This document shows positions 1 through 64,000 of a stretch of 64,000 nt of DNA, in pieces. The stretch is from an uncultured Bacteroidales bacterium (lineage in GTDB: Bacteria > Bacteroidota > Bacteroidia > Bacteroidales > Paludibacteraceae). Both the position numbers and the translations under genes were made by a program. The notes beneath the pieces are model-generated. The model saw nothing but the letters and a program-made list of their open reading frames with translations. It had not been told where the DNA came from and did no database searches. Position 1 is the first letter of the stretch; each line of letters opens with the position of its first letter. Where the stretch lies: the NCBI GenBank assembly GCA_902774185.1, contig CACYHE010000001.1, positions 44,332 through 108,331 of the forward strand, read 5' to 3'.

Positions 1-1
1 T

Positions 2-739
2 GAGCATAAGCCGACAGAAAAGGAGGTGGAAAATAAGGTATTAGCAGTTGCGGATAAGAAACTATCACAGATTAAAGATCAGTTATGTACCCCACAAAAT
101 TTCTCGCCGAATACATTGCTGTTATTGATAAGTCGTGTATTACGCAATCTGGATGGAGTGGAGGATGTTAACCTGAAGCAAAAAGTATATGATTCACTAA
201 TAAAGAATGCCTTGATTTATATTATGGTAGTTAAGAATAGTTTGGCATTATATGCGAACGAACACAAAGGGTGTTTGCCAGCTGTTTATGGGGATGTTAA
301 GGATGTGGGATTGTTTTTGCGCCTTATGCCTTTAAATTTACAGATGAATCTTGGTGAAATCATGGCAACAAGAAAATTACTAGTGTGCTTTAAGAATAAA
401 TATCAGCAAGATTTGCGTGAGGATGTCAGTGATATAGAGAAATTTATATCATTAGGTTTGATGTGGGATTGTACGGGATTGGAGAATAAGAAGGCATTAA
501 CTAAATATATAAAGAAATTAGGGAATAATTCGGCGCAAGATTACGTGTTATTAAAACTATTATGGAATTTCAATAATAAAGTAGCATTGGGTTCCAAAGA
601 AGAAGATGAATATATAGATTTATTGGTAGAACTTAAGGCAAAGCAAAGATTAATAGATAAGTTGTTCAAGGGTAACATGAAACGGCAATTAAAGGAAGCC
701 AGAAACAGAAAAATGATAGAAGAAGGAAAAAAATCATGA
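2..739 (+). CDS. Hypothetical protein, 5'-truncated by window edge
   Basis: The reading frame is open from base 2, so the gene almost certainly starts upstream. The GTG at 26 is the first in-frame start candidate inside the window, but nothing marks it as real. The visible part is about 245 residues, lysine-rich and probably all-helical, with a basic C-terminus. I recognise no domain and no catalytic motif. No signal peptide or membrane segment is visible in the part shown. It ends 71 bases before the next gene on the same strand, a small partner of a PIN-domain gene. The function is unknown; the setting is an AT-rich accessory island. Confidence 0.6.
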   Translation, partial: EHKPTEKEVENKVLAVADKKLSQIKDQLCTPQNFSPNTLLLLISRVLRNLDGVEDVNLKQKVYDSLIKNALIYIMVVKNSLALYANEHKGCLPAVYGDVKDVGLFLRLMPLNLQMNLGEIMATRKLLVCFKNKYQQDLREDVSDIEKFISLGLMWDCTGLENKKALTKYIKKLGNNSAQDYVLLKLLWNFNNKVALGSKEEDEYIDLLVELKAKQRLIDKLFKGNMKRQLKEARNRKMIEEGKKS

Positions 740-810
740 AACACATGGATAAGTAAATAAATGGCTTGGGTGTATCTAATATATTTTGGTGAAATTATAA
801 ACTGAAGAAT

Positions 811-1143
811 ATGGAAGTAAGAGTATGGTTGGGATATGATTTAGGAGTAAAAGGAGATTATCCCGGATTGTATGCATGGTTGGATGATCATGATGCTATT
901 GAATGTGGTGAGAGTTTTTGCTCATTTCTGTTTGAATGCTCGGACAGAGATAATCTGAAACCAGAACTCTTGGCTGCAATACAAAATGCAGTCCAACTAT
1001 CTCCTACGGATAGGATCTATGTGATCTATCGGCGTAATGACAATCTCACGAGTGGCTCCTTCCTGTGGGGTAGACGCAAGGCGTGTCCATGGGAAGGATA
1101 TGGTTCAAAGAGGGAGAATACGGAAGAGTCGGATCCAGAATGA
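811..1143 (+). CDS. Small protein paired with PIN toxin, possibly ferredoxin-fold
   Basis: This 110-residue protein ends in an ATGA overlap with the PIN-domain gene, so the two are translationally coupled like a toxin-antitoxin pair. It has a GYDLG motif near residues 8-12, an ECG near 31-33, and an IYVIYRR strand near 69-75. This resembles, from memory, small Cas2/SinR-like ferredoxin-fold proteins; that is an inference, not a match I can verify. It lacks the ribbon-helix-helix or AbrB-like DNA-binding N-terminus usual for antitoxins of PIN toxins. The charged C-terminal tail (about residues 95-110) would be the natural place to contact a toxin. Confidence 0.6.
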   Translation: MEVRVWLGYDLGVKGDYPGLYAWLDDHDAIECGESFCSFLFECSDRDNLKPELLAAIQNAVQLSPTDRIYVIYRRNDNLTSGSFLWGRRKACPWEGYGSKRENTEESDPE

Positions 1144-1556
1144 ACATCATCGTAGATTCTTGTTTCTGGATTGCCTTATATGACGCGAGAGAAGAGGATC
1201 GTGAATGGGCAGAAGAGACATGGGATAAGTTGCAAAATGGTAACAAGTTCCTCGTTCCGTATCCAACGATGTATGAGTTTATCAATACGCGCTTAATGAG
1301 GCGAGAAAAGAATGTGCTGTTCTTTAAGAAGTTATTTGAGTCCGATGTGGTTATCCGGTTATCGGACGAGCAATATAAGGAGGATGCGTTACGAGTGACA
1401 TTAGAATCAACGGGACGTGCATTGAGTTTGGTCGATATGACGATTCGGTTAATGATTGCAGATGATACAATTAAAAAACATGCTTTGTTAACACTGAATG
1501 TGGGAGATTTTAATGATGTGTGCTTGATGAAAAATGTTGAGATGATTACACGGTAA
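1140..1556 (+). CDS. PIN-domain protein, VapC-like putative RNase
   Basis: The 138-residue protein begins MNIIVDSCFWIALYD, which carries the first acidic residue of a PIN domain (D6). Further conserved acids are the E in TMYEFIN and the D in LSLVDMTIR. A final LLTLNVGDF resembles the fourth PIN motif, normally a T-x-D-xxF. PIN proteins of this size are Mg-dependent ribonucleases and usually the toxin of a TA pair. The ATG at 1140 is preferred over an in-frame start at 1083 because it overlaps the upstream stop (ATGA) and places the PIN core at the N-terminus. The partner is unusual, so cellular targets cannot be guessed. Confidence 0.8.
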   Translation: MNIIVDSCFWIALYDAREEDREWAEETWDKLQNGNKFLVPYPTMYEFINTRLMRREKNVLFFKKLFESDVVIRLSDEQYKEDALRVTLESTGRALSLVDMTIRLMIADDTIKKHALLTLNVGDFNDVCLMKNVEMITR

Positions 1557-1612
1557 GCGTGACTAAATGATTGAAAAAATGAAATATAATCATTTGATAC
1601 TAAGTCCTTTAA

Positions 1613-1657
1613 AACCCTATAGCGAAGCGTCCTCTAACCTATAGTGCAACGTCCTCT
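1613..1657. repeat. Two copies of a 22-23 bp direct repeat
   Basis: Two adjacent units of consensus CCTATAGYGMARCGTCCTCT lie just upstream of the four-helix-bundle gene. The same unit recurs four times at its 3' end, so the gene is bracketed by the repeat. Confidence 0.85.
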
Positions 1658-1676
1658 AAACTAAAATATAACCATC

Positions 1677-2069
1677 ATGACGACCTTTCGTAATCTAAAC
1701 GTATATACCAAATCAAAAGAGTTAGTTAAACAAATATACGAACTCTTGAAGAAATTTCCTCGTGAGGAACAGTTTGCTCTGAGCGACCAACTGCGACGTG
1801 CAGTAATCTCTATCCCCTCGAATATTGCAGAAGGCTCTGGACGTAACTCGCAAAAGGACCAAGCGCATTTCTATAACATCGCCTATGGCTCTTTGATGGA
1901 GGTGTTCTCCCAATTGGATATTGCATGCGACCTTGGGTATATTAGTCAAGAAGAGTTTAATCAATTGGAATTATTAATCAACGAGGAAGCGAAGATGCTA
2001 TCTGGTCTCATCGCCAAGCGTAAACAACCTATAGCGCAGCGCCCTCAAACCTGTAGCTCCGCGTCCTAA
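1677..2069 (+). CDS. Four helix bundle protein (23S rRNA IVP / Avd-like)
   Basis: This 130-residue protein contains the family hallmark SDQLRRAVISIPSNIAEG (about residues 37-54), followed by a glycine/arginine turn and a long third helix, as in PF05635/TIGR02436 proteins. The family includes ORFs first seen inside 23S rRNA intervening sequences and Avd, the accessory protein of diversity-generating retroelements; most members have no known role. No reverse transcriptase or variable repeat is nearby, so it is not part of a DGR here. The last 15 residues, from KQPIAQRP on, are encoded by the flanking 22-bp repeat, so the natural stop was probably lost or moved by repeat spread. Three more family members lie in this window. 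Confidence 0.88.
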   Translation: MTTFRNLNVYTKSKELVKQIYELLKKFPREEQFALSDQLRRAVISIPSNIAEGSGRNSQKDQAHFYNIAYGSLMEVFSQLDIACDLGYISQEEFNQLELLINEEAKMLSGLIAKRKQPIAQRPQTCSSAS

Positions 2070-2113
2070 TCCCTGTAGTGCAACGTCCTAAAACCTATAG
2101 CGCAGCGTCCTAT
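2025..2113. repeat. Four degenerate copies of the 22-23 bp repeat
   Basis: Units begin near 2025, 2048, 2071 and 2092 and follow the consensus CCTATAGYGCARCGTCCT. The first two form the end of the four-helix-bundle coding sequence. Confidence 0.85.
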
Positions 2114-2123
2114 AAACTTAAAT

Positions 2124-2153
2124 GACCAATAACCAATAACCAATAACCAATTG
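2124..2153. repeat. AACCAAT-type short tandem repeat
   Basis: About four copies of a 7-base word, ACCAATA, sit in the gap between the bundle gene and the next promoter. Similar words recur in many other gaps of the window. Confidence 0.8.
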
Positions 2154-2174
2154 AAAACAGCCCAATCTTCGTTT

Positions 2175-2198
2175 TTAGATTAAAAATCTAAGTTTTTT
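2175..2198 (+). terminator. Putative intrinsic terminator
   Basis: A 7-bp stem (TTAGATT, 2175-2181, with AATCTAA, 2185-2191) and a three-base loop are followed by six T. A second small hairpin, AGCAA/TTGCT (2200-2213), with its own T-tract follows at once. Both are positioned to end transcription from the four-helix-bundle gene. Confidence 0.55.
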
Positions 2199-2220
2199 GA
2201 GCAATTATTTGCTTTTTTTT

Positions 2221-2250
2221 TTGCGTATATGGGATTTTTTTGTACCTTTG
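2221..2250 (+). promoter_or_regulatory. Bacteroidota-type promoter, -33 TTG / -7 TACCTTTG
   Basis: TTGCGTAT (TTG at 2221-2223) lies 19 bases before TACCTTTG (2243-2250). It fits the Bacteroidota sigma-ABfr consensus. The only thing downstream is a short relic gene, so this promoter has outlived its gene. Confidence 0.75.
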
Positions 2251-2301
2251 CGCCCAAATTTGTTGTGTGCATGCGTATATGTGTGCGCACTAAAGGGTGC
2301 A

Positions 2302-2403
2302 ATGCAAGAAAAGTCAACATATCATGTACTGACACCTAAGACGGATTTGGGAGAGTCAGAGTACTTCAAAGCAATAGAGTTTGCTTTGGAAGATCGTCGG
2401 TGA
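2302..2403 (+). pseudogene. N-terminal relic of a YobI-like P-loop NTPase
   Basis: A 33-residue open frame reads MQEKSTYHVLTPKTDL, then ESEYFKAIEFALED, before a stop at 2401. That is how YobI-type P-loop NTPases begin: a Tyr/Leu-x-P segment, then an EYxxAIxxAL helix, normally followed within about ten residues by a Walker A motif. Here the Walker A and all downstream domains are missing. A strong promoter still precedes it, and a hairpin terminator follows about 65 bases after the stop. I read it as the stump of a gene lost by deletion; a genuine short peptide is less likely. The identification rests on remembered family pattern over about 30 residues. Confidence 0.5.
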
Positions 2404-2467
2404 GGAGTATGATGCTGCTCTCCCGAGAGGTTGATGAATCAACCCGGTGGGAAGTGTATGAAAAACG

Positions 2468-2500
2468 GCAGCGGCACTTAAGTGTGTCGCTGCTATTTTT
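2468..2500 (+). terminator. Intrinsic terminator
   Basis: A 10-bp stem (GCAGCGGCAC at 2468-2477 with GTGTCGCTGC at 2484-2493, one G-T pair) and a six-base loop are followed by TATTTTT. It lies about 65 bases past the stop of the NTPase relic. Confidence 0.7.
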
Positions 2501-2591
2501 AGATTCATCCGCAGATGAGCCAAGGCTTAAATATATATACTCAATGTCGCCGTCCGGCAAGAATAGCCTTGGAGAACGATGGGGTGTGCCA

Positions 2592-2891
2592 TTAAACCAA
2601 TTCGTTGTGGTCGCCTGATGCCTTAATAGCACAACTTAATCTGCCGTCAGACTTAGATACGTTATTCCTCCAGTGGAGTGGGCGTAAGTTGGATAAATTA
2701 TCTGAACCGCCATGGGCTGCAGGTGAGATGTGATCTATCTCCCAGCCGTAGTCGCTATTGCGATTACCATAGGCTCTAAAACTTATCCATGCTCCGCATT
2801 GGTCTTTCCTCCAGTAGGTGGAATCATATCCGGGTACCGCTGTACCCTTTTTCCAAACGGCTAATATGGTTTCATCTGAAAAATTTGCCAT
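2592..2891 (-). CDS. Small HNH endonuclease
   Basis: The 99-residue protein has a clear HNH core: WEIDHISPAAHGG, then SDNLSNLRPLHWRNN. These give the DH pair, the central Asn and the third His-like position that bind metal and the scissile phosphate. It is short, with no DNA-recognition domain, no integrase and no obvious partner, as in solitary HNH proteins of mobile or defence regions. The start at 2891 (MANFSDETI) is chosen because homologues I recall begin there; an in-frame ATG at 2918 would add nine residues. A 35-residue ORF lies about 100 bases upstream on the same strand and may be co-transcribed. Confidence 0.8.
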   Translation of the reverse strand: MANFSDETILAVWKKGTAVPGYDSTYWRKDQCGAWISFRAYGNRNSDYGWEIDHISPAAHGGSDNLSNLRPLHWRNNVSKSDGRLSCAIKASGDHNELV

Positions 2892-2992
2892 ACCGATTAC
2901 ATATTGGATAATTTTCACTCGCTATTTCCCGATAGTTCGACCTACTACCCGCTTCTTACCAGACGTAGTAGGTATCTGGACGAAGACGGTGA

Positions 2993-3100
2993 TTACTTTT
3001 TCTCAATCACAGTCGTCTTCGGATTTTTCTGTGCGTACGAGATAGTAACGTATCTACCCGTGATTGCACTTCTGGCATGTCCTGTAGGTTTTGATGCCAT
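2993..3100 (-). CDS. 35-residue small protein (TGRYV / PKTTV motif)
   Basis: This short ORF starts at an ATG preceded by AGGAAGGAGG nine bases away, a strong Shine-Dalgarno that is rare in this phylum and argues that it is translated. It encodes a basic peptide with SAITGRYVTISYAQ and then NPKTTVIEKK. I recall that pattern (SAxTGRYVxxxxAxxxPxTTV) from many small bacterial ORFs of unknown function. It ends about 100 bases before the HNH gene on the same strand, so both may come from one transcript that starts near the palindrome at 3219. Its function is unknown. Confidence 0.6.
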   Translation of the reverse strand: MASKPTGHARSAITGRYVTISYAQKNPKTTVIEKK

Positions 3101-3218
3101 GACGTAATACCTCCTTCCTCGACCTATATGATTACTAATACCTTTGCCAATCTTTATACCTTAGGCCGATTCAGTATAAAAGACTAACGCTTTGTTATTT
3201 GCAAATATTATGCCAAAA

Positions 3219-3233
3219 TGAGCAAAATGCTCA
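3219..3233. promoter_or_regulatory. 15-bp palindrome TGAGCA-N3-TGCTCA, copy 1
   Basis: A perfect six-base inverted repeat around AAA. An identical-arm copy lies at 3433-3447. It overlaps a T-rich TTTTTG on the minus strand that could be the -33 of a promoter for the small ORF and HNH gene. It looks like an operator for a dimeric repressor. The rest of the 357-base gap (3101-3457) shows only this element, its twin and the promoter at 3393. Confidence 0.6.
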
Positions 3234-3392
3234 AAAACTATATAAAATATGTATGATAAACTGTATTTGCGGTGTAAAATAGCAGGAATACCTCAAAAGC
3301 TCTGCCAAATTGTCAGTCGCTGAGTTCCGGTAAAGATTTTGAAATCTAAAACTGACAAAATGGCAGAAATTGAGAAAAAGTAAAGAATTTTC

Positions 3393-3423
3393 TTGCGTAT
3401 TTGAAAAAAATGTAGTAATTTTG
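3393..3423 (+). promoter_or_regulatory. Promoter of the RloA-like ATPase gene
   Basis: TTGCGTAT (TTG at 3393-3395) lies 20 bases before TAATTTTG (3416-3423). The predicted start point, near 3430, is immediately before palindrome copy 2, so a bound repressor would block this promoter. Confidence 0.75.
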
Positions 3424-3432
3424 CAGCCGAAT

Positions 3433-3447
3433 TGAGCACTATGCTCA
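3433..3447. promoter_or_regulatory. 15-bp palindrome TGAGCA-N3-TGCTCA, copy 2
   Basis: The arms match copy 1 exactly; the centre is CTA. It sits between the -7 element and the start codon of the ATPase gene, a classical operator position. Confidence 0.65.
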
Positions 3448-3457
3448 TTATGTGTGT

Positions 3458-4750
3458 ATGTTACTAGATTATTTTGTTGAGAATTATCGTTCTGTAGGAG
3501 GAGAACAGCATGTGTCCTTGAGTGCTAATAATGGTATTCGAGACACACCAAAAGAGAAAGATCCCGACTATGGGGTGCATCGCGTCTCGAACCTGGTTAG
3601 GTACGTGAAGGTAATGGCGTTCTATGGATACAACTCCAGTGGAAAGACAAATCTTTTTCTATCAATGTATAGGATGCGAAACATGATTATTCACTCAATT
3701 CGCTTGAACGATGGAGAACGTTTGCCATATGAGCCTTTTGCTTTCGGAGGAGATTGGGAGAACAAACCCACCTCTTTTCGTGTGGTGTTTATGAAAGATG
3801 GTGCAACATACGAATATGGCTTTTCGTATAATGCAGATGCTATTGTGTCAGAACAGTTGTATCTCAAGATCCCCGGGAGGTCTCGCAAGTTGTGTTTCAA
3901 TCGCGAGTATTCAAAAATTGTGCCTGATGAGGCATATATGACAGAGTTTGCGGTTGATGCAAAGCAGCTTAATGCTAACCGCTTGTTGATTTCGTTAGCA
4001 GGACAGTTGGGAGGGCAAGTATCCAATGAAGTGTTAGGGTGGTTTAGAACAGAGTTTGATGCATTATCCGGCAGTATGGATGAGTCGTTTGGGGCATATA
4101 CCAAAAAGGTTTTAGCGGAGAATGCTCCAATGGCAAAAGAGATAAAGGATTTTATCGGTAGGTTTAATTTGGGTTTCAATGACGTATTAGCCAAACAGGT
4201 TGATGTTGACCAAATACAGTTCCCTGCCGGAATACCAGCGGAAATATTAGCACAAATAAAATCGCAACCAATTATCGAATTGAATACGAAACATGCCGTG
4301 TATGATGAGCATGGTGATGTGGCAGATGAGAGAGTCGTATCTTTGGATGATTATGAGTCGGAAGGAACGATAAAACTAGTGCATATGTCGGGTGTGTTAG
4401 CACGCGCCTTGCATTATGGTAGTACGATAGCTATAGACGAGTTCGACGCGCGTATACATCCGAATATTTGTAAGGAGATTGTGGATATATTCAATAGTGC
4501 CGAGTCGAATCCGAATGGAGCTCAATTACTAATAACAACACATGACACCAATCTTTTGTCAAACAAGATATTCCGTCGCGACCAGATTTGTTTTGTTAAA
4601 CAAGATTGTTGCGCACATTCGATAGTGTACCCTTTAATGGAGGTAACGTTGGCAAACGGACAGGCTCCGAGAAGCGATAGTAATTACGAGAAGAATTATC
4701 TGTTGGGGCTATATGATGAAATACCTGACGGAAGAGCATTGCTAAAATAG
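3458..4750 (+). CDS. AAA family ATPase, RloA/AbiL-like (SMC-type nucleotide-binding fold)
   Basis: About 430 residues. It begins MLLDYFVENYRSV, the usual opening of RloA/AbiLi-type ATPases, which is why 3458 is preferred to the ATG six bases earlier. Counting from 3452, the Walker A is GYNSSGKT (59-66), Walker B TIAIDEFD (325-332), and the switch His is in TTHD (364). Between them is the long insert typical of ABC/SMC-like 'OLD-type' ATPases without a TOPRIM domain. In known systems such ATPases act with a second gene (RloB/AbiLii, DUF4276-like) as abortive-infection modules. Here no RloB follows; 13 bases downstream comes a four-helix-bundle gene. Twin palindromes upstream suggest repression. 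Confidence 0.85.
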   Translation: MLLDYFVENYRSVGGEQHVSLSANNGIRDTPKEKDPDYGVHRVSNLVRYVKVMAFYGYNSSGKTNLFLSMYRMRNMIIHSIRLNDGERLPYEPFAFGGDWENKPTSFRVVFMKDGATYEYGFSYNADAIVSEQLYLKIPGRSRKLCFNREYSKIVPDEAYMTEFAVDAKQLNANRLLISLAGQLGGQVSNEVLGWFRTEFDALSGSMDESFGAYTKKVLAENAPMAKEIKDFIGRFNLGFNDVLAKQVDVDQIQFPAGIPAEILAQIKSQPIIELNTKHAVYDEHGDVADERVVSLDDYESEGTIKLVHMSGVLARALHYGSTIAIDEFDARIHPNICKEIVDIFNSAESNPNGAQLLITTHDTNLLSNKIFRRDQICFVKQDCCAHSIVYPLMEVTLANGQAPRSDSNYEKNYLLGLYDEIPDGRALLK

Positions 4751-4762
4751 GAGGAATCGGCG

Positions 4763-5128
4763 ATGTTTGATGTAGAAACCAGGATATTTCGTGTACACGG
4801 AGTGGATAGAGCGCATCAGGAGGAGATAAGAGCCTATCTACGCGAGAAGCAGCATGAGTATAACATCGCTGACCAGATCCAACGCTCTGGTACTGCCATC
4901 GGTGCCAATCACCGTGAGGCAACTTTCGCAGAGAGTGACTTGGACTTTATCCACAAACTGCAAATTGCACAGAAGGAGTGCGGTGAAACGATTTATTGGT
5001 TGGAACTGTTAAAAGCAACAGAATATATCTCGGAAGACCAGTTTAATAGTTTGTATGCTGATGCAGAGGAAATTATGAGAATGCTGACTTCAAGCATAAT
5101 GACGGCGAGAAAAAGGATTAAAAAGTAA
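4763..5128 (+). CDS. Four helix bundle protein, divergent subfamily
   Basis: This 121-residue protein carries IADQIQRSGTAIGANHREA (about residues 35-53), the equivalent of the DQLRRA-SIPSNIAEG signature but in the second subfamily of PF05635. A long amphipathic helix and ISEDQF-type turn follow. It starts 13 bases after the RloA-like ATPase, and AGGAGG follows that gene's stop codon 6 bases before an in-frame ATCGGCG-ATG, so the pair looks co-transcribed. Whether it takes the partner place normally held by RloB is an inference from position alone. It is distinct in sequence from the three other bundle proteins in the window. Confidence 0.85.
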   Translation: MFDVETRIFRVHGVDRAHQEEIRAYLREKQHEYNIADQIQRSGTAIGANHREATFAESDLDFIHKLQIAQKECGETIYWLELLKATEYISEDQFNSLYADAEEIMRMLTSSIMTARKRIKK

Positions 5129-5187
5129 TTCATCATTTCATCATTTCATCATTTCCATCATTCCATCATTCCATCATTTCATCATTC
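5129..5187. repeat. (TTCATCATT)n short repeat tract
   Basis: About eight copies of CATCATTTC/CATCATTCC directly follow the four-helix-bundle stop codon. No gene or hairpin is evident in it. Confidence 0.85.
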
Positions 5188-5238
5188 TCCAAAATAATCG
5201 CAAAATTCACAAAAAATCAAAGATTTTTATGTGATTAT

Positions 5239-5268
5239 TTGGTCATCTCATTTGTTTTTGTACCTTTG
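5239..5268 (+). promoter_or_regulatory. Promoter of the RhuM pseudogene
   Basis: TTG (5239-5241) lies 19 bases before TACCTTTG (5261-5268). This is the one promoter of the set without the TTGYRTAT extension. Confidence 0.7.
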
Positions 5269-5291
5269 CAAGCTGAAAGGAAAAATAGACC

Positions 5292-5926
5292 ATGGCTAAA
5301 AGAAAGGAAATAACAATTAGGTCGTCTGCGGCTGAGTACCTGATGTTTATCAGTGCTGTGGGAGATCAGCCGAAAAGCGTAGAATTGCGTTATCAAGATG
5401 AGAACATCTGGCTGACGCAACGGCTGATGGCGGAGTTGTATGGGGTGGATGTGCGTACTGTAAATTAGCACATTCAGAAGATTTATTCCGACAATGAGTT
5501 GTCTGAGGAGGCAACCATCCGGAATTTCCGGATAGTTCAAACGGAAGGTGTGCGGCAAGTGGCGCGTGAAGTGAAACACTATAGTCTGCAGATGATTATT
5601 GCTGTAGGATTTAAGGTGAACAACGAACGTGCTGTGCAGTTCCGCAAATGGGCCAACGCGATAGTGAAAGACTACACGATTCAAGGTTGGATGATGGACG
5701 ACGAACGGCTGAAACGCGGTGGGACGATCCTGACGAAAGACTACTTCTGAACCTGTGGGATAGGGACGTGCTGCAGGACGCGGGACGGATCTCTGCGGAG
5801 TTGGCGAAAGCGAAAGCGGAGACGGAGTTTGAGAAATACAGGATAGTACAGGATCGGTTGTATCTATCGGATTTTGACCATTTCTTGGAACTGGAGGAAG
5901 ATAGCAAACTCACCATCGACCGATGA
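5292..5926 (+). pseudogene. RhuM family virulence-associated protein, inactivated
   Basis: The frame opens with an ATG and reads through the RhuM N-terminal domain (ENIWLTQRLMAELYGVDVRTVN), but hits TAG at 5466, where homologues have a Glu codon before HIQKIYSD. The same frame continues with the conserved EATIRNFRIVQTEG, VKHYSLQMIIAVGFKV and GGTILTKDYF to a stop at 5750. The C-terminal part (DRDVLQDAGRISAELAKAKAE to KLTIDR) is in another frame, and the middle of the usual ~330-residue protein is missing. So there are at least three lesions: a nonsense change, a deletion and a frameshift. RhuM is a Fic/DinD-neighbour family of unclear role found on islands. Confidence 0.85.
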
Positions 5927-6041
5927 GCGGGAAGCATGATGAGAATGGTGAATAGCATTTGGTTTATAGGAAATGTAAGTAAATAATGCTAAATCCTGCA
6001 TATTATTGTATGTGGGATTTGTTGTAAAATGTGTAAAAGCT

Positions 6042-6653
6042 ATGGAAGTAGATCAACAATGGAAAAATCTCTTCGACAAGGATATTCTGAAAGAGAGCGT
6101 GAATATAATCGCGTTGTATATTACCATGTATGAACTACTGGAAGATACGCTTATTTCCCGCCCCAAGGATTTCTTCACAGTGCTTGAATACGAAGAGCGA
6201 GCTAAACAGCAATATGAAGAGCATGTGCTTTCGTTATATGACAAAACTGCATGTCCGGGTATAGCATCAAAGAACAAAGAATTGATCGCTTCTTTGCTCT
6301 GGTTTATGAAGATGGAAGCGATTGATGATGAGGACATTCAAGTGTTTGCTAATTTACGGACGGTACGGAATGAAATGACACATCAGATGTTGCATGCATT
6401 TGCCGAGGGTGGAAGTAAGTATTTGATACAATTGATGGAACTTTATAAGTTATTTTGTAAAATTGAGCGATGGTGGATTTTGGAGATGGAGGTGCCTATT
6501 GGCGATGAATTTCCGCCAGACAAGGAGATAAAAGAAGAAGATGTGATGTCGGGAAATATGATTATACTGAATGCGATAATTGACATTTTGTCGAATGATA
6601 GCAATGCCAACTACAAAGAGGTATGTGAAGCAATAGGCGTGCCTGTTAAGTAG
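6042..6653 (+). CDS. Helical protein with HEPN-like RNxxxH motif
   Basis: About 203 residues, predicted all-helical, acidic, with no signal peptide. The segment VFANLRTVRNEMTHQML contains R-N-x3-H, the catalytic signature of HEPN-fold RNases (R-x4-6-H with a preferred Asn after Arg), near residue 110. HEPN proteins are common toxins or effectors of defence systems. The motif is short, so this remains an inference. Start ATG 6042 is preferred over a TTG at 6006 since it gives a hydrophilic N-terminus without extra residues. A strong promoter follows the gene, so it is a separate unit from the methyltransferase operon, though adjacent. Confidence 0.6.
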   Translation: MEVDQQWKNLFDKDILKESVNIIALYITMYELLEDTLISRPKDFFTVLEYEERAKQQYEEHVLSLYDKTACPGIASKNKELIASLLWFMKMEAIDDEDIQVFANLRTVRNEMTHQMLHAFAEGGSKYLIQLMELYKLFCKIERWWILEMEVPIGDEFPPDKEIKEEDVMSGNMIILNAIIDILSNDSNANYKEVCEAIGVPVK

Positions 6654-6710
6654 CAAATAAGGATGTTTTATGCGCATTTGCACGACAAAATGCAAAAAAA
6701 AATCAAAAAG

Positions 6711-6753
6711 TTCCCCATATGCTTGCATATGTGGGAATTTTTTTGTAATTTTG
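6711..6753 (+). promoter_or_regulatory. Promoter with inverted repeat centred on -33
   Basis: The stem TTCCCCATATGC (6711-6722) pairs with GCATATGTGGGAA (6725-6737, one bulged T) around the bases TT. The -33 TTG (6723-6725) is at the dyad centre, and TAATTTTG (6746-6753) follows with a 20-base spacer. It drives the methyltransferase operon. The hairpin plus T-run may also terminate transcription arriving from the HEPN-like gene. Confidence 0.7.
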
Positions 6754-6806
6754 CGCGCTGAATTGATTTTATTTGTTATACGAGAGAATATTAACCACGT
6801 GAAACG

Positions 6807-9170
6807 ATGGATAAAGTAGAACTGGTACAGAAATTCATATCTCGATTGGTGGATAGTTATGGTTACTCCGCAAAGCAGATGAGTACAAACTTTGTGGTTG
6901 AGAACGGAGCAACGATAGATATCGCTATTTGGCGTGATGCTCAATCGCGCAAGGAGCAGAAGATGCCGGATGTATGCGTAGCTATCGTATGCAATCCGGA
7001 ATATGTGCGCATTGAAGCAGTAAATTATTTCAAGAACCTATTGAGTGTGCCGATGCAGACGCACCATTTCTTGGTGGCTAATAACCTGAAAGAAACGAAG
7101 GTGTTTTATCACAATACCATCCGTCCGGATAGCTTGGTGCATATTCCTGATTTCCCGAAAGCAGAGGATTGTGCGGATGAGAATAAGTTGGAGAACTTTA
7201 TTGCAAAGATGGTGGGGATTAATAAGGATTCTTTGTTTCATGCTTTTACGCGCTGTCATACTATTATCCGCAATAATGATAAACTATCTCCGGAAGCAGC
7301 CTTTGATGAAATTAGTAAGGTAATCTTCATTAAAATGAGGTATGAGCGCAGCAATCCAGAAGGAGAACTGCTATATAGCGCATCTAAATTTGAACGAGAT
7401 GAGGAAGAATCGCATGATCCGGATTATATCAACTCGCTTTATCGTGAAGTGATATGGGATTATCGTTCGGTGCGATTGTTTGACGCGCAAGATAGAATCC
7501 GCATCAAACGTATAAGTTTTGTGATGATATTGAAAGAACTTGAGGTGGCAGACTTTAATTACACTGATGTGGATGTAAAGGGTGTAGCTTTCGAGGCATT
7601 TTTGGGTAAGACCTTCCGTGGTGAGTTAGGACAGTTCTTTACCCCTCGTTCGATTGTGAACTATATGATTGAAGTGCTCAATCCGAAAGAAGGAGATAAA
7701 ATATGTGATCCGTGTTGTGGTAGTGGTGGATTCTTGATTAGAGCATTTGAGTATATACAGGGGAAGATTGAGAAGGATGTGGATGCACAGATTAAGGCTG
7801 TGCAAGCATCGGATTTGTCAAATGCAGAAAAGAATAAACAGATAGAAGCGCTGCTGAGTGAACTAGATAAACGAAGGGTAGGCAGCCGTATGTGGAAATT
7901 GTGCAATGAATATCTATATGGCGTAGATGCAAATCCGCGGATGGCGCGTACATCAAAGATGAATATGATCATGCATGGAGACGGACATGTAGGAATCTTC
8001 CAACATGATGGTTTAACGGACGTTAAAGGAGCAATTGAAGATGGAATGTTTGATATAGTGCTGATTAACCCCCCCTATGGTGTACGCATCGATAGAAATT
8101 ATGTAGATGAGGATTCCAATCAGCGAATTGACAAGAAATACGAACTGAAACAAACCGCGGCGGAGGCATTGTTTGTTGAACGTACATTGAGACTGCTTAA
8201 ACCGGGAGGAGTAGCCGGATTGGTGTTGCCGGATAGCATTATGTCGGTAATGGCATATGAGAGTGTCCGAAACTTCGTAGAGAATGTAGCGGAAATCTTG
8301 AATATCACCTCTATTCCGTCAGATGTATTTTTGTCTTCAGGAGCCAATGTGAAGCCGAGTATTCTGTTCTTGCGCAGAAATTCCGGAGTCTTTGACGAAA
8401 ACTCAAAGATGAGTGTAGCAAAAGTGGATGATGCCGGAATCAATTCCTTGGGACAGGCGACGGAAAATGTTCAGTTGGATCAATGTGCCCCATTGGTTAG
8501 GCGCTGGATTGAACGAAAGGAAATGATAGATGGCGATTATGTAAAGGTGGTATCCCGCAGAGATTTGGATAGGTGGAATATTGCACCTATATTTCGGGAA
8601 TCGAAGATAAAATACCATAGTTGCTATTCGTATGTACCATTAAAGGAATTGCTAACGCTATCTAGGGATGATGTGTGGATTCAAGATGATGAGGAATATA
8701 GAAGGGTAACGGTAAAATTATTTAATAAAGGACTGTGTGAACGGGATCGATTAATAGGAAGCAAGATTGGAACTAAGCGACAAAGACGTGTTCATACTGG
8801 TCAGTTTGTAATCTCAAAGATTGATGGAAAGAGTGGCGCATTTGGATACGTTCCTAAAGAATTGGAAGGAGCGATTGTAACATCCGATTTTATGGTATAT
8901 GATGTTAATACAGAACGAGTTAATCCGGAATATTTAGAACTAGTATTATCTTCTCCGGCAATATTGGATCAATATAAGGCAGAGAGTTTTGGTTCTACCG
9001 GACGAAAACGTTTGCAATTATCAACATTCGTCAGGACTTTAATTCCTCTTCCGTCGTTACGCGAACAGCAAGCGATGGTGGATGAAATTTCCTCTTTGCG
9101 CCAAAGGCAAAAAGAAGTGAAAGAACAATTGAATGAAGCAGTGAATGAATTTAGGAACAAATTATTTTGA
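6807..9170 (+). CDS. Type I-like N6-adenine methyltransferase/specificity fusion with HsdR_N-like N-terminus
   Basis: 787 residues in three parts. Residues 1-105 look like the type I restriction N-terminal domain (PF13588 pattern: TIDIAI strand, later HHFLVANN), but where active enzymes have a VECK-like strand this has VAIVCNP (58-64), so the E-x-K nuclease pair is missing. Residues 250-600 are an HsdM-type methylase with FFTP (277-280), motif I DPCCGSGGFL (301-310) and NPPY (421-424). Residues 625-770 hold one HsdS-type target recognition domain with a C-terminal coiled coil. No helicase or HsdR gene is near. It should methylate adenine in a specific site; the restricting partner may be the next gene, whose likely ATG lies 8 bases after the stop. 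Confidence 0.88.
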   Translation: MDKVELVQKFISRLVDSYGYSAKQMSTNFVVENGATIDIAIWRDAQSRKEQKMPDVCVAIVCNPEYVRIEAVNYFKNLLSVPMQTHHFLVANNLKETKVFYHNTIRPDSLVHIPDFPKAEDCADENKLENFIAKMVGINKDSLFHAFTRCHTIIRNNDKLSPEAAFDEISKVIFIKMRYERSNPEGELLYSASKFERDEEESHDPDYINSLYREVIWDYRSVRLFDAQDRIRIKRISFVMILKELEVADFNYTDVDVKGVAFEAFLGKTFRGELGQFFTPRSIVNYMIEVLNPKEGDKICDPCCGSGGFLIRAFEYIQGKIEKDVDAQIKAVQASDLSNAEKNKQIEALLSELDKRRVGSRMWKLCNEYLYGVDANPRMARTSKMNMIMHGDGHVGIFQHDGLTDVKGAIEDGMFDIVLINPPYGVRIDRNYVDEDSNQRIDKKYELKQTAAEALFVERTLRLLKPGGVAGLVLPDSIMSVMAYESVRNFVENVAEILNITSIPSDVFLSSGANVKPSILFLRRNSGVFDENSKMSVAKVDDAGINSLGQATENVQLDQCAPLVRRWIERKEMIDGDYVKVVSRRDLDRWNIAPIFRESKIKYHSCYSYVPLKELLTLSRDDVWIQDDEEYRRVTVKLFNKGLCERDRLIGSKIGTKRQRRVHTGQFVISKIDGKSGAFGYVPKELEGAIVTSDFMVYDVNTERVNPEYLELVLSSPAILDQYKAESFGSTGRKRLQLSTFVRTLIPLPSLREQQAMVDEISSLRQRQKEVKEQLNEAVNEFRNKLF

Positions 9171-9178
9171 CTGAGTAT

Positions 9179-10894
9179 ATGCGGTTAAAGAGCTTACGTA
9201 TTCAAGGATATAAAAATATTCAGGATCTGAAGATCGGTTTTGAAGATAAGGAAGGTATTACGTTGTTGATAGGTAATAATGGTACCGGTAAAAGTAATAT
9301 CATCGAGGCTGTCGCTTCTATTTTTGCCGGTCTATATGAGAATAGGATACATAAACCAACCTTCGATTACGATGTCACGTATGAGATTAATTTTACAAAA
9401 GTGTCCATTTCGTTGCATGCCGGAGAATACACCATACATGTTAATGACGAGGAAATGACCAAAACTGCATTTCAACTGAGGGCAAAAGAGTTTCTTCCAG
9501 AGAATGTAGTGGCGTGTTATAGCGGAGAGAGTTTGCGTTTATTTGAACATTATTTCCAACCATACTACAAAAGGTACGTAGATACTCTTAAAAAAGAAGA
9601 TGGCATACCTGTTCTTCCGATGATATATGTCAATAAATACAATATAAAGATTGCTTTACTGACCTTGTTTTTCTGCAAGTGGGAAGAAAATGAAGATGTG
9701 AAACGCTTTTGTATGGAGACACTGCATATTAAGCGGCTGACAAAGGTTGTATTCCATTATAATAATAAAATCATTCTCGCTTGGCCAGAAAATGCTGTGG
9801 TGAAGATGATTAAACAAATCAATGCTATTGGAGGAGTCGGAGCTATATCACCAGATACGTGTACGTATAAAGACATGGAAGAACTAAAAGCGCATTTGCA
9901 TTATTTAGACGAGCGAATGTTCTTTAAATATATGTATGCGGCAACAATGCCTCTAGATAATAAGGCGATCAAAGACATAGAGATTGAAATGGAGTTGGAT
10001 AACGGTGTCGTGATTTCCATAGAGGAGTTGAGCGAGGGTGAAAAAAAATATCTTCTTATCAAGACCATTTTGGAGGTGATAAGTACTGAAAATTCTATCA
10101 TCTTGTTTGATGAACCAGATGCGCATATTCATATTAGCAGAAAAGCGGAATTAAAAACTCAACTTCTGCCTTATAATAATCGTGAAACAATTATAACGAC
10201 GCATTCACCTACATTAGCGATGTGTTTTGATAATTCCCATTTGCAAGGTTTGGGTAAGAATGCTAACGGATACACTACATCAATTAGCAGAGATAAAGTG
10301 GATCTTATATCACAGATTACCGATGGACTATGGAGCGCACAAGAACTTAATGCATTTTTAGCATCCAATAAACCTATATCGCTTTTGGTAGAAGGCAAAA
10401 CAGACAAAATTCATTTGGAGGAGGCATTTGTACATCTCAAATCCAATTATCCAAATCTAGATTTCGATGTGTATTATTTTAGCGGAGCGGATAATATCCC
10501 ACAATTTGTTAAAGGATTAAATACATGCAATATTGATTTGGTGCATAGAAAGATAATTGCGATTTTCGACAATGATGCTGAAGGTAAAGATTGTTGTAAC
10601 AAAACAACAGTTAAGTTTGATGGAAGTAAAAATAAAAAAGGTATGTATGCCATCACTTTGCCCATAACGAATACTACCATAGAAAACTATTACGCCAAAG
10701 AGTTATTTGCTGATACGTACTTTCAGGTGGCAAAAACAGGAGATTTCTCTGGGTTAATTACGAAAGAGAACGAAAGAATATTAAAGCAAGCGAAGATTAA
10801 GTTTTCTGAACTGGTACAACAAGCTAATGATCCGACAATATTTATAGGTTTCAAACCTATTTTTGATATTATCGATCAGATAAGAAAACTATGA
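9179..10894 (+). CDS. OLD-family ATPase-TOPRIM nuclease (GajA-like architecture)
   Basis: About 571 residues (numbered here from a TTG at 9167). An N-terminal ABC-type ATPase has Walker A GNNGTGKS (36-43), signature LSEGEKK (288-294), Walker B IILFDEPD (311-318) and the switch His in TTHSP (346). A C-terminal TOPRIM domain has LLVEGKTD (E409) and IAIFDNDAEG (D468, D470), the metal-binding acids. This order and length match OLD nucleases and GajA of Gabija, but no UvrD-like GajB is present. Placed directly after a methyltransferase, it may be the nuclease that the methyltransferase protects against; this is inference from the operon. All catalytic residues I can check are intact. Confidence 0.87.
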   Translation: MRLKSLRIQGYKNIQDLKIGFEDKEGITLLIGNNGTGKSNIIEAVASIFAGLYENRIHKPTFDYDVTYEINFTKVSISLHAGEYTIHVNDEEMTKTAFQLRAKEFLPENVVACYSGESLRLFEHYFQPYYKRYVDTLKKEDGIPVLPMIYVNKYNIKIALLTLFFCKWEENEDVKRFCMETLHIKRLTKVVFHYNNKIILAWPENAVVKMIKQINAIGGVGAISPDTCTYKDMEELKAHLHYLDERMFFKYMYAATMPLDNKAIKDIEIEMELDNGVVISIEELSEGEKKYLLIKTILEVISTENSIILFDEPDAHIHISRKAELKTQLLPYNNRETIITTHSPTLAMCFDNSHLQGLGKNANGYTTSISRDKVDLISQITDGLWSAQELNAFLASNKPISLLVEGKTDKIHLEEAFVHLKSNYPNLDFDVYYFSGADNIPQFVKGLNTCNIDLVHRKIIAIFDNDAEGKDCCNKTTVKFDGSKNKKGMYAITLPITNTTIENYYAKELFADTYFQVAKTGDFSGLITKENERILKQAKIKFSELVQQANDPTIFIGFKPIFDIIDQIRKL

Positions 10895-10954
10895 TGAAAC
10901 TATAGAACAATGTAATAATTAAAGATGTAAACGTTAAAATTATAATGCTCCGTA

Positions 10955-11536
10955 ATGTTTGATATTAAAAATTGTGTAGATAGGGCTTTTATTCTGGAAG
11001 CGGCGAAGGAGTTTCCCGTTCGATTGTGTGGTTTTATTGTATATTCACGAAAAAATCCACATATTAGTCAATTGCTACGAGATATAGATTACTGGAAAGA
11101 GTTGGATGCTATATCTGGAGTGAATTGGCCGATTTTCGCCGTTCGTCCGGTAGCTCTTATGCGCACTTACACGCGTTGTGATTCACGATTAGACGAAGTG
11201 GACGAAGAGATGGTGCGTATGTGTTTAGATATAGAAGAAGAGGAACTGCCGTGTTTTGTTTGCTTTATGTGGGATGAGCATGGTAATATGCGGAAAATTT
11301 CTCACAGGATTGATGATAGATCAGTTGCTTCTACACATGCTGATTTGAGAGAATTGGTGTCGCGTGTTGCTCGTGTAATCAACGATATCCATGAAGAATA
11401 TATGCAGTCAGAGAATGTATTCAGGAATGTGAAAGTAGAAGTGGAGTCGTATAATGCACAGACTAAATTCAAATCTATTGTAAACGGAGCAGTTTGGATG
11501 ATAGATATGTTTAATAGGTTACCGCAAGGTAGGTAG
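10955..11536 (+). CDS. Uncharacterised protein of the methylase-OLD operon
   Basis: 193 residues, soluble, no signal peptide. The N-terminal half is probably alpha/beta, with hydrophobic strands around residues 20-30 (RLCGFIVYS) and 55-66 (WPIFAVRPVAL) and a conserved-looking DYWKELDAISGVNWP between them. The middle has an acidic IEEEELPCFVCF strand. The C-terminal third is helical. I do not recognise the family; a sensor or effector-associated role is a guess from context only. It starts 60 bases after the OLD-like gene with no promoter of the window's consensus between them, so it is likely in the same transcript. Confidence 0.7.
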   Translation: MFDIKNCVDRAFILEAAKEFPVRLCGFIVYSRKNPHISQLLRDIDYWKELDAISGVNWPIFAVRPVALMRTYTRCDSRLDEVDEEMVRMCLDIEEEELPCFVCFMWDEHGNMRKISHRIDDRSVASTHADLRELVSRVARVINDIHEEYMQSENVFRNVKVEVESYNAQTKFKSIVNGAVWMIDMFNRLPQGR

Positions 11537-11639
11537 GAGAAATTGTATGCTTTACGCCCAATCCCTCTTATCACCAACGTCAGGTAGGATGTCAGTTATT
11601 GAGTAAATCGTAGAAAGCAATTAAAGAAGATCAAAAAAT

Positions 11640-12533
11640 ATGTCTAAGATTTTGAGGAAATTTGTACTGTCATCGCCAAGTTTTTGGTTCTTTTTTGCGG
11701 TGTCTGTAATATGTATAAGTCTTACGATATGGTCTCAACAGAAGATTATTTCTACAGTGGACGAATATGAGAAGCAGATGGATAAATTGTATACTACTCT
11801 TGTACAGGATAGTCAAAAAAGCCCCATTGTCAATGTGGATAGTGTATGCGCTATATTAAATACATCTGGAAAATCCAAATCCAAGGATAAGGAAGTACTT
11901 CGCTATTGTTTAACAGAGATGGATAAATATGTACAAAGCGAAGTGTCAAAAAGCAATGCAGCATGCACAACGTACGCAGCAGAAATCAAAAAACTTCTTG
12001 ATAACCAATATTATAGAGTTCGTCAGGAGTATGAGGCCTTGCAAACATGGTGTGCGATATTAACGATTGTATTCTTGGTGTTTAGTTTTTATTCGCAATA
12101 TAAGGCGGATGATATGGTAAAGCAGGGACGTAAGGGATTAAATGAGATTGAAACTATTCGGAAAGACGGACAAACAAATATATATCAAATTCAGAAGGAT
12201 GCTGAGAGATCCGTCTCAGAAATGAAGAATACAATAGAAGGCCAAGTGCAAAGTATGAATAAGAAAATTGACGAGGTGGAGAAAAAAATCACAGACGAAT
12301 CGAACAAAATAGACAAGGAATTGACGCGATTGCAGACTGAGGTCGACCAAAAAGTAAGTGATGCCGGAGAAGCTTATACGCAGAGGATAGAAAAGAAAGC
12401 CACAGAATTAGATGAAAAAATATCATCTGCTCACTCTTTTATCGAGGAAGCAATGAAATCCATGCAGGGATTTGTCGAGTTAAAAAAATTGGTGGATCAG
12501 CCTAACGACTACAATGGTGATAACAAAAAATAA
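11640..12533 (+). CDS. Two-TM membrane protein with long cytoplasmic coiled coil
   Basis: 297 residues. TM1 is about residues 14-31 (WFFFAVSVICISLTIW) and TM2 about 137-152 (WCAILTIVFLVFSFYS), separated by a roughly 100-residue domain with two cysteines. After TM2 residues 160-285 form a continuous, strongly charged heptad-rich coiled coil. There is no signal peptide cleavage site. Families of this build anchor complexes to the membrane or sense envelope state. In a methylase-OLD operon it recalls membrane components of defence systems, but nothing in the sequence proves it. It starts about 100 bases after the previous gene and is followed 7 bases later by the next. Confidence 0.75.
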   Translation: MSKILRKFVLSSPSFWFFFAVSVICISLTIWSQQKIISTVDEYEKQMDKLYTTLVQDSQKSPIVNVDSVCAILNTSGKSKSKDKEVLRYCLTEMDKYVQSEVSKSNAACTTYAAEIKKLLDNQYYRVRQEYEALQTWCAILTIVFLVFSFYSQYKADDMVKQGRKGLNEIETIRKDGQTNIYQIQKDAERSVSEMKNTIEGQVQSMNKKIDEVEKKITDESNKIDKELTRLQTEVDQKVSDAGEAYTQRIEKKATELDEKISSAHSFIEEAMKSMQGFVELKKLVDQPNDYNGDNKK

Positions 12534-12540
12534 TACTACT

Positions 12541-13080
12541 ATGTTACGACAAGCGATTCAAGCTTCAAGAAGCAAAATTGACGTATTTGCAGATTTTGCA
12601 AGCGACTATTTGCGTTTGAGAATGGAGTATGCAGTAATTCAAAAACCCAAGCTGACGTTTGACGACTCATCAAAGAATGCAGAAAATATGCAGCTGGTCT
12701 TTACATATGTTCTTAATCGCCAAACAAAAGAAAAACAATTGCAAGAATGTGCGCAAAATCTTGCAAATGCTTTTAATGAAGTAATCAAGACATTTTGTGA
12801 AGGCTTACGAGATGAACACTTAATGGATTATAATTCAGAGATTTTTGCTAATCTTCAGAATATTTTTTCAAAGTTTAATAGAATGGCTAATGCTGATGTT
12901 TTCAAAGGAATATTGTATATAGAGGATGCGAATAAACCTCTATTATTCGAGATATCTGATAAGTTAGCAACTTATACCGGCAATGAGCAACTTGTACAAT
13001 TAAAAGAGCAGATAGATGCGTTGCTTCATCTTGAAAGGGTAGAGAATAGTATTACAGAGGATGAGAATATAATGAAATAA
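12541..13080 (+). CDS. Helical protein, last gene of the methylase-OLD operon
   Basis: About 179 residues, predicted wholly helical, with no membrane segment or recognisable motif. A start at 12541 leaves a 7-base gap after the coiled-coil gene; an in-frame ATG at 12514 would overlap it by 20 bases, and either is possible. Tight spacing to a long coiled-coil membrane protein suggests the two bind each other. The next gene, fdtA, starts 99 bases on and belongs to a different, sugar-biosynthetic unit, so the operon and accessory island end here. Confidence 0.65.
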   Translation: MLRQAIQASRSKIDVFADFASDYLRLRMEYAVIQKPKLTFDDSSKNAENMQLVFTYVLNRQTKEKQLQECAQNLANAFNEVIKTFCEGLRDEHLMDYNSEIFANLQNIFSKFNRMANADVFKGILYIEDANKPLLFEISDKLATYTGNEQLVQLKEQIDALLHLERVENSITEDENIMK

Positions 13081-13179
13081 GAATTAAATAGATTTGATTA
13101 CATGCCAAAACAACCTGATTTGACATGACAACACATGCTGATAACATGGAATCCTGACGAATTACATAAAATCAACTAA

Positions 13180-13605
13180 ATGCATATGAGTAAGCAAACA
13201 ACAGTAAATGATTGCAAGATTATTGACTTGCGTAAAATTCATGACCCAAGAGGAAATTTAACTCCTATAGAGGGTGGGGCAGACATCCCGTTTGACATCA
13301 AACGCATTTACTATCTTTATGATGTGCCTGGAGGTGAAAGCCGTGGAGCCCATGCACATAAAAAACTGCAACAGCTCATCGTTGCTGCCAGTGGTTCGTT
13401 TACAATTACGTTGGATGATGGCAAAGAGAAAAAATCGTTTACCCTCAACCGTTCCTATTATGGATTGTTGATAGTTCCTGGAATTTGGAGAGATTTGGAT
13501 GATTTCTCATCTGGGGCCGTTCTCCTTTGTCTTGCAAGCGAGCATTACGATGCCGCTGATTACATTCGTGATTATGATGAGTTTTTAAAATACAAAGAAA
13601 ATTGA
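13180..13605 (+). CDS. fdtA: dTDP-4-keto-6-deoxyglucose 3,4-ketoisomerase (FdtA/QdtA-like)
   Basis: A 141-residue cupin of the FdtA/WxcM family (PF05523). It carries the conserved opening IIDLRKIHDPRGNLTPIEGG and the active-site RGAHAHKKLQQ with paired histidines (about residues 51-53). FdtA-type enzymes move the keto group of dTDP-4-keto-6-deoxyglucose from C4 to C3, the step before 3-amination. Its partner aminotransferase, FdtB, is four genes downstream, with an acyltransferase between. Whether the product has galacto (Fdt) or gluco (Qdt) configuration cannot be told by eye. The rml genes supplying dTDP-glucose are outside the window. Confidence 0.87.
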   Translation: MHMSKQTTVNDCKIIDLRKIHDPRGNLTPIEGGADIPFDIKRIYYLYDVPGGESRGAHAHKKLQQLIVAASGSFTITLDDGKEKKSFTLNRSYYGLLIVPGIWRDLDDFSSGAVLLCLASEHYDAADYIRDYDEFLKYKEN

Positions 13606-13606
13606 T

Positions 13607-14068
13607 ATGAACCAATCAGTTTTAGGATTATATTACGAAGATTTCGTAGTAGGTGAAACCATTAAGCATTCATTGTCAAAGACTGTCTTTGAGAGTGACA
13701 ATAACTTTTTCTCTTTGTTGACAATGAATCATCATCCCGTGCATACCAATTTGGATTATGCGCAGCAGAATCAGCATGGAAAGATCCTTGTAGTTGGAAC
13801 TTTGGTGTTCTCATTAGCGGTAGGCATGACTGTTCCGGATATCAGTGGCAAGGCGATTGCCAATTTGGATTATGAGCAAATCAAACATCTTGGTCCTGTG
13901 TTTATTAATGATACGCTCTATGTACGTACTAAGATTTTGGATAAACGAGAATCGCAATCTAAGCAGGATAGGGGAATTGTGTATGTTGAGACGATTGCAA
14001 GTAATCAGCTCGGACAGGATGTGCTCTCCTTCCGCAGACATGTTTTAATCAAAAAACGTAAAGTATGA
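13607..14068 (+). CDS. MaoC-like acyl-CoA hydratase
   Basis: 153 residues with a single hot-dog fold of the MaoC type. The catalytic loop reads LTMNHHPVHTNLDYA (about residues 37-51) where R-specific enoyl-CoA hydratases have TGDxNPxHxD, so the His is kept and the acidic residue is replaced, as I recall for mesaconyl/itaconyl-CoA hydratase-type members. It begins 1 base after fdtA and overlaps the CitE-like gene by 4 bases. Coupled MaoC-CitE pairs are known from itaconate/citramalyl-CoA metabolism. Inside an aminosugar operon the pair may prepare or tailor the acyl-CoA used on the sugar amine. Confidence 0.8.
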   Translation: MNQSVLGLYYEDFVVGETIKHSLSKTVFESDNNFFSLLTMNHHPVHTNLDYAQQNQHGKILVVGTLVFSLAVGMTVPDISGKAIANLDYEQIKHLGPVFINDTLYVRTKILDKRESQSKQDRGIVYVETIASNQLGQDVLSFRRHVLIKKRKV

Positions 14069-14961
14069 ATCAGTCACTATTGATGCGTAGCCTCATGTTT
14101 GTACCTGCGCATAATCAACACCTTTTGGAAAGTTCGATACACCGTGGAGCAGATGTGCTATTATTGGATATAGAAGACTCTGTCCCGCAATGTGATAAGC
14201 AAACGGCAAGAGATAATATTAAGGTATTTGTTGAGCGCGAAGATGTTCGTAAATTACAGGGGGGGGTGTTCGCCCGGGTTAACGATAGGGAGAGTGGCGA
14301 ATTATTGCGTGATTTGTATCAGTTAACCATATCTGGAATAGCAGGATTCGTATATCCAAAATCAACTAAAGGCGAGGATGTCTATTTTGTGGGAAAACTC
14401 CTTGAAACAATAGAATATGAAAAGGGATTACCTATAGGAACATTCAAAGTTATTCCATTAATAGAGACTACCGGAGCAGTAATGAATATCACGGATATAT
14501 GCAATGCTTGTCCAAATCGTGTGGTAGCTGTGGCTTTTGGATGTGAAGACTATGTATCCGATATGCATGGGCAGCATGATCCAGAAGGACAAAGCATTTT
14601 TTGGGCACGCAATATGATTGTAAATGGAGCAAGAGCTTGCGGCGTGGCACCGATAGATACTGTGCATATAGATGTTCATAATTTGGAAGATTTGGAGCGT
14701 AACCTGATTCTGTCAAAGAAATTAGGATTTGAAGGAATGTTAGTGCTCAATCCCAAGGAACTGCCTTTAGTGCATCAATATTTTTCTCCGAGTGAAGAAG
14801 AGATAGCTTGGGCACGCGAGATGGTGGCTCTATGTGATGAAGCAAAAGCAGAAGGTAAAGGAGTAGCACTTATGAATGGAAAATTTGTAGGTCCTCCAAT
14901 GCTTAAGATGGCGCAAAATATAATAGAAAAACAAAATTTGATAGAAAGAAAAATACAATGA
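14065..14961 (+). CDS. CitE-like (HpcH/HpaI family) CoA-ester lyase
   Basis: 298 residues of the citrate lyase beta subunit-like family. The opening RSLMFVPAHNQHLLESS and GADVLLLDIEDSVP match the family's substrate-binding Arg and acidic motif; VIPLIETTGAV carries the Mg-binding Glu, and FGCEDYVSDM the second acid. Such enzymes cleave or form malyl-, citramalyl- or related 3-hydroxyacyl-CoA. No citrate lyase alpha, gamma or ligase genes are near, so it is a stand-alone CoA enzyme. It overlaps the MaoC gene (4 bases) before it and the acyltransferase gene (4 bases) after it, implying a shared job. Confidence 0.87.
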   Translation: MNQSLLMRSLMFVPAHNQHLLESSIHRGADVLLLDIEDSVPQCDKQTARDNIKVFVEREDVRKLQGGVFARVNDRESGELLRDLYQLTISGIAGFVYPKSTKGEDVYFVGKLLETIEYEKGLPIGTFKVIPLIETTGAVMNITDICNACPNRVVAVAFGCEDYVSDMHGQHDPEGQSIFWARNMIVNGARACGVAPIDTVHIDVHNLEDLERNLILSKKLGFEGMLVLNPKELPLVHQYFSPSEEEIAWAREMVALCDEAKAEGKGVALMNGKFVGPPMLKMAQNIIEKQNLIERKIQ

Positions 14962-15620
14962 GTAAGAAAGTTGTTATTATAGGAGGTGAAGGCAATGGTG
15001 GTGTTGTTGCTTCCTGTATAGAAGATAACCGCAATCGTTTTGGTGATACCGAATGGGAGGTTATAGGATTTATTAACGATTTTGAAACTGAGGTAGATGG
15101 ATATCCTGTCATTGGTAAATTGGCGGATATTCCAAAACTACTTGCAGAAACGGACTATTATTTCAGTTGGGCAATCCATTTAGTTGGTCGTAGCGTAAAA
15201 ACGATGGAAATGTTTAACGAAGTAAATATTCCAGATGAACGTTTAGCAACTATCATTCATAAATCTGCTTTTATTGGGTCTAAAACTGAGATAGGTCCCG
15301 GTTGTATGGTAATGGCAGGGAGTTATGTAGGTCCCTTGACGAAATTGGGAAAATGTACTTTCATTATGGCGAACTGCTCTATTGGTCATAATGTTACGAC
15401 TGGTCCATTATGCCATTGTTCTGTAGGAACAATCATGACAGGGTACTCTTCTTTGGGAGTATGTGCGGATATGGCGATAGGTGCAGCATGTCTGGCATAT
15501 GTAAAAGTCGGCGATTATGCGATGGTAGGAGCCAGAGCATTGGCGACAAAGGATGTTCCCGAAAAAGAAATACATGTGGGAACACCTGCGAAATTATTAA
15601 AAAGAGTACGAGAAGATTAA
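14958..15620 (+). CDS. NeuD/PglD-like sugar N- or O-acyltransferase (left-handed beta-helix)
   Basis: 220 residues. The N-terminal part (VVIIGGEGNGGVVASCIED) is the Rossmann-like UDP/dTDP-sugar-binding domain of PglD/NeuD proteins. From about residue 90 hexapeptide repeats form a left-handed beta-helix, with CSIGHNV providing the probable catalytic His. These enzymes transfer an acyl group from CoA to an amino or hydroxy sugar nucleotide. Sitting between the MaoC-CitE pair and the 3-aminotransferase, it is the natural enzyme for acylating the dTDP-3-amino sugar, possibly with an unusual acyl chain. Confidence 0.85.
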   Translation: MSKKVVIIGGEGNGGVVASCIEDNRNRFGDTEWEVIGFINDFETEVDGYPVIGKLADIPKLLAETDYYFSWAIHLVGRSVKTMEMFNEVNIPDERLATIIHKSAFIGSKTEIGPGCMVMAGSYVGPLTKLGKCTFIMANCSIGHNVTTGPLCHCSVGTIMTGYSSLGVCADMAIGAACLAYVKVGDYAMVGARALATKDVPEKEIHVGTPAKLLKRVRED

Positions 15621-15623
15621 GAT

Positions 15624-16742
15624 ATGCAAGTTCCATTTTTGTCCCTAAAGGACGTAACAAACATGCACGGAGACGAGATCCGTGATGCAGCACGAAGAGT
15701 GATTGATAGCGGATGGTATCTGCAGGGCAAAGAAAATGAACTCTTTGAACAGCACTATGCCGACTATATCGGTATCAAATACTGCATCGGCTGCGCCAAT
15801 GGCTTGGATGCGCTGACATGGATTTGGCGTGCTTATATCGAACTCGGTGTGATGCAACCAGGGGACGAGGTGATCCTTCCGGCAAACACGTATATAGCAA
15901 CCCATCTGAGTATTACGGAGAACGGACTTGTTCCGGTATGTGTAGAGCCTGACCCAAAGACGCTGGAGATAGATGACAGCCTTATCGAAGCGGCTATTAC
16001 GCCTCGCACCAAAGCTATCTGCATCGTGCATCTGTATGGTCGGTGCGCCATGGCCGATAAGATTGCAGAGTTGTGTAAAAAATACAACCTCAAATTGGTG
16101 GAGGATAACGCTCAAGCTCACGGTTGCCGATTCAACGGCAAGCGAACGGGTTCGCTTGGTGACGCAGCCGGTCACTCGTTCTATCCGGGTAAGAACTTGG
16201 GCGCTTTGGGTGATGCTGGAGCGGTGACGACGAATGATCCGGAGTTGGCTGCGGCCATCCGTGCATTAGCAAACTATGGCAGCCAGAAGAAATACGTGTT
16301 CAAATACACCGGTCGCAACAGTCGTTTGGATGAGATTCAGGCAGCGATACTGGATGTAAAACTCAAATATCTGGATGAAGATATCAAGAAACGTCAAGAG
16401 GTTGCTGCTTATTATTACGACCATATTAGCAACCCGTTGATTGAATTACCGACTCGTCTGCCGGATGAAAATAATGTGTATCATCTGTTCCCGATAATTG
16501 TGAAGGAAGGCAAACGTGATGCTCTACACGATTATCTGGAGCAGAATGGAATAGGAACCGTAATTCATTACCCGATAGCTCCGCATAAACAGGAGTGTTA
16601 TGCAAAAGAGACATGGAATATTCCTCAACTATCGCTGACCATTACGGAAATGCTGGCGGATACGGAACTCTCTCTTCCAATATCACCTTGTATGTCGTTG
16701 GAACAAGTAGAATATGTTATTGAATGTATAAATAAATCGTGA
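15624..16742 (+). CDS. fdtB: dTDP-3-keto-6-deoxyhexose 3-aminotransferase (FdtB/QdtB-like)
   Basis: 372 residues of the DegT/DnrJ/EryC1/StrS PLP family. The Schiff-base lysine is K190 in [15 protein letters not shown], and VEDNAQAHG (159-167) holds the PLP-ring Asp. [14 protein letters not shown]-like substrate pocket sequence (GCANGLDAL) is typical of the FdtB/QdtB branch. It converts the 3-keto sugar made by FdtA into the 3-amino sugar with glutamate as donor. It is three bases after the acyltransferase and one base before a glycosyltransferase-like gene, so the same operon continues. Confidence 0.88.
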
Positions 16743-16743
16743 C

Positions 16744-18231
16744 ATGATCTGGAAAAAAGAATTATATAACAATTTTAAAAAAAATGCACGCATGGCATTT
16801 ATAAATTCCGATTATTATTCTGCGTTGAAAAATATCGAATGCGCAGCACAAATAGCGTCATATTACAATTTTATATATTCAGATAATCAACTTGATGAGT
16901 TGTGTGCGCAAATAGCAGCTTCAAAAATCCTGACTCGCATAGGCAATAAGGAGGTGAACAAGAAAAAAGTTGTGTATATTGATTCCAATTGTATGGATAA
17001 TCATGGATTAACGCAACAATATATTAGAGCTTTAAGAGATTTACGTTATGAAGTACTTTTTATAAGAATAGCTCCTGTAGATGATGCTTGTAGAAATATA
17101 ATAAGAGATGTTTCTGAATACGAGAAAGGAGAAATAATTTGTTTTGAGAAAGAGTTAGATATATTTGATAAACTAAAAATTATTTATGAAAGGATATGTG
17201 TATATAATCCCCAATACATATTTTTTCATCTTCTTCCTTGGGATACTTTAGCATGTATGTTAGCAAGTCTAATTCAACATCCAGCTGTTCAAAAAATATA
17301 CATTAATGCTATAGATCACACTTTCTGGATAGGTGCCTCCTTTATGGATAAAATTATCGAATTTAGAGATTGGGGGAGAATGGTTTCATGCCGATTTAGA
17401 GGGTTTAAGTCCGAACAATGCTTTAAATTACCGTATTATCCTATAATTAATAATCCGCAACCATTCAATGGACTACCAGTAGAGACCAATGGTAAGGTAA
17501 TAATATTTTCTGGGGGGCAATCATATAAGATGTTAGATCGTCATCAAACCTTTTTTTGTTTAATAGATAGAATACTTGAAGAAAACTCCAATGCCATAAT
17601 CGTTCTAATTTCATTAGGTTATAATAAAGTAATAGAAAAAAGTATTAAAAAATGTAAAAATAAAGATAGAATAATAAAATTAGGCTATAGAAAAGACATT
17701 TTTGAACTGTATGGGCATATTGATATATATTTATCAACATTTCCATTAGGAGGAGGATTAATGAGTCAATATGCTGCCATTTGCGAGAAACCGATATTAT
17801 CATATATTGGAAAAGGTAATGCTAATCGAAGTATATCAAGTTCCTTTAATGATAATGTAGATGCAGTTAAATCATTTACAAATATGTCTGACTACTTCGA
17901 GTATGCACACCAATTATGTAAAGATAAAAATTTCAGAATCTCAGAAGGGAAAAAGATAAGAGCCGCAATACTAGCTCCACATCAATTTAAAGATGGATTA
18001 AGCGATATTATGGAGAGGGATATTTCTCCGTATCCGTTTAATAATGTAGAAATTAGACAAGAGGAATATGAACATGTTTGTGAAGAAACAGAAAATAGGT
18101 ATTTGAGAAGAGCATTATCTATTGTTTGGTCCGCTAATCGTTGGAAGTCGTTCTTGTTGTTTCCTAAAAATGCTTTCGCAATAGCAAAATATGTGACAGT
18201 CAAAAAGGTACGAAAAATATTTTCATTATGA
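16744..18231 (+). CDS. Putative GT-B-fold glycosyltransferase
   Basis: 495 residues with no signal peptide. The C-terminal half has the GT-B look: a KVIIFSGGQ strand-loop, then ELYGHIDIYLSTFPLGGG, which matches the donor-binding site of glycosyltransferases of the OGT/SPINDLY-like and GT41-like clan (a D..L.pfP.gGg pattern). The N-terminal half has YIDSNCMDNHGLTQQYIRAL. The gene is noticeably more AT-rich than fdtB before it, with many AAA/ATA codons, which suggests separate ancestry. It overlaps the next gene by an ATGA. It probably adds one sugar of the repeat unit; donor and linkage are unknown. Confidence 0.68.
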   Translation: MIWKKELYNNFKKNARMAFINSDYYSALKNIECAAQIASYYNFIYSDNQLDELCAQIAASKILTRIGNKEVNKKKVVYIDSNCMDNHGLTQQYIRALRDLRYEVLFIRIAPVDDACRNIIRDVSEYEKGEIICFEKELDIFDKLKIIYERICVYNPQYIFFHLLPWDTLACMLASLIQHPAVQKIYINAIDHTFWIGASFMDKIIEFRDWGRMVSCRFRGFKSEQCFKLPYYPIINNPQPFNGLPVETNGKVIIFSGGQSYKMLDRHQTFFCLIDRILEENSNAIIVLISLGYNKVIEKSIKKCKNKDRIIKLGYRKDIFELYGHIDIYLSTFPLGGGLMSQYAAICEKPILSYIGKGNANRSISSSFNDNVDAVKSFTNMSDYFEYAHQLCKDKNFRISEGKKIRAAILAPHQFKDGLSDIMERDISPYPFNNVEIRQEEYEHVCEETENRYLRRALSIVWSANRWKSFLLFPKNAFAIAKYVTVKKVRKIFSL

Positions 18232-19478
18232 AAAAGATAGCAATCATAGGCGCAGGAGTATCCGGACTGACTGCTGCGCAATTGATCAAAAACAAAACAG
18301 ATATTGTAGTTTTTGAGCGAGAATCAAAGGCGGGCGGTTTGATACGCTGCGAACGAGTCAATGGATCATTGTTCCATACTTGTGGAGGTCATGTCTTTAA
18401 TACAAAAGACCAACAAGTATTGGATTGGTTTTGGCAGCAATTCAACAAAGATACAGAATTTCATAAAACGGATCGTAATTCGGTCATTTTTCTGCCTAAT
18501 GGACAACAAATTCCTTATCCGATAGAGAACTTTGCATATTTACTTGAAGAATCCTTGCAGAAGACTTTCATTCAAGATTTGCTCACAATGTCTAAGACAA
18601 ACTCACAACCTGTAGAGAATTTCAAGGAATTTTTGCAGCAACGATTTGGTGATACATTGTATCATCTCTATTTCGAGCCGTATAACAAGAAAGTCTGGAG
18701 AAGAAGTTTGGCGGATGTACCTATCGATTGGCTTGACGGAAAATTACCGATGCCAACGGTCGAGGAAATCATCTATAATAATTTCAACCGAGTTGCAGAA
18801 AAGCAGTTCGTGCATAGTTCATTCTTCTATGAGAAACAAAACGGATCACAGCTGATTGTAGATCGATTGGCGAGCGGATTAGATATTCGCTATAACGCAT
18901 CTATAGAACAGATTGAACGAAAACAAGGAAAATGGTTAATAAATGGCGAGACGTTTGATAACATAATCTTCTGCGGGAATATTAAAGATATTCCGCATCT
19001 TGTGAAAGGAGTTGATATATTGTCCTTTACACAGCCAATCGAGGCATTGCAATATCATGGAACAACGGCTGTTTTCTGCGAGATAGACGCTAATCCTTAT
19101 TCCTGGATATATTTGCCGGATGATAAGTATGAAGCACACCGCATTATTTGTACGGGTAACTTTGCTGTTTCCAATAATGGTCATATACCAGCGAACAGAA
19201 TAACAGCCACGGTGGAATTTACTGACGAGATAAGTCAAGATGCAATTATTGATAATTTGAGGCATATTCCTTTGCGTCCTAAATATATCACTCTTAAGTA
19301 TAACCAATATACATATCCTATTCAGCAGAAAAATACGCGTGAGATGATAGCCTCACTCAAACGAACACTTTCCGCACATGGCTTCTATATGACAGGTCGC
19401 TTTGCGGATTGGGAATATTACAACATGGATGCAGCTATGGCAGCCGCAAAGAATATAAGTGAAATTATAAAATCATAA
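18228..19478 (+). CDS. FAD-dependent UDP-galactopyranose mutase-like protein
   Basis: 416 residues. The N-terminus KIAIIGAGVSGLTAAQLI is a dinucleotide-binding fold for FAD; a GGLIRCERVNG segment and HTCGGHVFNTKD follow, as in UDP-galactopyranose mutase (Glf) and its NAD(P)-binding relatives. The C-terminal GFYMTGRFADWEYYNMDAAM is the FAD-binding end, close to the GRLATYKYYNMD seen in Glf. It could contract a hexopyranose nucleotide to the furanose form or act as a related oxidoreductase. It lies 4 bases before a fucosyltransferase gene within the glycan operon. Confidence 0.78.
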   Translation: MKKIAIIGAGVSGLTAAQLIKNKTDIVVFERESKAGGLIRCERVNGSLFHTCGGHVFNTKDQQVLDWFWQQFNKDTEFHKTDRNSVIFLPNGQQIPYPIENFAYLLEESLQKTFIQDLLTMSKTNSQPVENFKEFLQQRFGDTLYHLYFEPYNKKVWRRSLADVPIDWLDGKLPMPTVEEIIYNNFNRVAEKQFVHSSFFYEKQNGSQLIVDRLASGLDIRYNASIEQIERKQGKWLINGETFDNIIFCGNIKDIPHLVKGVDILSFTQPIEALQYHGTTAVFCEIDANPYSWIYLPDDKYEAHRIICTGNFAVSNNGHIPANRITATVEFTDEISQDAIIDNLRHIPLRPKYITLKYNQYTYPIQQKNTREMIASLKRTLSAHGFYMTGRFADWEYYNMDAAMAAAKNISEIIKS

Positions 19479-19482
19479 AAAA

Positions 19483-20367
19483 ATGATAGCAGTACATGTA
19501 GCAGCAGGATTGGCTAATCAAATGTTTCAATATGCCTTTTCGCGCAATTTGAAACATAAAGGGTACAATGTATATATAGATCAGACCAATTTTAAGCCAC
19601 GAAAAGAATGGGCTTTTGAGTTCGTTTGTTTACAAGATGCTTTCCCTAATATAGAGATAAAGAAGATGCCAAGTTGGATGTTTCATTTGGTTTATAAGGA
19701 CACGAAAAAATGGAAAAAACTAAAAAAATGGCTATATCGTATATTACGAATTAGATATATCTATGAGGAACGGTTCGCATATAATCCAGATATGGAAAAA
19801 TTAGCGACTTGGCATTGTATATATAAAGGTTTTTGGCAATCAGAAAATTATTTTAAGGATTGCTCTGATGATGTTAAGAAACAATTTACTTTTTTACCAT
19901 TTGATGAACCCCAAAATATAGATTGTGCTGCAAGAATGAATGCCGAAAATTCAGTTGCTATTCACTTACGGAAAGGAAAAGACTATTTAGAGTCAGAATT
20001 GATGGGGAAGAACTTATGCGGAGCTGACTACTATATGAAGGCAATATCATACGTAAAAGAGCATATCGACAATCCTGTATTTTATGTGTTTACGGATAAT
20101 CCGCAATGGGTCAAAGATCACTTGCCAAAATTCGAATATACTTTGGTGGATTGGAATGAGGTTTCAGGGAAACGCAATTTTAGAGATATGCAGCTTATGA
20201 CATGTTGTAAGCATAATATTATTGGAAATAGTACATATTCGTGGTGGGGTGCGTGGCTTAATCCTAATCCTGATAAAATAGTAGTGGCACCCCAAAAATG
20301 GTTTAATGCTATAAATGATTTCTTTGCTATAGATAACGTAGTACCGGAAAATTGGATAAAGTTATAG
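19483..20367 (+). CDS. Alpha-1,2-fucosyltransferase-like (GT11)
   Basis: 294 residues. The start [19 protein letters not shown] matches GT11 motif IV (GLGNQMFQYA), with the usual Gly-Gly changed to Gly-Leu-Ala. [13 protein letters not shown] matches the HxRRGDY donor-binding motif but has RKGKDY, and [12 protein letters not shown] is the family's third motif. GT11 enzymes use GDP-fucose to build alpha-1,2 links; with the Arg-to-Lys change the sugar or linkage may differ. No GDP-fucose synthesis genes are in the window. Confidence 0.85.
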
Positions 20368-20375
20368 AAAATTTT

Positions 20376-21008
20376 ATGAACCCAATCCGCCAAAAAATAC
20401 TTACCTTCTTTGGTTCCCTTTCATATCGTTGGCGTAAGACGTGGTTATATCACCACCATGAGAACGGACAGAACTTCATACGCCAACAACGTACGGCGAT
20501 GTTGTTCAAACATGCGCAAGGTGTGTTTTTTCCTAAAGACCTGATATCGCTTGGGGAGGAATGCATAACCATAGGCGAGGGAACGCATATTGGGGAGCAT
20601 TGTATCCTAACAGCGTGGAAATCCACCTGCGCAGGTGGAAATTTTCATCCGGAGATTTTCATAGGAAAAGGTTGCTGTTTTGGAGAATACAATCATATCA
20701 CTTCAACAAACAAGATTGTTATAGGTGATAACTTATTAACCGGCAGGTGGGTAACCATTACCGACAATAGTCATGGCGAGACAGATTATGACACTCTGCA
20801 ACAACCTCCATTGATGCGAATGGTTACAAGTAAAGGACCTGTGATTATTGGTAGCAATGTGTGGATTGGCGATAAAGCCACTATCTTACCAAATGTTACT
20901 ATCGGAGACGGAGCAGTGATTGCCGCCAATTCAGTAGTGACTAAAGATGTTCCGGCATATTGTGTGGTTGGCGGAAATCCTGCAAAAGTAATTAAACAAG
21001 CAAAATAA
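20376..21008 (+). CDS. Left-handed beta-helix acyltransferase
   Basis: About 210 residues. The start at ATG 20376 (MNPIRQKIL), nine bases after the fucosyltransferase stop, is preferred to a TTG inside that gene. The second half is made of hexapeptide repeats ending [20 protein letters not shown] and [11 protein letters not shown], the standard end of the WbbJ/maltose acetyltransferase group. ITDNSHGE holds the likely active-site His. It would O-acetylate a sugar of the glycan, using acetyl-CoA. Confidence 0.82.
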
Positions 21009-21021
21009 TGTAATAAACTAT

Positions 21022-22131
21022 ATGGATAATAAACAACCGAAAGCCAGAGTGTTGGCATATTACCTGCCGCAATTCCATCCGATACCGGAGAATGATGAAT
21101 GGTGGGGCAAAGGATTTACGGAATGGACCAATGTAGGAAAAGCCAAACCGCTCTTCCCCGGACATTATCAACCGCATGTACCTGCGGATTTAGGCTATTA
21201 TGATCTGCGTATGCCTGAGACCCGTGAGGCGCAAGCTCAAATGGCACGCGAAGCCGGAGTAGAGGGATTTGTGTATTGGCACTATTGGTTTGGGAATGGA
21301 AAACGATTGTTAGAGCGTCCTTTCAATGAAGTGCTTGCTTCCGGCAAGCCCGACTTTCCCTTTGCCCTCGCATGGGCTAATGAAACATGGAAAGGGTTTG
21401 ATTATGGCTCCAACGATGAACGAAATATATTGATAGAGCAAACATATCCTGGGGATGAAGATTATATTGCGCATTTTAATACTGTGCTTCCTGCATTCAA
21501 AGACAAGCGCTACATTACATGCGATGGGAAGCCCATATTTGTAATTTACAATACAGACTCCATTCCAGACACTCCACATTTTATATCATTGTGGAATGAA
21601 CTGGCACATAAGAATGGATTAAAAGGTATCTATTTTATCGCACATAGACAGGAATTATATACTAGAAAAGATGTTGAACACTATTTGTTAGAAAAAAAGG
21701 AAGAAGGCTATGATGCAATAAATGTTGTTAATCGCTATAAGTTAGATGTGAGAAAATTGACAATAATTCAGCGGGTGATAAGGAAAATCTTTCACAAGTG
21801 GTTAAAATGGTGGCCGGAAATCTATCCATATGATATTTCGGTAATGCAAACAGATCTAGACTCGAGTGAGGATGTTATACCTACGGTTACACCTAATTGG
21901 GATCACACGCCAAGAAGTGGTCATAGAGGAGTTGTCTTGACGGGTGCTACTCCTGAAAAATTTGGCATGGCTATACGTAACGCCATTATAAGTGTTATGC
22001 AGAAGCCATATGATAAACGTATCATAATGATTAAATCTTGGAACGAGTGGGCAGAAGGAAATTATCTTGAGCCGGATTTGAAATATGGACATCAATATTT
22101 GAATGCGTTAAGAAAAGAAATATTTGGATAA
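21022..22131 (+). CDS. WbsX family glycan enzyme (glycoside hydrolase 99-like)
   Basis: 369 residues. The opening RVLAYYLPQFHPIPENDEWW then GKGFTEWTNVGKA is diagnostic of WbsX (PF14307). VEGFVYWHYWFGNGKRLLE and the C-terminal IIMIKSWNEWAEGNYLEP also match. WbsX proteins occur in O-antigen and capsule clusters and share the fold of GH99 endo-mannosidases; whether they hydrolyse, transfer or trim glycans is not settled. It is full-length, and its stop almost touches the next gene. Confidence 0.88.
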   Translation: MDNKQPKARVLAYYLPQFHPIPENDEWWGKGFTEWTNVGKAKPLFPGHYQPHVPADLGYYDLRMPETREAQAQMAREAGVEGFVYWHYWFGNGKRLLERPFNEVLASGKPDFPFALAWANETWKGFDYGSNDERNILIEQTYPGDEDYIAHFNTVLPAFKDKRYITCDGKPIFVIYNTDSIPDTPHFISLWNELAHKNGLKGIYFIAHRQELYTRKDVEHYLLEKKEEGYDAINVVNRYKLDVRKLTIIQRVIRKIFHKWLKWWPEIYPYDISVMQTDLDSSEDVIPTVTPNWDHTPRSGHRGVVLTGATPEKFGMAIRNAIISVMQKPYDKRIIMIKSWNEWAEGNYLEPDLKYGHQYLNALRKEIFG

Positions 22132-22132
22132 A

Positions 22133-23296
22133 ATGAATATCCTTTTTGTAAATAATTTTTATAATATCTTTACCAAAGCAGATTGCGGTGCTTCACAGAG
22201 GACGATGTGTCTTATTAGAGCATTGGCAAAATTAGGTCATGTGGATGTTATATCGTTTGTTGATGACACTATATCTAACGAGCCGAATGTGGATGTGATC
22301 TTTTCACAAGAGATAGGTATGGCTACACAGAAAGGGAATAGGTTTAATAAATTTTTCAAATTATTTAGATGGAATAAGCCATACTTTATTTATCCCGAAA
22401 ATATAGAGAAAAGTAAAATTATAGATTCTTTCGTGGAGCAGAAGCACTACGATTATATTGCCATTCGGTATGTTCACTTTGCATGCGATTGCGGATTGTT
22501 AAAATATAGTGATAGGCTTGTGGTTGATGTAGATGATGACCCGAAAGATGTGGTGCTAATGTCCTTGGATAAAGTTAGAACGTTGCGTAATAAGATATAC
22601 ACCCGAATATATGCCAATACGATTGATCGAGTTACCAGATTTATTATTAGCCATGTTAAAGCAGCTTTCTATTCCACGCCGACAAAGCAATACGATAATG
22701 CGCATTTTTTACCGAACATTTCTGCCTATAATCAACCTTTGCCTCCCGCTGAGTTTTCCGGGGCTGATAGAAACATACTAATCGTAGGTAGATATCATTA
22801 TCTTCCCAATGCAGAGGGGTTAGAACATTTTATTAGGAGTATTTTTCCTATTGTAAAACAGAGTGTACCCAATGTCTCGTTGTTAGTCGTCGGAAAAGTT
22901 ATTGATGACGAAATGAGAAGATTATGTGAAAAAACAGTCGGAATTAAGTTACTTGGTTTTGTAGAAGATTTGCGGGATGCTTATGATAACTGTCATTGTG
23001 CAGTAGTTCCCTTATATCGAGGAACCGGAACAAGTGTGAAATTAGTTGAAGCTATGTCTATGGGGCGAGCTGTGGTTACAACTTCCGCTGGCGCAAGAGG
23101 CATAAATAAGCAGGTTGAAAATGGTGTAGATTATATATTGGCTGACGATGATTATGCTTTTGCAGAAGGAATAATAAGGTTATTATTGGATGAGAGATTT
23201 AATCATACTTTGTCTGACAATGCGAAAGCTAAAATGCAGCAGTATTACTCAGAACAAGCTTTTAATACTATTGTTTCTAAAAGTTTGTATAAATGA
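22133..23296 (+). CDS. Glycosyltransferase family 4
   Basis: 387 residues starting MNILFVNNFYNIFTKADCG at ATG 22133, one base after the WbsX stop codon. GT-B fold: an N-terminal acceptor domain, then the C-terminal donor domain with NILIVGRYHYLPNAEGLEH and VVPLYRGTGTSVKLVEAMSMG, where the Glu of the EAM segment is the E of the GT4 EX7E motif. The GR-HY-PNAEG pattern is that of the Glyco_trans_1_4 type found in capsule clusters. The donor sugar is unknown. Confidence 0.85.
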   Translation: MNILFVNNFYNIFTKADCGASQRTMCLIRALAKLGHVDVISFVDDTISNEPNVDVIFSQEIGMATQKGNRFNKFFKLFRWNKPYFIYPENIEKSKIIDSFVEQKHYDYIAIRYVHFACDCGLLKYSDRLVVDVDDDPKDVVLMSLDKVRTLRNKIYTRIYANTIDRVTRFIISHVKAAFYSTPTKQYDNAHFLPNISAYNQPLPPAEFSGADRNILIVGRYHYLPNAEGLEHFIRSIFPIVKQSVPNVSLLVVGKVIDDEMRRLCEKTVGIKLLGFVEDLRDAYDNCHCAVVPLYRGTGTSVKLVEAMSMGRAVVTTSAGARGINKQVENGVDYILADDDYAFAEGIIRLLLDERFNHTLSDNAKAKMQQYYSEQAFNTIVSKSLYK

Positions 23297-23330
23297 ATAC
23301 CAAATCCCTTAACATATTAATTTTTCGAAT

Positions 23331-24197
23331 ATGAAAACCACAAAGATAATAGTATGCTGCCATAAACAGGACGTGATGGCAAAGCAGGAACCATACTTGC
23401 CAGTGCATGTAGGGAAAGCCTTGTCGCCTGCTGAGTTGGGTATCCAGCCGGATAATGAAGGCGAAAACATATCCGCCAAGAACCGCAGTTATTGCGAATT
23501 GACGGGATTATATTGGGCATGGAAGAATCTGAAAGATGTGGACGTGATTGGTCTATGTCACTATCGCCGATACTTTGATTTTCATAATCAATGCGATAGT
23601 GTGATGCCGGAAACGCCATTCAAGACGGAAGATTTTGATAAAATAGATCTAAGTATCCCGGCTGATGTTTTAGAGAAATTGCATGATGGGGAAGCCTATG
23701 TGGCTAAACCGCGTTTCTATCGCGAGTCGTTGTTCTCGGACTATTGTCGTGCGCATATATCCGACGATATACGGACATTGGAGGAATATATCATGACGAC
23801 TCAACCGGAAGATATACGTTGGGCATGGTATGAGTATATGCATCGTGGATGCCAGTTGCGGCATTATAATATGTTTATCATGACTTGGCATGATTTTGAT
23901 GCCTATTGCTCATGGTTGTTCCCTTTGTTAGCAGAGATGGAGAAAAGGATTGATATTACTCATTACTCGCCTGTACAAGGACGTATCTGGGGCTATATGG
24001 CAGAGCGTTTAATGAATGTGTGGCTGTTAGCAAAAGGCTTCAAACTACATGAAAAGCCTGTAATCTGGTTTAACGACTATCCCGGCAATGCTTCGCGTAG
24101 TCACCTCAAATACTATCGAAATCTGCTGCGGAGTAAGTTAGCGTTGGCGATTACGAGGGGTGAATATAAGAATTTCAAGAAGATGTATGATGTATGA
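23331..24197 (+). CDS. DUF4422 glycosyltransferase
   Basis: 288 residues. It begins KIIVCCHKQD, followed by NISAKNRSYCELTGLYWAWKN and VIGLCHYRRYFDF, the signature of DUF4422 (PF14393), a family of capsule and LPS glycosyltransferases related to GT-A enzymes such as galactofuranosyl transferases. The 34 bases between the previous stop and this ATG contain no promoter. At its 3' end the stop codon lies in an ATGTATGATGTATGATGTG-type repeat that also carries the next gene's start. Confidence 0.87.
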   Translation: MKTTKIIVCCHKQDVMAKQEPYLPVHVGKALSPAELGIQPDNEGENISAKNRSYCELTGLYWAWKNLKDVDVIGLCHYRRYFDFHNQCDSVMPETPFKTEDFDKIDLSIPADVLEKLHDGEAYVAKPRFYRESLFSDYCRAHISDDIRTLEEYIMTTQPEDIRWAWYEYMHRGCQLRHYNMFIMTWHDFDAYCSWLFPLLAEMEKRIDITHYSPVQGRIWGYMAERLMNVWLLAKGFKLHEKPVIWFNDYPGNASRSHLKYYRNLLRSKLALAITRGEYKNFKKMYDV

Positions 24198-24207
24198 TGT
24201 GTAATGT

Positions 24208-25155
24208 ATGAAAAGTAAAAATAAGACCCTAATTTCCGTAATCATCCCTTCCTACAACCGTGCCGATACGGTAGGGCAGACGATAGACAGCATCCTGGCG
24301 CAGAAGGTGGATGCGGATATCGAAATCGTGATTGGCGATGATTGCAGTACGGATAATGCGCGAGAGGTGTTGCTTAAATATAAAGAGCAGCATCCTGATG
24401 TGATTCGTTTGTTGTTCCATGAGCAGAATATGGGATTGGGGGCCAATTGGGCTACATGTGTAAAGGCCTGCCAAGGCAAATATATCTGCAATTGCGATAA
24501 CGATGACTATTGGCATAATGAGCATAAGTTGCAGATCCAACTCGATTATATGGAATCCCATCCGGAATGCAATATATGCATCACGAACCATCGGACGCAT
24601 AATCGGACGACAGGAGAGATAAAGGAGTGCAAGGCCTATATAAATCGCGAGTTGGATATCCAAGAGGCGATGTATAGAGATTGCAGTTTTTGCAATGCGA
24701 CGATTATGTACCGTGCAGATTTTATGAAGGCGCATTTGGATTTGGATGCGTTTATCAAACGACATTTTTCGTTACAAGATTGGCCGGCATGGGTAATACT
24801 CGCTGCATATACGGATATTGATATTTTGCCGGAATCGACAGCGACATTCGGAATAGAAACAGTCTCGATTACAAGACCGGATTCGGTAGAGCGATTAGCG
24901 AAACGACTGGATGGAGATAAAGAGATTTCACGCTATTTAGGTGAACTTTTTCCAGAGAAGTATTCATTCGATGAGCTTGATTGGAAACTGTTTGCTAATG
25001 GACGGTTATGCGCAAAAGCATTTGATGTGGATGATTTTGAGGCTGCAAAGAAATACGGAAAGAAATGTACTGGAGTTGGGCGTTTCAAGAAGATGTGTTC
25101 GCAAAACGAAGTACTTTTTGGTATATATAGATTTTTGAAAAGGATGAAGGGGTGA
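24208..25155 (+). CDS. Glycosyltransferase family 2
   Basis: 315 residues of GT-A fold. LISVIIPSYNRADTVGQTIDS begins the nucleotide-binding domain (positions about 8-27), VIGDDCSTDNA gives the first acidic cluster, and CNCDNDDYW (DxD-like, about residues 93-101) the metal-binding motif. Soluble, without membrane segments. It likely adds a sugar at the cytoplasmic face. The start codon sits in a short TGTATGATG repeat, 10 bases past the previous stop. Confidence 0.88.
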   Translation: MKSKNKTLISVIIPSYNRADTVGQTIDSILAQKVDADIEIVIGDDCSTDNAREVLLKYKEQHPDVIRLLFHEQNMGLGANWATCVKACQGKYICNCDNDDYWHNEHKLQIQLDYMESHPECNICITNHRTHNRTTGEIKECKAYINRELDIQEAMYRDCSFCNATIMYRADFMKAHLDLDAFIKRHFSLQDWPAWVILAAYTDIDILPESTATFGIETVSITRPDSVERLAKRLDGDKEISRYLGELFPEKYSFDELDWKLFANGRLCAKAFDVDDFEAAKKYGKKCTGVGRFKKMCSQNEVLFGIYRFLKRMKG

Positions 25156-25193
25156 ATGGGTTATTGGATTAATGGGATAAAAGGATTAATGAA

Positions 25194-26729
25194 ATGATGT
25201 ATAATGAACAAATACAAAACGAATCGGTTCCGAAAGGATGGCGAGGACGTTGGATGCGGCGATTCGGCATGGATATAAACATGCCTTTGAATAAAGCATC
25301 GGCAGTACCGAACTGGCTTACAGGGAAATCAATAGTATTCTTCTTTATCGCTATGTTTGCGTGTTGGATGGCATTTGGATATGTGCCTGCGTTTGATTTA
25401 TGGGTGGTATCTGCCATCTCCGTTTTCTTATTTTTCTATGGTAGTATGACCATGGCTAAGAGTTGGGCTCGTACCAAAGAAAAGAAATTTATTCGCAATG
25501 TGTTTATCGCAGGGTTGGCAATACGCTTGCTATGGGTGTTATATTGCTATTTTGTCTTTAATCCGGAGTATCACGGTAATTCATACGGAGAAGCAGCAGA
25601 TGTGGATTGGTATATGCCTTTTGGAAAAGAAGTGGCTCAGTGGTTATCTGGCGATTCGAAACTTTCCTTTTCTCGATTAATTGAACTAAATACAGTATCA
25701 ATTGATGATGCAGGCTATCCGGTGTGGTTGGGAATCGTGTATTGGATCGTTGGTGTTGATAATGACGTGTTTGTCCCGTTCTTGCTTAAATGTTTATTTA
25801 GCGCTTATTGCTCAATTTGTATATATCGTATTGCCAAAAGACATTATGATGAGAGTGTCGCGCGAATGGCAGCCATCTTTGTATGTGTGAACCCCAATAT
25901 GATCTATTGGTGCGGAAACATGTTTAAGGAATCAGAGATGGTGTTTCTGACTTTTTTGTCAATTGATAACTTTGATCGTGTACTTTCGTCTGGCCAGCGA
26001 TTTACATTTAAGAATTTATTACCTGGCATGTTAGCCGCAATAGGTGTATTTTTCTTCCGATCATCATTGTCATTGCTGATATTTCTATCCGTATTTGCAC
26101 ATATTATTATGGCTTCACAACGGGTTATGAGTATGGGCAAGAAGATAATTGCCGGTGTGTTGGTTACTTCTGTGCTTTTAGTGGCAATGGGTGATCGTAT
26201 TCGAAAGCAATCTGAATATCTGGTGGAAACTGTCCAATCCGATGCGCAAAAAACAAATATGGAGTGGAGAGCAGAACGTGAAGGAGGAAATAGTTTTGCT
26301 AAATATGCAGGTGCGGCTGTATTCGCTCCGCTGATTTTTACTATCCCGTTCCCGACATTCAATCAGGCAGAATCAAGTCAATTACTCCAAATGCAATTAT
26401 CGGGAGGTAGCTATATTAAGAACGTTTTGTCTTTCTTCGTTATTATGGTAATGCTTATGTTGCTTATTTCGGGAGAGTGGCGACGGCATGTGTTTATATT
26501 GGCTTATACGGTGGGATATCATGTGATATTGGTGATGAGTGAGTTTGCTCAGTCCGGACGATTCCATATGCCCGTATGGCCTATGTTGATGTTGTTTGCC
26601 GCATACGGCATACAAATCGCAAAGAATAATGCGAGGTTACGCAAGTGGTTCCCTATTGTTTTGGTAGCGGAGGTGATAATAAGCTTAGGATGGAACTGGT
26701 TTAAACTCAAAGGAAGGGGAATGATATAG
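25194..26729 (+). CDS. Polytopic membrane protein, GT39/polymerase-like
   Basis: 511 residues with about ten membrane segments, beginning after a 45-residue cytoplasmic N-terminus. The pattern RLLWVLYCYFVFNPEYH, then a soluble loop with an acidic AADVDWYMPFGKE, resembles PMT/GT39-like proteins, which use lipid-linked sugars at the outer face, and some O-unit polymerases. No definitive motif is visible, so glycan polymerase remains equally possible. The gene is preceded by a GGATTAATGGGAT-type repeat and followed by an AAGAGTTGAAAG-type repeat. Confidence 0.65.
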   Translation: MMYNEQIQNESVPKGWRGRWMRRFGMDINMPLNKASAVPNWLTGKSIVFFFIAMFACWMAFGYVPAFDLWVVSAISVFLFFYGSMTMAKSWARTKEKKFIRNVFIAGLAIRLLWVLYCYFVFNPEYHGNSYGEAADVDWYMPFGKEVAQWLSGDSKLSFSRLIELNTVSIDDAGYPVWLGIVYWIVGVDNDVFVPFLLKCLFSAYCSICIYRIAKRHYDESVARMAAIFVCVNPNMIYWCGNMFKESEMVFLTFLSIDNFDRVLSSGQRFTFKNLLPGMLAAIGVFFFRSSLSLLIFLSVFAHIIMASQRVMSMGKKIIAGVLVTSVLLVAMGDRIRKQSEYLVETVQSDAQKTNMEWRAEREGGNSFAKYAGAAVFAPLIFTIPFPTFNQAESSQLLQMQLSGGSYIKNVLSFFVIMVMLMLLISGEWRRHVFILAYTVGYHVILVMSEFAQSGRFHMPVWPMLMLFAAYGIQIAKNNARLRKWFPIVLVAEVIISLGWNWFKLKGRGMI

Positions 26730-26792
26730 GAGAGCTAAGAGTTGGAAGCCGAGAGTTGAAAGATAAGAGTTGAAAGCGAAGAACTAAGAGTC
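26730..26792. repeat. AAGAGTTGAAAGC-type repeat tract
   Basis: Degenerate copies of AAGAGTTGAAAG, including GAGAGTTGAAAG and AAGAACTAAGAG, fill the gap up to the start of the next four-helix-bundle gene. The same words recur after that gene at 27165-27196 in reverse orientation (CTTGACTCTTAGC). Confidence 0.8.
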
Positions 26793-27170
26793 ATGAGCAT
26801 GAATGACGAACAGAAATACAGAAAGTTATTAGTGTATGAGAAAGCGACTGCGCTTGTCGTACATATATATAAGTTATTAAAGAAATTCCCCAAAGAGGAA
26901 CAATACGCGTTGTGTGATCAATTGCGGAGGGCAGTAGTATCCATTCCGTCAAATATTGCAGAGGGGGTTGGGCGTATTTCCAATAAAGATAGAGCGCATT
27001 TCATTGAGATAGCGTATGGCTCTTTGTTAGAGGTAAATTGTCAAATGGACGTTGCTAAACGTCTTGGTTATATAATAGAGGAAGAGTTGGAGAGTATAGA
27101 TGCTGAGAGCCTAGAGCTGGCGCGTATGCTTTCTGGTTTACGTGCTTCGGTATTGCGGACAAACTCTTGA
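26793..27170 (+). CDS. Four helix bundle protein (23S rRNA IVP / Avd-like)
   Basis: 125 residues with the full signature LCDQLRRAVVSIPSNIAEG (about residues 44-62), followed by GRISNKDRAHFIEIAYGSLLE. It sits between repeats of the AAGAGTTGAAAG and CTTGACTTTTAAC types, inside an otherwise biosynthetic operon. It is closely similar to the broken copy at 28474, on the other side of the hddC-gmhB fusion gene. Role unknown; it has no visible link to heptose synthesis and looks like an insertion into the operon. Confidence 0.88.
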   Translation: MSMNDEQKYRKLLVYEKATALVVHIYKLLKKFPKEEQYALCDQLRRAVVSIPSNIAEGVGRISNKDRAHFIEIAYGSLLEVNCQMDVAKRLGYIIEEELESIDAESLELARMLSGLRASVLRTNS

Positions 27171-27196
27171 CTCTTAGCTCTTGACTTTTAACTTTT

Positions 27197-28477
27197 ATGA
27201 AAACAGTAATAATAGCCGGAGGACAAGGAACTCGTATTGCATCTGTCAATAGCGAGATACCGAAAGCGATGATACCCATCTGCGGGAAACCAATCATCGA
27301 GCATGAGGTGGAGATGGCGAAGCGGCAAGGCTTTACCGATTTCCTCTTCATCATCGGTTATCTGGGCGATCAGATTGAAGCGTATTTTGGAGACGGTTCG
27401 CGGTTCGGTGTGCATATCGATTATTTTCATGAGACGCAGCCGTTGGGTACTGCCGGTGCTTTGGGTCTGCTGCGTGATCAACTGACGGAAGACTTCTTTG
27501 TCTTCTACGGCGATACGATTATGGATATCGACATGCAGCGGATGGTGGATTATCATAAGGCGAAACAGGCTGATGCGACATTGTTCCTGCATCCGAATGA
27601 TCATCCGTATGATTCGGATTTGGTGGACTTGGATGCCGAGGGACGGATACGAGCCTTCTACCACAAACCGCATCCAGAAGGATTCGTGGCGCACAATATC
27701 GTGAATGCAGCGCTGTTTATCTTTGCACCGAGTGTGTTGGAGCATATCGAGCTGGGTGTGAAATGCCATATCGAGAAGCACGTGTTGCCGCGATGCATGG
27801 AAGCAGGAAAGGCGCTGTATGGCTATGTCACAGCGGAGTATATCAAAGATATGGGTACGCCGGAACGGTATTATTCCGTGAGTGAGGATGTAGAGAAGGG
27901 CAAGGTGGCTAGACTGAATGCATGCCATAAGCGTCCGGCAATCTTCCTGGATCGGGATGGGGTGATTAATAAGGAGGTGAACCTGCTGAATAAGGAAGAG
28001 CAGATGGAACTGATTCCGGGTGCTGCGGAGGCGATACGGTTGATCAACAAGAGTGATTATCTGGCGATTGTGGTAACAAACCAGCCGGTGATTGCGCGGA
28101 ATCTGTGTACGTTTGAGGAGTTGGATCGGATACACATGAAGATGGAGACGTTGCTTGGTCAGGAACATGCGTATATCAATGCGTTGTATTTCTGTCCGCA
28201 TCACCCCGATAGCGGTTATCCTGAGGAACGCAAGGAATATAAGATCAAATGCGACTGTCGCAAACCGGCTCCGGGGATGTTGCTGCGCGCAGCTGAGGAG
28301 TGGAATATCGATATGGCGAAGTCGTATATGATAGGCGATTCGGATCGGGATGTCCAAGCCGGAATCAATGCCGGAGTGAAACCGATTCTGATAGAGACGA
28401 ATAAAGAGAACGCGTTGTTAGATGCGGTGAAGGAATTGATGGATGAAAGTGGAAAGTGGAAAGCGGAAAGATTATGA
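27197..28477 (+). CDS. Bifunctional heptose-1-P nucleotidyltransferase / heptose bisphosphatase (HddC-GmhB fusion)
   Basis: 426 residues, two enzymes in one chain. Residues 1-235 are a sugar nucleotidyltransferase with AGGQGTR (7-13), the PKAM lysine and FYGDTIMD (metal-binding Asp near 106). Residues 245-420 are a HAD phosphatase: IFLDRDGVIN (nucleophile D252, acid D254), VVTNQ (292-296), RKPAPG (355-360) and MIGDSDRD (378-385), with GmhB-type zinc residues in CPHH (333-336) and CDC (352-354). It should make a nucleotide-activated D-glycero-D-manno-heptose together with HddA just downstream. The last residues, GKWKAERL, come from a GGAAAGTGGAAAG repeat. Confidence 0.88.
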   Translation: MKTVIIAGGQGTRIASVNSEIPKAMIPICGKPIIEHEVEMAKRQGFTDFLFIIGYLGDQIEAYFGDGSRFGVHIDYFHETQPLGTAGALGLLRDQLTEDFFVFYGDTIMDIDMQRMVDYHKAKQADATLFLHPNDHPYDSDLVDLDAEGRIRAFYHKPHPEGFVAHNIVNAALFIFAPSVLEHIELGVKCHIEKHVLPRCMEAGKALYGYVTAEYIKDMGTPERYYSVSEDVEKGKVARLNACHKRPAIFLDRDGVINKEVNLLNKEEQMELIPGAAEAIRLINKSDYLAIVVTNQPVIARNLCTFEELDRIHMKMETLLGQEHAYINALYFCPHHPDSGYPEERKEYKIKCDCRKPAPGMLLRAAEEWNIDMAKSYMIGDSDRDVQAGINAGVKPILIETNKENALLDAVKELMDESGKWKAERL

Positions 28478-28844
28478 GAGAGAATCACATATATAGGAAA
28501 TTAGTGGCATATGATAAGGAACTGACTTTGTTGTGCAGGTGTACTCGCTCATCAAGAAGTTTCCCAAAGAAGAACAGTATGCCTTATGCGATCAACTGAG
28601 ACGAGCTGTTGTGTCTGTTCCTTCAAATATCGCAGAAGGAATGGGGCGCGTTTCGGAAAAAGAAAAGGCTCATTTTATTGAGATTGCGTATGCCTCTCTT
28701 ATGGAGGTGGAATGTCAATTGGACATAGCCTTGAAATTGAATTATATAACAGATAAAGAATTTTTTGAAATAGATCAGGAAAGTGTGGAGTTAGAACGTC
28801 TTTTATCAGGTCTTCGATCTTCCGTTCAGAAAGAAAAACTTTAA
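28474..28844 (+). pseudogene. Four helix bundle gene with a -1 frameshift
   Basis: An ATG overlapping the previous stop codon (ATGA) opens a frame reading HIYRKLVAYDKELTL, parallel to QKYRKLLVYEKATAL of the intact copy at 26793. Near 28529 the frame is lost: adding one G to the TTTGTTGTG stretch would restore LVVQVYSLIKKFPKEEQ. The rest, LCDQLRRAVVSVPSNIAEG and on, is intact to 28844. So the gene is broken by a single missing base, unless it is a sequencing error or restarts at the GTG at 28533. It is a near-duplicate of the 26793 gene. Confidence 0.82.
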
Positions 28845-28845
28845 A

Positions 28846-28878
28846 CTTTCCACTTTAAACTTTAAACTTTTTAAAAAT
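28846..28878. repeat. ACTTTAAACTTTCC-type repeat tract
   Basis: Four copies of a roughly 9-base word (ACTTTAAAC, CTTTCCACT) separate the broken bundle gene from hddA. Confidence 0.8.
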
Positions 28879-29853
28879 ATGATTATATCAAGAACACCAT
28901 TGAGAATTAGTTTTGCGGGAGGTGGTAGCGACCTGCCGAGTTACTATCTGAAGCACGGAGGTGCGGTGCTTAGTACGACGATAGATAAGTATATCTATAT
29001 CGCGGTGCATCGCTATTTCTCGTCGAACCAATCGCTGCTGAAATACAGCAAGACAGAGTTGGTGAATAATAACGATGAGATACAGCATCCGTTATTCCGA
29101 GAGTGCATGAAACTCGTAAACGTAACTGGTCTAGATATCTCATCCATGGCGGATGTTCCTGCCGGAACGGGATTAGGGTCGAGTAGTGCGTTTGCCGTTT
29201 CGTTGCTTAACGTGCTTCATGCCTACAAGCATGAGGCAGTAAGTGCAGAGTATCTGGCTTCTACGGCATGCGATATCGAGATCAATCGATTGGGAGATCC
29301 TATTGGCAAGCAAGACCAGTATGCTGCGGCATATGGCGGACTGAATTTTATCCGCTTTAACTACGAAGGGAGTGTGAGCGTGGAGAAAGTGGTGATGGAT
29401 CCAGCTGTGAAAGCACAATTGGAGCGCAACCTGATATTGCTCTATACAGGCACGAAACACTCAGCAAGTGCGATTCTTCGAGAACAGGGTAAAGAGATGC
29501 AGCGATTGGACAAGCAACAGGTGATGCATAAAATGGTGGATATGGCATATGAGTTGAAGAACGTACTGGAGCATAATCAGATTGATGATTTTGGGCGCAT
29601 ATTAAATGAAGGATGGTTGCTCAAGCGTTCGTTGGCGAATAGCATCAGTAATCCTCTGATTGATACACTGTATAATTGCGGTATTGATGCCGGAGCTTTG
29701 GGAGGAAAGTTGCTCGGTGCCGGAGGTGCAGGATTTGTGCTGTTCTACTGTCCGGAAGAGAAGCAAGCAGCATTTCGAGAGAAGATGAGTGCCTATACGG
29801 AGATGCCGTTTAAATTCGAGAATTACGGAAGTAAGATTATTTATATGAATTAA
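28879..29853 (+). CDS. hddA: D-glycero-D-manno-heptose 7-phosphate kinase (GHMP family)
   Basis: 324 residues of the GHMP kinase fold. RTPLRISFAGGGSDLPSYY is the family opening used by HddA and the fucose/heptose kinases, PAGTGLGSSSAFAV (about residues 96-109) is the ATP phosphate-binding loop, and KLLGAGGAGFVLFYC is the third GHMP motif. With the HddC-GmhB fusion it covers phosphorylation at C1, dephosphorylation at C7 and nucleotide activation; the isomerase GmhA is not in the window. It starts directly after an ACTTTAAAC repeat tract. Confidence 0.87.
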   Translation: MIISRTPLRISFAGGGSDLPSYYLKHGGAVLSTTIDKYIYIAVHRYFSSNQSLLKYSKTELVNNNDEIQHPLFRECMKLVNVTGLDISSMADVPAGTGLGSSSAFAVSLLNVLHAYKHEAVSAEYLASTACDIEINRLGDPIGKQDQYAAAYGGLNFIRFNYEGSVSVEKVVMDPAVKAQLERNLILLYTGTKHSASAILREQGKEMQRLDKQQVMHKMVDMAYELKNVLEHNQIDDFGRILNEGWLLKRSLANSISNPLIDTLYNCGIDAGALGGKLLGAGGAGFVLFYCPEEKQAAFREKMSAYTEMPFKFENYGSKIIYMN

Positions 29854-29869
29854 TGATGACTGTGAAGGA

Positions 29870-30901
29870 ATGAAGATACTTGTAGTAAGTAGATATAAGG
29901 ATAACTTTGCGGATCATCAGCTTCCGTTCGTGACAGAGCAGGGGGAGGCTATACGCGATTATTTGAATCGCGAAGGTAAGAGTGAAGAGGTAAGAGGTAA
30001 GAGAGTGTCTTCGGAAGTGGAGTACTTCTTAGTAAAGGGAAATTATGTGAAGGCGGTGAAGGCGTTGAAGACGAAGATTCGGGAGTTTAAACCGGACATC
30101 GTGCATGCGCATTATGGCTTATCTGCCATTACAACTGAACTGCAATCCCTTGTTCCCGTCGTCACTACTTTCCATAATGGCGAGACACATAATTGGCATG
30201 TTAACTTCATGACATCGCTGATGTCGTTGCGAGCCAAACACGTGATATATGTAGCGCAGCATATACGCGATTTAGTATATTTTAAGGCGAAGAACTATTC
30301 TATCATACCTTGTGGAGTGAGTTTGGAGGATTGCTTCTTGATGGACAAGGCAGAGGCGCGGAAGAAGTTAGGGTGGAGTGATGATAAGAAGTACATCCTA
30401 TTTGGCGGGGCGTTTGACAATGAAAGAAAGAATTATGCTTTATTACGCGATGCTATTGCGAAACTCAACGAACAATCACCAATCACCAATCACCAATTAC
30501 CAATTGAGAGCGTAGAAATGAAAAATCTCACGCGCTCACAGTGTGTCCTCAGAATGAACGCATGCGATGTCTTCGCATTGCCGACGAAGAATGAGGGAAG
30601 TCCTCAGGCTCTTAAAGAGGCGATGGCGTGCAACTGTCCGATTGTCGCAACGGATGTGGCGGATATTAAGCATCTGCTCGGAGATTTGCCGGGACATTTT
30701 GTGCTGTCAAACAAAAGAGGCAATGCGGCGTGGTGGAAAGGAGATGAACATTCTATTGATGAAATGGTGCAATTGCTTAATGATGCATTGAAGTTCGAAG
30801 GACGAACGGAAGGACGCAAACGAATCGTGGAGTTAGGCTATACCAATGAACTAGTAGCAAAGAAGATTATTAAGATATATGAAGATATTATCCGAAAATA
30901 A
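29870..30901 (+). CDS. Glycosyltransferase family 4 with two repeat-derived insertions
   Basis: 343 residues, GT-B fold. The donor-binding half has ILFGGAFDNERKNYALL and FALPTKNEGSPQALKEAMAC, whose two Glu residues fit the EX7E motif. Two stretches look foreign: residues 35-48 (KSEEVRGKRVSS) come from an AAGAGGTAAGAGG repeat (29972-30006), and residues 201-213 (SPITNHQLPI) from an AATCACC repeat (30473-30507). Both keep the frame. They fall in places likely to be surface loops, so the enzyme may still be active. It overlaps the next gene by 23 bases. The donor may be the activated heptose, given the neighbours. Confidence 0.83.
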   Translation: MKILVVSRYKDNFADHQLPFVTEQGEAIRDYLNREGKSEEVRGKRVSSEVEYFLVKGNYVKAVKALKTKIREFKPDIVHAHYGLSAITTELQSLVPVVTTFHNGETHNWHVNFMTSLMSLRAKHVIYVAQHIRDLVYFKAKNYSIIPCGVSLEDCFLMDKAEARKKLGWSDDKKYILFGGAFDNERKNYALLRDAIAKLNEQSPITNHQLPIESVEMKNLTRSQCVLRMNACDVFALPTKNEGSPQALKEAMACNCPIVATDVADIKHLLGDLPGHFVLSNKRGNAAWWKGDEHSIDEMVQLLNDALKFEGRTEGRKRIVELGYTNELVAKKIIKIYEDIIRK

Positions 30902-31916
30902 CATAAATCGAGACGAGTGGAACGCGTTAGTGCACGCATCAGCGACTGGCACATGGTTTCAATCTCCTGAGGCATTTGACTTTTTTGTGTCAATGCCGGA
31001 GTTATTTAAACCGTTTGCTGTCGCTTTAGCATGTGACCCCGCTGGGACTCAAACCCGGTTGCGTGCTATTTGTGTTGGTTTTGTGACAGTGGAGAAAAAT
31101 ACTGTGAAGCAATTTTTTACACGACGTGCTATCATTATCGGAGGTCCTTGTATTGCAGACGATTGCACGGATGAAGAGGTAGCTGCGCTGATGAAGGCGG
31201 TGAAAAGCACCCTCCTTTTAGGGAGGGATGGGGTAGGCTCCTCTCCCATATACATCGAAACACGGAATTTTAATGACTATTCTCGATGGAAAGGGGCGTT
31301 TGCGAAAGCCGGATTTAGTTATGAACCGCATCTCAACTTCCATGTGGATACGAGTAGTGTGGAGGTTGTTGAGGCGAATTTAGGCAAAAGCCGGAAACGA
31401 GATATACGTACGTCTTTGAGGGATGGTGCGACGATTATTGAAAAGCCGACATTGGAGCAAGTGCGGGAGTATTATGCGATATTGGCGAATCTGTACAAAA
31501 CACGTGTGAAGACACCGTTATTTCCATTCTCGTTCTTTGAGAAGTTATGGCAGCACAAAGATGGACGTTTCATTCTGGTTGCTTTGAATAATGAGATAAT
31601 AGGTGGCACCGTATGTGTGGAGCAGGAAGGGAAGTGCTTATTCGAGTGGTTCGCATGCGGACGAGACGGAGAATGGAAAACCATATTCCCATCGACAGTG
31701 GCTACGTACTCCGGCATTCGTTATGCTGCAGAGCATAACTGCCCACGCTTCGATATGATGGGAGCTGGAAAACCGGACGAAGCATATGGAGTACGAGATT
31801 TTAAAGCAAAGTTTGGTGGTACCGAAGTCGAACATGGCCGCTTCCTCTGCATCACGAAACCGGTGTTGTATCGCATTGGCGTACTCGGAGTGAAGATTCT
31901 AAAGAAACTGAAGTAG
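30879..31916 (+). CDS. FemAB-like GNAT acyltransferase with repeat-derived insertions
   Basis: 345 residues, a duplicated GNAT fold of the FemAB type (PF13480): IYIETRNFNDYSRWKGAFAK in the first half and NNEIIGGTVCVEQEGK then FDMMGAGKPDEAYGVRDFK in the second. Such proteins transfer amino acids or acyl groups in cell-wall or exopolysaccharide assembly. Two segments lack counterparts in the homologues I recall: residues 51-62, whose DNA resembles the T-arm end of a tRNA read backwards, and residues 109-122, encoded by a CCCTCC/GGAGGG hairpin repeat. Both are in frame. It closes the first glycan run; the next gene has its own promoter. Confidence 0.78.
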   Translation: MKILSENNINRDEWNALVHASATGTWFQSPEAFDFFVSMPELFKPFAVALACDPAGTQTRLRAICVGFVTVEKNTVKQFFTRRAIIIGGPCIADDCTDEEVAALMKAVKSTLLLGRDGVGSSPIYIETRNFNDYSRWKGAFAKAGFSYEPHLNFHVDTSSVEVVEANLGKSRKRDIRTSLRDGATIIEKPTLEQVREYYAILANLYKTRVKTPLFPFSFFEKLWQHKDGRFILVALNNEIIGGTVCVEQEGKCLFEWFACGRDGEWKTIFPSTVATYSGIRYAAEHNCPRFDMMGAGKPDEAYGVRDFKAKFGGTEVEHGRFLCITKPVLYRIGVLGVKILKKLK

Positions 31917-31967
31917 TCCAAAAGTGGTTAAAAATACAAGATTTAGACAAAATTTTGCTAAAAAACT

Positions 31968-31997
31968 TGCATATTCCAAATAATTGTAGTACTTTTG
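31968..31997 (+). promoter_or_regulatory. Promoter of the AAA_14/DUF4143 gene
   Basis: TTGCATAT (TTG at 31968-31970) lies 19 bases before TACTTTTG (31990-31997). The predicted transcript has a leader of about 115 bases, which contains the direct repeats described next. Confidence 0.72.
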
Positions 31998-32008
31998 CGC
32001 TTGTAAAT

Positions 32009-32096
32009 ATTTGGATTTTGTCTAAAAAACGCAAATTTATTTGTTTGGAAAAAATCTGATATGAAGTGATTATTTGTTTGGAATTTGTCCTAAAAC
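32009..32096. repeat. Three imperfect direct repeats in a 5' leader
   Basis: The word TTTGGATTTTGTCTAAAA starts near 32010, a short copy TTTGGAAAAAATCT near 32045, and TTTGGAATTTGTCCTAAAA near 32077, spaced about 33 bases. The last two are preceded by TTATTTG. They lie between the promoter and the ATP-binding gene and could be protein-binding sites. Confidence 0.6.
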
Positions 32097-32118
32097 GGAC
32101 ATAAAAATCTTATAATCA

Positions 32119-33504
32119 ATGTATAAGGAACGAAATGTTGATGCGGCTTTACAAGCATGGGCAAAAAGCGAAAACCATAAGACTCTCCTTCTTCGTGGAG
32201 CACGACAGGTTGGAAAATCAACAGCCGTTAGACATTTAGGAGAACAATTTGAGAGTTTTGTTGAAATAAATTTCGACAAGCAGAAATCCTTCCATGCCCT
32301 TTTCAACGGAGATCTTGATGCACATGTGATAGCATCTCAGATAGCGAACCTGACGGGTAAACCGGTACAACCCGGCAAGACGTTGCTGTTCTTTGATGAG
32401 ATTCAAGCTTGCCCCAATGCTATCTTAAGCCTACGTTTCTTCCGAGAGGATTATCCGGAGTTGCATGTGATAGCAGCCGGTTCGTTACTGGAATTTGCAT
32501 TAGGAGAACTCCCTACCTTTGGTGTAGGCCGGATGAAGTCGCTATTCATGTACCCGATGAGTTTTGACGAGTTCTTGAAAGCAACGGGACATGCAGGACT
32601 GATTGAAGAGCGCAAACAAGCAGATCCTACGCATCCGTTGAACGAGGTTTTCTATAAGCAATTAGTGCAACAATTCCGCAATTTTATCATGGTAGGTGGC
32701 TTGCCGGAAGTGGTATGCAAATGGGATGAGACGGGAGACTACTTGCAATGTCAGGAGCTGCAAGACGAGTTGATCATCGGTTACGAGGATGACTTTGCGA
32801 AATACAAGAAGAAAGTAAATCCGACATTGCTACGCCAAGTGCTTCGAAGCGCTGCATCTCAGATCACGAATAAGTTTGTTTATGCGCAAGTATCGGATGA
32901 AAAAGCAGCGAAAGTGCGTGCAGCGTTGGATCTGTTGATAATGGCCGGATTGCTTATTCCGGCAACACGTACTTCCGCAAACGGTTTGCCATTGGGAGAT
33001 GAGGCAGATCCATCGTACCAGAAGATCCTGGTTTTTGACAGTGGAATCCTATTGCGGCTTTTGCATATGTCGCTGGGTTCGATCCAGCACATCACGGAGG
33101 AGATACTTACAGCGAGTGAAGCGGATCTGGTAAACAAAGGTAAGATCAGCGAAATGGTTGCCGGTCTGGAAATCATCAAAAACATGCCGAGCAATCTGCG
33201 TCACGAGTTGTATTATTGGGAACGTGAGGAGAAGAACAGTCGTTCTGAGGTGGATTACCTGGAGCCATTCAATGGGCGAGTGCTGCCAATCGAAGTGAAA
33301 GCAGAGACGCAAGGGGGGATGAAGAGCTTATGGACGCTTATGCGCGAGAAGGGATTGGATTATGCGTTGCGGTGCTCTCTTGAGAACTTTGGTCATTTTG
33401 ACTATGAGGATAAGTTGGATCAAGGAGCTATTCGGCATGTGGATATCATTCCGCTGTATGCTATAGGGCAGATGCCGATTTTTGATATAATTTTCAAACG
33501 ATGA
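32119..33504 (+). CDS. AAA_14 ATPase with DUF4143 C-terminal domain
   Basis: 461 residues. Walker A is RGARQVGKST (about residues 26-35), Walker B LLFFDEIQAC (about 88-97), followed by IAAGSLLEFAL, as in AAA_14 (PF13173). The second half has the DUF4143 features, ending in a restriction-fold-like SEVDYLEPFNGRVLPIEVKA with an E-x-K arrangement typical of PD-(D/E)XK nucleases. These are common, often multicopy genes in Bacteroidales; their biological role is not known. It has its own promoter and overlaps the following gene by ATGA, so it is coupled to a glycan gene though functionally unrelated on its face. Confidence 0.88.
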   Translation: MYKERNVDAALQAWAKSENHKTLLLRGARQVGKSTAVRHLGEQFESFVEINFDKQKSFHALFNGDLDAHVIASQIANLTGKPVQPGKTLLFFDEIQACPNAILSLRFFREDYPELHVIAAGSLLEFALGELPTFGVGRMKSLFMYPMSFDEFLKATGHAGLIEERKQADPTHPLNEVFYKQLVQQFRNFIMVGGLPEVVCKWDETGDYLQCQELQDELIIGYEDDFAKYKKKVNPTLLRQVLRSAASQITNKFVYAQVSDEKAAKVRAALDLLIMAGLLIPATRTSANGLPLGDEADPSYQKILVFDSGILLRLLHMSLGSIQHITEEILTASEADLVNKGKISEMVAGLEIIKNMPSNLRHELYYWEREEKNSRSEVDYLEPFNGRVLPIEVKAETQGGMKSLWTLMREKGLDYALRCSLENFGHFDYEDKLDQGAIRHVDIIPLYAIGQMPIFDIIFKR

Positions 33505-34598
33505 ATATATTGATTGATATAAATCATCCTGCGCATGTACACATGTTTAGATGCTTTGCGCATGAGATGATTGAGCGGGGACATAACGTTCTTTTCACGA
33601 TTCGGGACAAGGAGTTCGAGAAGAACCTGCTGGATGCAGAAGGATTGCCATATGTGAACCTGGGACGCAAACGTGCAGGGAAGATAAGTCGGGTGCTGTT
33701 TAACCTGCAATGTGTATGCAAGGTATGGCGGATAGCACGTCGGTTCAAAACGGATGTGTTCCTCAGTCACGGCTCTATCGTGGCAGCGCATGTGGCACGG
33801 ATGCTGGGCAAACCGGCTATCGCGTTTGAAGATACATTCAACATGGAGCAAGTGCGGATGTACCTGCCGTTCACGTCCGTCGTGCTGACCAGCGATTATG
33901 AGCATCCTATCCATGATGCCAAAGTGCTCAAATATCCCGGATACAACGAACTGCTGTACCTCCATCCGCATCGGTTCACGCCGATGAAGCGGGAAGAGGT
34001 GTGCCGGTTGCTGAGCATTCGGCCGGAGGAACGGTATGTGTTGATGCGGTTCGTGTCATGGCATGCGACGCATGATAAGGGACACAAGGGCGTGTCGTTC
34101 GAGAATAAACTCGAGGCAGTGCGGCAGATGAGTCGGTATGCGCGAGTGTTCATCTCGTCCGAGAGTCCGTTGCCTTTGGAACTGGCAGAGTACAAGCTAC
34201 CCACAGCACCCGAACTAATAGGGCATGTCCTGGCTCATTCTACACTCGTCTTCGGCGAGTCTGCTACTATGGTCTCCGAGGCAGCGATGTTAGGTGTGTC
34301 AGGGATTTATCTTGACGACACGGGACGGTACTACACTCGTGATCTACAACAGCGATATGGTTTGTGCTGGTGCTACACGGAATCTCCTGAAGACCAGCAA
34401 TCTGCAATCGCCCAAGCAGTCTCTCTCCTTTCTCTCGACCAGGCTTCCCTCTCTGCCCGGATGCATGCCGCCTCACAGAAGTTGCTGAGCGAGAAGATCG
34501 ATGTGACAGGATGGCTTGTGTGGTTTATAGAAAACTATCCATCCTCTGTTGACACAATAAGAAATGCGGATGAGGCATTTTGGAAGAAGTTTAAATAA
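33501..34598 (+). CDS. DUF354 family GT-B-like protein
   Basis: 365 residues. MNILIDINHPAHVHMFRCF is the exact opening of DUF354 (PF04007), proteins with a GT-B glycosyltransferase-like fold related to UDP-GlcNAc 2-epimerase and MurG. FGESATMVSEAAMLGVSGIY near residue 250 matches the donor-site glycine/serine motif. Members often sit in surface-polysaccharide clusters. The 3' part has more C-rich codons than its neighbours. It overlaps the upstream ATPase by four bases, and its stop precedes a strong hairpin-promoter element. Confidence 0.83.
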   Translation: MNILIDINHPAHVHMFRCFAHEMIERGHNVLFTIRDKEFEKNLLDAEGLPYVNLGRKRAGKISRVLFNLQCVCKVWRIARRFKTDVFLSHGSIVAAHVARMLGKPAIAFEDTFNMEQVRMYLPFTSVVLTSDYEHPIHDAKVLKYPGYNELLYLHPHRFTPMKREEVCRLLSIRPEERYVLMRFVSWHATHDKGHKGVSFENKLEAVRQMSRYARVFISSESPLPLELAEYKLPTAPELIGHVLAHSTLVFGESATMVSEAAMLGVSGIYLDDTGRYYTRDLQQRYGLCWCYTESPEDQQSAIAQAVSLLSLDQASLSARMHAASQKLLSEKIDVTGWLVWFIENYPSSVDTIRNADEAFWKKFK

Positions 34599-34675
34599 GT
34601 TATGAAGATAACATTGATTGCGGGGGGGGAAGGAAAGAGTGGTGAATTGTAAAAAATCACTAAAAATTCAAAATA

Positions 34676-34719
34676 ATGGCATACACTCTTGTGTATGTCA
34701 TTTTTTTTTTGTACCTTTG
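34676..34719 (+). promoter_or_regulatory. Promoter of aspC with inverted repeat centred near -33
   Basis: ATGGCATACAC (34676-34686) pairs with GTGTATGTCAT (34691-34701, one G-T pair) across the loop TCTT. The -33 TTG (34689-34691) lies at the loop, then ten T, then TACCTTTG (34712-34719), spacer 20. The same element, nearly base for base, precedes lysS. The hairpin and T-run may also end transcription from the glycan genes upstream. Confidence 0.75.
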
Positions 34720-34744
34720 CGGCCGCAAAGGTTTTTGAGTATCT

Positions 34745-35905
34745 ATGAAGGTATCGGATAGAGTGCATAGTATCGCAGCATCGCAGAGTTTGGCGATGGC
34801 GGCGAGAGCCAGAGCAATGAAGGCTGCAGGGATCGATGTGATCAGTATGTCATTGGGCGAACCGGATATGGAAACGCCTATTTATATTCGTCAAGCCGCG
34901 CAAGAAGCGGTTGCAGACGGTTGGTCGCATTATGGTCCCGTGGCGGGTATTCCGTCGTTGCGTGCCGCCATTGCGAGACAGCAGAATAATGTGGTAGGCA
35001 ATCGTATTGCGTGGGAGGCAGATGACGTGATGGTTTCTGTTGGCGCGAAGATGGCCATCTACAATGCCATTCAGACTGCTATCAATCCGGGAGATGAAGT
35101 GATTATTCCGATGCCGAGTTGGGTGAGTTACAGCGAGATGGTGAAGTTAGCCGGAGGTAAAGTCGTAGCCGTGGATACGAAGTTTGAGGACGACTACTGC
35201 ATGACCCCGGAGCAACTGCGTGCTGCGTTGAGTGATAAGACACGTATGCTGATTCTTTGCAGTCCGAACAATCCGACGGGCTCTATTTATAATCGTGAGA
35301 AATTAGAGGCACTGGTGGCCATATTGCGTGATTATCCGGAGGTTTGTGTGCTGTCGGACGAGATATATGCATCGTTATCGTACGACATCTCGCCTTTGAG
35401 TATGGCTGCTTTCGAACCCTTGTCTGATCGGTTGATCATCGTAAACGGTGTGAGCAAAGCTTATGCGATGACGGGATACCGAATCGGTTGGTTGATGACG
35501 AAGAATCGTCCATTTATCAATGCTTGTATTCGTTTGCAAGGGCAGCAGTTAACCTGTGCTACGATGGTGGCGCAGAAGGCAGCCGAAGCCGCTTTGACAG
35601 GTCCGCAGACTTGTGTGGAACAGATGCGAACGGTGTTTGAAGAACGCAGGGATTTGATTTGTCGTTTGGCTGCCGAGATACCCGGTTGGAAGTTCAAGAA
35701 ACCGCAAGGTGCGTTCTATCTTTTCCCGGATGTGAGTGCGATAGGTTACGGTAACGCGGTAGCAGAGATGCTGCTGGAGAAAGCGCATGTGGCAGTAGTA
35801 CCTGGTGTGGCGTTCGGTTGCCCGGAGTGTATCCGTTTGTCGTATGCTATATCAACGGAGGAGATCAAAGAGGCGATGAGGAGGATTAAGGAATTAGGGA
35901 ATTAA
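34745..35905 (+). CDS. aspC: Aspartate aminotransferase (class I PLP)
   Basis: 386 residues of aminotransferase family I-gamma, as in thermophile and Bacteroides AspC. Key sites: SPNNPTG (173-179), LSDEIYASLSY with the PLP-binding Asp (205) and Tyr (208), and the Schiff-base lysine K238 in NGVSKAYAMTGYRIGW. The C-terminal RLSYAIS holds the carboxylate-binding Arg. It interconverts aspartate/oxaloacetate and glutamate/2-oxoglutarate. The last codons (KELGN) already belong to an AATTAGGG repeat that fills the following gap. It could feed glutamate to the aminosugar transaminases but is probably a housekeeping gene. Confidence 0.92.
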   Translation: MKVSDRVHSIAASQSLAMAARARAMKAAGIDVISMSLGEPDMETPIYIRQAAQEAVADGWSHYGPVAGIPSLRAAIARQQNNVVGNRIAWEADDVMVSVGAKMAIYNAIQTAINPGDEVIIPMPSWVSYSEMVKLAGGKVVAVDTKFEDDYCMTPEQLRAALSDKTRMLILCSPNNPTGSIYNREKLEALVAILRDYPEVCVLSDEIYASLSYDISPLSMAAFEPLSDRLIIVNGVSKAYAMTGYRIGWLMTKNRPFINACIRLQGQQLTCATMVAQKAAEAALTGPQTCVEQMRTVFEERRDLICRLAAEIPGWKFKKPQGAFYLFPDVSAIGYGNAVAEMLLEKAHVAVVPGVAFGCPECIRLSYAISTEEIKEAMRRIKELGN

Positions 35906-35976
35906 CGAATGAACGAATGAAAGAATGAAAGAGTTAAGGAATTAGGGAATTAGGGATTAGTGATTAGAGATTGATT
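35906..35976. repeat. GAATGAA / AATTAGGG repeat tract
   Basis: Two kinds of word follow each other: GAATGAAC/GAATGAAA, then AATTAGGG, ending GATTAGTGATTAGAG. The start codon of the DUF456 gene directly follows. Confidence 0.85.
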
Positions 35977-36450
35977 ATGGATATAGTATTATTGATCATA
36001 GCTGGAGTACTGATGATAATCGGTATTATCGGATGTATTATTCCCGGAGTGCCGGGAGTGCCGGTGAGTTATGTAGGCATGTGGATCGCGCAAGCTACGG
36101 ATCGTGTTGATTTCAGTTGGTACACCTTGTTGATTTGGGGTTTGGTAACCATTGCGGTTACGATTATGGACTATGTGATACCGGCATGGGGCGCCAAACG
36201 CTATGGAGGTTCGAGTTACGGTATGTGGGGTAGTACGATAGGTGTGTTTGTGGGGCTGTTCTTTGGCCCGCTGGGTGTGTTGTTGGCTCCGTTGATCGGT
36301 GCGATCATCGGTGAGTTGATTAATGACAAGGACTTCAAGACGGCTGTCAAAGCCGGATGGGGCAGTTTCTTGGGGTTATTTTTCGGAACGATATTAAAAT
36401 TGATTTGCAGCGTTTGGATGACGGTGCTTTTGGTGCTGGCTATTTGGTAA
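35977..36450 (+). CDS. DUF456 membrane protein
   Basis: 157 residues with four or five membrane segments rich in glycine and isoleucine. IGIIGCIIPGVPGVPVSY near residues 15-32 and LGVLLAPLIGAIIGELI near 97-113 are the conserved glycine-rich hairpins of DUF456 (PF04306). Function unknown; family members are small inner-membrane proteins found in most Bacteroidales. The ATG at 35977 directly follows the repeat tract; an in-frame TTG at 35971 would lie in it. It ends three bases before the sugar transferase. Confidence 0.82.
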   Translation: MDIVLLIIAGVLMIIGIIGCIIPGVPGVPVSYVGMWIAQATDRVDFSWYTLLIWGLVTIAVTIMDYVIPAWGAKRYGGSSYGMWGSTIGVFVGLFFGPLGVLLAPLIGAIIGELINDKDFKTAVKAGWGSFLGLFFGTILKLICSVWMTVLLVLAIW

Positions 36451-36453
36451 GAT

Positions 36454-37968
36454 ATGATTCGTGAGGATTGGTATAGAAGGTTGATCGTTGATTTGCTGGT
36501 GTGGATATTGGCTGCGTCAGCATGTATCCTTTGGCGTTGGGTGGCGGCTAAGACTTCGCTTAGTGCTTATTGGGCGATGTTCGGTGTGTTGACAGTACTA
36601 TGGATGATTGTCGGTTGGGCTGTTCAGTTATACCGTTCGTATAAAGACACCTGGTTCTGGCAATCGTTGTTGTCGTTGTCGGTGGATGCCGGTATTTTGA
36701 TCGGTTTGTGCTGGTGGATATTACCGCAGTTACCCTGGGGCTTGTCTCCCCGTGTGGCGCAATGGACGATATTGGTAGTGGCGGCATTAGAGACGGTGGT
36801 GACATTGCTGGAGCATTATTGGAAGTATGCAACGAACATGACGGTGCCGGTGATGCAGATCGAGCAACGTACCGGTGCTGTGTCTGCCCGACCGGATGAA
36901 CCTCGTGCCACCTTGTCAATGCGTTCGATCCGTCAATCGGTGCTGAGTGTGACGACGGAGGAGGACTACCGGATGTTGCTGGATAAAGCACGTCTGGATA
37001 GCAAGCAGACGAAATCAGTGTGCGATAGAAATAGTTTTGCCTTTTTGCAGATTCCTGATTATCAGTACCAGACGATTGTTGATTTGACATTGCTGAATGA
37101 TGCAAGAGGCATCAATAAGCGTTTCTGTATCATCAATCAGAAGTTGCCGGACGGAGGACGCTATGTCTGCTGTTACCGTCCGCAGGAATATATCAAGCAG
37201 AAGATATTAAAGAAATATCCATGGGGCATTAACTGGTTGGTGTACTGTTTGTATTTCTGGCACAAGCGTGTTTGGCCGAGATTAACCTTGACGAGTCGGT
37301 TGTACTATGACGTGACGAAGGGTAAGAAACGTATGCTGAGCAAGACCGAGGTGCTGGGTCGTTTATATTACTGCGGATTTGAAGTGGATGAGATTGTACC
37401 GATGGGACATATCGAATATGTGTTTGCCCATCGTCACTCCCAGCCGTATCCGCAGGAACAGATCAAGGTGTATGGGCCGCTGATCAAGTTGCCACGCGTA
37501 TGCAAGAACAAGGAGATCCGGTATTTCTATAAGTTCCGCACGATGCACCCGTATGCTGAGTATATACAGAAATATGTCTTTGATGCGCGTGGAGGTATGG
37601 ATATATCGGATAAGAGTAATGACGATTGGCGAATAACCACATGGGGTAAGTTCTTGCGCAAATATTGGTTGGACGAGTTACCGATGTTGATTAACTGGTT
37701 GAAGCGCGATGTGAAGTTGGTAGGTGTCCGTCCGATCAGTAAGACGATGTTTGAAACCTATCCGGAGTGGTTGCAGGAGAAACGGACGAAGTGCAAGCCG
37801 GGCTTGATTCCTCCCTTCTACATCGATCATCCGAATACATTTGATGAACTTTTTGCGAGTGAAGATAAATACCTGACGGAGTATCTGGCGCATCCGATAC
37901 GGACGGATATCAAGTATTTCTTCAAGACGATGTTTTCCATACTAACGCGTAAGACGCATAGTGCGTAG
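36454..37968 (+). CDS. Initiating sugar transferase (polyprenyl-phosphate glycosyl-1-P transferase)
   Basis: 504 residues. Three or four membrane segments lie in the first 130 residues. The C-terminal 150 residues are a bacterial sugar transferase domain (PF02397): IRYFYKFRTMHPYAEYIQ, then TTWGKFLRKYWLDELPML with the catalytic Asp-Glu, then DVKLVGVRPISK. Such enzymes load the first sugar phosphate onto undecaprenyl phosphate and so start O-antigen, capsule or exopolysaccharide synthesis. The usual CoA-binding-like middle domain is replaced by about 200 residues with a VTTEEDYRMLLDKA segment. It is probably the committed first step of this locus. Confidence 0.85.
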   Translation: MIREDWYRRLIVDLLVWILAASACILWRWVAAKTSLSAYWAMFGVLTVLWMIVGWAVQLYRSYKDTWFWQSLLSLSVDAGILIGLCWWILPQLPWGLSPRVAQWTILVVAALETVVTLLEHYWKYATNMTVPVMQIEQRTGAVSARPDEPRATLSMRSIRQSVLSVTTEEDYRMLLDKARLDSKQTKSVCDRNSFAFLQIPDYQYQTIVDLTLLNDARGINKRFCIINQKLPDGGRYVCCYRPQEYIKQKILKKYPWGINWLVYCLYFWHKRVWPRLTLTSRLYYDVTKGKKRMLSKTEVLGRLYYCGFEVDEIVPMGHIEYVFAHRHSQPYPQEQIKVYGPLIKLPRVCKNKEIRYFYKFRTMHPYAEYIQKYVFDARGGMDISDKSNDDWRITTWGKFLRKYWLDELPMLINWLKRDVKLVGVRPISKTMFETYPEWLQEKRTKCKPGLIPPFYIDHPNTFDELFASEDKYLTEYLAHPIRTDIKYFFKTMFSILTRKTHSA

Positions 37969-37990
37969 AGGAGTGTATGGTGTAAGGTGT

Positions 37991-39559
37991 ATGATTAAAG
38001 GACTCAAATATATTATTTTAGCAGCGAACATTGCTTTCTTTGCAGTGATGGCAATGGTGTTGCCGTTGGGATTTGAGGAAAATGACGATGTGGCAATGGC
38101 GATGATAGCCAACGGCAGTTATTCAGGTGCTCCGGACGGACATCTGGTGTTTATCAATATTCTGTACGGTTGGGTGATTGCTGCCTTGTATAGTTGGACA
38201 ACCGCCATCGAGTGGTACACCTTGGCTTTTGCTGTGTTGCAGATCTTATCAATGTCCGTCTTGGCTTATTGCATCTTGACGATGCCGAACCGGTCGAGAT
38301 GGGAACGGGTGTTATGGATGATACTGCTGTATGTCCTTTGGGCACGTATGATTGTAGCCTTGCAGTTCACGACGACAGCCGGAGTGGTATGTCTTGCCGG
38401 ATGCATGTTGCTGCTTAGGGAACGGAAAAGGGCACGATGGACAGGAGTGTTACTGGTGATTGTCGCATCGCTGATTCGTTATCATGCAGCCAGTTTGGTG
38501 GGTTTGCTGATGGCTCCGATCATCCTATTTACTTACCGTACGGAGTGGCGTAAGTACTTGCCGTTATTGCTGATGATGGTGGTGGCTGTCGGTTGCCGAA
38601 TGGTGAACAAAAAGATTTACGATAGCGATCCCGAGTGGAAATATTATCGGGAGTATAACATGGCAAGGGCGCAGTTGAATGACAACCCGAATGCATATAA
38701 ACTGCAGCAAGAGAACTTGCCGGAAGGAGTGGATATTGTTGATTACAAGTTACTCTTGCAATTCACTCCGGATGCGGAGCAGATAGATTTGCCTACGATA
38801 CAAGCTTTGCAGAAACGGGTAGGTGAGACACCCAGAAAAGAGCAATTCAGAAATCTGCATCGGTTGGATAAGTACGTAGTGGAGATCATTATTCTGCTGG
38901 CGATATTGGTGCTGATGATGCTTGCCACCGGTAATAAGTCGAAATATATCTTCTTGATTTTATATACCTTTTTCGTGATGGTGCTGATTATTCATGTAGG
39001 CATGACGGGTTTCTTGAAGAACCGTGTCTTCATCTGCATGTTAATGCCGATGATGATGACGGACTTTGTCTTATTGCCGAAGACGACCGGTACGAAACGA
39101 ACAAGGAGTATCGTTATTGTACTGGCTTTGTTGAGCGGATGGTATGTGTATCAAACGATAGATACGAAGATTAATGCGCACCGTAAAAAGGACAGCCTCG
39201 TGTGGGAGCAGATTCCGTTAATCAAGAGTGTGTCGGATAACTCGTATTTGGTGACTTTGGGTACTTCCATGCGTATGGAGGCGACGGATCCTTGGAACAT
39301 ATGGCCGTATTCGTGTCGCAAATATACCTTGGGTTGGATGACTTATATCCCGTTCAATAAGACGGTAGGGCATAGTTACAAGGCCTTGTTGCGGGACGAT
39401 GTCTATGTGTTCACCGATGCACGATACGCAGAAGAGAATACGGCTTTGCAACGTATCTGCGGACAGATAGAGAAACGTTATGGCATCCCTACCACCATCG
39501 AGTGCCTTAGTGCCAATGAACGATATGCGGTGGTGAAGATTAAAGAGATTAGAGATTAG
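37991..39559 (+). CDS. Polytopic membrane glycosyltransferase-like protein
   Basis: 522 residues, ten or so membrane segments. After TM1 comes LPLGFEENDDVAMAMIANG, an acidic loop where GT39/GT83-type enzymes carry their catalytic Asp, and the C-terminal 130 residues are soluble. This fits a GT-C fold transferase acting at the outer face with lipid-linked sugars. The ATG at 37991 (MIKGLKYII) is preferred; the upstream in-frame ATG at 37961 lies within the previous gene and a GTGTATGGTGTAAGG repeat. The final residues KEIRD are part of an AGATTAGAGATTAGGG repeat. Compare the similar protein at 45183. Confidence 0.7.
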   Translation: MIKGLKYIILAANIAFFAVMAMVLPLGFEENDDVAMAMIANGSYSGAPDGHLVFINILYGWVIAALYSWTTAIEWYTLAFAVLQILSMSVLAYCILTMPNRSRWERVLWMILLYVLWARMIVALQFTTTAGVVCLAGCMLLLRERKRARWTGVLLVIVASLIRYHAASLVGLLMAPIILFTYRTEWRKYLPLLLMMVVAVGCRMVNKKIYDSDPEWKYYREYNMARAQLNDNPNAYKLQQENLPEGVDIVDYKLLLQFTPDAEQIDLPTIQALQKRVGETPRKEQFRNLHRLDKYVVEIIILLAILVLMMLATGNKSKYIFLILYTFFVMVLIIHVGMTGFLKNRVFICMLMPMMMTDFVLLPKTTGTKRTRSIVIVLALLSGWYVYQTIDTKINAHRKKDSLVWEQIPLIKSVSDNSYLVTLGTSMRMEATDPWNIWPYSCRKYTLGWMTYIPFNKTVGHSYKALLRDDVYVFTDARYAEENTALQRICGQIEKRYGIPTTIECLSANERYAVVKIKEIRD

Positions 39560-39596
39560 GGATTAGGGAATAGCGATTAGAGATTTGCGATTAGTG
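39541..39596. repeat. GATTAGGG / GATTAGAGATT repeat tract
   Basis: Five or more copies of GATTAGRG-like words overlap the end of the membrane protein gene and reach to the start codon of the ATP-grasp gene. Confidence 0.85.
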
Positions 39597-41903
39597 ATGA
39601 AGAGTTTAGCAATCATAGGAGCCAGTTATCTACAACGGCCGTTGGTAGAACGTGCCAGGCAGATGGGGTTACGGACGATATGTTTCTCCTGGCCGGAAGG
39701 AGCAGTATGCAAAGAAATCTGCGATGTGTTTTATCCCATATCTATTACGGAGAAGGAGGAGATTACCCGCATATGCAAGGACGAGCGGATTGACGGAGTA
39801 TGTACCATAGCAAGCGATGTTGCTGCACCGACTGTGGCGTATGTAGCGGAACAGTTAGGGTTGACGGGAAACAAATACGAAGCAGCCGTTCGTGCCCATG
39901 ACAAGCATTTGATGCGTGCCGCATTGGTGGCCGCAGGTGTGGACTGTCCGCATTATGTAGTCGAAAGTAGAAAGTCAAAAGTCGAAAGAAGCGGGTTGGC
40001 ATTGCCGTTGATAGTGAAACCGAGTGATCGAAGCGGAAGTCTGGGTGTACAAAAAATCACCCGATGGGAGGATTTGGATGCGGCAGTACAAAAGGCGCTG
40101 GACGTGTCTATTATCGGTGAGGCGCTTATTGAGGAATATATCGAAGGCCGTGAGATAAGCGTGGAGATGATCTCGTGCGGAGGTGTGCATCATGCGTTGC
40201 AGATCACGGATAAGGTAACGACCGGAGCTCCGCATTTTGTAGAGTTGGCGCACCATCAGCCTTCGGATTTACCGGCAGCGATGCAGGATCATATTTTTGA
40301 TATCTCTCGTCAAGCATTGGATGCGCTGGGTTTGACGAATGGAGCAAGTCATTCGGAGTATAAGATTACCAAAGAGGGCCGTATTGTGGTGATGGAGATA
40401 GGTGGCCGTATGGGAGGAGACTTCATTGGTTCGAACTTGGTGCAGTTGAGTACCGGATATGATTTTCTGCAAGGTGTGATAGAGGTGGCATTGGGAGAGA
40501 CGATACAACCCGTGAAGACCAAAGCGGCATATAGCGGTGTGTATTTCTTGAGTGGTGTGACACCTGAAGTGCAGTTCTATATTACTCATGCATCGGATTA
40601 TAAGCAGATCGTGCTATCGGAACAGACGGATACGGAGATTCGTCCGTTAACCTGCAGTGCCGATAGAAGCGGTTATTTTATATACTGCGATGCGCATCGT
40701 CGTTTTGAGACACTGCGAGATAAAACAGTGATGGTACTTGGAGGCGGACGCTATCAGTTACCGCTTATTCGAGCCGCACGCGCAGCCGGATGCCGGGTGC
40801 TGGTATTGGGTTGGCCGGGTGATTTCCCGGGATACGAGTATGCAAGCAAGTGGTATGATGTCGATATTATGGATTCGGATGCGGTGATCCGTATTGCGAA
40901 GGACGAAGCGATAGACGGTATAGTGGGGTGCGGCTCGGATTTCATTTTACCAACCATCGGTCGTGTGGTAGATGCATTGGGTTTACCCGGAACGGGTTAC
41001 CATTCCTCGGTTGTGGCAAGCGACAAGAGTCTGATGAAAGCCGCTTTTGCGCGAACCGGAGTTCGTACGGCTATTTATGAGCAGGTAGAAAATAAAGAAC
41101 AAGCCATAGAAGCGGCAGAGCGCATCGGTTATCCTGTTGTGCTGAAAATCGTAGATGGCAGTGGAAGCAAAGGGGTGGTGATCTGTCAAGACACCCAAGC
41201 CTTGGGAACTGCCTATGATGATGTATTGCCCTTGACGCATCATCCCTATATGGTGGTAGAGCAATTTGTGGACGGCGTGGAGTTTGGTGCGCAAGCCTTT
41301 GTACAGAATGGTCATTTGCAGTTCGTGATGCTGCATGGAGATATTGTCTATCAAGGAAATAGCGGAATACCGGTAGGGCATTATGCACCGTCTTTGACGG
41401 AATATGAAGGATTGCAAGCAGACGCAGAGGAGCAATTACGTCGTGCTATTGAAGCATTGGAGATAGATAACTGCGCCATCAATGCGGATTTCATCTTGCA
41501 TGACGGCAAGGTGTTTGTATTGGAGATAGGGGCACGTGCAGGAGCTACCTGTTTGCCGGAATTGGTGAGCGAATGTTATTCGATAGATTATTACACCTGC
41601 CTTCTCTGCGGAGCATGCGGATTGCCTTTGCCTGACATGAAACGAGACCGCTTACATCCGGCATTGGTTTATACGCCGTTTAGCACGAAGACGGGAACGG
41701 TGAAAGCATTACACAAACCGACATGCGAAGGAATCGTTGCATGTGAGATCTATCCGCAGGTGGGCGATGAGGTGCATGCCTTCCGTACAGCCTATGACCG
41801 GATTGGTCATCTGGTGATGGAAGGGGAGAGCATGGAGGAATTACTGCATTGTTTTGAGACGCAGATCCAACCGTTTGAATTTGTACAAGTGTCAGAAAAT
41901 TGA
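39597..41903 (+). CDS. Tandem-duplicated ATP-grasp ligase
   Basis: 768 residues holding two complete ATP-grasp units in one chain. Unit 1 (about 1-372) starts SLAIIGASYLQRPLVERARQ and includes LPLIVKPSDRSGSLGV and VVMEIGGRMGGDF. Unit 2 (about 374-768) starts TVMVLGGGRYQLPLIRAARA and includes YPVVLKIVDGSGSKGV and FVLEIGARAGATC. In both, the Lys, the Gly-rich loop and the E-I-G metal site are present, so both may be active. ATP-grasp enzymes join a carboxylate to an amine; here the likely role is adding an amino acid to a glycan precursor. Residues 122-131 (ESRKSKVERS) come from a GTCGAAAGTAGAAAG repeat. Confidence 0.85.
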   Translation: MKSLAIIGASYLQRPLVERARQMGLRTICFSWPEGAVCKEICDVFYPISITEKEEITRICKDERIDGVCTIASDVAAPTVAYVAEQLGLTGNKYEAAVRAHDKHLMRAALVAAGVDCPHYVVESRKSKVERSGLALPLIVKPSDRSGSLGVQKITRWEDLDAAVQKALDVSIIGEALIEEYIEGREISVEMISCGGVHHALQITDKVTTGAPHFVELAHHQPSDLPAAMQDHIFDISRQALDALGLTNGASHSEYKITKEGRIVVMEIGGRMGGDFIGSNLVQLSTGYDFLQGVIEVALGETIQPVKTKAAYSGVYFLSGVTPEVQFYITHASDYKQIVLSEQTDTEIRPLTCSADRSGYFIYCDAHRRFETLRDKTVMVLGGGRYQLPLIRAARAAGCRVLVLGWPGDFPGYEYASKWYDVDIMDSDAVIRIAKDEAIDGIVGCGSDFILPTIGRVVDALGLPGTGYHSSVVASDKSLMKAAFARTGVRTAIYEQVENKEQAIEAAERIGYPVVLKIVDGSGSKGVVICQDTQALGTAYDDVLPLTHHPYMVVEQFVDGVEFGAQAFVQNGHLQFVMLHGDIVYQGNSGIPVGHYAPSLTEYEGLQADAEEQLRRAIEALEIDNCAINADFILHDGKVFVLEIGARAGATCLPELVSECYSIDYYTCLLCGACGLPLPDMKRDRLHPALVYTPFSTKTGTVKALHKPTCEGIVACEIYPQVGDEVHAFRTAYDRIGHLVMEGESMEELLHCFETQIQPFEFVQVSEN

Positions 41904-41911
41904 AAAAAGAT

Positions 41912-42841
41912 ATGAAATATCAACAGTCTATATCGGTGGTAGTGCCGATATATAATGACGAAGAGGTGATTGCCGAACTGCATCGTCGTTTACGTCCGGT
42001 GATGGAGCAGATTACGGCAGATTACGAACTTATTCTGGTGGATGACGGTAGTAGAGATCACTCCTGGCAGAAGATGCTGGAGGTTCGTCAGGAGAATGAA
42101 CATGTACGTGCCGTTCGGTTAAGCCGTAATTTTGGTCAGCAGAGTGCGATCGCTGCCGGTTTATCCTTGACGAGTAAGGAGTTGATCGTACTGATGGATA
42201 GCGACTTACAGGATCGACCGGAGGATATTCCTGTGCTTATTGATGCCTTACTGGCAGACAAGCAGGCCACGATGGCGATTGCGCAGTGGGAGGAACGCAA
42301 GGACAGTAAGATGAAATTGGCTGTCTCCCGTTTGTTTCAACGCGTGAGCAATCGTATTACCGAGATCCATACGATGCCGCGTTTGGGTATTTTCCGGGTG
42401 ATGAAGAAGAGCGTGGTGGATGAATTGAAGAAATTCCCGGAGAAGACAGCCACGACAGTAAGTTTGTTGTATTATATCGGCAGTAAGTACGTAGCTGTAC
42501 CGCTGAAACGCGATGCACGTTTTGCCGGTAAGAGCGGATATAACCTGCGAAAGATGTTAGCACTCACCTTTGCGCGTATCTTCTCGTTCTCAATGTTCCC
42601 CATCCGTATCGTCACCTATCTGGGGGCCTTGTTATGTGTGGGCAGTATGATAGCGGCGTTGGCGTTGGTCATCTATAAGTTGGTAGGTAATGTGGTTGCC
42701 GGTTGGACCAGTATGATGGTGCTGATGTTGTTCCTCTTCGGACTTAACTTCGCCTTCCTCGGCGTGCTAGGAGAATATGTGGGGCGTATCTTCCTGGAGA
42801 CCAAGCAACGTCCTAAATTCATGATAGGAGAAATCGTATGA
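41912..42841 (+). CDS. GtrB/DPM1-like polyprenyl-phosphate sugar synthase (GT2)
   Basis: 309 residues. The GT-A domain opens SISVVVPIYNDEEVIAELH, with ILVDDGSRDHSW and the DxD-like VLMDSDLQDRPEDIP; it ends in two membrane helices (about residues 230-255 and 265-290). This is the GtrB/ArnC type that makes undecaprenyl-phosphate sugars. ATG 41912 is chosen over an upstream TTG overlapping the ATP-grasp stop. It overlaps the next gene by ATGA. Together with the two EamA half-transporters and GT39-like proteins it forms an Arn-like lipid-linked sugar branch. Confidence 0.88.
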   Translation: MKYQQSISVVVPIYNDEEVIAELHRRLRPVMEQITADYELILVDDGSRDHSWQKMLEVRQENEHVRAVRLSRNFGQQSAIAAGLSLTSKELIVLMDSDLQDRPEDIPVLIDALLADKQATMAIAQWEERKDSKMKLAVSRLFQRVSNRITEIHTMPRLGIFRVMKKSVVDELKKFPEKTATTVSLLYYIGSKYVAVPLKRDARFAGKSGYNLRKMLALTFARIFSFSMFPIRIVTYLGALLCVGSMIAALALVIYKLVGNVVAGWTSMMVLMLFLFGLNFAFLGVLGEYVGRIFLETKQRPKFMIGEIV

Positions 42842-43386
42842 GCGGCATGATGAGATATAATATGCAACAACTGCATCGGATGGTGGGGCAACGTCTGGTG
42901 ATGTCTCCATGGTTTGACCTGCCGATCGGATTACAATGGCGGGACAGTAAGTACCGTCGCCTCTTTCATGCCGGCAAAGGTTTGCATGTGGGCCATAACG
43001 TACATATCGATCGGGAGCATAAGCAGTTAACGGGTTCGATAGTCATTGGCAAGAAAGTGTTCATCAGTCATGATGTATTACTGGATTATACCGGACATCT
43101 GACGATAGGGGATGAGGTATGGATCTTGCAAGGAACGCATATCATCACCCATAAGCATGACATCGCTGAACTGCGCAGGACGGGAATCAACCCGACAGAA
43201 CAGACCAGTTTGGTGATAGGAGAAAAAGCCTATATCGGCAGTAATGTGACGATCTTGCCGACTTGTCATTCGATCGGTAAGTATGCAGTGGTCGGAGCCG
43301 GAGCCGTAGTGACCAAAGATGTACCGGATTATGCGGTAGTGGTAGGTAATCCGGCTAAACAAATACGGGATGTACGCGATGAATAA
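42838..43386 (+). CDS. Left-handed beta-helix acetyltransferase
   Basis: 182 residues, mainly hexapeptide repeats: LHVGHNVHIDREHKQ, LTIGDEVWILQGTHIITHKH (the catalytic His region) and VIGEKAYIGSNVTILPTC, finishing VVVGNPAKQIRD. It belongs to the WcaF/maltose acetyltransferase group and should O- or N-acetylate a sugar. It overlaps the GtrB-like gene by four bases and the small transporter gene after it by eight, so it is part of one tightly coupled set. Confidence 0.83.
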   Translation: MSGMMRYNMQQLHRMVGQRLVMSPWFDLPIGLQWRDSKYRRLFHAGKGLHVGHNVHIDREHKQLTGSIVIGKKVFISHDVLLDYTGHLTIGDEVWILQGTHIITHKHDIAELRRTGINPTEQTSLVIGEKAYIGSNVTILPTCHSIGKYAVVGAGAVVTKDVPDYAVVVGNPAKQIRDVRDE

Positions 43387-43714
43387 GACAATACAATATA
43401 TTTCGTTGATACTGGTGTACTTGTTCTACGCCTCCTTGTCACTGCTGATTAAGTTCACCGGTCTGCAAGAACCGATGTCGCTTTATTGGTTTGCAGGAAC
43501 GGTGGGACTGATAGCAGGGCTCGGTATCTATGCGATGGCGTGGCAACAGATTCTCAAGCGAGTGGATTTGGGTACTGCTTATATGTTCAAAGGTACCAGT
43601 CTTATCTTCATCATGATTCTATTGGCGGCTTGTTATGGCGAACCCGTTACGGTGACGAAGATTCTCGGAACGGCGATAATCGTGGTAGGTATCACTCTTT
43701 ATGCGAAATGTTAA
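43379..43714 (+). CDS. EamA/SMR-type small transporter, subunit 1 (ArnE/F-like)
   Basis: 111 residues with four membrane helices and almost no loops. It has YLFYASLSLLIKFTG in TM1 and DLGTAYMFKGTSLIFIMIL in TM3, as in the half-size EamA/ArnE-ArnF group. Those proteins act as heterodimers that flip undecaprenyl-phosphate-aminoarabinose. It is followed four bases later by a second protein of the same kind. I read the pair as a flippase for the polyprenyl-P sugar made by the GtrB-like enzyme. The start may alternatively be at 43370. Confidence 0.8.
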   Translation: MNKTIQYISLILVYLFYASLSLLIKFTGLQEPMSLYWFAGTVGLIAGLGIYAMAWQQILKRVDLGTAYMFKGTSLIFIMILLAACYGEPVTVTKILGTAIIVVGITLYAKC

Positions 43715-43717
43715 GGT

Positions 43718-44050
43718 ATGGGATATATATTGGTCATAATCAGTGCGTTAATAGCCGTTGTGAGTCAGATGATGCTCAAGCATAGTGCGCGTAAGGAGCA
43801 TGACACCTGGTGGCGCGAATATATTAATGTATGGGTTATCGGAGGATACGGACTGATGGTTGTCAGCCTTATCATCAACCTGATAGCGATCCATATGGGT
43901 ATCTTGGCACAGGAAGTAAGTATCATCGAGTGCATCAATTATCTGCTTATCCCATTGGCGGCTTGGATGGTTTTCAAAGAGCCGATCACGAAGCGAAAGA
44001 TGTTGGCGATAGGCGTGATCATGGTGGGAGTAGTGGTGTTCTTTTTGTAA
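43718..44050 (+). CDS. EamA/SMR-type small transporter, subunit 2 (ArnE/F-like)
   Basis: 110 residues, four membrane helices: YILVIISALIAVVSQMMLKHS (TM1, with the typical Lys after QxxLK) and IIECINYLLIPLAAWMVFKE (TM3-4). It is the second half of an ArnE/ArnF-like pair, differing clearly in sequence from subunit 1, which suits an antiparallel heterodimer. It ends 14 bases before the aminotransferase gene. Confidence 0.82.
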   Translation: MGYILVIISALIAVVSQMMLKHSARKEHDTWWREYINVWVIGGYGLMVVSLIINLIAIHMGILAQEVSIIECINYLLIPLAAWMVFKEPITKRKMLAIGVIMVGVVVFFL

Positions 44051-44064
44051 AATATTGTAAAACT

Positions 44065-45213
44065 ATGATAAATTTTAATCAACCACATTTAACGGGAAAA
44101 GAAGCCCATTATATGTACGAAGCGGTGTATGCCGGCAAATTATCCGGTAACGGAAAGTTCACGAAGGCTTGTCAGGCATGGTTTGAGCAGCATTACGGTT
44201 TTCGTAAGGCATTGCTGACAACCAGTGGTACGGATGCCTTGGAGATGTGCGCTATGCTCTGTGACTTGAAGCCAGGAGACGAGGTCATCGTGCCCAGTTA
44301 CACGTTCGTCAGCACGGCATTGGCGTTTCTGCGTGAAGGCGCCAAGGTGGTGTTTGCGGACAGCATGCAGCGTAATCCGAATATCGATGCGCAGACCATA
44401 GAGGCTTTGATTACGCCTCATACCAAGGTCATTGTACCGGTACATTATGCGGGTGTGGCTTGCGATATGGATGCCATCATGGCATTGGCAGAGAAATACA
44501 ACCTGCTCGTGGTGGAGGATGCGGCGCAAGCTATTGACAGTTATTACAAATCGAATACTGGCAAATCGACGATTCGTCCATTGGGTTCGATAGGTCATCT
44601 GGCAGCGTTCTCGTTCCACGAGACCAAGAATATTACTGCCGGAGGAGAGGGTGGTCTGTTGGTAGTCAATGATGAGCGTTTTGTGCGTCGTGCAGAGATC
44701 CTTTGGGAGAAGGGAACCAACCGTGCCGAGTTCTTCCGTGGTGAAGTCAATAAATACGGTTGGGTCGATATGGGTTCTTCCTTCCTGCCAAGCGAAGTGA
44801 ACGCAGCGTTCCTTTATGCGCAGTTGGAGAACCTGGATGCGATTCAAGCGAAGCGTAAGGCCTTGTGGAACCGTTACTATCAGCACCTCAAACCCTTGGC
44901 AGACAAAGGCTGTTTTACCATGCCGGATATCCCGGAGTATGCGACGAATAATGCCCATATGTTCTACCTCGTGTTGCCGGATCTGGAGCAGCGGACTGCG
45001 CTCATCAAGTATCTGAAAGAGAACGGAGTAGGGGCTGTGTTCCATTATCTGAGTCTGCATAGCAGCGAGTATTATCACGCCAAACATGACGGCAGAGCCT
45101 TGCCGCAATGCGATCGCTATGCGGATTGTCTGGTTCGTTTGCCTTTGTTCTTTGACTTGACTATCGAGCAAGTGGATTCTATATGCGACTTGTTAAAAAC
45201 ATACTATCAGTAA
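44065..45213 (+). CDS. dTDP-4-amino-4,6-dideoxygalactose transaminase-like (WecE/RffA)
   Basis: 382 residues of the DegT/StrS PLP family. MINFNQPHLTGKEAHYMYEA with KLSGNGKFTKACQAWFE is the WecE/RffA opening. The Schiff-base lysine is K188 in FSFHETKNITAGGEGG, and VEDAAQAID (150-158) holds the PLP Asp. WecE makes dTDP-4-amino-4,6-dideoxygalactose from the same dTDP-4-keto-6-deoxyglucose used by FdtA, so the locus may draw two amino sugars from one precursor. It overlaps the next gene by 31 bases. Confidence 0.88.
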   Translation: MINFNQPHLTGKEAHYMYEAVYAGKLSGNGKFTKACQAWFEQHYGFRKALLTTSGTDALEMCAMLCDLKPGDEVIVPSYTFVSTALAFLREGAKVVFADSMQRNPNIDAQTIEALITPHTKVIVPVHYAGVACDMDAIMALAEKYNLLVVEDAAQAIDSYYKSNTGKSTIRPLGSIGHLAAFSFHETKNITAGGEGGLLVVNDERFVRRAEILWEKGTNRAEFFRGEVNKYGWVDMGSSFLPSEVNAAFLYAQLENLDAIQAKRKALWNRYYQHLKPLADKGCFTMPDIPEYATNNAHMFYLVLPDLEQRTALIKYLKENGVGAVFHYLSLHSSEYYHAKHDGRALPQCDRYADCLVRLPLFFDLTIEQVDSICDLLKTYYQ

Positions 45214-46754
45214 TCCTGCTGCTTTTCACGCTGGTCTGGTCGCTCTGGTACGTCTTTGCGGGCTTCGGTAATCCGATGGATCCGTTCTTCTGGCTGTACA
45301 AGTACCAGACCTTGGAATGCGGATGGATGACGGTTGGTTCCATCATGGCAGGAGGGGCATGTGTTCGGCTTTTTGGTGCCGAACTGTTGCCTTTGCGTCT
45401 TGTGGGCTGGGCATGCACCGTATTGGCGGTTGCGATACCGTATTGCTGTCTGCTGACCAAAGAGCAACGACGTGAAAACATCCATTGGCTGGCGATTACC
45501 TACGGACTGATGGGTTACGGTGCGTTTCAGGAACTAAGTCCCGGTACGTTCACCGTTCCTTTGCTTAGCGGTATCGCGACGCTGGCGGTGCTCTACTATC
45601 GTCAATCGCAGAAGAAATATCTGATAGGCTTGGGCGTACTTACCGGACTTGCTATCACGGTGCGTTTCCCGAACGTATTGGTGATGCCGATCATACTGGT
45701 TTTGCTTTGCTGTAAGCATGGATTCAATCGGAAGACGGTTCGACCGGAAGCGATATATCTGGCGTTGACGACGATCGTTGCAGCGCTTATCTATGGGCTC
45801 TCTTCCTATATCATTACGCCTTCGTATGCGGATCCGGTGGCAGGTAGTCATCAGTTCAGTACGCTATTTACGGAGCTTAAAGAGAAAGGGGCGATGTTAC
45901 TCGGTTTCGCGCTCTTGTGGTTAGGCGTCTTCTTATTGCCGCGCCTGGATCGACCGGCTTGGGTACGATTCAAAGCACGTTTTGTGTTCGCCGGCTTGGC
46001 GATAGGCGGTATCCTTATCTATGTGATTACCTACGCCATCGGTGTAAGGACGTGGTATAATATGCCTTTGACCTACATGCTTTCTGCCGGATGCCTAATG
46101 CTGACCTTGCTGTCGGAGAAAAAGGAGTATTGGTGGATGGCGGCTATATTCGTTGTGGCGACCTTAGGTACGGATGTCGGATGGCTTAAGTTGTTCCCGG
46201 CAGTCGTTTGTCTGGTGCCGGTGGTCGCGGTACAGGAGAAACCGGCGATGCGGCAGTACCTCTATCCGGTGATCTTCGGTTTCACGGCAGCGGTGATGGT
46301 TCGTTTCAGTATGAACTGTATCGGCGGAGGGAACCTGCGTAACGCCCATGTGGTCTCGTCCACTTCGCCTTACACGCATATTCGTCTCATGGAAGAGGAG
46401 CAGCAGTGGATGGATCGTGTCATCATGGATTATGACAGTATAGGGGCGCCTACTACCTTGGCATTAGGACGACAAGCGCACCGGATGCGTGCGATCACCG
46501 GCTGCGAGGCGGCTTGGTTGAATGAGTTCTGGCCATATATCCATGATAGCCTCTATGCCGCGAAATACGAACCGCTTATTGAGCAGCGCCAACCCGTTGT
46601 CTTCTGTTTTTATACCATGGAGTACAAAAGCTGCAAATCGAAGGACGGCTATACGCCTATTGAACAAATGCTTCGTGCGAAGGGGTATAAGGAGATAGAC
46701 AGAAGTGCGTATAAATACATGATTTATGTTCCGAGTGAAGGAATGAAGGATTAG
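45183..46754 (+). CDS. Polytopic membrane protein, GT-C-like
   Basis: 523 residues with about ten membrane segments and a soluble C-terminal part of about 130 residues. TM1 is ILSVILLLFTLVWSLWYVF, followed by GFGNPMDPFFWLYKYQTLE, where an Asp after TM1 is at the GT-C catalytic position. Overall layout equals that of the 37991 protein, so they are probably distant paralogues. I infer a transferase using the lipid-linked sugar delivered by the ArnE/F-like pair. It is the last glycan gene before holA. Confidence 0.68.
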   Translation: MRLVKNILSVILLLFTLVWSLWYVFAGFGNPMDPFFWLYKYQTLECGWMTVGSIMAGGACVRLFGAELLPLRLVGWACTVLAVAIPYCCLLTKEQRRENIHWLAITYGLMGYGAFQELSPGTFTVPLLSGIATLAVLYYRQSQKKYLIGLGVLTGLAITVRFPNVLVMPIILVLLCCKHGFNRKTVRPEAIYLALTTIVAALIYGLSSYIITPSYADPVAGSHQFSTLFTELKEKGAMLLGFALLWLGVFLLPRLDRPAWVRFKARFVFAGLAIGGILIYVITYAIGVRTWYNMPLTYMLSAGCLMLTLLSEKKEYWWMAAIFVVATLGTDVGWLKLFPAVVCLVPVVAVQEKPAMRQYLYPVIFGFTAAVMVRFSMNCIGGGNLRNAHVVSSTSPYTHIRLMEEEQQWMDRVIMDYDSIGAPTTLALGRQAHRMRAITGCEAAWLNEFWPYIHDSLYAAKYEPLIEQRQPVVFCFYTMEYKSCKSKDGYTPIEQMLRAKGYKEIDRSAYKYMIYVPSEGMKD

Positions 46755-46763
46755 TGATTAGAG

Positions 46764-47798
46764 ATGGTAAAGAAGTTTGACGATATCATGCGCGCGTTAC
46801 GCGCAGACGCGTACGTACCTATATATATATTATGTGGGGAAGAACCGTATTACACCAATCAGGTTTTTGAGTTCATTGCGTCTCATGCTTTGGACGAGAT
46901 GGCGCGTGAGTTTGACCAGCAGGTACTCTACGGACGGGATCTGCCGGGTAATGACATCGCGTCGGTGATTGGTGCTGCAAGAGGTTTCGCCATGATGGGA
47001 GGACGTAAGGTGATCATTGTTCGGGAAGCCCAAGCGGTGAAGAAATGGGACGCACTCAGTGCCTACCTCGATAACCTCATGCCGCAAACGGTACTGGTCA
47101 TCTGCTATAACGGCAAACCCGATAAGCGGCAAGGCGTATGGAAGAAGGCGGCAGAGCATCCACAGGTAGCATGGTTACAGTCCGATAAGTTACGCGACTA
47201 TGAGGTGGAGCGATGGATCAGCGCATATATCCAGGATTATAATAGTCAAAAGCCATCCGAACTCAGTATTGATCCCCGTGTAGCGCCTCTTCTGGCGGAT
47301 CATATCGGTACGGACCTGACGGCGATAGTGGGAGCGCTGCAGAAACTGATAGACGGCAGACCGGAAGGGGTGAATGTGATTGATCCTGCCCTTGTGGAAC
47401 GCAATATCGGTATCTCCAAGGATTACAATATTATGGAACTGCAGGCTGCGTTGATACGGGGGGATGTGAAGAAAGCCAATCAGATCACGCAGTATTTCGC
47501 GTCCTCCAAGGACCATCCGATCATTCGTGAACTGGCACCGCTGTTCACCTTCTTCTCCAACTTGCTCATGTATCACTACATGGCGGATAAGAGCCAGGCG
47601 AACGTGGCGAAGGAGTTAGGCATCAATCCCTATTTCGTAAAGGATTATGTAACGGCTGCCAAACGTTATCCGGCAGGTAAGACATTTCTGATTATCGGTT
47701 ATCTGCGAGAGACAGACGCACGGTCGAAAGGGGTTAATAACCCTTCGGCGAAAGATGCTGACTTGTGGAAAGAATTGATTTATAAGATTTTGCATTAG
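46764..47798 (+). CDS. holA: DNA polymerase III subunit delta
   Basis: 344 residues. The opening PIYILCGEEPYYTNQVFEFI is the Walker A-like remnant of HolA, followed by MGGRKVIIVREAQAVKKW and a final helical domain with LGINPYFVKDYVTAAKRY, as in delta subunits. Delta opens the beta clamp ring within the clamp loader. The gene starts ten bases after the last glycan gene with no terminator between them and meets a gene on the other strand tail to tail with a four-base overlap. Confidence 0.92.
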   Translation: MVKKFDDIMRALRADAYVPIYILCGEEPYYTNQVFEFIASHALDEMAREFDQQVLYGRDLPGNDIASVIGAARGFAMMGGRKVIIVREAQAVKKWDALSAYLDNLMPQTVLVICYNGKPDKRQGVWKKAAEHPQVAWLQSDKLRDYEVERWISAYIQDYNSQKPSELSIDPRVAPLLADHIGTDLTAIVGALQKLIDGRPEGVNVIDPALVERNIGISKDYNIMELQAALIRGDVKKANQITQYFASSKDHPIIRELAPLFTFFSNLLMYHYMADKSQANVAKELGINPYFVKDYVTAAKRYPAGKTFLIIGYLRETDARSKGVNNPSAKDADLWKELIYKILH

Positions 47799-48322
47799 TC
47801 CGCTTCATATATGCGGAAGGGCTTGTGGTATGGTTCCCATGGGGTAGGGAAACCATGCATCATGACCCATATAATGCTGTCGGTGGTCGCTTGACTGAAC
47901 TGGCGTTCTTCTTCGAGCAAACGTTCTTTCAGCGTCTTGGTAGGGGTATTCAGTTCTGCGGCATGCAGAGCCCGGAACTGCTCTTCTTCTGCAGCCAAGT
48001 CCGCCATCACTTTCGGGTAGATCTTATCGAATAACTGCGGATGGGCAGTGTACCAGACGATGGAGGAATCGAACTGGGCTTGTGTAATATGATGCTTCTC
48101 CAGTACCTGCGCGTAATAGATGTTTCTCTTCTCCTGGTCGCCTCGTTTAAATCCGGATACCTGCATCGCAGCATCGGCTTTGTGCAGATCTTTCAATACA
48201 GACCGCATCTCACCCGAATGCAGGATGCCTCTCGGACGGCAACTGACTAATAGGATTGTTGCGAACAGTCCTATTAGTATTTGTAATTTGAGATTTGATA
48301 TTTGCAATTTATTTCTTTTCAC
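47795..48322 (-). CDS. DUF4296 lipoprotein
   Basis: 175 residues with a lipoprotein signal: a basic start, a hydrophobic stretch and LLVSC with C28 as the acylated cysteine. The mature part is helical and fits DUF4296 (PF14129): LKDLHKADAAMQVSG, then YAQVLEKHHITQAQFDSSIVWY. Function unknown. The N-terminal peptide is odd: residues 5-15 are encoded by an AATTTGAGATTTGAT repeat, and the hydrophobic core by a 15-bp inverted repeat. It overlaps lspA, whose product would process it, by 14 bases. Confidence 0.85.
   Translation of the reverse strand: MKRNKLQISNLKLQILIGLFATILLVSCRPRGILHSGEMRSVLKDLHKADAAMQVSGFKRGDQEKRNIYYAQVLEKHHITQAQFDSSIVWYTAHPQLFDKIYPKVMADLAAEEEQFRALHAAELNTPTKTLKERLLEEERQFSQATTDSIIWVMMHGFPTPWEPYHKPFRIYEAD
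48246..48278. repeat. 15-bp inverted repeat inside a lipoprotein signal sequence
   Basis: ACTAATAGGATTGTT (48246-48260) and AACAGTCCTATTAGT (48264-48278) are complementary with a single G-T pair, around a GCG loop. It codes for the hydrophobic core of the DUF4296 signal peptide, next to the lipobox cysteine. Confidence 0.85.
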
Positions 48323-48857
48323 CTTTATTCACCTCTTTCATGTAGAAGAGTAGGATGATGATGACGGCTACCGTGATGCAACTGTCCGCAAAGTTAAAGA
48401 CGGGTCGGAAGAAGAGGACGTCCCCTTCGCTGTTATGGATGATGGGGAAATAGAACATATCGACCACGCGTCCGTAGAACCAACCGGCATAACCGAACAG
48501 TTTGCCGTAGAACACGCAGTCGATAATATTTCCCAAAGCGCCTGCGATGATGAGCGCCAAGGTGGCGATATAGCCGGTCTTCGTTTCTTCTCTGCGAATC
48601 AGCACATGGATGTACCAACCAAGCAGTCCGACGGCTAAAAGCCGGAAGAGCGTTAATGCCAGTTTGCTGAACCACTCGATGCCAAAAGCCATGCCGTTAT
48701 TGAGCACGTAGCTGATATGAAACCACGATGTCACTTCATAACTCGCATTCAGTTCCATATGGGTGGCGACGTACAGTTTGATGAACTGGTCAATCGCGAC
48801 AGAAACCAGTACGATACCGCTTACCAACAGGCTCAGTTTAGTGGTTTTGCTTAGCAT
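48309..48857 (-). CDS. lspA: Lipoprotein signal peptidase
   Basis: 182 residues, four membrane helices. The conserved blocks of signal peptidase II are all present: VLNNGMAFG (51-59), AGALGNIIDC (105-114), GRVVDMFYFP with catalytic D133, and FNFADS with catalytic D158. It cleaves prolipoproteins before the lipid-modified Cys. It starts five bases after metK and overlaps the DUF4296 lipoprotein gene, giving an enzyme-substrate pair in one operon. The C-terminal EVNKGEKK is charged, as usual. Confidence 0.93.
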   Translation of the reverse strand: MLSKTTKLSLLVSGIVLVSVAIDQFIKLYVATHMELNASYEVTSWFHISYVLNNGMAFGIEWFSKLALTLFRLLAVGLLGWYIHVLIRREETKTGYIATLALIIAGALGNIIDCVFYGKLFGYAGWFYGRVVDMFYFPIIHNSEGDVLFFRPVFNFADSCITVAVIIILLFYMKEVNKGEKK

Positions 48858-48862
48858 AGATC

Positions 48863-50143
48863 TTATAGTTTAAACGCTGCTTTGACGCGGTTGATACGGT
48901 CCAGTTTCTCCCATGTGAACAACTCCACTTCGCGTGTGAAACGTCTTCCGTCGGAGTCGAAGAAGGTCTTGGTAACCACCTCATTAGTACGACCCATATG
49001 ACCATATTTGGCGGTCTCCTGATACATAGGTTGGGTCAGTCTTAAGTCGCGAATGATAGCAGCCGGACGCAAATCGAATAGTTCGCGAACTTTTTGTGCT
49101 ATTTCCACATCGCTCATGTCCACCATGGCGGTACCGAAGGTATTGACGTAAAGGGAGACGGGTTCGGCTACACCGATCGCGTAACTGACCTGCACAAGCA
49201 CCTCGTGTGCCACACCGGCAGCCACCAGATGTTTGGCAATCCAACGGGCTGCATAAGCTGCCGAACGGTCCACTTTGGACGGGTCTTTACCGCTGAAGGC
49301 ACCGCCACCATGAGCACCGCGTCCACCATAGGTATCTACGATGATCTTACGACCGGTCAGACCGGTATCTCCGTGAGGACCACCGATGACGAAGTTACCG
49401 GTAGGGTTGACAAGCAGTTTGGCTTTCGGGTCCTCTAAGAAGACTTCCAACAGATGGCCGTAACGGCTGTCACGGGTTGCTACACGCGGCAGGAGGATCT
49501 CAATGATATCGTGTTTGATCATCTCCGGTGTCACAAGCAGGTACTTATCGCCGATATGCAGTTTCTCGTCATGCTGGGTACTGAGGACGATGGTGTCGAT
49601 ACGAACGGGTTGGTTCTGCTCATCGTACTCGATGGTCACTTGTGACTTGCTATCCGGACGGAGATAGGTCATCTGCTCACCTTCCTTACGGATCTTGGCG
49701 AGGGTATAGACCAGCGTGTGCGCCAAGTCCAACGTAAGCGGCATGTAGTTATCCGTCTCATCTGTGGCGTAACCGAACATCATACCTTGGTCACCGGCAC
49801 CTTGATCTTCTGCTTTGCCGCGATTGACGCCCATGTTGATATCTGCGGACTGCGCATGGAGCGAAGTGAGGATACCGCAACTCTCCGCTTCGAACTTATA
49901 CTCCGCTTTGGTGTAACCGATATCGGCAATGGTCTTGCGAGCGATCTGCTGAACGTCCACCCAACCTTTGCAGGTCACTTCGCCGGCAATGACTACTTGT
50001 CCTGTGGTACAAAGTGTCTCGCATGCCACGTGTGCGTCTGCGTCCTGAGCCAACATGTTATCCAAAATAGCGTCCGATATCTGGTCGCTCACTTTATCCG
50101 GATGTCCTTCGGACACCGATTCCGATGTAAATAAATAATGCAT
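48863..50143 (-). CDS. metK: S-adenosylmethionine synthetase
   Basis: 426 residues. The three family signatures are visible: [20 protein letters not shown] at the N-terminus, [13 protein letters not shown] (about 120-132), and [19 protein letters not shown] (about 278-296). It makes AdoMet from methionine and ATP; AdoMet is the methyl donor for the methyltransferase in the left island and for all cell methylation. Bacteroidales MetK proteins are about this length. Its start lies 23 bases after the glyA stop, on the same strand. Confidence 0.95.
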
Positions 50144-50166
50144 ATAGAATGTGTAGTTAATTCAAT

Positions 50167-51447
50167 TTACCAAGCAAACAGCGGATGTTGGATCATCTCA
50201 CGGTTCACTTCTTCGCGTACGGCTTTGTTCACCGCTTCGTTGGACGGGTCTTGCAGCACCTTATCAATCAGTTCTACGATCCATGGCATCTTGTCTTCCT
50301 TCAGACCACGTGTTGTGATGGCCGGCGTACCGAAACGGAGACCGGATGTCTGGAAAGCGGAACGGCTGTCAAAAGGTACCATGTTCTTATTTGTGGTGAT
50401 GTCGGCAGCTACGAGTGCCTGTTCGGCCACCTTACCCGTCAGTTCGGGGTATTTGGTACGCAGGTCAATGAGCATGGAGTGGTTATCCGTACCACCGGAG
50501 ATCACTTTGTAGCCCTTATCCATGAAGGCTTGCGCCATGACGGCTGCATTGCGTTGCACTTGACGTTGATAGACCTTGAAGTCCTCCGTCAGCGCCTCAC
50601 CGAAAGCAACTGCTTTAGCAGCTATCACGTGCTCTAACGGACCGCCTTGAGTACCCGGGAAGACCGCGGAGTCGAGTAGGGCAGACATCTTCTTGATCTC
50701 CCCTTTCGGCGTGGTCTTACCCCACGGGTTATCGAAATCTTTGCCCATGAGAATAACACCTCCGCGCGGTCCTCGAAGGGTCTTATGGGTCGTACTGGTC
50801 ACGATATGCGCATACTTGAGCGGGTTCTCCAGCAGTCCGGCAGCAATCAGTCCGGCAGGGTGCGCCATATCGACCATGAAGATAGCACCTATCTCATCGG
50901 CTACCCGACGGATACGGGCATAGTCCCACTCCCGACTATACGCCGATGCTCCTGCGATGATCAGTTTGGGACGATGGGTACGGGCTTTGAGTTCCAGGTC
51001 ATCGTAATCGACACGACCCGTTGCTTCATCCAGATCGTAACCGATGGCGTTGAACATAAGACCGCTGAAATTAACGGCTGAACCGTGACTGAGGTGACCG
51101 CCGTGACTGAGGTTAAGACCCATGAAGGTATCTCCGGCTTTGAGGCAAGCCATGAAGACCGCCATGTTGGCTTGCGCACCGCTATGCGGCTGAACGTTCA
51201 CGTATTCAGCGTTATAGAGTTGTTTGAGACGGTCGCGTGCGATATTCTCTGCGATATCGACTACCTCACAACCACCGTAATAACGGTGACCTGGGTAACC
51301 CTCTGCGTACTTATTGGTGAGCACGCTGCCCATCGCTTCCATCACCTGGTCGCTTACGAAGTTCTCACTGGCGATGAGTTCAATCCCTTTGGTCTGACGT
51401 TCCCGTTCCCGACGGATGACGTCAAAAATCTCTGTGTCACGAATCAT
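50167..51447 (-). CDS. glyA: Serine hydroxymethyltransferase
   Basis: 426 residues. [20 protein letters not shown] opens the protein, [16 protein letters not shown] is the PLP-binding region, and [14 protein letters not shown] holds the Schiff-base lysine. It converts serine and tetrahydrofolate to glycine and 5,10-methylene-THF. GlyA followed by MetK places one-carbon supply next to AdoMet synthesis. A hairpin lies between it and the upstream tRNA-Thr gene, so glyA expression may depend on readthrough or on a promoter I cannot see. Confidence 0.96.
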
Positions 51448-51468
51448 ATGTTCTGTATTTTAATAGCA

Positions 51469-51491
51469 AAGGGGAACTTACCGTTCCCCTT
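51469..51491 (-). terminator. Hairpin after tRNA-Thr
   Basis: AAGGGGAAC (51469-51477) and GTTCCCCTT (51483-51491) form a perfect 9-bp stem with a five-base loop, directly at the 3' end of the tRNA. On the minus strand it is followed by TGCTATTAAAA rather than a strong T-run, so it may be a processing or attenuation signal before glyA. Confidence 0.6.
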
Positions 51492-51492
51492 G

Positions 51493-51565
<73 letters not shown>

Positions 51566-51634
51566 AAGATCGTGTGCAACTTGTTGTGCACGAACTTAGC
51601 CTTTAGTGGCGGAGCTTTTCCTTAAAAGCGGGTG

Positions 51635-51665
51635 CAAAGGTACTGCTTTTTTTTGGAATATGCAA
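51635..51665 (-). promoter_or_regulatory. Promoter for tRNA-Thr / glyA direction
   Basis: On the minus strand TTGCATAT (TTG at 51665-51663) precedes TACCTTTG (51642-51635) by 20 bases. It is divergent from, and its -33 region interleaved with, the DUF5103 promoter. Confidence 0.75.
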
Positions 51666-51682
51666 ATATTTTCGCATTTTTT

Positions 51683-51713
51683 TTGCATATATGGTATAAT
51701 TTTTGTACCTTTG
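51683..51713 (+). promoter_or_regulatory. Promoter of the DUF5103 gene
   Basis: TTGCATAT (TTG at 51683-51685) lies 20 bases before TACCTTTG (51706-51713). ATATGCAAA (51658-51666) and TTTGCATAT (51682-51690) form an inverted repeat that joins the two divergent -33 regions. The start codon is only nine bases after the -7 element. Confidence 0.78.
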
Positions 51714-51722
51714 CAGCCGGAA

Positions 51723-52994
51723 ATGAGAAAAATAGCGTGTATAATAGTCTTTTTGTGTACGTTTGGCGGTCTTTTTGCGCAGACGCATACGCATATTTAT
51801 AAGGAGCAGATCCGTACCCTTCGTGTGGCACGGGAGGTGTTGATGCTGGATGATCCGGCACCCTTGCATATCTCGTTTGACGAGATGAGTCATGATGTAC
51901 ACATGTACACGTACACGGTGCAAATGTTAGCGCCGGAAGACGAACAGATAACGTATAACGGAGAATTGTTGAGCAGCGAGTACCTGCAGGGATTCACGAC
52001 GCAGGACATCACGGACTATGAACACTCGATCAACACGAGCAGGGAGTACACGCATTATTGGTTTGAGTTCCCCAACGAAGACATGCGGATCACCAAGAGC
52101 GGGCTGTACCTGTTGACCATCTATGAGGACGGTAATCCGGACGATAGGGTGGCAGACGTGATGTTCTGCGTGGTGGAACCGAAAGTGAAGATAGACGCCA
52201 AGGTGCGGGCGAATACAGATATTGAGTTCAACGGACGCTATCAGCAGGTGGATGTCGATGTGACGATGAGTGAAGAGCTAAGAGGAGTGTACACTGAAGA
52301 GTGGAGAGTGGTGGTGACCCAAAATAACCGTTTGGATAATGCGGTGACTTTGACGAGGCCTACGTTCGTAGAACCGAACCGCCTACGCTATATCAATACG
52401 AAGGACCTGATCTTCGAGGGTGGAAACGAGTACCTGCATTTTGATGCATTCAGTTGTTTCTATGCGGGTTACGGTATTGACCGAGTGGTTCATGAGATGG
52501 GTGACTACCATGCGGTGCTGTTAGCGGATGAGAAACGTACGGACCAATATATCCATCAGTTCGATTCGGACGGCCGATATGTGGTGAACGCCGAGCGAAC
52601 GGGGGATGTGGACACCGAAGCCGAATATATGTGGGTACACTGGACGCTGCCTATGGAGCAGCCATGGTTCGACGGGGCGTTGTATGTAGGCGGTGATCTG
52701 TTCGGCAATGAGTTGGGCATGCCTAACCGGATGCAGTACGATGCGGAAAGGAAGGCGTACTGGTTGACTGCCCTCGTCAAGCAAGGCGGTTATGACTACC
52801 AATACTGGTTTGTCCCGAAAGAGAAAATGACCAATCACAAATCACCAATTACAAATAATAAAACCACCACCCAACGAGTGGATGGCAGTTATTGGCAGAC
52901 GGAAAACGAGTATGCGATCTATGTCTGGTGGCGTCCGTTCGGAGCTCGTTACGACCGCCTCGTCGGTGTACAGATACTAAAATCGACCCTCTGA
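51723..52994 (+). CDS. DUF5103 type IX secretion plug protein (PlugT9SS-like)
   Basis: 423 residues with a cleavable signal peptide (MRKIACIIVFLCTFGGLFAQ). The mature protein fits DUF5103 (PF17116): QIRTLRVAREVLMLDDPAPL, YTVQMLAPEDEQITYNGELL, HYWFEFPNEDMRITKSGLYLL and YGIDRVVHEMGDYHAVLLADE. Plug is the periplasmic gate that closes the SprA translocon of the type IX secretion system, so the organism probably has T9SS. Residues 369-381 (MTNHKSPITNNKT) are encoded by an AATCACAAATCACC repeat and interrupt a beta-rich domain. The stop codon lies in the loop of the terminator hairpin. Confidence 0.87.
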   Translation: MRKIACIIVFLCTFGGLFAQTHTHIYKEQIRTLRVAREVLMLDDPAPLHISFDEMSHDVHMYTYTVQMLAPEDEQITYNGELLSSEYLQGFTTQDITDYEHSINTSREYTHYWFEFPNEDMRITKSGLYLLTIYEDGNPDDRVADVMFCVVEPKVKIDAKVRANTDIEFNGRYQQVDVDVTMSEELRGVYTEEWRVVVTQNNRLDNAVTLTRPTFVEPNRLRYINTKDLIFEGGNEYLHFDAFSCFYAGYGIDRVVHEMGDYHAVLLADEKRTDQYIHQFDSDGRYVVNAERTGDVDTEAEYMWVHWTLPMEQPWFDGALYVGGDLFGNELGMPNRMQYDAERKAYWLTALVKQGGYDYQYWFVPKEKMTNHKSPITNNKTTTQRVDGSYWQTENEYAIYVWWRPFGARYDRLVGVQILKSTL

Positions 52995-53010
52995 GAGGGC
53001 CGATTTTTTA
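52979..53010. terminator. Bidirectional intrinsic terminator
   Basis: AAAATCG-A-CCCTC and GAGGG-C-CGATTTTTT pair around TGA, which is also the stop codon of the DUF5103 gene. T-runs on both strands make it suitable for ending both the DUF5103 and the lysS-gpsA-pgi transcripts. Confidence 0.8.
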
Positions 53011-53045
53011 TTGGTCATTTGTCATTGTTCATTGGTCATTTGGCC
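53011..53045. repeat. TCATTGGTCATTTG repeat tract
   Basis: Four copies of a TTGGTCATT/TTGTCATT word lie between the terminator and the end of pgi. The pgi stop codon itself falls in the last copy. Confidence 0.8.
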
Positions 53046-54379
53046 AAGCGTGCCTTGATGGCTTTGCTCTCTGCTTCGTAACCCGGTTTGTCCAGGAGGG
53101 CGAACATGTTCTTTTTGTATGCTTCTACGCCCGGTTGGTTGAACGGATTGACATTCAGCGTGTAACCGGAGATACCGCACCCGCGTTCGAAGAAATAGAT
53201 GAACTGACCGATGTTGTACTCGTCAATCTTATCGAAGGAGATACGGATGTTCGGTACACCGCCATCGACATGCGCGAGTTGGGTACCGAGTTCAGCCATC
53301 TTGTTTACCTCATCAACATGCTTGCCTGCCAGGAAGTTGAGTCCGTCCAGGTTCTCCTCGTCCATCGGAACGAGTACGCTCTTGTTCGCCTTCTCGATAG
53401 AGATGACAGTCTCGAAGATAGAGCGCTCACCGTCTTGGATCCATTGACCCATCGAGTGCAGGTCGGTTGTGAAATCAACGGAAGCAGGGAAGATACCCTT
53501 ATGGTCCTTACCTTCGGACTCGCCGTACAGTTGTTTCCACCACTCGCTGAAATAGTGCAGTTTGGGGTTGAAGTTCACAAGGATCTCGATCTTCTTACCG
53601 CTTTGGTAGAGGGCGTTACGCATAGCTGCGTACTGGCAAGCGAGGTTTTCCTTAAAGGGCACAGCAACGTCCGTTGCCTTCTCCATGTCTTGCGCACCGC
53701 GAACGAGGGCTTTGATGTCGCCACCTGCAACCGCGATGGGCAGCAGACCCACCGGAGTGAGTACCGAGAAACGACCGCCTACGTTATCGGGGATGACGAA
53801 AGTCTTGTATCCCTCTTTGGTAGCCAAGGAACGGAGCGCACCTTTGGCACGGTCGGTGATGGCGACGATACGATGTTTAGCTTCCTCTTTGCCTACCTGC
53901 TTCTCCAGCATGGTCTTCAACAGACGGAAAGCAAGAGCGGTCTCGGTCGTAGTACCCGACTTGGAGATATTGATGATACCGAACTGCTTGTCTGCGATAA
54001 ACTCCATGAGTTCAGCCAGATAGTCCTCACCGATATTATTGCCGGCGTAGACGACGTACGGGTTTTTGCGGTCTTTGGCTACGAAGGCATCAAAAGCGGA
54101 GCATAAAGCCTCATTCACAGCGCGTGCGCCGAGATAGGAACCACCGATACCGGCTACGATAACCACTTCGCAACGACGGCGAAGCTCGTCTGCACAGGCT
54201 TGTACTTCATCCAGGAAAGCATCGGTAATGGATGATGGCAGGTGTACCCATCCGATGAAATCGTTACCGGCTCCCTGACCGTTCTCCAACAGCAGGTTCG
54301 CTGCTTCGGTCTGTGCTTCCAGTTGTTTCAATTGGGCTGCATCGACAAACGAAGCAGCGTTCTTTAGACTGATTTGCAT
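53036..54379 (-). CDS. pgi: Glucose-6-phosphate isomerase
   Basis: 447 residues, the shorter bacterial form. [20 protein letters not shown] (about residues 74-93) is the first conserved region; [19 protein letters not shown] and later [13 protein letters not shown] are the phosphosugar-binding loops. It interconverts glucose 6-phosphate and fructose 6-phosphate, feeding both glycolysis and sugar-nucleotide synthesis. It starts one base after gpsA ends and is last in the lysS-gpsA-pgi set. Confidence 0.95.
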
Positions 54380-54380
54380 A

Positions 54381-55367
54381 TTATTGTAATTTTGATGTTA
54401 ATGCTTTAATGATTGGTTTGGCTTTCTGTTTGTTATACAGGATCTCATACATCGCATCGACGATAGGCAGCGCTACTTTGACCCGTTGGTTGGCTTCGTA
54501 GATAGCCTTGGTGCCATAGTAACCTTCGGCTACCATCTCCATCTCCATCTGTGCGGCTTTGACGGAGTAACCGAGACCTAACATCTGACCGAACTGACGG
54601 TTACGGCTGAACTGGGAGTAACCGGTGACGAGTACGTCTCCGAGGTAACCGGAGGCGGTGATGTCACGCGGTACGTTACTCATCGCGGTCGCGAAACGCT
54701 GGATCTCCTGGATGGCATTGGAGAGCAACACGGCTTGGAAGTTATCGCCATAATGGAGCGCCTGGCACATGCCGGCAGCGATCGCGTAGATATTCTTCAT
54801 GACCGAACTGTACTCCAGACCGATGACATCGTTGGAGACGGTGGTATGGACGTAGGGTGTCCGGAAGAGTTTGGACCATACCTCTGCGTTCTGGCGGTTC
54901 TCACAACCGATGGTGAGGTAACTGAGTCGCTCCAGCGCGATCTCCTCCGCATGGCAGGGACCGGCGATGACACCGAGTTGGTCAAAAGCGATACCGAAAC
55001 GGGCATGCAGGTAATCGGTGACGATGACGTTTTCTTCGGGAATCATACCTTTGACGGCAGAGATAACCACCTTATGCGTCATGTCCCGACGGATCTTGTT
55101 CAGACTCTGCTTGACGTAAGGCGAAGGGATAGCGAGGATGAGCACATCGGACTGCGCGACAGTCTGGTTGATGTCTGCCGAGAAATGGATACGGCTCACA
55201 TCGAACTCCGCTGCGCCGAGGTAGGATGGGTTCTTGCCGGTAGCGATGAACTCATCGATGACCTCTTGCCGACGGATGAACCAGTTGATCTCGCCTTGGT
55301 TCTGCATGACGATCTTCGCCAATGCGGTTGCCCAAGATCCCGAACCCAAAATAGCTACTTTACGATA
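54381..55367 (-). CDS. gpsA: Glycerol-3-phosphate dehydrogenase [NAD(P)+]
   Basis: 328 residues from [20 protein letters not shown], which is the family's normal N-terminal Rossmann start. An in-frame ATG at 55400 would add MVNDQIVNGF, but those bases are an ATGGTAAATG repeat in the gap, so the shorter form is preferred. [10 protein letters not shown] and [11 protein letters not shown] carry conserved active-site residues, and [19 protein letters not shown] has the catalytic Lys. It makes sn-glycerol 3-phosphate for phospholipids. Confidence 0.93.
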
Positions 55368-55407
55368 CATAAATCCATTTACGATTTGGTCATTTACCAT
55401 TTACCAT
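55368..55407. repeat. CATTTACC / GGTCATTT repeat tract
   Basis: The words CATTTACGATT, GGTCATTTACC and ATTTACCATTT fill the gap between lysS and gpsA and could add ten residues to GpsA if translated from the upstream ATG. Confidence 0.75.
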
Positions 55408-56979
55408 TTATTCCGGACGCATCGTCGGGAATAAGAGTACCTCTTGAATGGTGGGTTGGCCGGTCATGAACATTGCCAGACGGTCGATACCGATACCGAT
55501 ACCCGAGGTAGGGGGCATGCCGTATTCGAGGGCACGCATGAAATCGTGGTCGATGACCATTGCTTCGTCGTCACCCTTGTCTGCCAGTTTCATCTGCTCT
55601 ACGAAGCGGTTGTACTGGTCGATGGGGTCGTTGAGCTCCGAATAAGCGTTTGCCAATTCCTTACCGTTGACCATCAACTCAAAGCGCTCGGTCAGACCGG
55701 GTTTGGAGCGGTGTAACTTGGTCAGCGGACTCATCTCAACGGGGTAGTCGGTGATGAAAGTCGGTTGGATGAAGGTACCTTCGCAGGTCTCGCCGAAGAT
55801 CTCATCGATCAGCTTGCCCTTACCCATGTGCTCGGTATCTTCGACGCCGAGTTTCTTGGCTTCGATACGGATCTCGTCTTCGCTCATAGCGGCAAGGTCG
55901 AGTCCGGTTTTCTCCTTGATGGCATCGAGGATAGGCAGACGGCGGTAGGGGGCTTTGAAGTCCACCTCATGGTCACCAATCTGCACCTTGGTCGTGCCGT
56001 TGACGGCGATCGCGATGCGCTCCAATAGCTGCTCGGTGAAACTCATCATCCAGTTATAATCCTTATATTGCACGTACAGCTCCATGCAGGTAAACTCGGG
56101 GTTGTGGTTGCGGTCCATACCTTCGTTACGGAAGTTACGACCGATCTCATATACGCCCTCAAAACCGCCTACGATGAGACGTTTGAGGTAGAGTTCAGTA
56201 GCGATACGGAGGTACATATCCACGTCTAGCGTGTTATGATGCGTGATGAAGGGACGCGCCGACGCACCGCCTGCTATCTGTTGCAGGATCGGGGTTTCCA
56301 CCTCGGTGTAACCTGCCTCGTCGAAGACCTGACGCATGGTACGCAGGATGGCTGCACGTTTGAGGAAAGTATCCTTGACACCTTCGTTCACCACCAGGTC
56401 AACATAACGCTGACGGTAACGCTGCTCGGGGTCGTTGAAGCCGTCGTATGCCACACCGTCTTTGTATTTGACGATTGGCAGCGGTTTGAGGCTCTTGGCG
56501 AGCACGGTCAATTTCTTGGCATGCACGGATATCTCACCCATCTGGGTACGGAAGACAAATCCCTCGATACCGATGAAGTCACCGATGTCCAACAGTTTCT
56601 TGAAAACGACGTTGTACATCTGCTGCTCCACGGTCCATTCACCATTTTCACCATTTGCACCATTTTCACCATTCGGCTCCGCAGGAGCCTGGATATCATC
56701 CCTGCTCACATAGACCTGGATACGTCCTTTGGAGTCCTGTATCTCGATGAAGGATGCCTTACCCATGATACGTTTGGACATCAGACGTCCGGCGATACGC
56801 ACTTCGTCACCCGTGTGCCATTCACCATTTTCACCATTTGCACCATCCACGAATCCAGCTTTGATGTCTGTGGAGTATCCGGTTACTTCATACTCAGCTG
56901 CAGGGTAGGGGTCGATGCCCATTTCCCGCATTGTTTGCAGACTTTGTCTGCGCACGATCTCTTGTTCACTTAATTCCAT
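55408..56979 (-). CDS. lysS: Lysyl-tRNA synthetase (class II) with two identical peptide insertions
   Basis: 523 residues. The anticodon-binding OB fold is residues 55-145 (GRLMSKRIMGKASFIEIQDS). The class II core has motif 2 RNFRNEGMDRNHNPEFTCME and motif 3 GIGIGIDRLAMFMT. It charges tRNA-Lys. Unusually, the peptide GANGENGEW occurs twice, at residues 46-54 and 107-115, on either side of the first OB strands; the DNA is a TCACCATT word repeated (56816-56848 and 56634-56675). These stretches have no place in LysRS proteins I know. Since the gene should be essential, the insertions are presumably tolerated. Confidence 0.93.
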   Translation of the reverse strand: MELSEQEIVRRQSLQTMREMGIDPYPAAEYEVTGYSTDIKAGFVDGANGENGEWHTGDEVRIAGRLMSKRIMGKASFIEIQDSKGRIQVYVSRDDIQAPAEPNGENGANGENGEWTVEQQMYNVVFKKLLDIGDFIGIEGFVFRTQMGEISVHAKKLTVLAKSLKPLPIVKYKDGVAYDGFNDPEQRYRQRYVDLVVNEGVKDTFLKRAAILRTMRQVFDEAGYTEVETPILQQIAGGASARPFITHHNTLDVDMYLRIATELYLKRLIVGGFEGVYEIGRNFRNEGMDRNHNPEFTCMELYVQYKDYNWMMSFTEQLLERIAIAVNGTTKVQIGDHEVDFKAPYRRLPILDAIKEKTGLDLAAMSEDEIRIEAKKLGVEDTEHMGKGKLIDEIFGETCEGTFIQPTFITDYPVEMSPLTKLHRSKPGLTERFELMVNGKELANAYSELNDPIDQYNRFVEQMKLADKGDDEAMVIDHDFMRALEYGMPPTSGIGIGIDRLAMFMTGQPTIQEVLLFPTMRPE

Positions 56980-57029
56980 ATATAATGTTCTAATTTGCGC
57001 TTAATAAACCGAAGTTACAAAATCGACTG

Positions 57030-57071
57030 CAAAATTACAAAAAAAAAATGACATACGCAAGCGTATGCCAT
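57030..57071 (-). promoter_or_regulatory. Promoter of lysS with inverted repeat centred on -33
   Basis: On the minus strand ATGGCATACGC pairs with GCGTATGTCAT around the two bases TT (stem 57048-57058 / 57061-57071). The -33 TTG (57060-57058) is at the dyad centre, TAATTTTG (57037-57030) follows with a 20-base spacer. It is nearly the same element as at aspC. Confidence 0.78.
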
Positions 57072-57095
57072 TCTTTTCGCGATTTTTTTCGCTTT

Positions 57096-57602
57096 TTAGT
57101 TGTCTAACCTTGTCCTGAGAGTATTTGCAAGGAGGGCTGCATGTGTTGTGGCATATATTTTTCGGTGGATACCGCTAATATCTAGATGCAAAGGATAGAT
57201 AAAAAGATACGGGTTTCGTAGTTTTATTTGCCGGATAGTTGCTAAAGGAATCCGTAACTCCGGCTCTTTACGAAAAAAACTATACTCACGAACGATAAGG
57301 GTGTCGCCTTCAAGAATATATTGATTGCGCGTGCTTGAAAGACTGAAAATAATTGATGAGAGAAGTAAAAATCCGAACAATACCCATATGCCGGCAGGGG
57401 TTGCATGGATTGCAATACATATACTTTCTGCCACCGACAAATTCGGAATATATGGACGTATTTTTATATAGGGTAGTGTGATGCGGACAATTATGCACAA
57501 AATGATAATCAGACTGATTACTATCCACTTCCATGAGAAGGAATTATGGAAATGTTTAGGCGTTGTGGTAGCCTGTTCGGAAAAATATGCCATAAAAATC
57601 AA
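57096..57602 (-). CDS. Membrane protein with PH-like C-terminal domain
   Basis: 168 residues. TM1 is about 26-46 (WIVISLIIILCIIVRIT), TM2 about 68-90 (GIWVLFGFLLLSSIIFSL). The remaining 75 residues are beta-rich: YILEGDTLIVREYSFFRKEP, RIPLATIRQIKLRNP, then a final helix. This is the layout of bacterial PH (bPH2-type) membrane proteins. It starts in an ATGA overlap with the preceding HTH gene, so the two are coupled. Function unknown; I infer an envelope-linked role. Confidence 0.65.
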   Translation of the reverse strand: MIFMAYFSEQATTTPKHFHNSFSWKWIVISLIIILCIIVRITLPYIKIRPYIPNLSVAESICIAIHATPAGIWVLFGFLLLSSIIFSLSSTRNQYILEGDTLIVREYSFFRKEPELRIPLATIRQIKLRNPYLFIYPLHLDISGIHRKIYATTHAALLANTLRTRLDN

Positions 57603-58063
57603 TGATTTGTGGTGAAAATTTGTTTGGCGATGGTATCTAATAGAGCCGCTGTTGTCTGCATTCGTTTAGAAATAAGTTGGCGACGTTTGTAATAGGTGCG
57701 CTTAGACATATTGGTGATAGTAATTATCTCATGGTTTTCTACTCCAAGACCAATGAGAGTAACCACCTGGGCGTCCAAATCAGTCAGGGCTGGATATTGA
57801 TTTCGAAGAGACCTTATCTTATCTTCGAAAATATGCTCCAATTCTGTCAACGCATGCAATTTGTCGGGTTGCTGTTTGAACTGCTCCAATAATAATTGAT
57901 GTCGGACAAGTTGCTCGTGTTGGTTGATGAAAATGCGAATACGCAAATCGTTAATCTGATGCCTAAACGAGAGCATCCTGAAGACGATCAATATAACAAC
58001 AACAATCAATATAGCAGCGATGCTTGCTATAAGATTGAAATTATCAAAATATTCGGAAATCAT
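57599..58063 (-). CDS. Membrane-anchored protein with LuxR-like HTH
   Basis: 154 residues. A single membrane helix at about 11-28 (LIASIAAILIVVVILIVF) is followed by a coiled-coil stretch and then, at about 92-140, LTDLDAQVVTLIGLGVENHEIITITNM-type sequence in which a turn and KRTYYKRRQLISKRM resemble the C-terminal LuxR/GerE helix-turn-helix of Bacteroidota regulators. A DNA-binding domain tethered to the membrane with no sensory domain outside is unusual. The next gene (ATGA overlap) encodes a membrane PH-like protein and the gene before it a lipoprotein, suggesting one small envelope-response unit. Confidence 0.7.
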   Translation of the reverse strand: MISEYFDNFNLIASIAAILIVVVILIVFRMLSFRHQINDLRIRIFINQHEQLVRHQLLLEQFKQQPDKLHALTELEHIFEDKIRSLRNQYPALTDLDAQVVTLIGLGVENHEIITITNMSKRTYYKRRQLISKRMQTTAALLDTIAKQIFTTNH

Positions 58064-58077
58064 ATTGCAAGAATCGA

Positions 58078-58758
58078 TTAGTAGAAAAATAATGCGTTTT
58101 TAAGAATGCTCCACTTGATCTTACATTCTTCTATTTCAGGTGTACCAACATATGTGATCTGACTGTTAAAGGTTTCCTCTATCCAAAAATGATCTGTCAC
58201 ATGGAATTTGGCTTTGCATTCGCCTATTCTTAGGTGCATGTCTTTTGTGATGAGTCTTGAGGCATCAAGGTCAGCTTTGGCATATGAGGCATCCAAATAG
58301 CTGGTATCTGCCTTTCCGCAAAGACAGATCTTCCCATCTGTATAGTGGGTAAAATGCAATTTGTTAACCTGCATATTCAAATGCACGTTGTCCACATCGG
58401 TAATTACTGATAGCGAGTCTTGACGGATAGTATCCGGTGTGTGTAGATTGCTTACCAAATACGCATGTATCTGTTTAAACTCTGGCGCGCATATTTGTAT
58501 GTCGTATGAACCACAATTCGTAGTGGGCACGGAGACATATAACGTCTTGTCCTTCACTTCCCGGAATAGGCTGTCTGTTTGTGATGATGTAATACCTATC
58601 TGATACACATCTTTTTGTTCTAAAATGATGTTCATCGTCGTTTGACGGGCATTTATTTCAATACGATCAAACGGCTCAATTTGTAACGTAGACGTTGGCT
58701 CTTTTGTACATGCGAGCATAAAAATAACAAAGGAATAGATGATGAATGATTTTTTCAT
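58078..58758 (-). CDS. Lipoprotein with auto-transporter-adhesin-like head (DUF2807-like)
   Basis: 226 residues starting MKKSFIIYSFVIFMLACTKE, a lipoprotein signal with the acylated Cys at residue 17. The mature part is beta-strand rich with repeated short strands (FDRIEINARQTTMNIIL, LYVSVPTTNCGSYDIQI, SYLDASYAKADLDASRL), the pattern of DUF2807/GIN-domain lipoproteins, which form a right-handed beta-helix. The start at 58758 is preferred to one at 58815, which lies inside the -33 element. It is first in a three-gene set with the HTH and PH-like genes. Ligand unknown. Confidence 0.7.
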   Translation of the reverse strand: MKKSFIIYSFVIFMLACTKEPTSTLQIEPFDRIEINARQTTMNIILEQKDVYQIGITSSQTDSLFREVKDKTLYVSVPTTNCGSYDIQICAPEFKQIHAYLVSNLHTPDTIRQDSLSVITDVDNVHLNMQVNKLHFTHYTDGKICLCGKADTSYLDASYAKADLDASRLITKDMHLRIGECKAKFHVTDHFWIEETFNSQITYVGTPEIEECKIKWSILKNALFFY

Positions 58759-58784
58759 ATACGCAATAGTTTTGAAATCCGCTG

Positions 58785-58815
58785 CAAAGGTACTACAATT
58801 TCCTGAAATACGCAA
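58785..58815 (-). promoter_or_regulatory. Promoter of the lipoprotein-HTH-PH set
   Basis: On the minus strand TTGCGTAT (TTG at 58815-58813) lies 20 bases before TACCTTTG (58792-58785). Confidence 0.76.
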
Positions 58816-58894
58816 TATAATGAAGTATGCTTTATCACAAAAAAATACATACTATTTGCTAATTGACTACAAATAAGCAAAATGCGAATATAAT

Positions 58895-61198
58895 TTAATC
58901 TATATATGGGCACATTTCCTTTTTCAGCAACCACTCGATGGCGTGGCGGTAGATCTTATCGAAAGACTGAACGGCTTCGAGGGGGAAGGAGTAGACGAGG
59001 GTGCTCGTCTTATAACCCACACCGGCGGGACAGCGCATGTCTTCGTAGGACGCCATGCGGATGGCGAGGGTGTCGGTAGGCATGATGCCTTCCGGAGCGG
59101 GGGTGAAGAGTTGTTCTTCGTTGGGCTCCAGTTGGAGTTGGTAGATCCGATGACGAGGCGAAGTGATCCGTCCGCTGCGGGTGGCTCGTGCGGCATAGAA
59201 ACGGGCATGGAGACAGGTGTCTGCCCATACGGGATCGATGGCACTGAAATGGTCGGTACTGAGCAGCAGGCGACCACCGTTTGATAAGTATTCAGTGATC
59301 AGTGAATAGCTTTCAGTTTTTAGCGGAACTCTATTCCGGCCGCAGACAATATCCAATAAGACCGCTTTGCTGACAGAGCACAGACCGTCCTGCGGACTGA
59401 CAGAACACAGATAGCCTTCGGTGCAGGAGGTATAGCTGATTTTCATCTTCCATAGTTCACGGCCGTGTTGCGCGGCATAGTCACGGGTATTGCCGATGGT
59501 GAAGAAACCGGCATGATCCCGATAGCAGGCACCCCAACCGCAGTTGTCATCATCCTTCCACTCATCGGCACGGTCATAGTTCCATTGCTGACCGATATAG
59601 GCGCAGCTGAACCCGTCTTCACAGGCGTAGGTACCGGGTACGATTCCGGCATGCAGGGAGTCCGCAAACCATTCGGGACCGTAAACATCGTGGAAAGCAT
59701 CTACTATAAGTACCATTTGGTCATGTACCATGTACGATTTATTTTCCATTTGGTCATTGAGATAAGCGCTGATGATGGGGGAGGGGAAGGAGAGACCGCC
59801 ATCGTTGCCGGCTACGACATAGTAGTTATACCGGATACCGGGTTGGAGGGGAAGAAGGACCTGCGTGTCGGTTACCTGCTGCACGTCCCACTCGCCATCG
59901 TTGGCTTGGGTATAAACCATGTAATAGGTAGGCATAGCGGTCGGTTCCAAGGAATCCGTGACCGGAATCCAGCGGAGAAGGGCAGATTGGTCATTGGTGA
60001 ATTGGACGCCTAAATCCCGGATGGGTAGGGGTTGGACGATAGCGGACTTACCGTTGATATAGCGCAAGATACCTTTATATACGGCCCTGGAAGCGGCAAA
60101 ACGGAAGTTCGGATCCAAGCCGTATCGCATATCTGCCATGTTTTTATGGCTGAGCAGTTCGAGAATGAGACTCGGCACGTCGGGCACACGACTCTCGCAG
60201 TAATTGGCTTCTTTGAGTTGCCGTCTGGTCCATTCGGGCGCAAGGGTTCGCAGGTCGTTGGTGACCTGTGTCTGGATGATATCTGCCAGGTTGCGGTTGA
60301 CGCGTTCCCTGTCCTTGCCATTCCGCAGCACGGTGAGTCCGCTGTCATTCTTAGCGGTATAGATGACGAGGGTGCCGATGATGGTGGAGTCGTTTCCGCT
60401 GTCCTGTCCGTCGGTATGGAAAGCGAGGCAGAGGTCGATAGGTACCTTGAGCGAGTTGACCCACATCGCCCGACATTTCATGTCGTCTTTGTATTCATCC
60501 CCTTCGTACAGGTCCCAGAGGGTGGTGTCTGCGTTCTGACTCATCAACCAGTACCGTGCACCTTCGGTCCATTGGGGCATGCCGGATACACCGAGCGCCT
60601 GCTGACTGAGGTCGGCACGAGGCGTATAGATCGTTGCACCGGCGTTCTCTAACATCTGCCGGATGAGACGCACGTACTCCTGACTGTACAGGTCTTCGAC
60701 GGTGGTCCAGAGGGTAGCACGCTGCCAGATCCATTCTTGGCGGTCTCTATTAAAATAGAGACCATGACTCGGATAGAGGGCGATATTATGCTCGGTCAGG
60801 TCATGCTGCTTACCGGCAACCATGATGCCCTTGGCGCAGTCGGTGACGAGGTCGTCGATATTGGTTTTGCCTGCCTGTATGGTGATTTTTCCTTTCTCAT
60901 GCCCGAGTACCCAAAAACTGACTTTGCGCTTGGCTTCGGTCACCAAAGCCGGTGTCCAACGCACGTCTTTGAGGATCGTATTGGTACGGACGGTCACTTT
61001 ATTCTTATCCACCCGCATGCTCTTGACCTTGACGGACGACGACCATGCCGGAGAGAAACCGGTCCATACGGTGAGCGAGTCTCCTAATTCCTTCATGCCG
61101 ATTTGGGCGTGTATAGGAGCACAGAACACAGAGCACAGAACACAGATCGATAATGCTATGTATTTTAGATTTAATATTTTAGATTTGAGATTTGTCAT
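58895..61198 (-). CDS. Secreted N-acetylmuramoyl-L-alanine amidase-like protein with fibronectin-type domain
   Basis: 767 residues. A signal peptide ends near residue 32 (CAPIHAQ). An Amidase_3-like zinc peptidase core covers about 160-390: YPSHGLYFN (first His), LCLAFHTDGQD (second His) and SLILELLSHKN (Glu). A fibronectin III-like segment (about 400-500) and a C-terminal beta-rich domain follow, as in the Bacteroidales 'xanthan lyase'-annotated amidases. It should cut peptidoglycan stem peptides in the periplasm. Several stretches come from short repeats: the signal peptide, NDQMENKSYMVHDQM, CSVSPQDGLCSVS and LKTESYSLITEYL. It overlaps the preceding TraB-like gene by four bases. Confidence 0.82.
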   Translation of the reverse strand: MTNLKSKILNLKYIALSICVLCSVFCAPIHAQIGMKELGDSLTVWTGFSPAWSSSVKVKSMRVDKNKVTVRTNTILKDVRWTPALVTEAKRKVSFWVLGHEKGKITIQAGKTNIDDLVTDCAKGIMVAGKQHDLTEHNIALYPSHGLYFNRDRQEWIWQRATLWTTVEDLYSQEYVRLIRQMLENAGATIYTPRADLSQQALGVSGMPQWTEGARYWLMSQNADTTLWDLYEGDEYKDDMKCRAMWVNSLKVPIDLCLAFHTDGQDSGNDSTIIGTLVIYTAKNDSGLTVLRNGKDRERVNRNLADIIQTQVTNDLRTLAPEWTRRQLKEANYCESRVPDVPSLILELLSHKNMADMRYGLDPNFRFAASRAVYKGILRYINGKSAIVQPLPIRDLGVQFTNDQSALLRWIPVTDSLEPTAMPTYYMVYTQANDGEWDVQQVTDTQVLLPLQPGIRYNYYVVAGNDGGLSFPSPIISAYLNDQMENKSYMVHDQMVLIVDAFHDVYGPEWFADSLHAGIVPGTYACEDGFSCAYIGQQWNYDRADEWKDDDNCGWGACYRDHAGFFTIGNTRDYAAQHGRELWKMKISYTSCTEGYLCSVSPQDGLCSVSKAVLLDIVCGRNRVPLKTESYSLITEYLSNGGRLLLSTDHFSAIDPVWADTCLHARFYAARATRSGRITSPRHRIYQLQLEPNEEQLFTPAPEGIMPTDTLAIRMASYEDMRCPAGVGYKTSTLVYSFPLEAVQSFDKIYRHAIEWLLKKEMCPYID
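61119..61198. repeat. CTCTGTGTT / AATCTAAAA repeats encoding a signal peptide
   Basis: On the minus strand, AAATCTCAAATCTAAAAT words are followed by CTGTGTTCTGTGCTCTGTG. They encode the first 26 residues of the amidase. A 49-base near-copy starts the upstream TraB-like gene (62037-62097). Confidence 0.85.
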
Positions 61199-62097
61199 TT
61201 GCTTATTTTGATAGTTCTATTATACGGACGGACACGATAACCGGCCGTACGAAGTTGCTCTAACAGTCCTTTGTCGCCACCGAGATAGATGGCATTGAGG
61301 GTGATGAAACAAGCGCCTTCGGTCAGATGCGGTTTGAGTCGTTTTACCCATTGTATGTTTCGTTGGGCGTACACCTGATAGTCGGAGTAGGAGAGGGAGG
61401 TGTTGTTATTGGGACTCTCGACCTGAAAGGCGATGTCGGTTAACCGTCCATCCCGATACATATCGCGCAGCGTACGCTCTTGTTTCACTTCGTTCTCCGG
61501 ATACTGTAGTGCGCGGAGCAGGTCGGTACACTGCCAATGGAAGGGTTCACGGTCAAAGAGCATGTACATCGTCTCGCCCACGCCGTCTAATCCGACCACC
61601 GGCATGTCTTGCTGTGCCGCCACATGTTCGAAGAAATTCTCCATCGAAGTCTGCTCGTCGTACCCCAACCATTGCTTGCATAACTCCGCCCTAAAAAGCT
61701 CGGTCAGGTACGCCGGTTTCATGCGGCATAATTGGTCCAAACCCATGCCTAAATGGATACGAAGAGTGTTGTCGATAAACTCGTAATCCTTTTCGCTATA
61801 GAAATTGGAAAGTTTGACACTGTCCGGCAGAACCGCCGCTTGACGCAACGCAGCGAGGGCTTCGTAGTCCTGCATGGCAAATTCCGTCACCACTTTATGG
61901 CATTGCGAGAAGCATTTGAACACATTGGGAATGGTGTCTAAAAACTGCATCTCCACATTGCGGTTGGTGGCAAGAATATAGGATTTGGCTTTGGCGCCGT
62001 TTCCGCTGATCTCGTATAAAAGCTGTGCTTTTAATGGAACACAGAACACAGAGCACAGAACACAGACCGATAATGCTATGTATTTATGATTTGTCAT
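61195..62097 (-). CDS. TraB/GumN family protein
   Basis: 300 residues with a signal peptide ending near residue 25 (CVPLKAQ). The mature protein has the TraB/GumN (PF01963) pattern: LYEISGNGAKAKSYILATNR at the start (GxxHxxG of the family appears as ATNR here), MPVVGLDGVGETMYMLF mid-way and ACFITLNAIYLGGDKGLLEQ LRTAGYRVRP at the end (E-x-L-x-x-G-Y). The normally conserved His-Xaa-Gly of the first GTxH motif seems absent, so activity is uncertain. The signal peptide sequence KYIALSVCVLCSVFC is nearly the same as in the next gene and is made of the same DNA repeat. Confidence 0.78.
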   Translation of the reverse strand: MTNHKYIALSVCVLCSVFCVPLKAQLLYEISGNGAKAKSYILATNRNVEMQFLDTIPNVFKCFSQCHKVVTEFAMQDYEALAALRQAAVLPDSVKLSNFYSEKDYEFIDNTLRIHLGMGLDQLCRMKPAYLTELFRAELCKQWLGYDEQTSMENFFEHVAAQQDMPVVGLDGVGETMYMLFDREPFHWQCTDLLRALQYPENEVKQERTLRDMYRDGRLTDIAFQVESPNNNTSLSYSDYQVYAQRNIQWVKRLKPHLTEGACFITLNAIYLGGDKGLLEQLRTAGYRVRPYNRTIKISK

Positions 62098-64000
62098 TTG
62101 AATCGTGTGATCATGTTATACGCTTGATAGATACCGAGTTCACCTGCTTTGCTCAGGTCGGCAAGGCCTTTCTCATTCTCGCCAAGGAAGACATAGGTCA
62201 GTCCTCTGTTGAAATAAGCTTCCGCAAAGTCTGCATCGCGTTCGATGGCTTTGGTATAGTAGTTAATCGCCTCCTTGTATTCCTGCTTGGCGCAGAGGAT
62301 ATTGGCTTTGTTATAATAGGCGAAGACGAAGTCGGGTTGCAGTCGGATCACATGGTCGTAGTCCCGGAGGATGAGTTCAAAGTCCCCGTCCGGCAAGCGG
62401 TAACGCCAGTTGGCACGGCAGAAAGAGATGAGCACCTCCAAGTCCTTATCCGCCAGCACGATCGCCTTGGTGCAGTCATCGATGGCACTCGCATAATCCT
62501 TGATGATGGCGAATTCGACGGCGCGGGAGTAGTATAACGTTGAAAGTTGAACGTTGAAAGTTGAAAGGTTCTCCGCTTGTACCTGCTCTATTTGCGTGGT
62601 GAGGCGGTTGATTTCGGCGAAATGGAAGTCCACCATCTCGGCAGTCAGGGTCATCTCCTGCGGCGTGAAACGCAGGGCAGCCGGCAGGGCTTGGCTTTTG
62701 TTGATTTGTTCCACCAAGGGATGGTAATAGTTGGTACGACGCAGGCTCATGTCCGTACTGTAGTAGGACAAGATGATCTGGGGTTCGTTGACGATATCCT
62801 GGTAGCGTTTCTGCACGTTACCCCGTGTCTGCGAATCGTATTTCTGTTCCTCTTCGGCGGGCTCGTTCTGGTTCTGCGCGGCGTTCGGCGAGAACTCCTT
62901 CCGATGGTCTTTCTTCTGCGGTTGGGCTTGTGCAATCAGCAAGTCCGTATGGGGTTTGGCGGCTTGCTTGGCTTGTATCTCTTCCTTATGTTCCTCCAAA
63001 TCCTGCGCTTTGAACCGGTAACGGTACGCCTCTTTGTCGTTGCCCTGTTGCTGGTAGGCTTGGGCGATCATGTAATAGGCGGGCAGGAAATAAGGATAGC
63101 GTGCGATGAGGGTATCGAGGTCGGTGATGACGTTTTTCCATTGCTTGAGTTGCATGCCGACCAGCGCACGCTGGTAGCGCATCTCGGTTTTCTCGGGCGC
63201 CAAGTCGATGGCTTTATTGAGGTCCTCCAAGGCATGGTTATAGTCACCCACCTCTTGCCGCATCACGCCCCGGTTATAGTAACAGTCGGCATCCCGCGGC
63301 GACAGTTTGACGGCTTGGTCGTAGTCATTGAGGGCACCCCTGTAGTTATGTCTGCGATAATGGATGATACCTCGGTTGATGTAATCGCCAGCCCATTTGG
63401 AGCCCAAGTTAATCGCTTGCGTGAGTTGGATATAGGCCTCCTCTTCGCGTTGGAGCATCAGACTTGTGACACCCAGTGCCGACCATGCGGCAGGGTTGGT
63501 ACGGTCATACTGCGTCACTTTCTCAAAGGCTTCCAGAGCCGCCAAGGTGTCGGCTTGGAGGAAGGCTATCTGTCCTTTCTCGCTCCATATGGAGGGGCTG
63601 TTGGGTTCGCGTCGCAGCAGTTGTTCGATATCCTCCATGGCGGCATCGTACTGCTTCATCTGCGCCCGGGTGTCGGCACGCAGGAGCAGGTAGGTACGGT
63701 TCTCCGGCGAGAAATGCAGGGCTTCCGAATAGTCCGTCTCGGCTTCCTGTAAGCGGTTGAGTTGGCGGTAGATAAAGCCCCGTGTGTAATAACAACCCGG
63801 AGAGAATGGATTGCGCTCTATGGCGGCGTTGCAGTCATTGAGGGCACCTTGGTAGTCCTCCAGTTGGATCTTGGCGATGGAACGGTAGAAATAGGGTTCC
63901 GCCAAGTAGGGTTTGAGTCGGATGACCTGGTTGAAATACTGGATGGACAGCACGTAGTCCTCAAAATACAAGGCATTCCGTCCGATCGCCGTAATGCGGT
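62094..64000 (-). CDS. TPR-repeat protein, 5'-truncated by window edge
   Basis: At least 634 residues; the frame stays open to the right edge (reading RITAIGRNALYFEDY before the first in-window start candidate), so the N-terminus lies outside. It contains about ten tetratricopeptide repeats, for example AYYNKANILCAKQEYKEAIN and AYFNRGLTYVFLGENEKGLA at the C-terminal end and YFYRSIAKIQLEDYQGALND at the start. A charged low-complexity spacer separates two TPR blocks. It is probably periplasmic or outer-membrane-associated scaffolding, judging from Bacteroidales relatives. A TTGAAAG/TTGAACG repeat (62537-62570) encodes NLSTFNVQLSTLY in frame near a TPR boundary. It overlaps the TraB-like gene by four bases. 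Confidence 0.87.
   Translation of the reverse strand, partial: RITAIGRNALYFEDYVLSIQYFNQVIRLKPYLAEPYFYRSIAKIQLEDYQGALNDCNAAIERNPFSPGCYYTRGFIYRQLNRLQEAETDYSEALHFSPENRTYLLLRADTRAQMKQYDAAMEDIEQLLRREPNSPSIWSEKGQIAFLQADTLAALEAFEKVTQYDRTNPAAWSALGVTSLMLQREEEAYIQLTQAINLGSKWAGDYINRGIIHYRRHNYRGALNDYDQAVKLSPRDADCYYNRGVMRQEVGDYNHALEDLNKAIDLAPEKTEMRYQRALVGMQLKQWKNVITDLDTLIARYPYFLPAYYMIAQAYQQQGNDKEAYRYRFKAQDLEEHKEEIQAKQAAKPHTDLLIAQAQPQKKDHRKEFSPNAAQNQNEPAEEEQKYDSQTRGNVQKRYQDIVNEPQIILSYYSTDMSLRRTNYYHPLVEQINKSQALPAALRFTPQEMTLTAEMVDFHFAEINRLTTQIEQVQAENLSTFNVQLSTLYYSRAVEFAIIKDYASAIDDCTKAIVLADKDLEVLISFCRANWRYRLPDGDFELILRDYDHVIRLQPDFVFAYYNKANILCAKQEYKEAINYYTKAIERDADFAEAYFNRGLTYVFLGENEKGLADLSKAGELGIYQAYNMITRFK

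What the first reader, a model, noticed from the sequence alone, without database searches (positions are those of the whole stretch)
29972..62570. The same repeats lie in frame inside coding sequences
At least nine in-gene stretches look like gap repeats that kept the reading frame: GT4 gene (29972-30006 and 30473-30507), FemAB gene (31209-31245), ATP-grasp gene (39960-39990), DUF5103 gene (52827-52865), lysS (two), the amidase (59281-59316, 59363-59411, 59697-59757) and the TPR gene (62537-62570). The peptides they encode (such as SPITNHQLPI, NHKSPITNN, NLSTFNVQLS) do not fit the surrounding families. This recalls Rickettsia palindromic elements, but with simple words instead of palindromes, and it would be a route to new protein segments.
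Basis: partly seen in the sequence, partly recalled or inferred. Interest (0 to 1): 0.82.

Follow-up and report, generated by a model that had tools for sequence, protein, structure and literature searches.

The report
Heptamer repeats inside bacterial protein genes
In a group of uncultured gut bacteria, short tandem repeats of seven DNA letters, with different words in different species, sit in frame inside many protein genes, where they form variable loops and parts of protein-export signals.

Summary
The core observation holds and is wider than reported, but not every stretch fits. Orthologues in a genus with 36 other genomes show most are lineage-specific; two (ATP-grasp, amidase 59281) replace sequence without clear length change. 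Other species carry different heptamers at the same loops.

In 464 kb of this genome there are 94 heptamer arrays, 54 in ORFs and 41 well inside. Arrays favour four units, have family-specific boundaries, and each genome has its own vocabulary. All 25 in-ORF arrays whose word holds a stop triplet carry a variant base that removes it, against 7 of 120 intergenic readings (ORF calling biases this). Arrays also encode parts of signal peptides, in 7 of 14 orthologous amidases.

They work like Rickettsia palindromic elements but are not members: no palindrome, about 30 nt. They are a coding variant of known heptamer repeats. Insertion, replacement and translation pressure are supported by sequence; the copying mechanism is inferred.

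The parts
29980..30005 (+). heptamer array (AAGAGGT type) in GT4 glycosyltransferase
   Evidence: period-7 score 13; extra relative to 4 of 5 orthologues
30473..30505 (+). heptamer array (CAATCAC) in GT4, peptide QSPITNHQLPIE
   Evidence: shorter in 3 of 5 orthologues, other words in L130 and L131
31209..31245 (+). palindrome-like insert in FemAB gene, another repeat class
   Evidence: no period 7; hairpin; 9 of 19 other orthologues have no insert
39959..39988 (+). heptamer array (AAAGTCG) in ATP-grasp gene, peptide VVESRKSKVER; replacement rather than insertion
   Evidence: equal length in 6 of 17 others, same word in L175, other words in L169 and L173
52826..52856 (+). heptamer array (AATCACC) in a loop of DUF5103 (Pfam T9SS plug, 1st domain)
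   Evidence: 22 of 30 orthologue rows have no insert, other words in L042 and L047
56821..56846 (-). 9-nt repeat in first lysS loop
   Evidence: period 9; loop varies among 30 congeners
56638..56673 (-). 9-nt repeat in second lysS loop
59281..59316 (-). weak heptamer-like stretch in amidase, no length change
   Evidence: p7 score 7; arrays at the same place in L072 and L081
59363..59411 (-). 27-nt-spaced duplication in amidase
   Evidence: longer than 16 of 17 orthologues
59697..59757 (-). weak heptamer-like insert in amidase
   Evidence: p7 score 7; longer than 15 of 17 orthologues
61117..61146 (-). heptamer array encoding the hydrophobic part (CVLCSVFC) of the amidase signal peptide
61162..61193 (-). 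heptamer array encoding the N-terminal part (NLKSKILNLK) of the same signal peptide
62037..62066 (-). heptamer array encoding the hydrophobic part of the signal peptide of a TraB/GumN-family protein
   Evidence: Pfam PF01963 from residue 26
62536..62567 (-). heptamer array (AAAGTTG) in TPR gene, peptide NLSTFNVQLSTLY
   Evidence: 14 of 15 orthologues of at least 71% identity lack it
48277..48304 (-). heptamer array in the N-terminal part of a lipoprotein-like signal peptide (coordinates approximate)
28836..28870 (.). intergenic heptamer array (AAACTTT)
39544..39592 (.). heptamer array spanning the end of one gene and the start of the ATP-grasp gene
53010..53040 (.). intergenic heptamer array (AATGACC)
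55391..55410 (.). short heptamer array between lysS and the next gene; the same gap holds arrays with other words in other species or none

Best explanation
The stretches are mostly members of a genome-wide population of short, non-palindromic, tandem 7-nt arrays of about four units (near 30 nt), with a vocabulary of words particular to each species. New arrays appear between and inside genes. Selection removes those that break the frame or hold an in-frame stop, so the survivors lie in tolerant places: variable loops, linkers, and the N-terminal and hydrophobic parts of signal peptides. Because 7 and 3 share no factor, an array reads the same seven-residue cycle in any frame, so a stop-free word is open in all three frames of that strand. 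Shown here by sequence: lineage-specific arrays, frame kept, different words at one site, four-unit preference, fixed boundaries, species vocabularies. Inferred: that a new array is copied from an existing one, or one unit is re-read several times, during repair synthesis primed by a few matching bases, either adding the array (net 28 nt in the clearest intergenic cases) or replacing a native segment.
For: Abundance: 94 arrays in 464 kb at score 14 or more, 54 in ORFs, 41 at least 20 residues from both ends of ORFs of 150 aa or more; no array of that score in 3 shuffles of 204 kb; at score 9 or more 152 against 5 and 1 in two shuffles. Orthologues: 42 period-7 arrays in 132 rows of six families, own rows included, against 0-3 for each of eight control periods. 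Independent gains: DUF5103 loop arrays in 3 of 26 genomes, 3 words, 3 changes on the tree. Frame: 17 of 17 coding filled/empty comparisons differ by a multiple of 3. Size: four units in 80 of 152 arrays here and 192 of 437 in all loci scanned. Boundaries: same end phase in 94 of 178 same-family pairs, same start phase in 62, 25.4 expected. Vocabulary: same word in 38 of 456 within-genome pairs against 43 of 5109 between genomes, own genome left out. Stops. Net 28 nt: three arrays in the lysS-gpsA gap have 28 as commonest difference.
Against: Order of variant units is not shared between loci more than in unit-order shuffles (42 pairs against mean 31.6, max 42 of 100), so copying of whole arrays is not proven. 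11 of 17 coding comparisons are replacements within 9 nt, which plain insertion does not explain. Only 5 of 8 intergenic comparisons with the nearest relative differ by a multiple of 7, 7 of 8 by commonest difference, and two of these (G021, L190) are probably one event. The stop test is biased because ORFs were called by openness. Arrays are about nine times rarer per kb in coding than noncoding sequence. No machinery was identified: no RVT_1 match in this genome, no Ku in 41 genomes, MutS present.
Confidence: 0.6

Rival explanations
1. Local birth: each array arises by replication slippage at a chance seed and is lengthened in place, with no copying between loci.
For: Heptamer preference has been linked to polymerase slippage in earlier work, as described in PMC4679880 (section read). 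Unit-order sharing is not significant. GT4 site 2 in G036 looks like a two-unit form of the own array.
Against: Species-specific vocabularies, family-specific boundaries, a size peak at four units instead of steadily falling numbers, and replacement without length change.
Confidence: 0.22
2. DNA-level function: arrays are sites for a DNA- or RNA-binding factor kept at about 30 nt by selection; those in genes are tolerated copies.
For: Uniform size. Several lie just before a start codon in the lysS-gpsA gap. TAACTGA heptamers of Beggiatoaceae lie mostly upstream of start codons (PMC4679880, abstract passage).
Against: 51 different canonical words at score 12 or more in one genome, no shared motif but the period; they recur within coding sequence of unrelated genes.
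Confidence: 0.1
3. Ordinary fast-drifting low-complexity linkers that look repetitive by composition, with no special process.
For: Most sites are variable loops in which other rows also differ in length. The two weak amidase stretches and the ATP-grasp linker fit this partly.
Against: Shuffles give almost none; other periods are rare in the same orthologues; five genomes of other families have none in 80 kb each.
Confidence: 0.06

Closest known systems
Rickettsia palindromic elements (RPE)
   Same: Small dispersed repeats both between genes and in frame inside conserved protein genes; inserted peptides unrelated to the host family; gene products can stay active (PMC2229807 and PMC3767692, passages seen).
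   Different: RPEs are 105-146 bp with long stem-loops; these are about 30 nt, unstructured and tandem, and the word changes between species.
Heptanucleotide simple sequence repeats: STRR of heterocyst-forming cyanobacteria, TAACTGA repeats, long simple sequence repeats
   Same: 7-nt units, tandem, dispersed over the genome, words particular to a group; TAACTGA repeats were also reported in five Bacteroidetes (PMC4679880 abstract passage).
   Different: Those are described mainly between genes. Repeat units of a multiple of three nt were said to be the likeliest in coding regions (PMC4679880 introduction); here 54 of 94 heptamer arrays lie in ORFs.
G-rich heptamer repeats of Xanthomonas and Nostoc
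   Same: Clear preference for four units, dispersed; 68% intergenic in Nostoc, so some inside genes (PMC4692102 abstract and passages).
   Different: There the four-unit preference is tied to G-quadruplexes. Here 0 of 437 arrays have four GGG runs on a strand, yet four units is still the mode.
MITE-derived signal peptides in Yersinia
   Same: A dispersed repeat supplying part of a signal peptide (PMC2229807 passage).
   Different: Here two short tandem arrays can supply the N-terminal and the hydrophobic part, in several unrelated secreted proteins of one genome.

Membership tests
Rickettsia palindromic elements | palindromic, stable stem-loop | tested here: not met
   4 of 94 arrays have an inverted-repeat arm of 6 or more, shuffled mean 9.55; 4 of 7 window arrays folded have a minimum energy of 0, the others -1.5, -1.6 and -3.0
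Rickettsia palindromic elements | about 100-150 bp | tested here: not met
   length peak 30-32 nt
Rickettsia palindromic elements | in frame inside protein genes as well as between genes | tested here: met
   54 in ORFs, 40 noncoding; 17 of 17 coding differences are multiples of 3
Heptanucleotide simple sequence repeats (STRR kind) | 7-nt tandem units dispersed over the genome | tested here: met
Heptanucleotide simple sequence repeats (STRR kind) | mostly intergenic | tested here: not met
   54 of 94 in ORFs by count, although density per kb is about nine times higher in noncoding sequence
G-quadruplex heptamer repeats | G-tracts in four units | tested here: not met
   0 of 437 arrays
MITE | terminal inverted repeats and target-site duplication | tested here: inconclusive
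   inverted arms not enriched; target-site duplication was not tested separately
Diversity-generating or other reverse-transcriptase system | reverse transcriptase in the genome | tested here: not met
   no RVT_1 match in this genome, which is 87% complete
Phase-variable contingency loci | unit number differs between cells of one strain and switches the frame | not testable with these tools
   no strain-level data

The most novel reading that the evidence does not exclude
A dedicated copying process writes about 28-32-nt heptamer cassettes all over the genomes of this clade, at sites with 2-5 matching bases, each species with its own vocabulary. Because a heptamer reads the same seven-residue cycle in every frame, it is a frame-blind generator of new protein segments, and it has repeatedly built loops and exchangeable signal peptides in conserved genes.
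Probability: 0.3. Interest if true: 0.87.

Novelty: new variant of a known kind. Interest (0 to 1): 0.72.

Why it matters
How new protein segments arise is usually reconstructed from ancient events. Here many recent cases can be compared at one site between congeners, with empty forms and different words, essential genes included. It runs against the expectation that repeats in coding sequence have units divisible by three, shows that a four-unit preference needs no G-quadruplex, and suggests a way in which signal peptides can be replaced as modules.

Tried and rejected
Reverse transcriptase as the maker: RVT_1 has no match in this genome, nor in G003, G006, G017 and G035, which also hold arrays. 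Loss of mismatch repair: MutS is present. Ku-type end joining: no Ku in 41 genomes. G-quadruplex explanation of the four units: excluded by composition. Copying of whole arrays with unit order: not significant. FemAB element as a dispersed family: one copy in the sampled own sequence. Four-helix-bundle (TIGR02436) genes as movers: 4 of 5 have an array within 150 nt, but so do 186 of 377 of all genes; no clear link with array density. Structure of lysS: mean pLDDT 56.2, pTM 0.47, too poor to place loops. Restriction to this genus: an AATT-spaced heptamer pattern occurs in 111 of 198 Bacteroidales genomes, own 106 against 36 for the reversed control, but strict arrays in four such genomes numbered 7, all outside ORFs, and 0 in 70 kb of one with 275 pattern matches. 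Rows dropped before counts: orthologues under 38% identity (GT4 kept 6 of 30 loci, ATP-grasp 18 of 30, amidase 18 of 30). Of 252 arrays with flanks, 76 had any comparison; under stricter filters 25 were counted.
Full report
What the organism is. The window lies in G000, 35 contigs, 2.19 Mb, 87% complete; 36 genomes are labelled same genus. The nearest named records by lysS are Paludibacteraceae or Bacteroidales MAGs, among them red deer, sheep, goat, water buffalo and horse samples. The genome's own name was not given.

Checking the stretches. Five of the 11 are period-7 arrays that no shuffled window matched; two amidase stretches are weak; the lysS stretches have period 9; amidase 59363 has best period 27; FemAB has none. 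Pfam places the genes as glycosyltransferase, FemAB/GNAT, ATP-grasp, T9SS plug 1st domain, class II tRNA synthetase, amidase 3 and TPR.

Homologues. lysS was aligned for 30 loci of the genus: both loops vary, and five rows hold six heptamer arrays with other words; L028 is nearly bare at both. In the DUF5103 loop 8 of 30 rows are longer by 24 nt or more; three are heptamer arrays with three different words, three changes on a 26-genome tree. The TPR array is in G000 and, with another word, in G015, and absent from the 14 other rows of at least 71% identity. GT4: site 1 is extra relative to 4 of 5; site 2 longer than 3 of 5. FemAB: own 75 nt against 54 nt in 9 of 19 others; the loop also holds a heptamer array in L371 and other repeat-like inserts in L365, L367, L374 and L376. 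Against the insertion reading: the ATP-grasp linker has the same length in 6 of 17 others, and amidase 59281 shows no length change. Over six families, 132 rows, there are 42 period-7 arrays and at most 3 for each of eight control periods.

Census. In 464 kb of G000: 94 arrays at score 14 or more, 54 in ORFs of a simple longest-ORF caller, 41 at least 20 residues from either end of ORFs of 150 aa or more. Density is 1.18 per kb noncoding and 0.126 per kb coding. Eight congeners had 0-8 in 100 kb each; five genomes of other families had 0 in 80 kb each. Smaller, locus-biased samples suggest some congeners (G015, G035, G006) are at least as rich and others have none.

Anatomy. Length peaks at 30-32 nt in coding and noncoding alike: four units in 32 of 67 intergenic and 48 of 85 in-ORF arrays, 192 of 437 overall. 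Arrays of one family start and end in the same phase more than chance: 62 and 94 of 178 pairs, 25.4 expected (pairs are not independent). Words are shared within genomes about ten times more than between (38 of 456 against 43 of 5109, own genome left out); with one mismatch allowed 81 pairs against a permutation mean of 31.4 and maximum of 58 in 500. The order of variant units is not shared beyond chance.

Filled and empty sites. 25 arrays had a relative of at least 74% flank identity without an array. Of 17 in coding sequence all differ by a multiple of 3: 6 are longer by 24-57 nt, 11 differ by 0-9 nt, i.e. replace sequence. Of 8 intergenic, 5 differ from the nearest relative by a multiple of 7, and 7 by the commonest difference. 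The lysS-gpsA gap is instructive: five of the 30 genus loci read GCATAATATG after the last shared lysS codon, others hold heptamer arrays with different words (six at score 12 or more), and in G018, G021, G026 and L190 the array supplies the lysS stop codon. Three arrays there (G021, L190, G018) have a commonest difference of exactly 28 nt; G021 and L190 may be one event.

Translation pressure. Of 123 internal in-ORF arrays, 25 have a sense word with a stop triplet; in 25 of 25 a perfect array would hold an in-frame stop and a variant base removes it. Of 120 strand-and-frame readings of intergenic arrays with such a stop, variants would remove all stops in 7. Because ORFs are defined by openness, this shows what survives; it is not an unbiased test.

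Signal peptides. Of 22 ORFs with an array starting in the first 45 residues, 12 look by eye like signal peptides partly encoded by arrays. Pfam on nine of them found GH81, TonB plug, Wzi (below its cut-off), DUF5686, OmpA/PD40, DUF4835, DUF5074, SusD and TraB domains. Some share modules: CVLCSVFC, or KVKGERLKVKG followed by FLSIFNFQFS. Of 14 orthologous amidases of at least 55% identity, 7 have an array in the first 40 residues, with different words except in G015 and G030, which share TTTCACT; in one (L080) only 18 nt. Signal-peptide prediction by a dedicated program was not available.

Mechanism. Insertion, replacement and filtering by frame and stops are read from the comparisons. That new arrays are copied from others, primed by a few matching bases, is inferred from vocabularies, phases and size. 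No enzyme was found: no RVT_1 in G000, no Ku in 41 genomes, MutS present.

Literature. RPEs in frame in Rickettsia genes, and a Yersinia MITE forming part of a signal peptide, are described in PMC2229807 (passages) and RPEs in PMC3767692 (passages). Heptamer repeats and the idea of polymerase slippage, and coding regions favouring units of three, are described in PMC4679880 (introduction read, other passages), which cites Mrazek 2007, not seen. Four-unit preference of G-rich heptamers is in PMC4692102 (abstract and passages). STRR within the cyanobacterial RNase P RNA gene is known to me here only from a title in a reference list. Searches of the held library listed no paper whose title or abstract start describes in-frame heptamer arrays across Bacteroidales genes; most subscription papers are not held.

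Noticed in passing
window 55391-55412 and loci L010-L034, L190: The gap between lysS and gpsA is empty in some species and holds arrays of different words in others; in several the array supplies the lysS stop codon.
   Followed up: partly
window 1677-2069, 4763-5128, 26793-27170, 28533-28844; L270:9269-9646: Five four-helix-bundle genes (the four in the window match TIGR02436, three with a weak match to DGR protein Avd below cut-off); 4 of 5 have an array within 150 nt, but so do about half of all genes.
   Followed up: partly
window 5129-5186, 35885-35956, 1616-1663, 2026-2117; G033 L312:7512-7655: Tandem arrays of period 8 and 22 here, and of period 11 up to 144 nt in G033.
   Followed up: no
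FemAB loop, window 31209-31245, and L362-L379: One loop that collects several repeat classes in different species: palindrome-like, heptamer and others.
   Followed up: partly
G017 L294:15709-15742 and L295:15963-15996: Two inverted copies of one heptamer array with matching 10-nt flanks, about 20 kb apart.
   Followed up: no
genomes G106, G071, G143, G052, G046: Other Bacteroidales families have 191-305 matches to an AATT-spaced heptamer pattern; strict arrays were few in the small samples fetched from G106, G071 and G143.
   Followed up: partly
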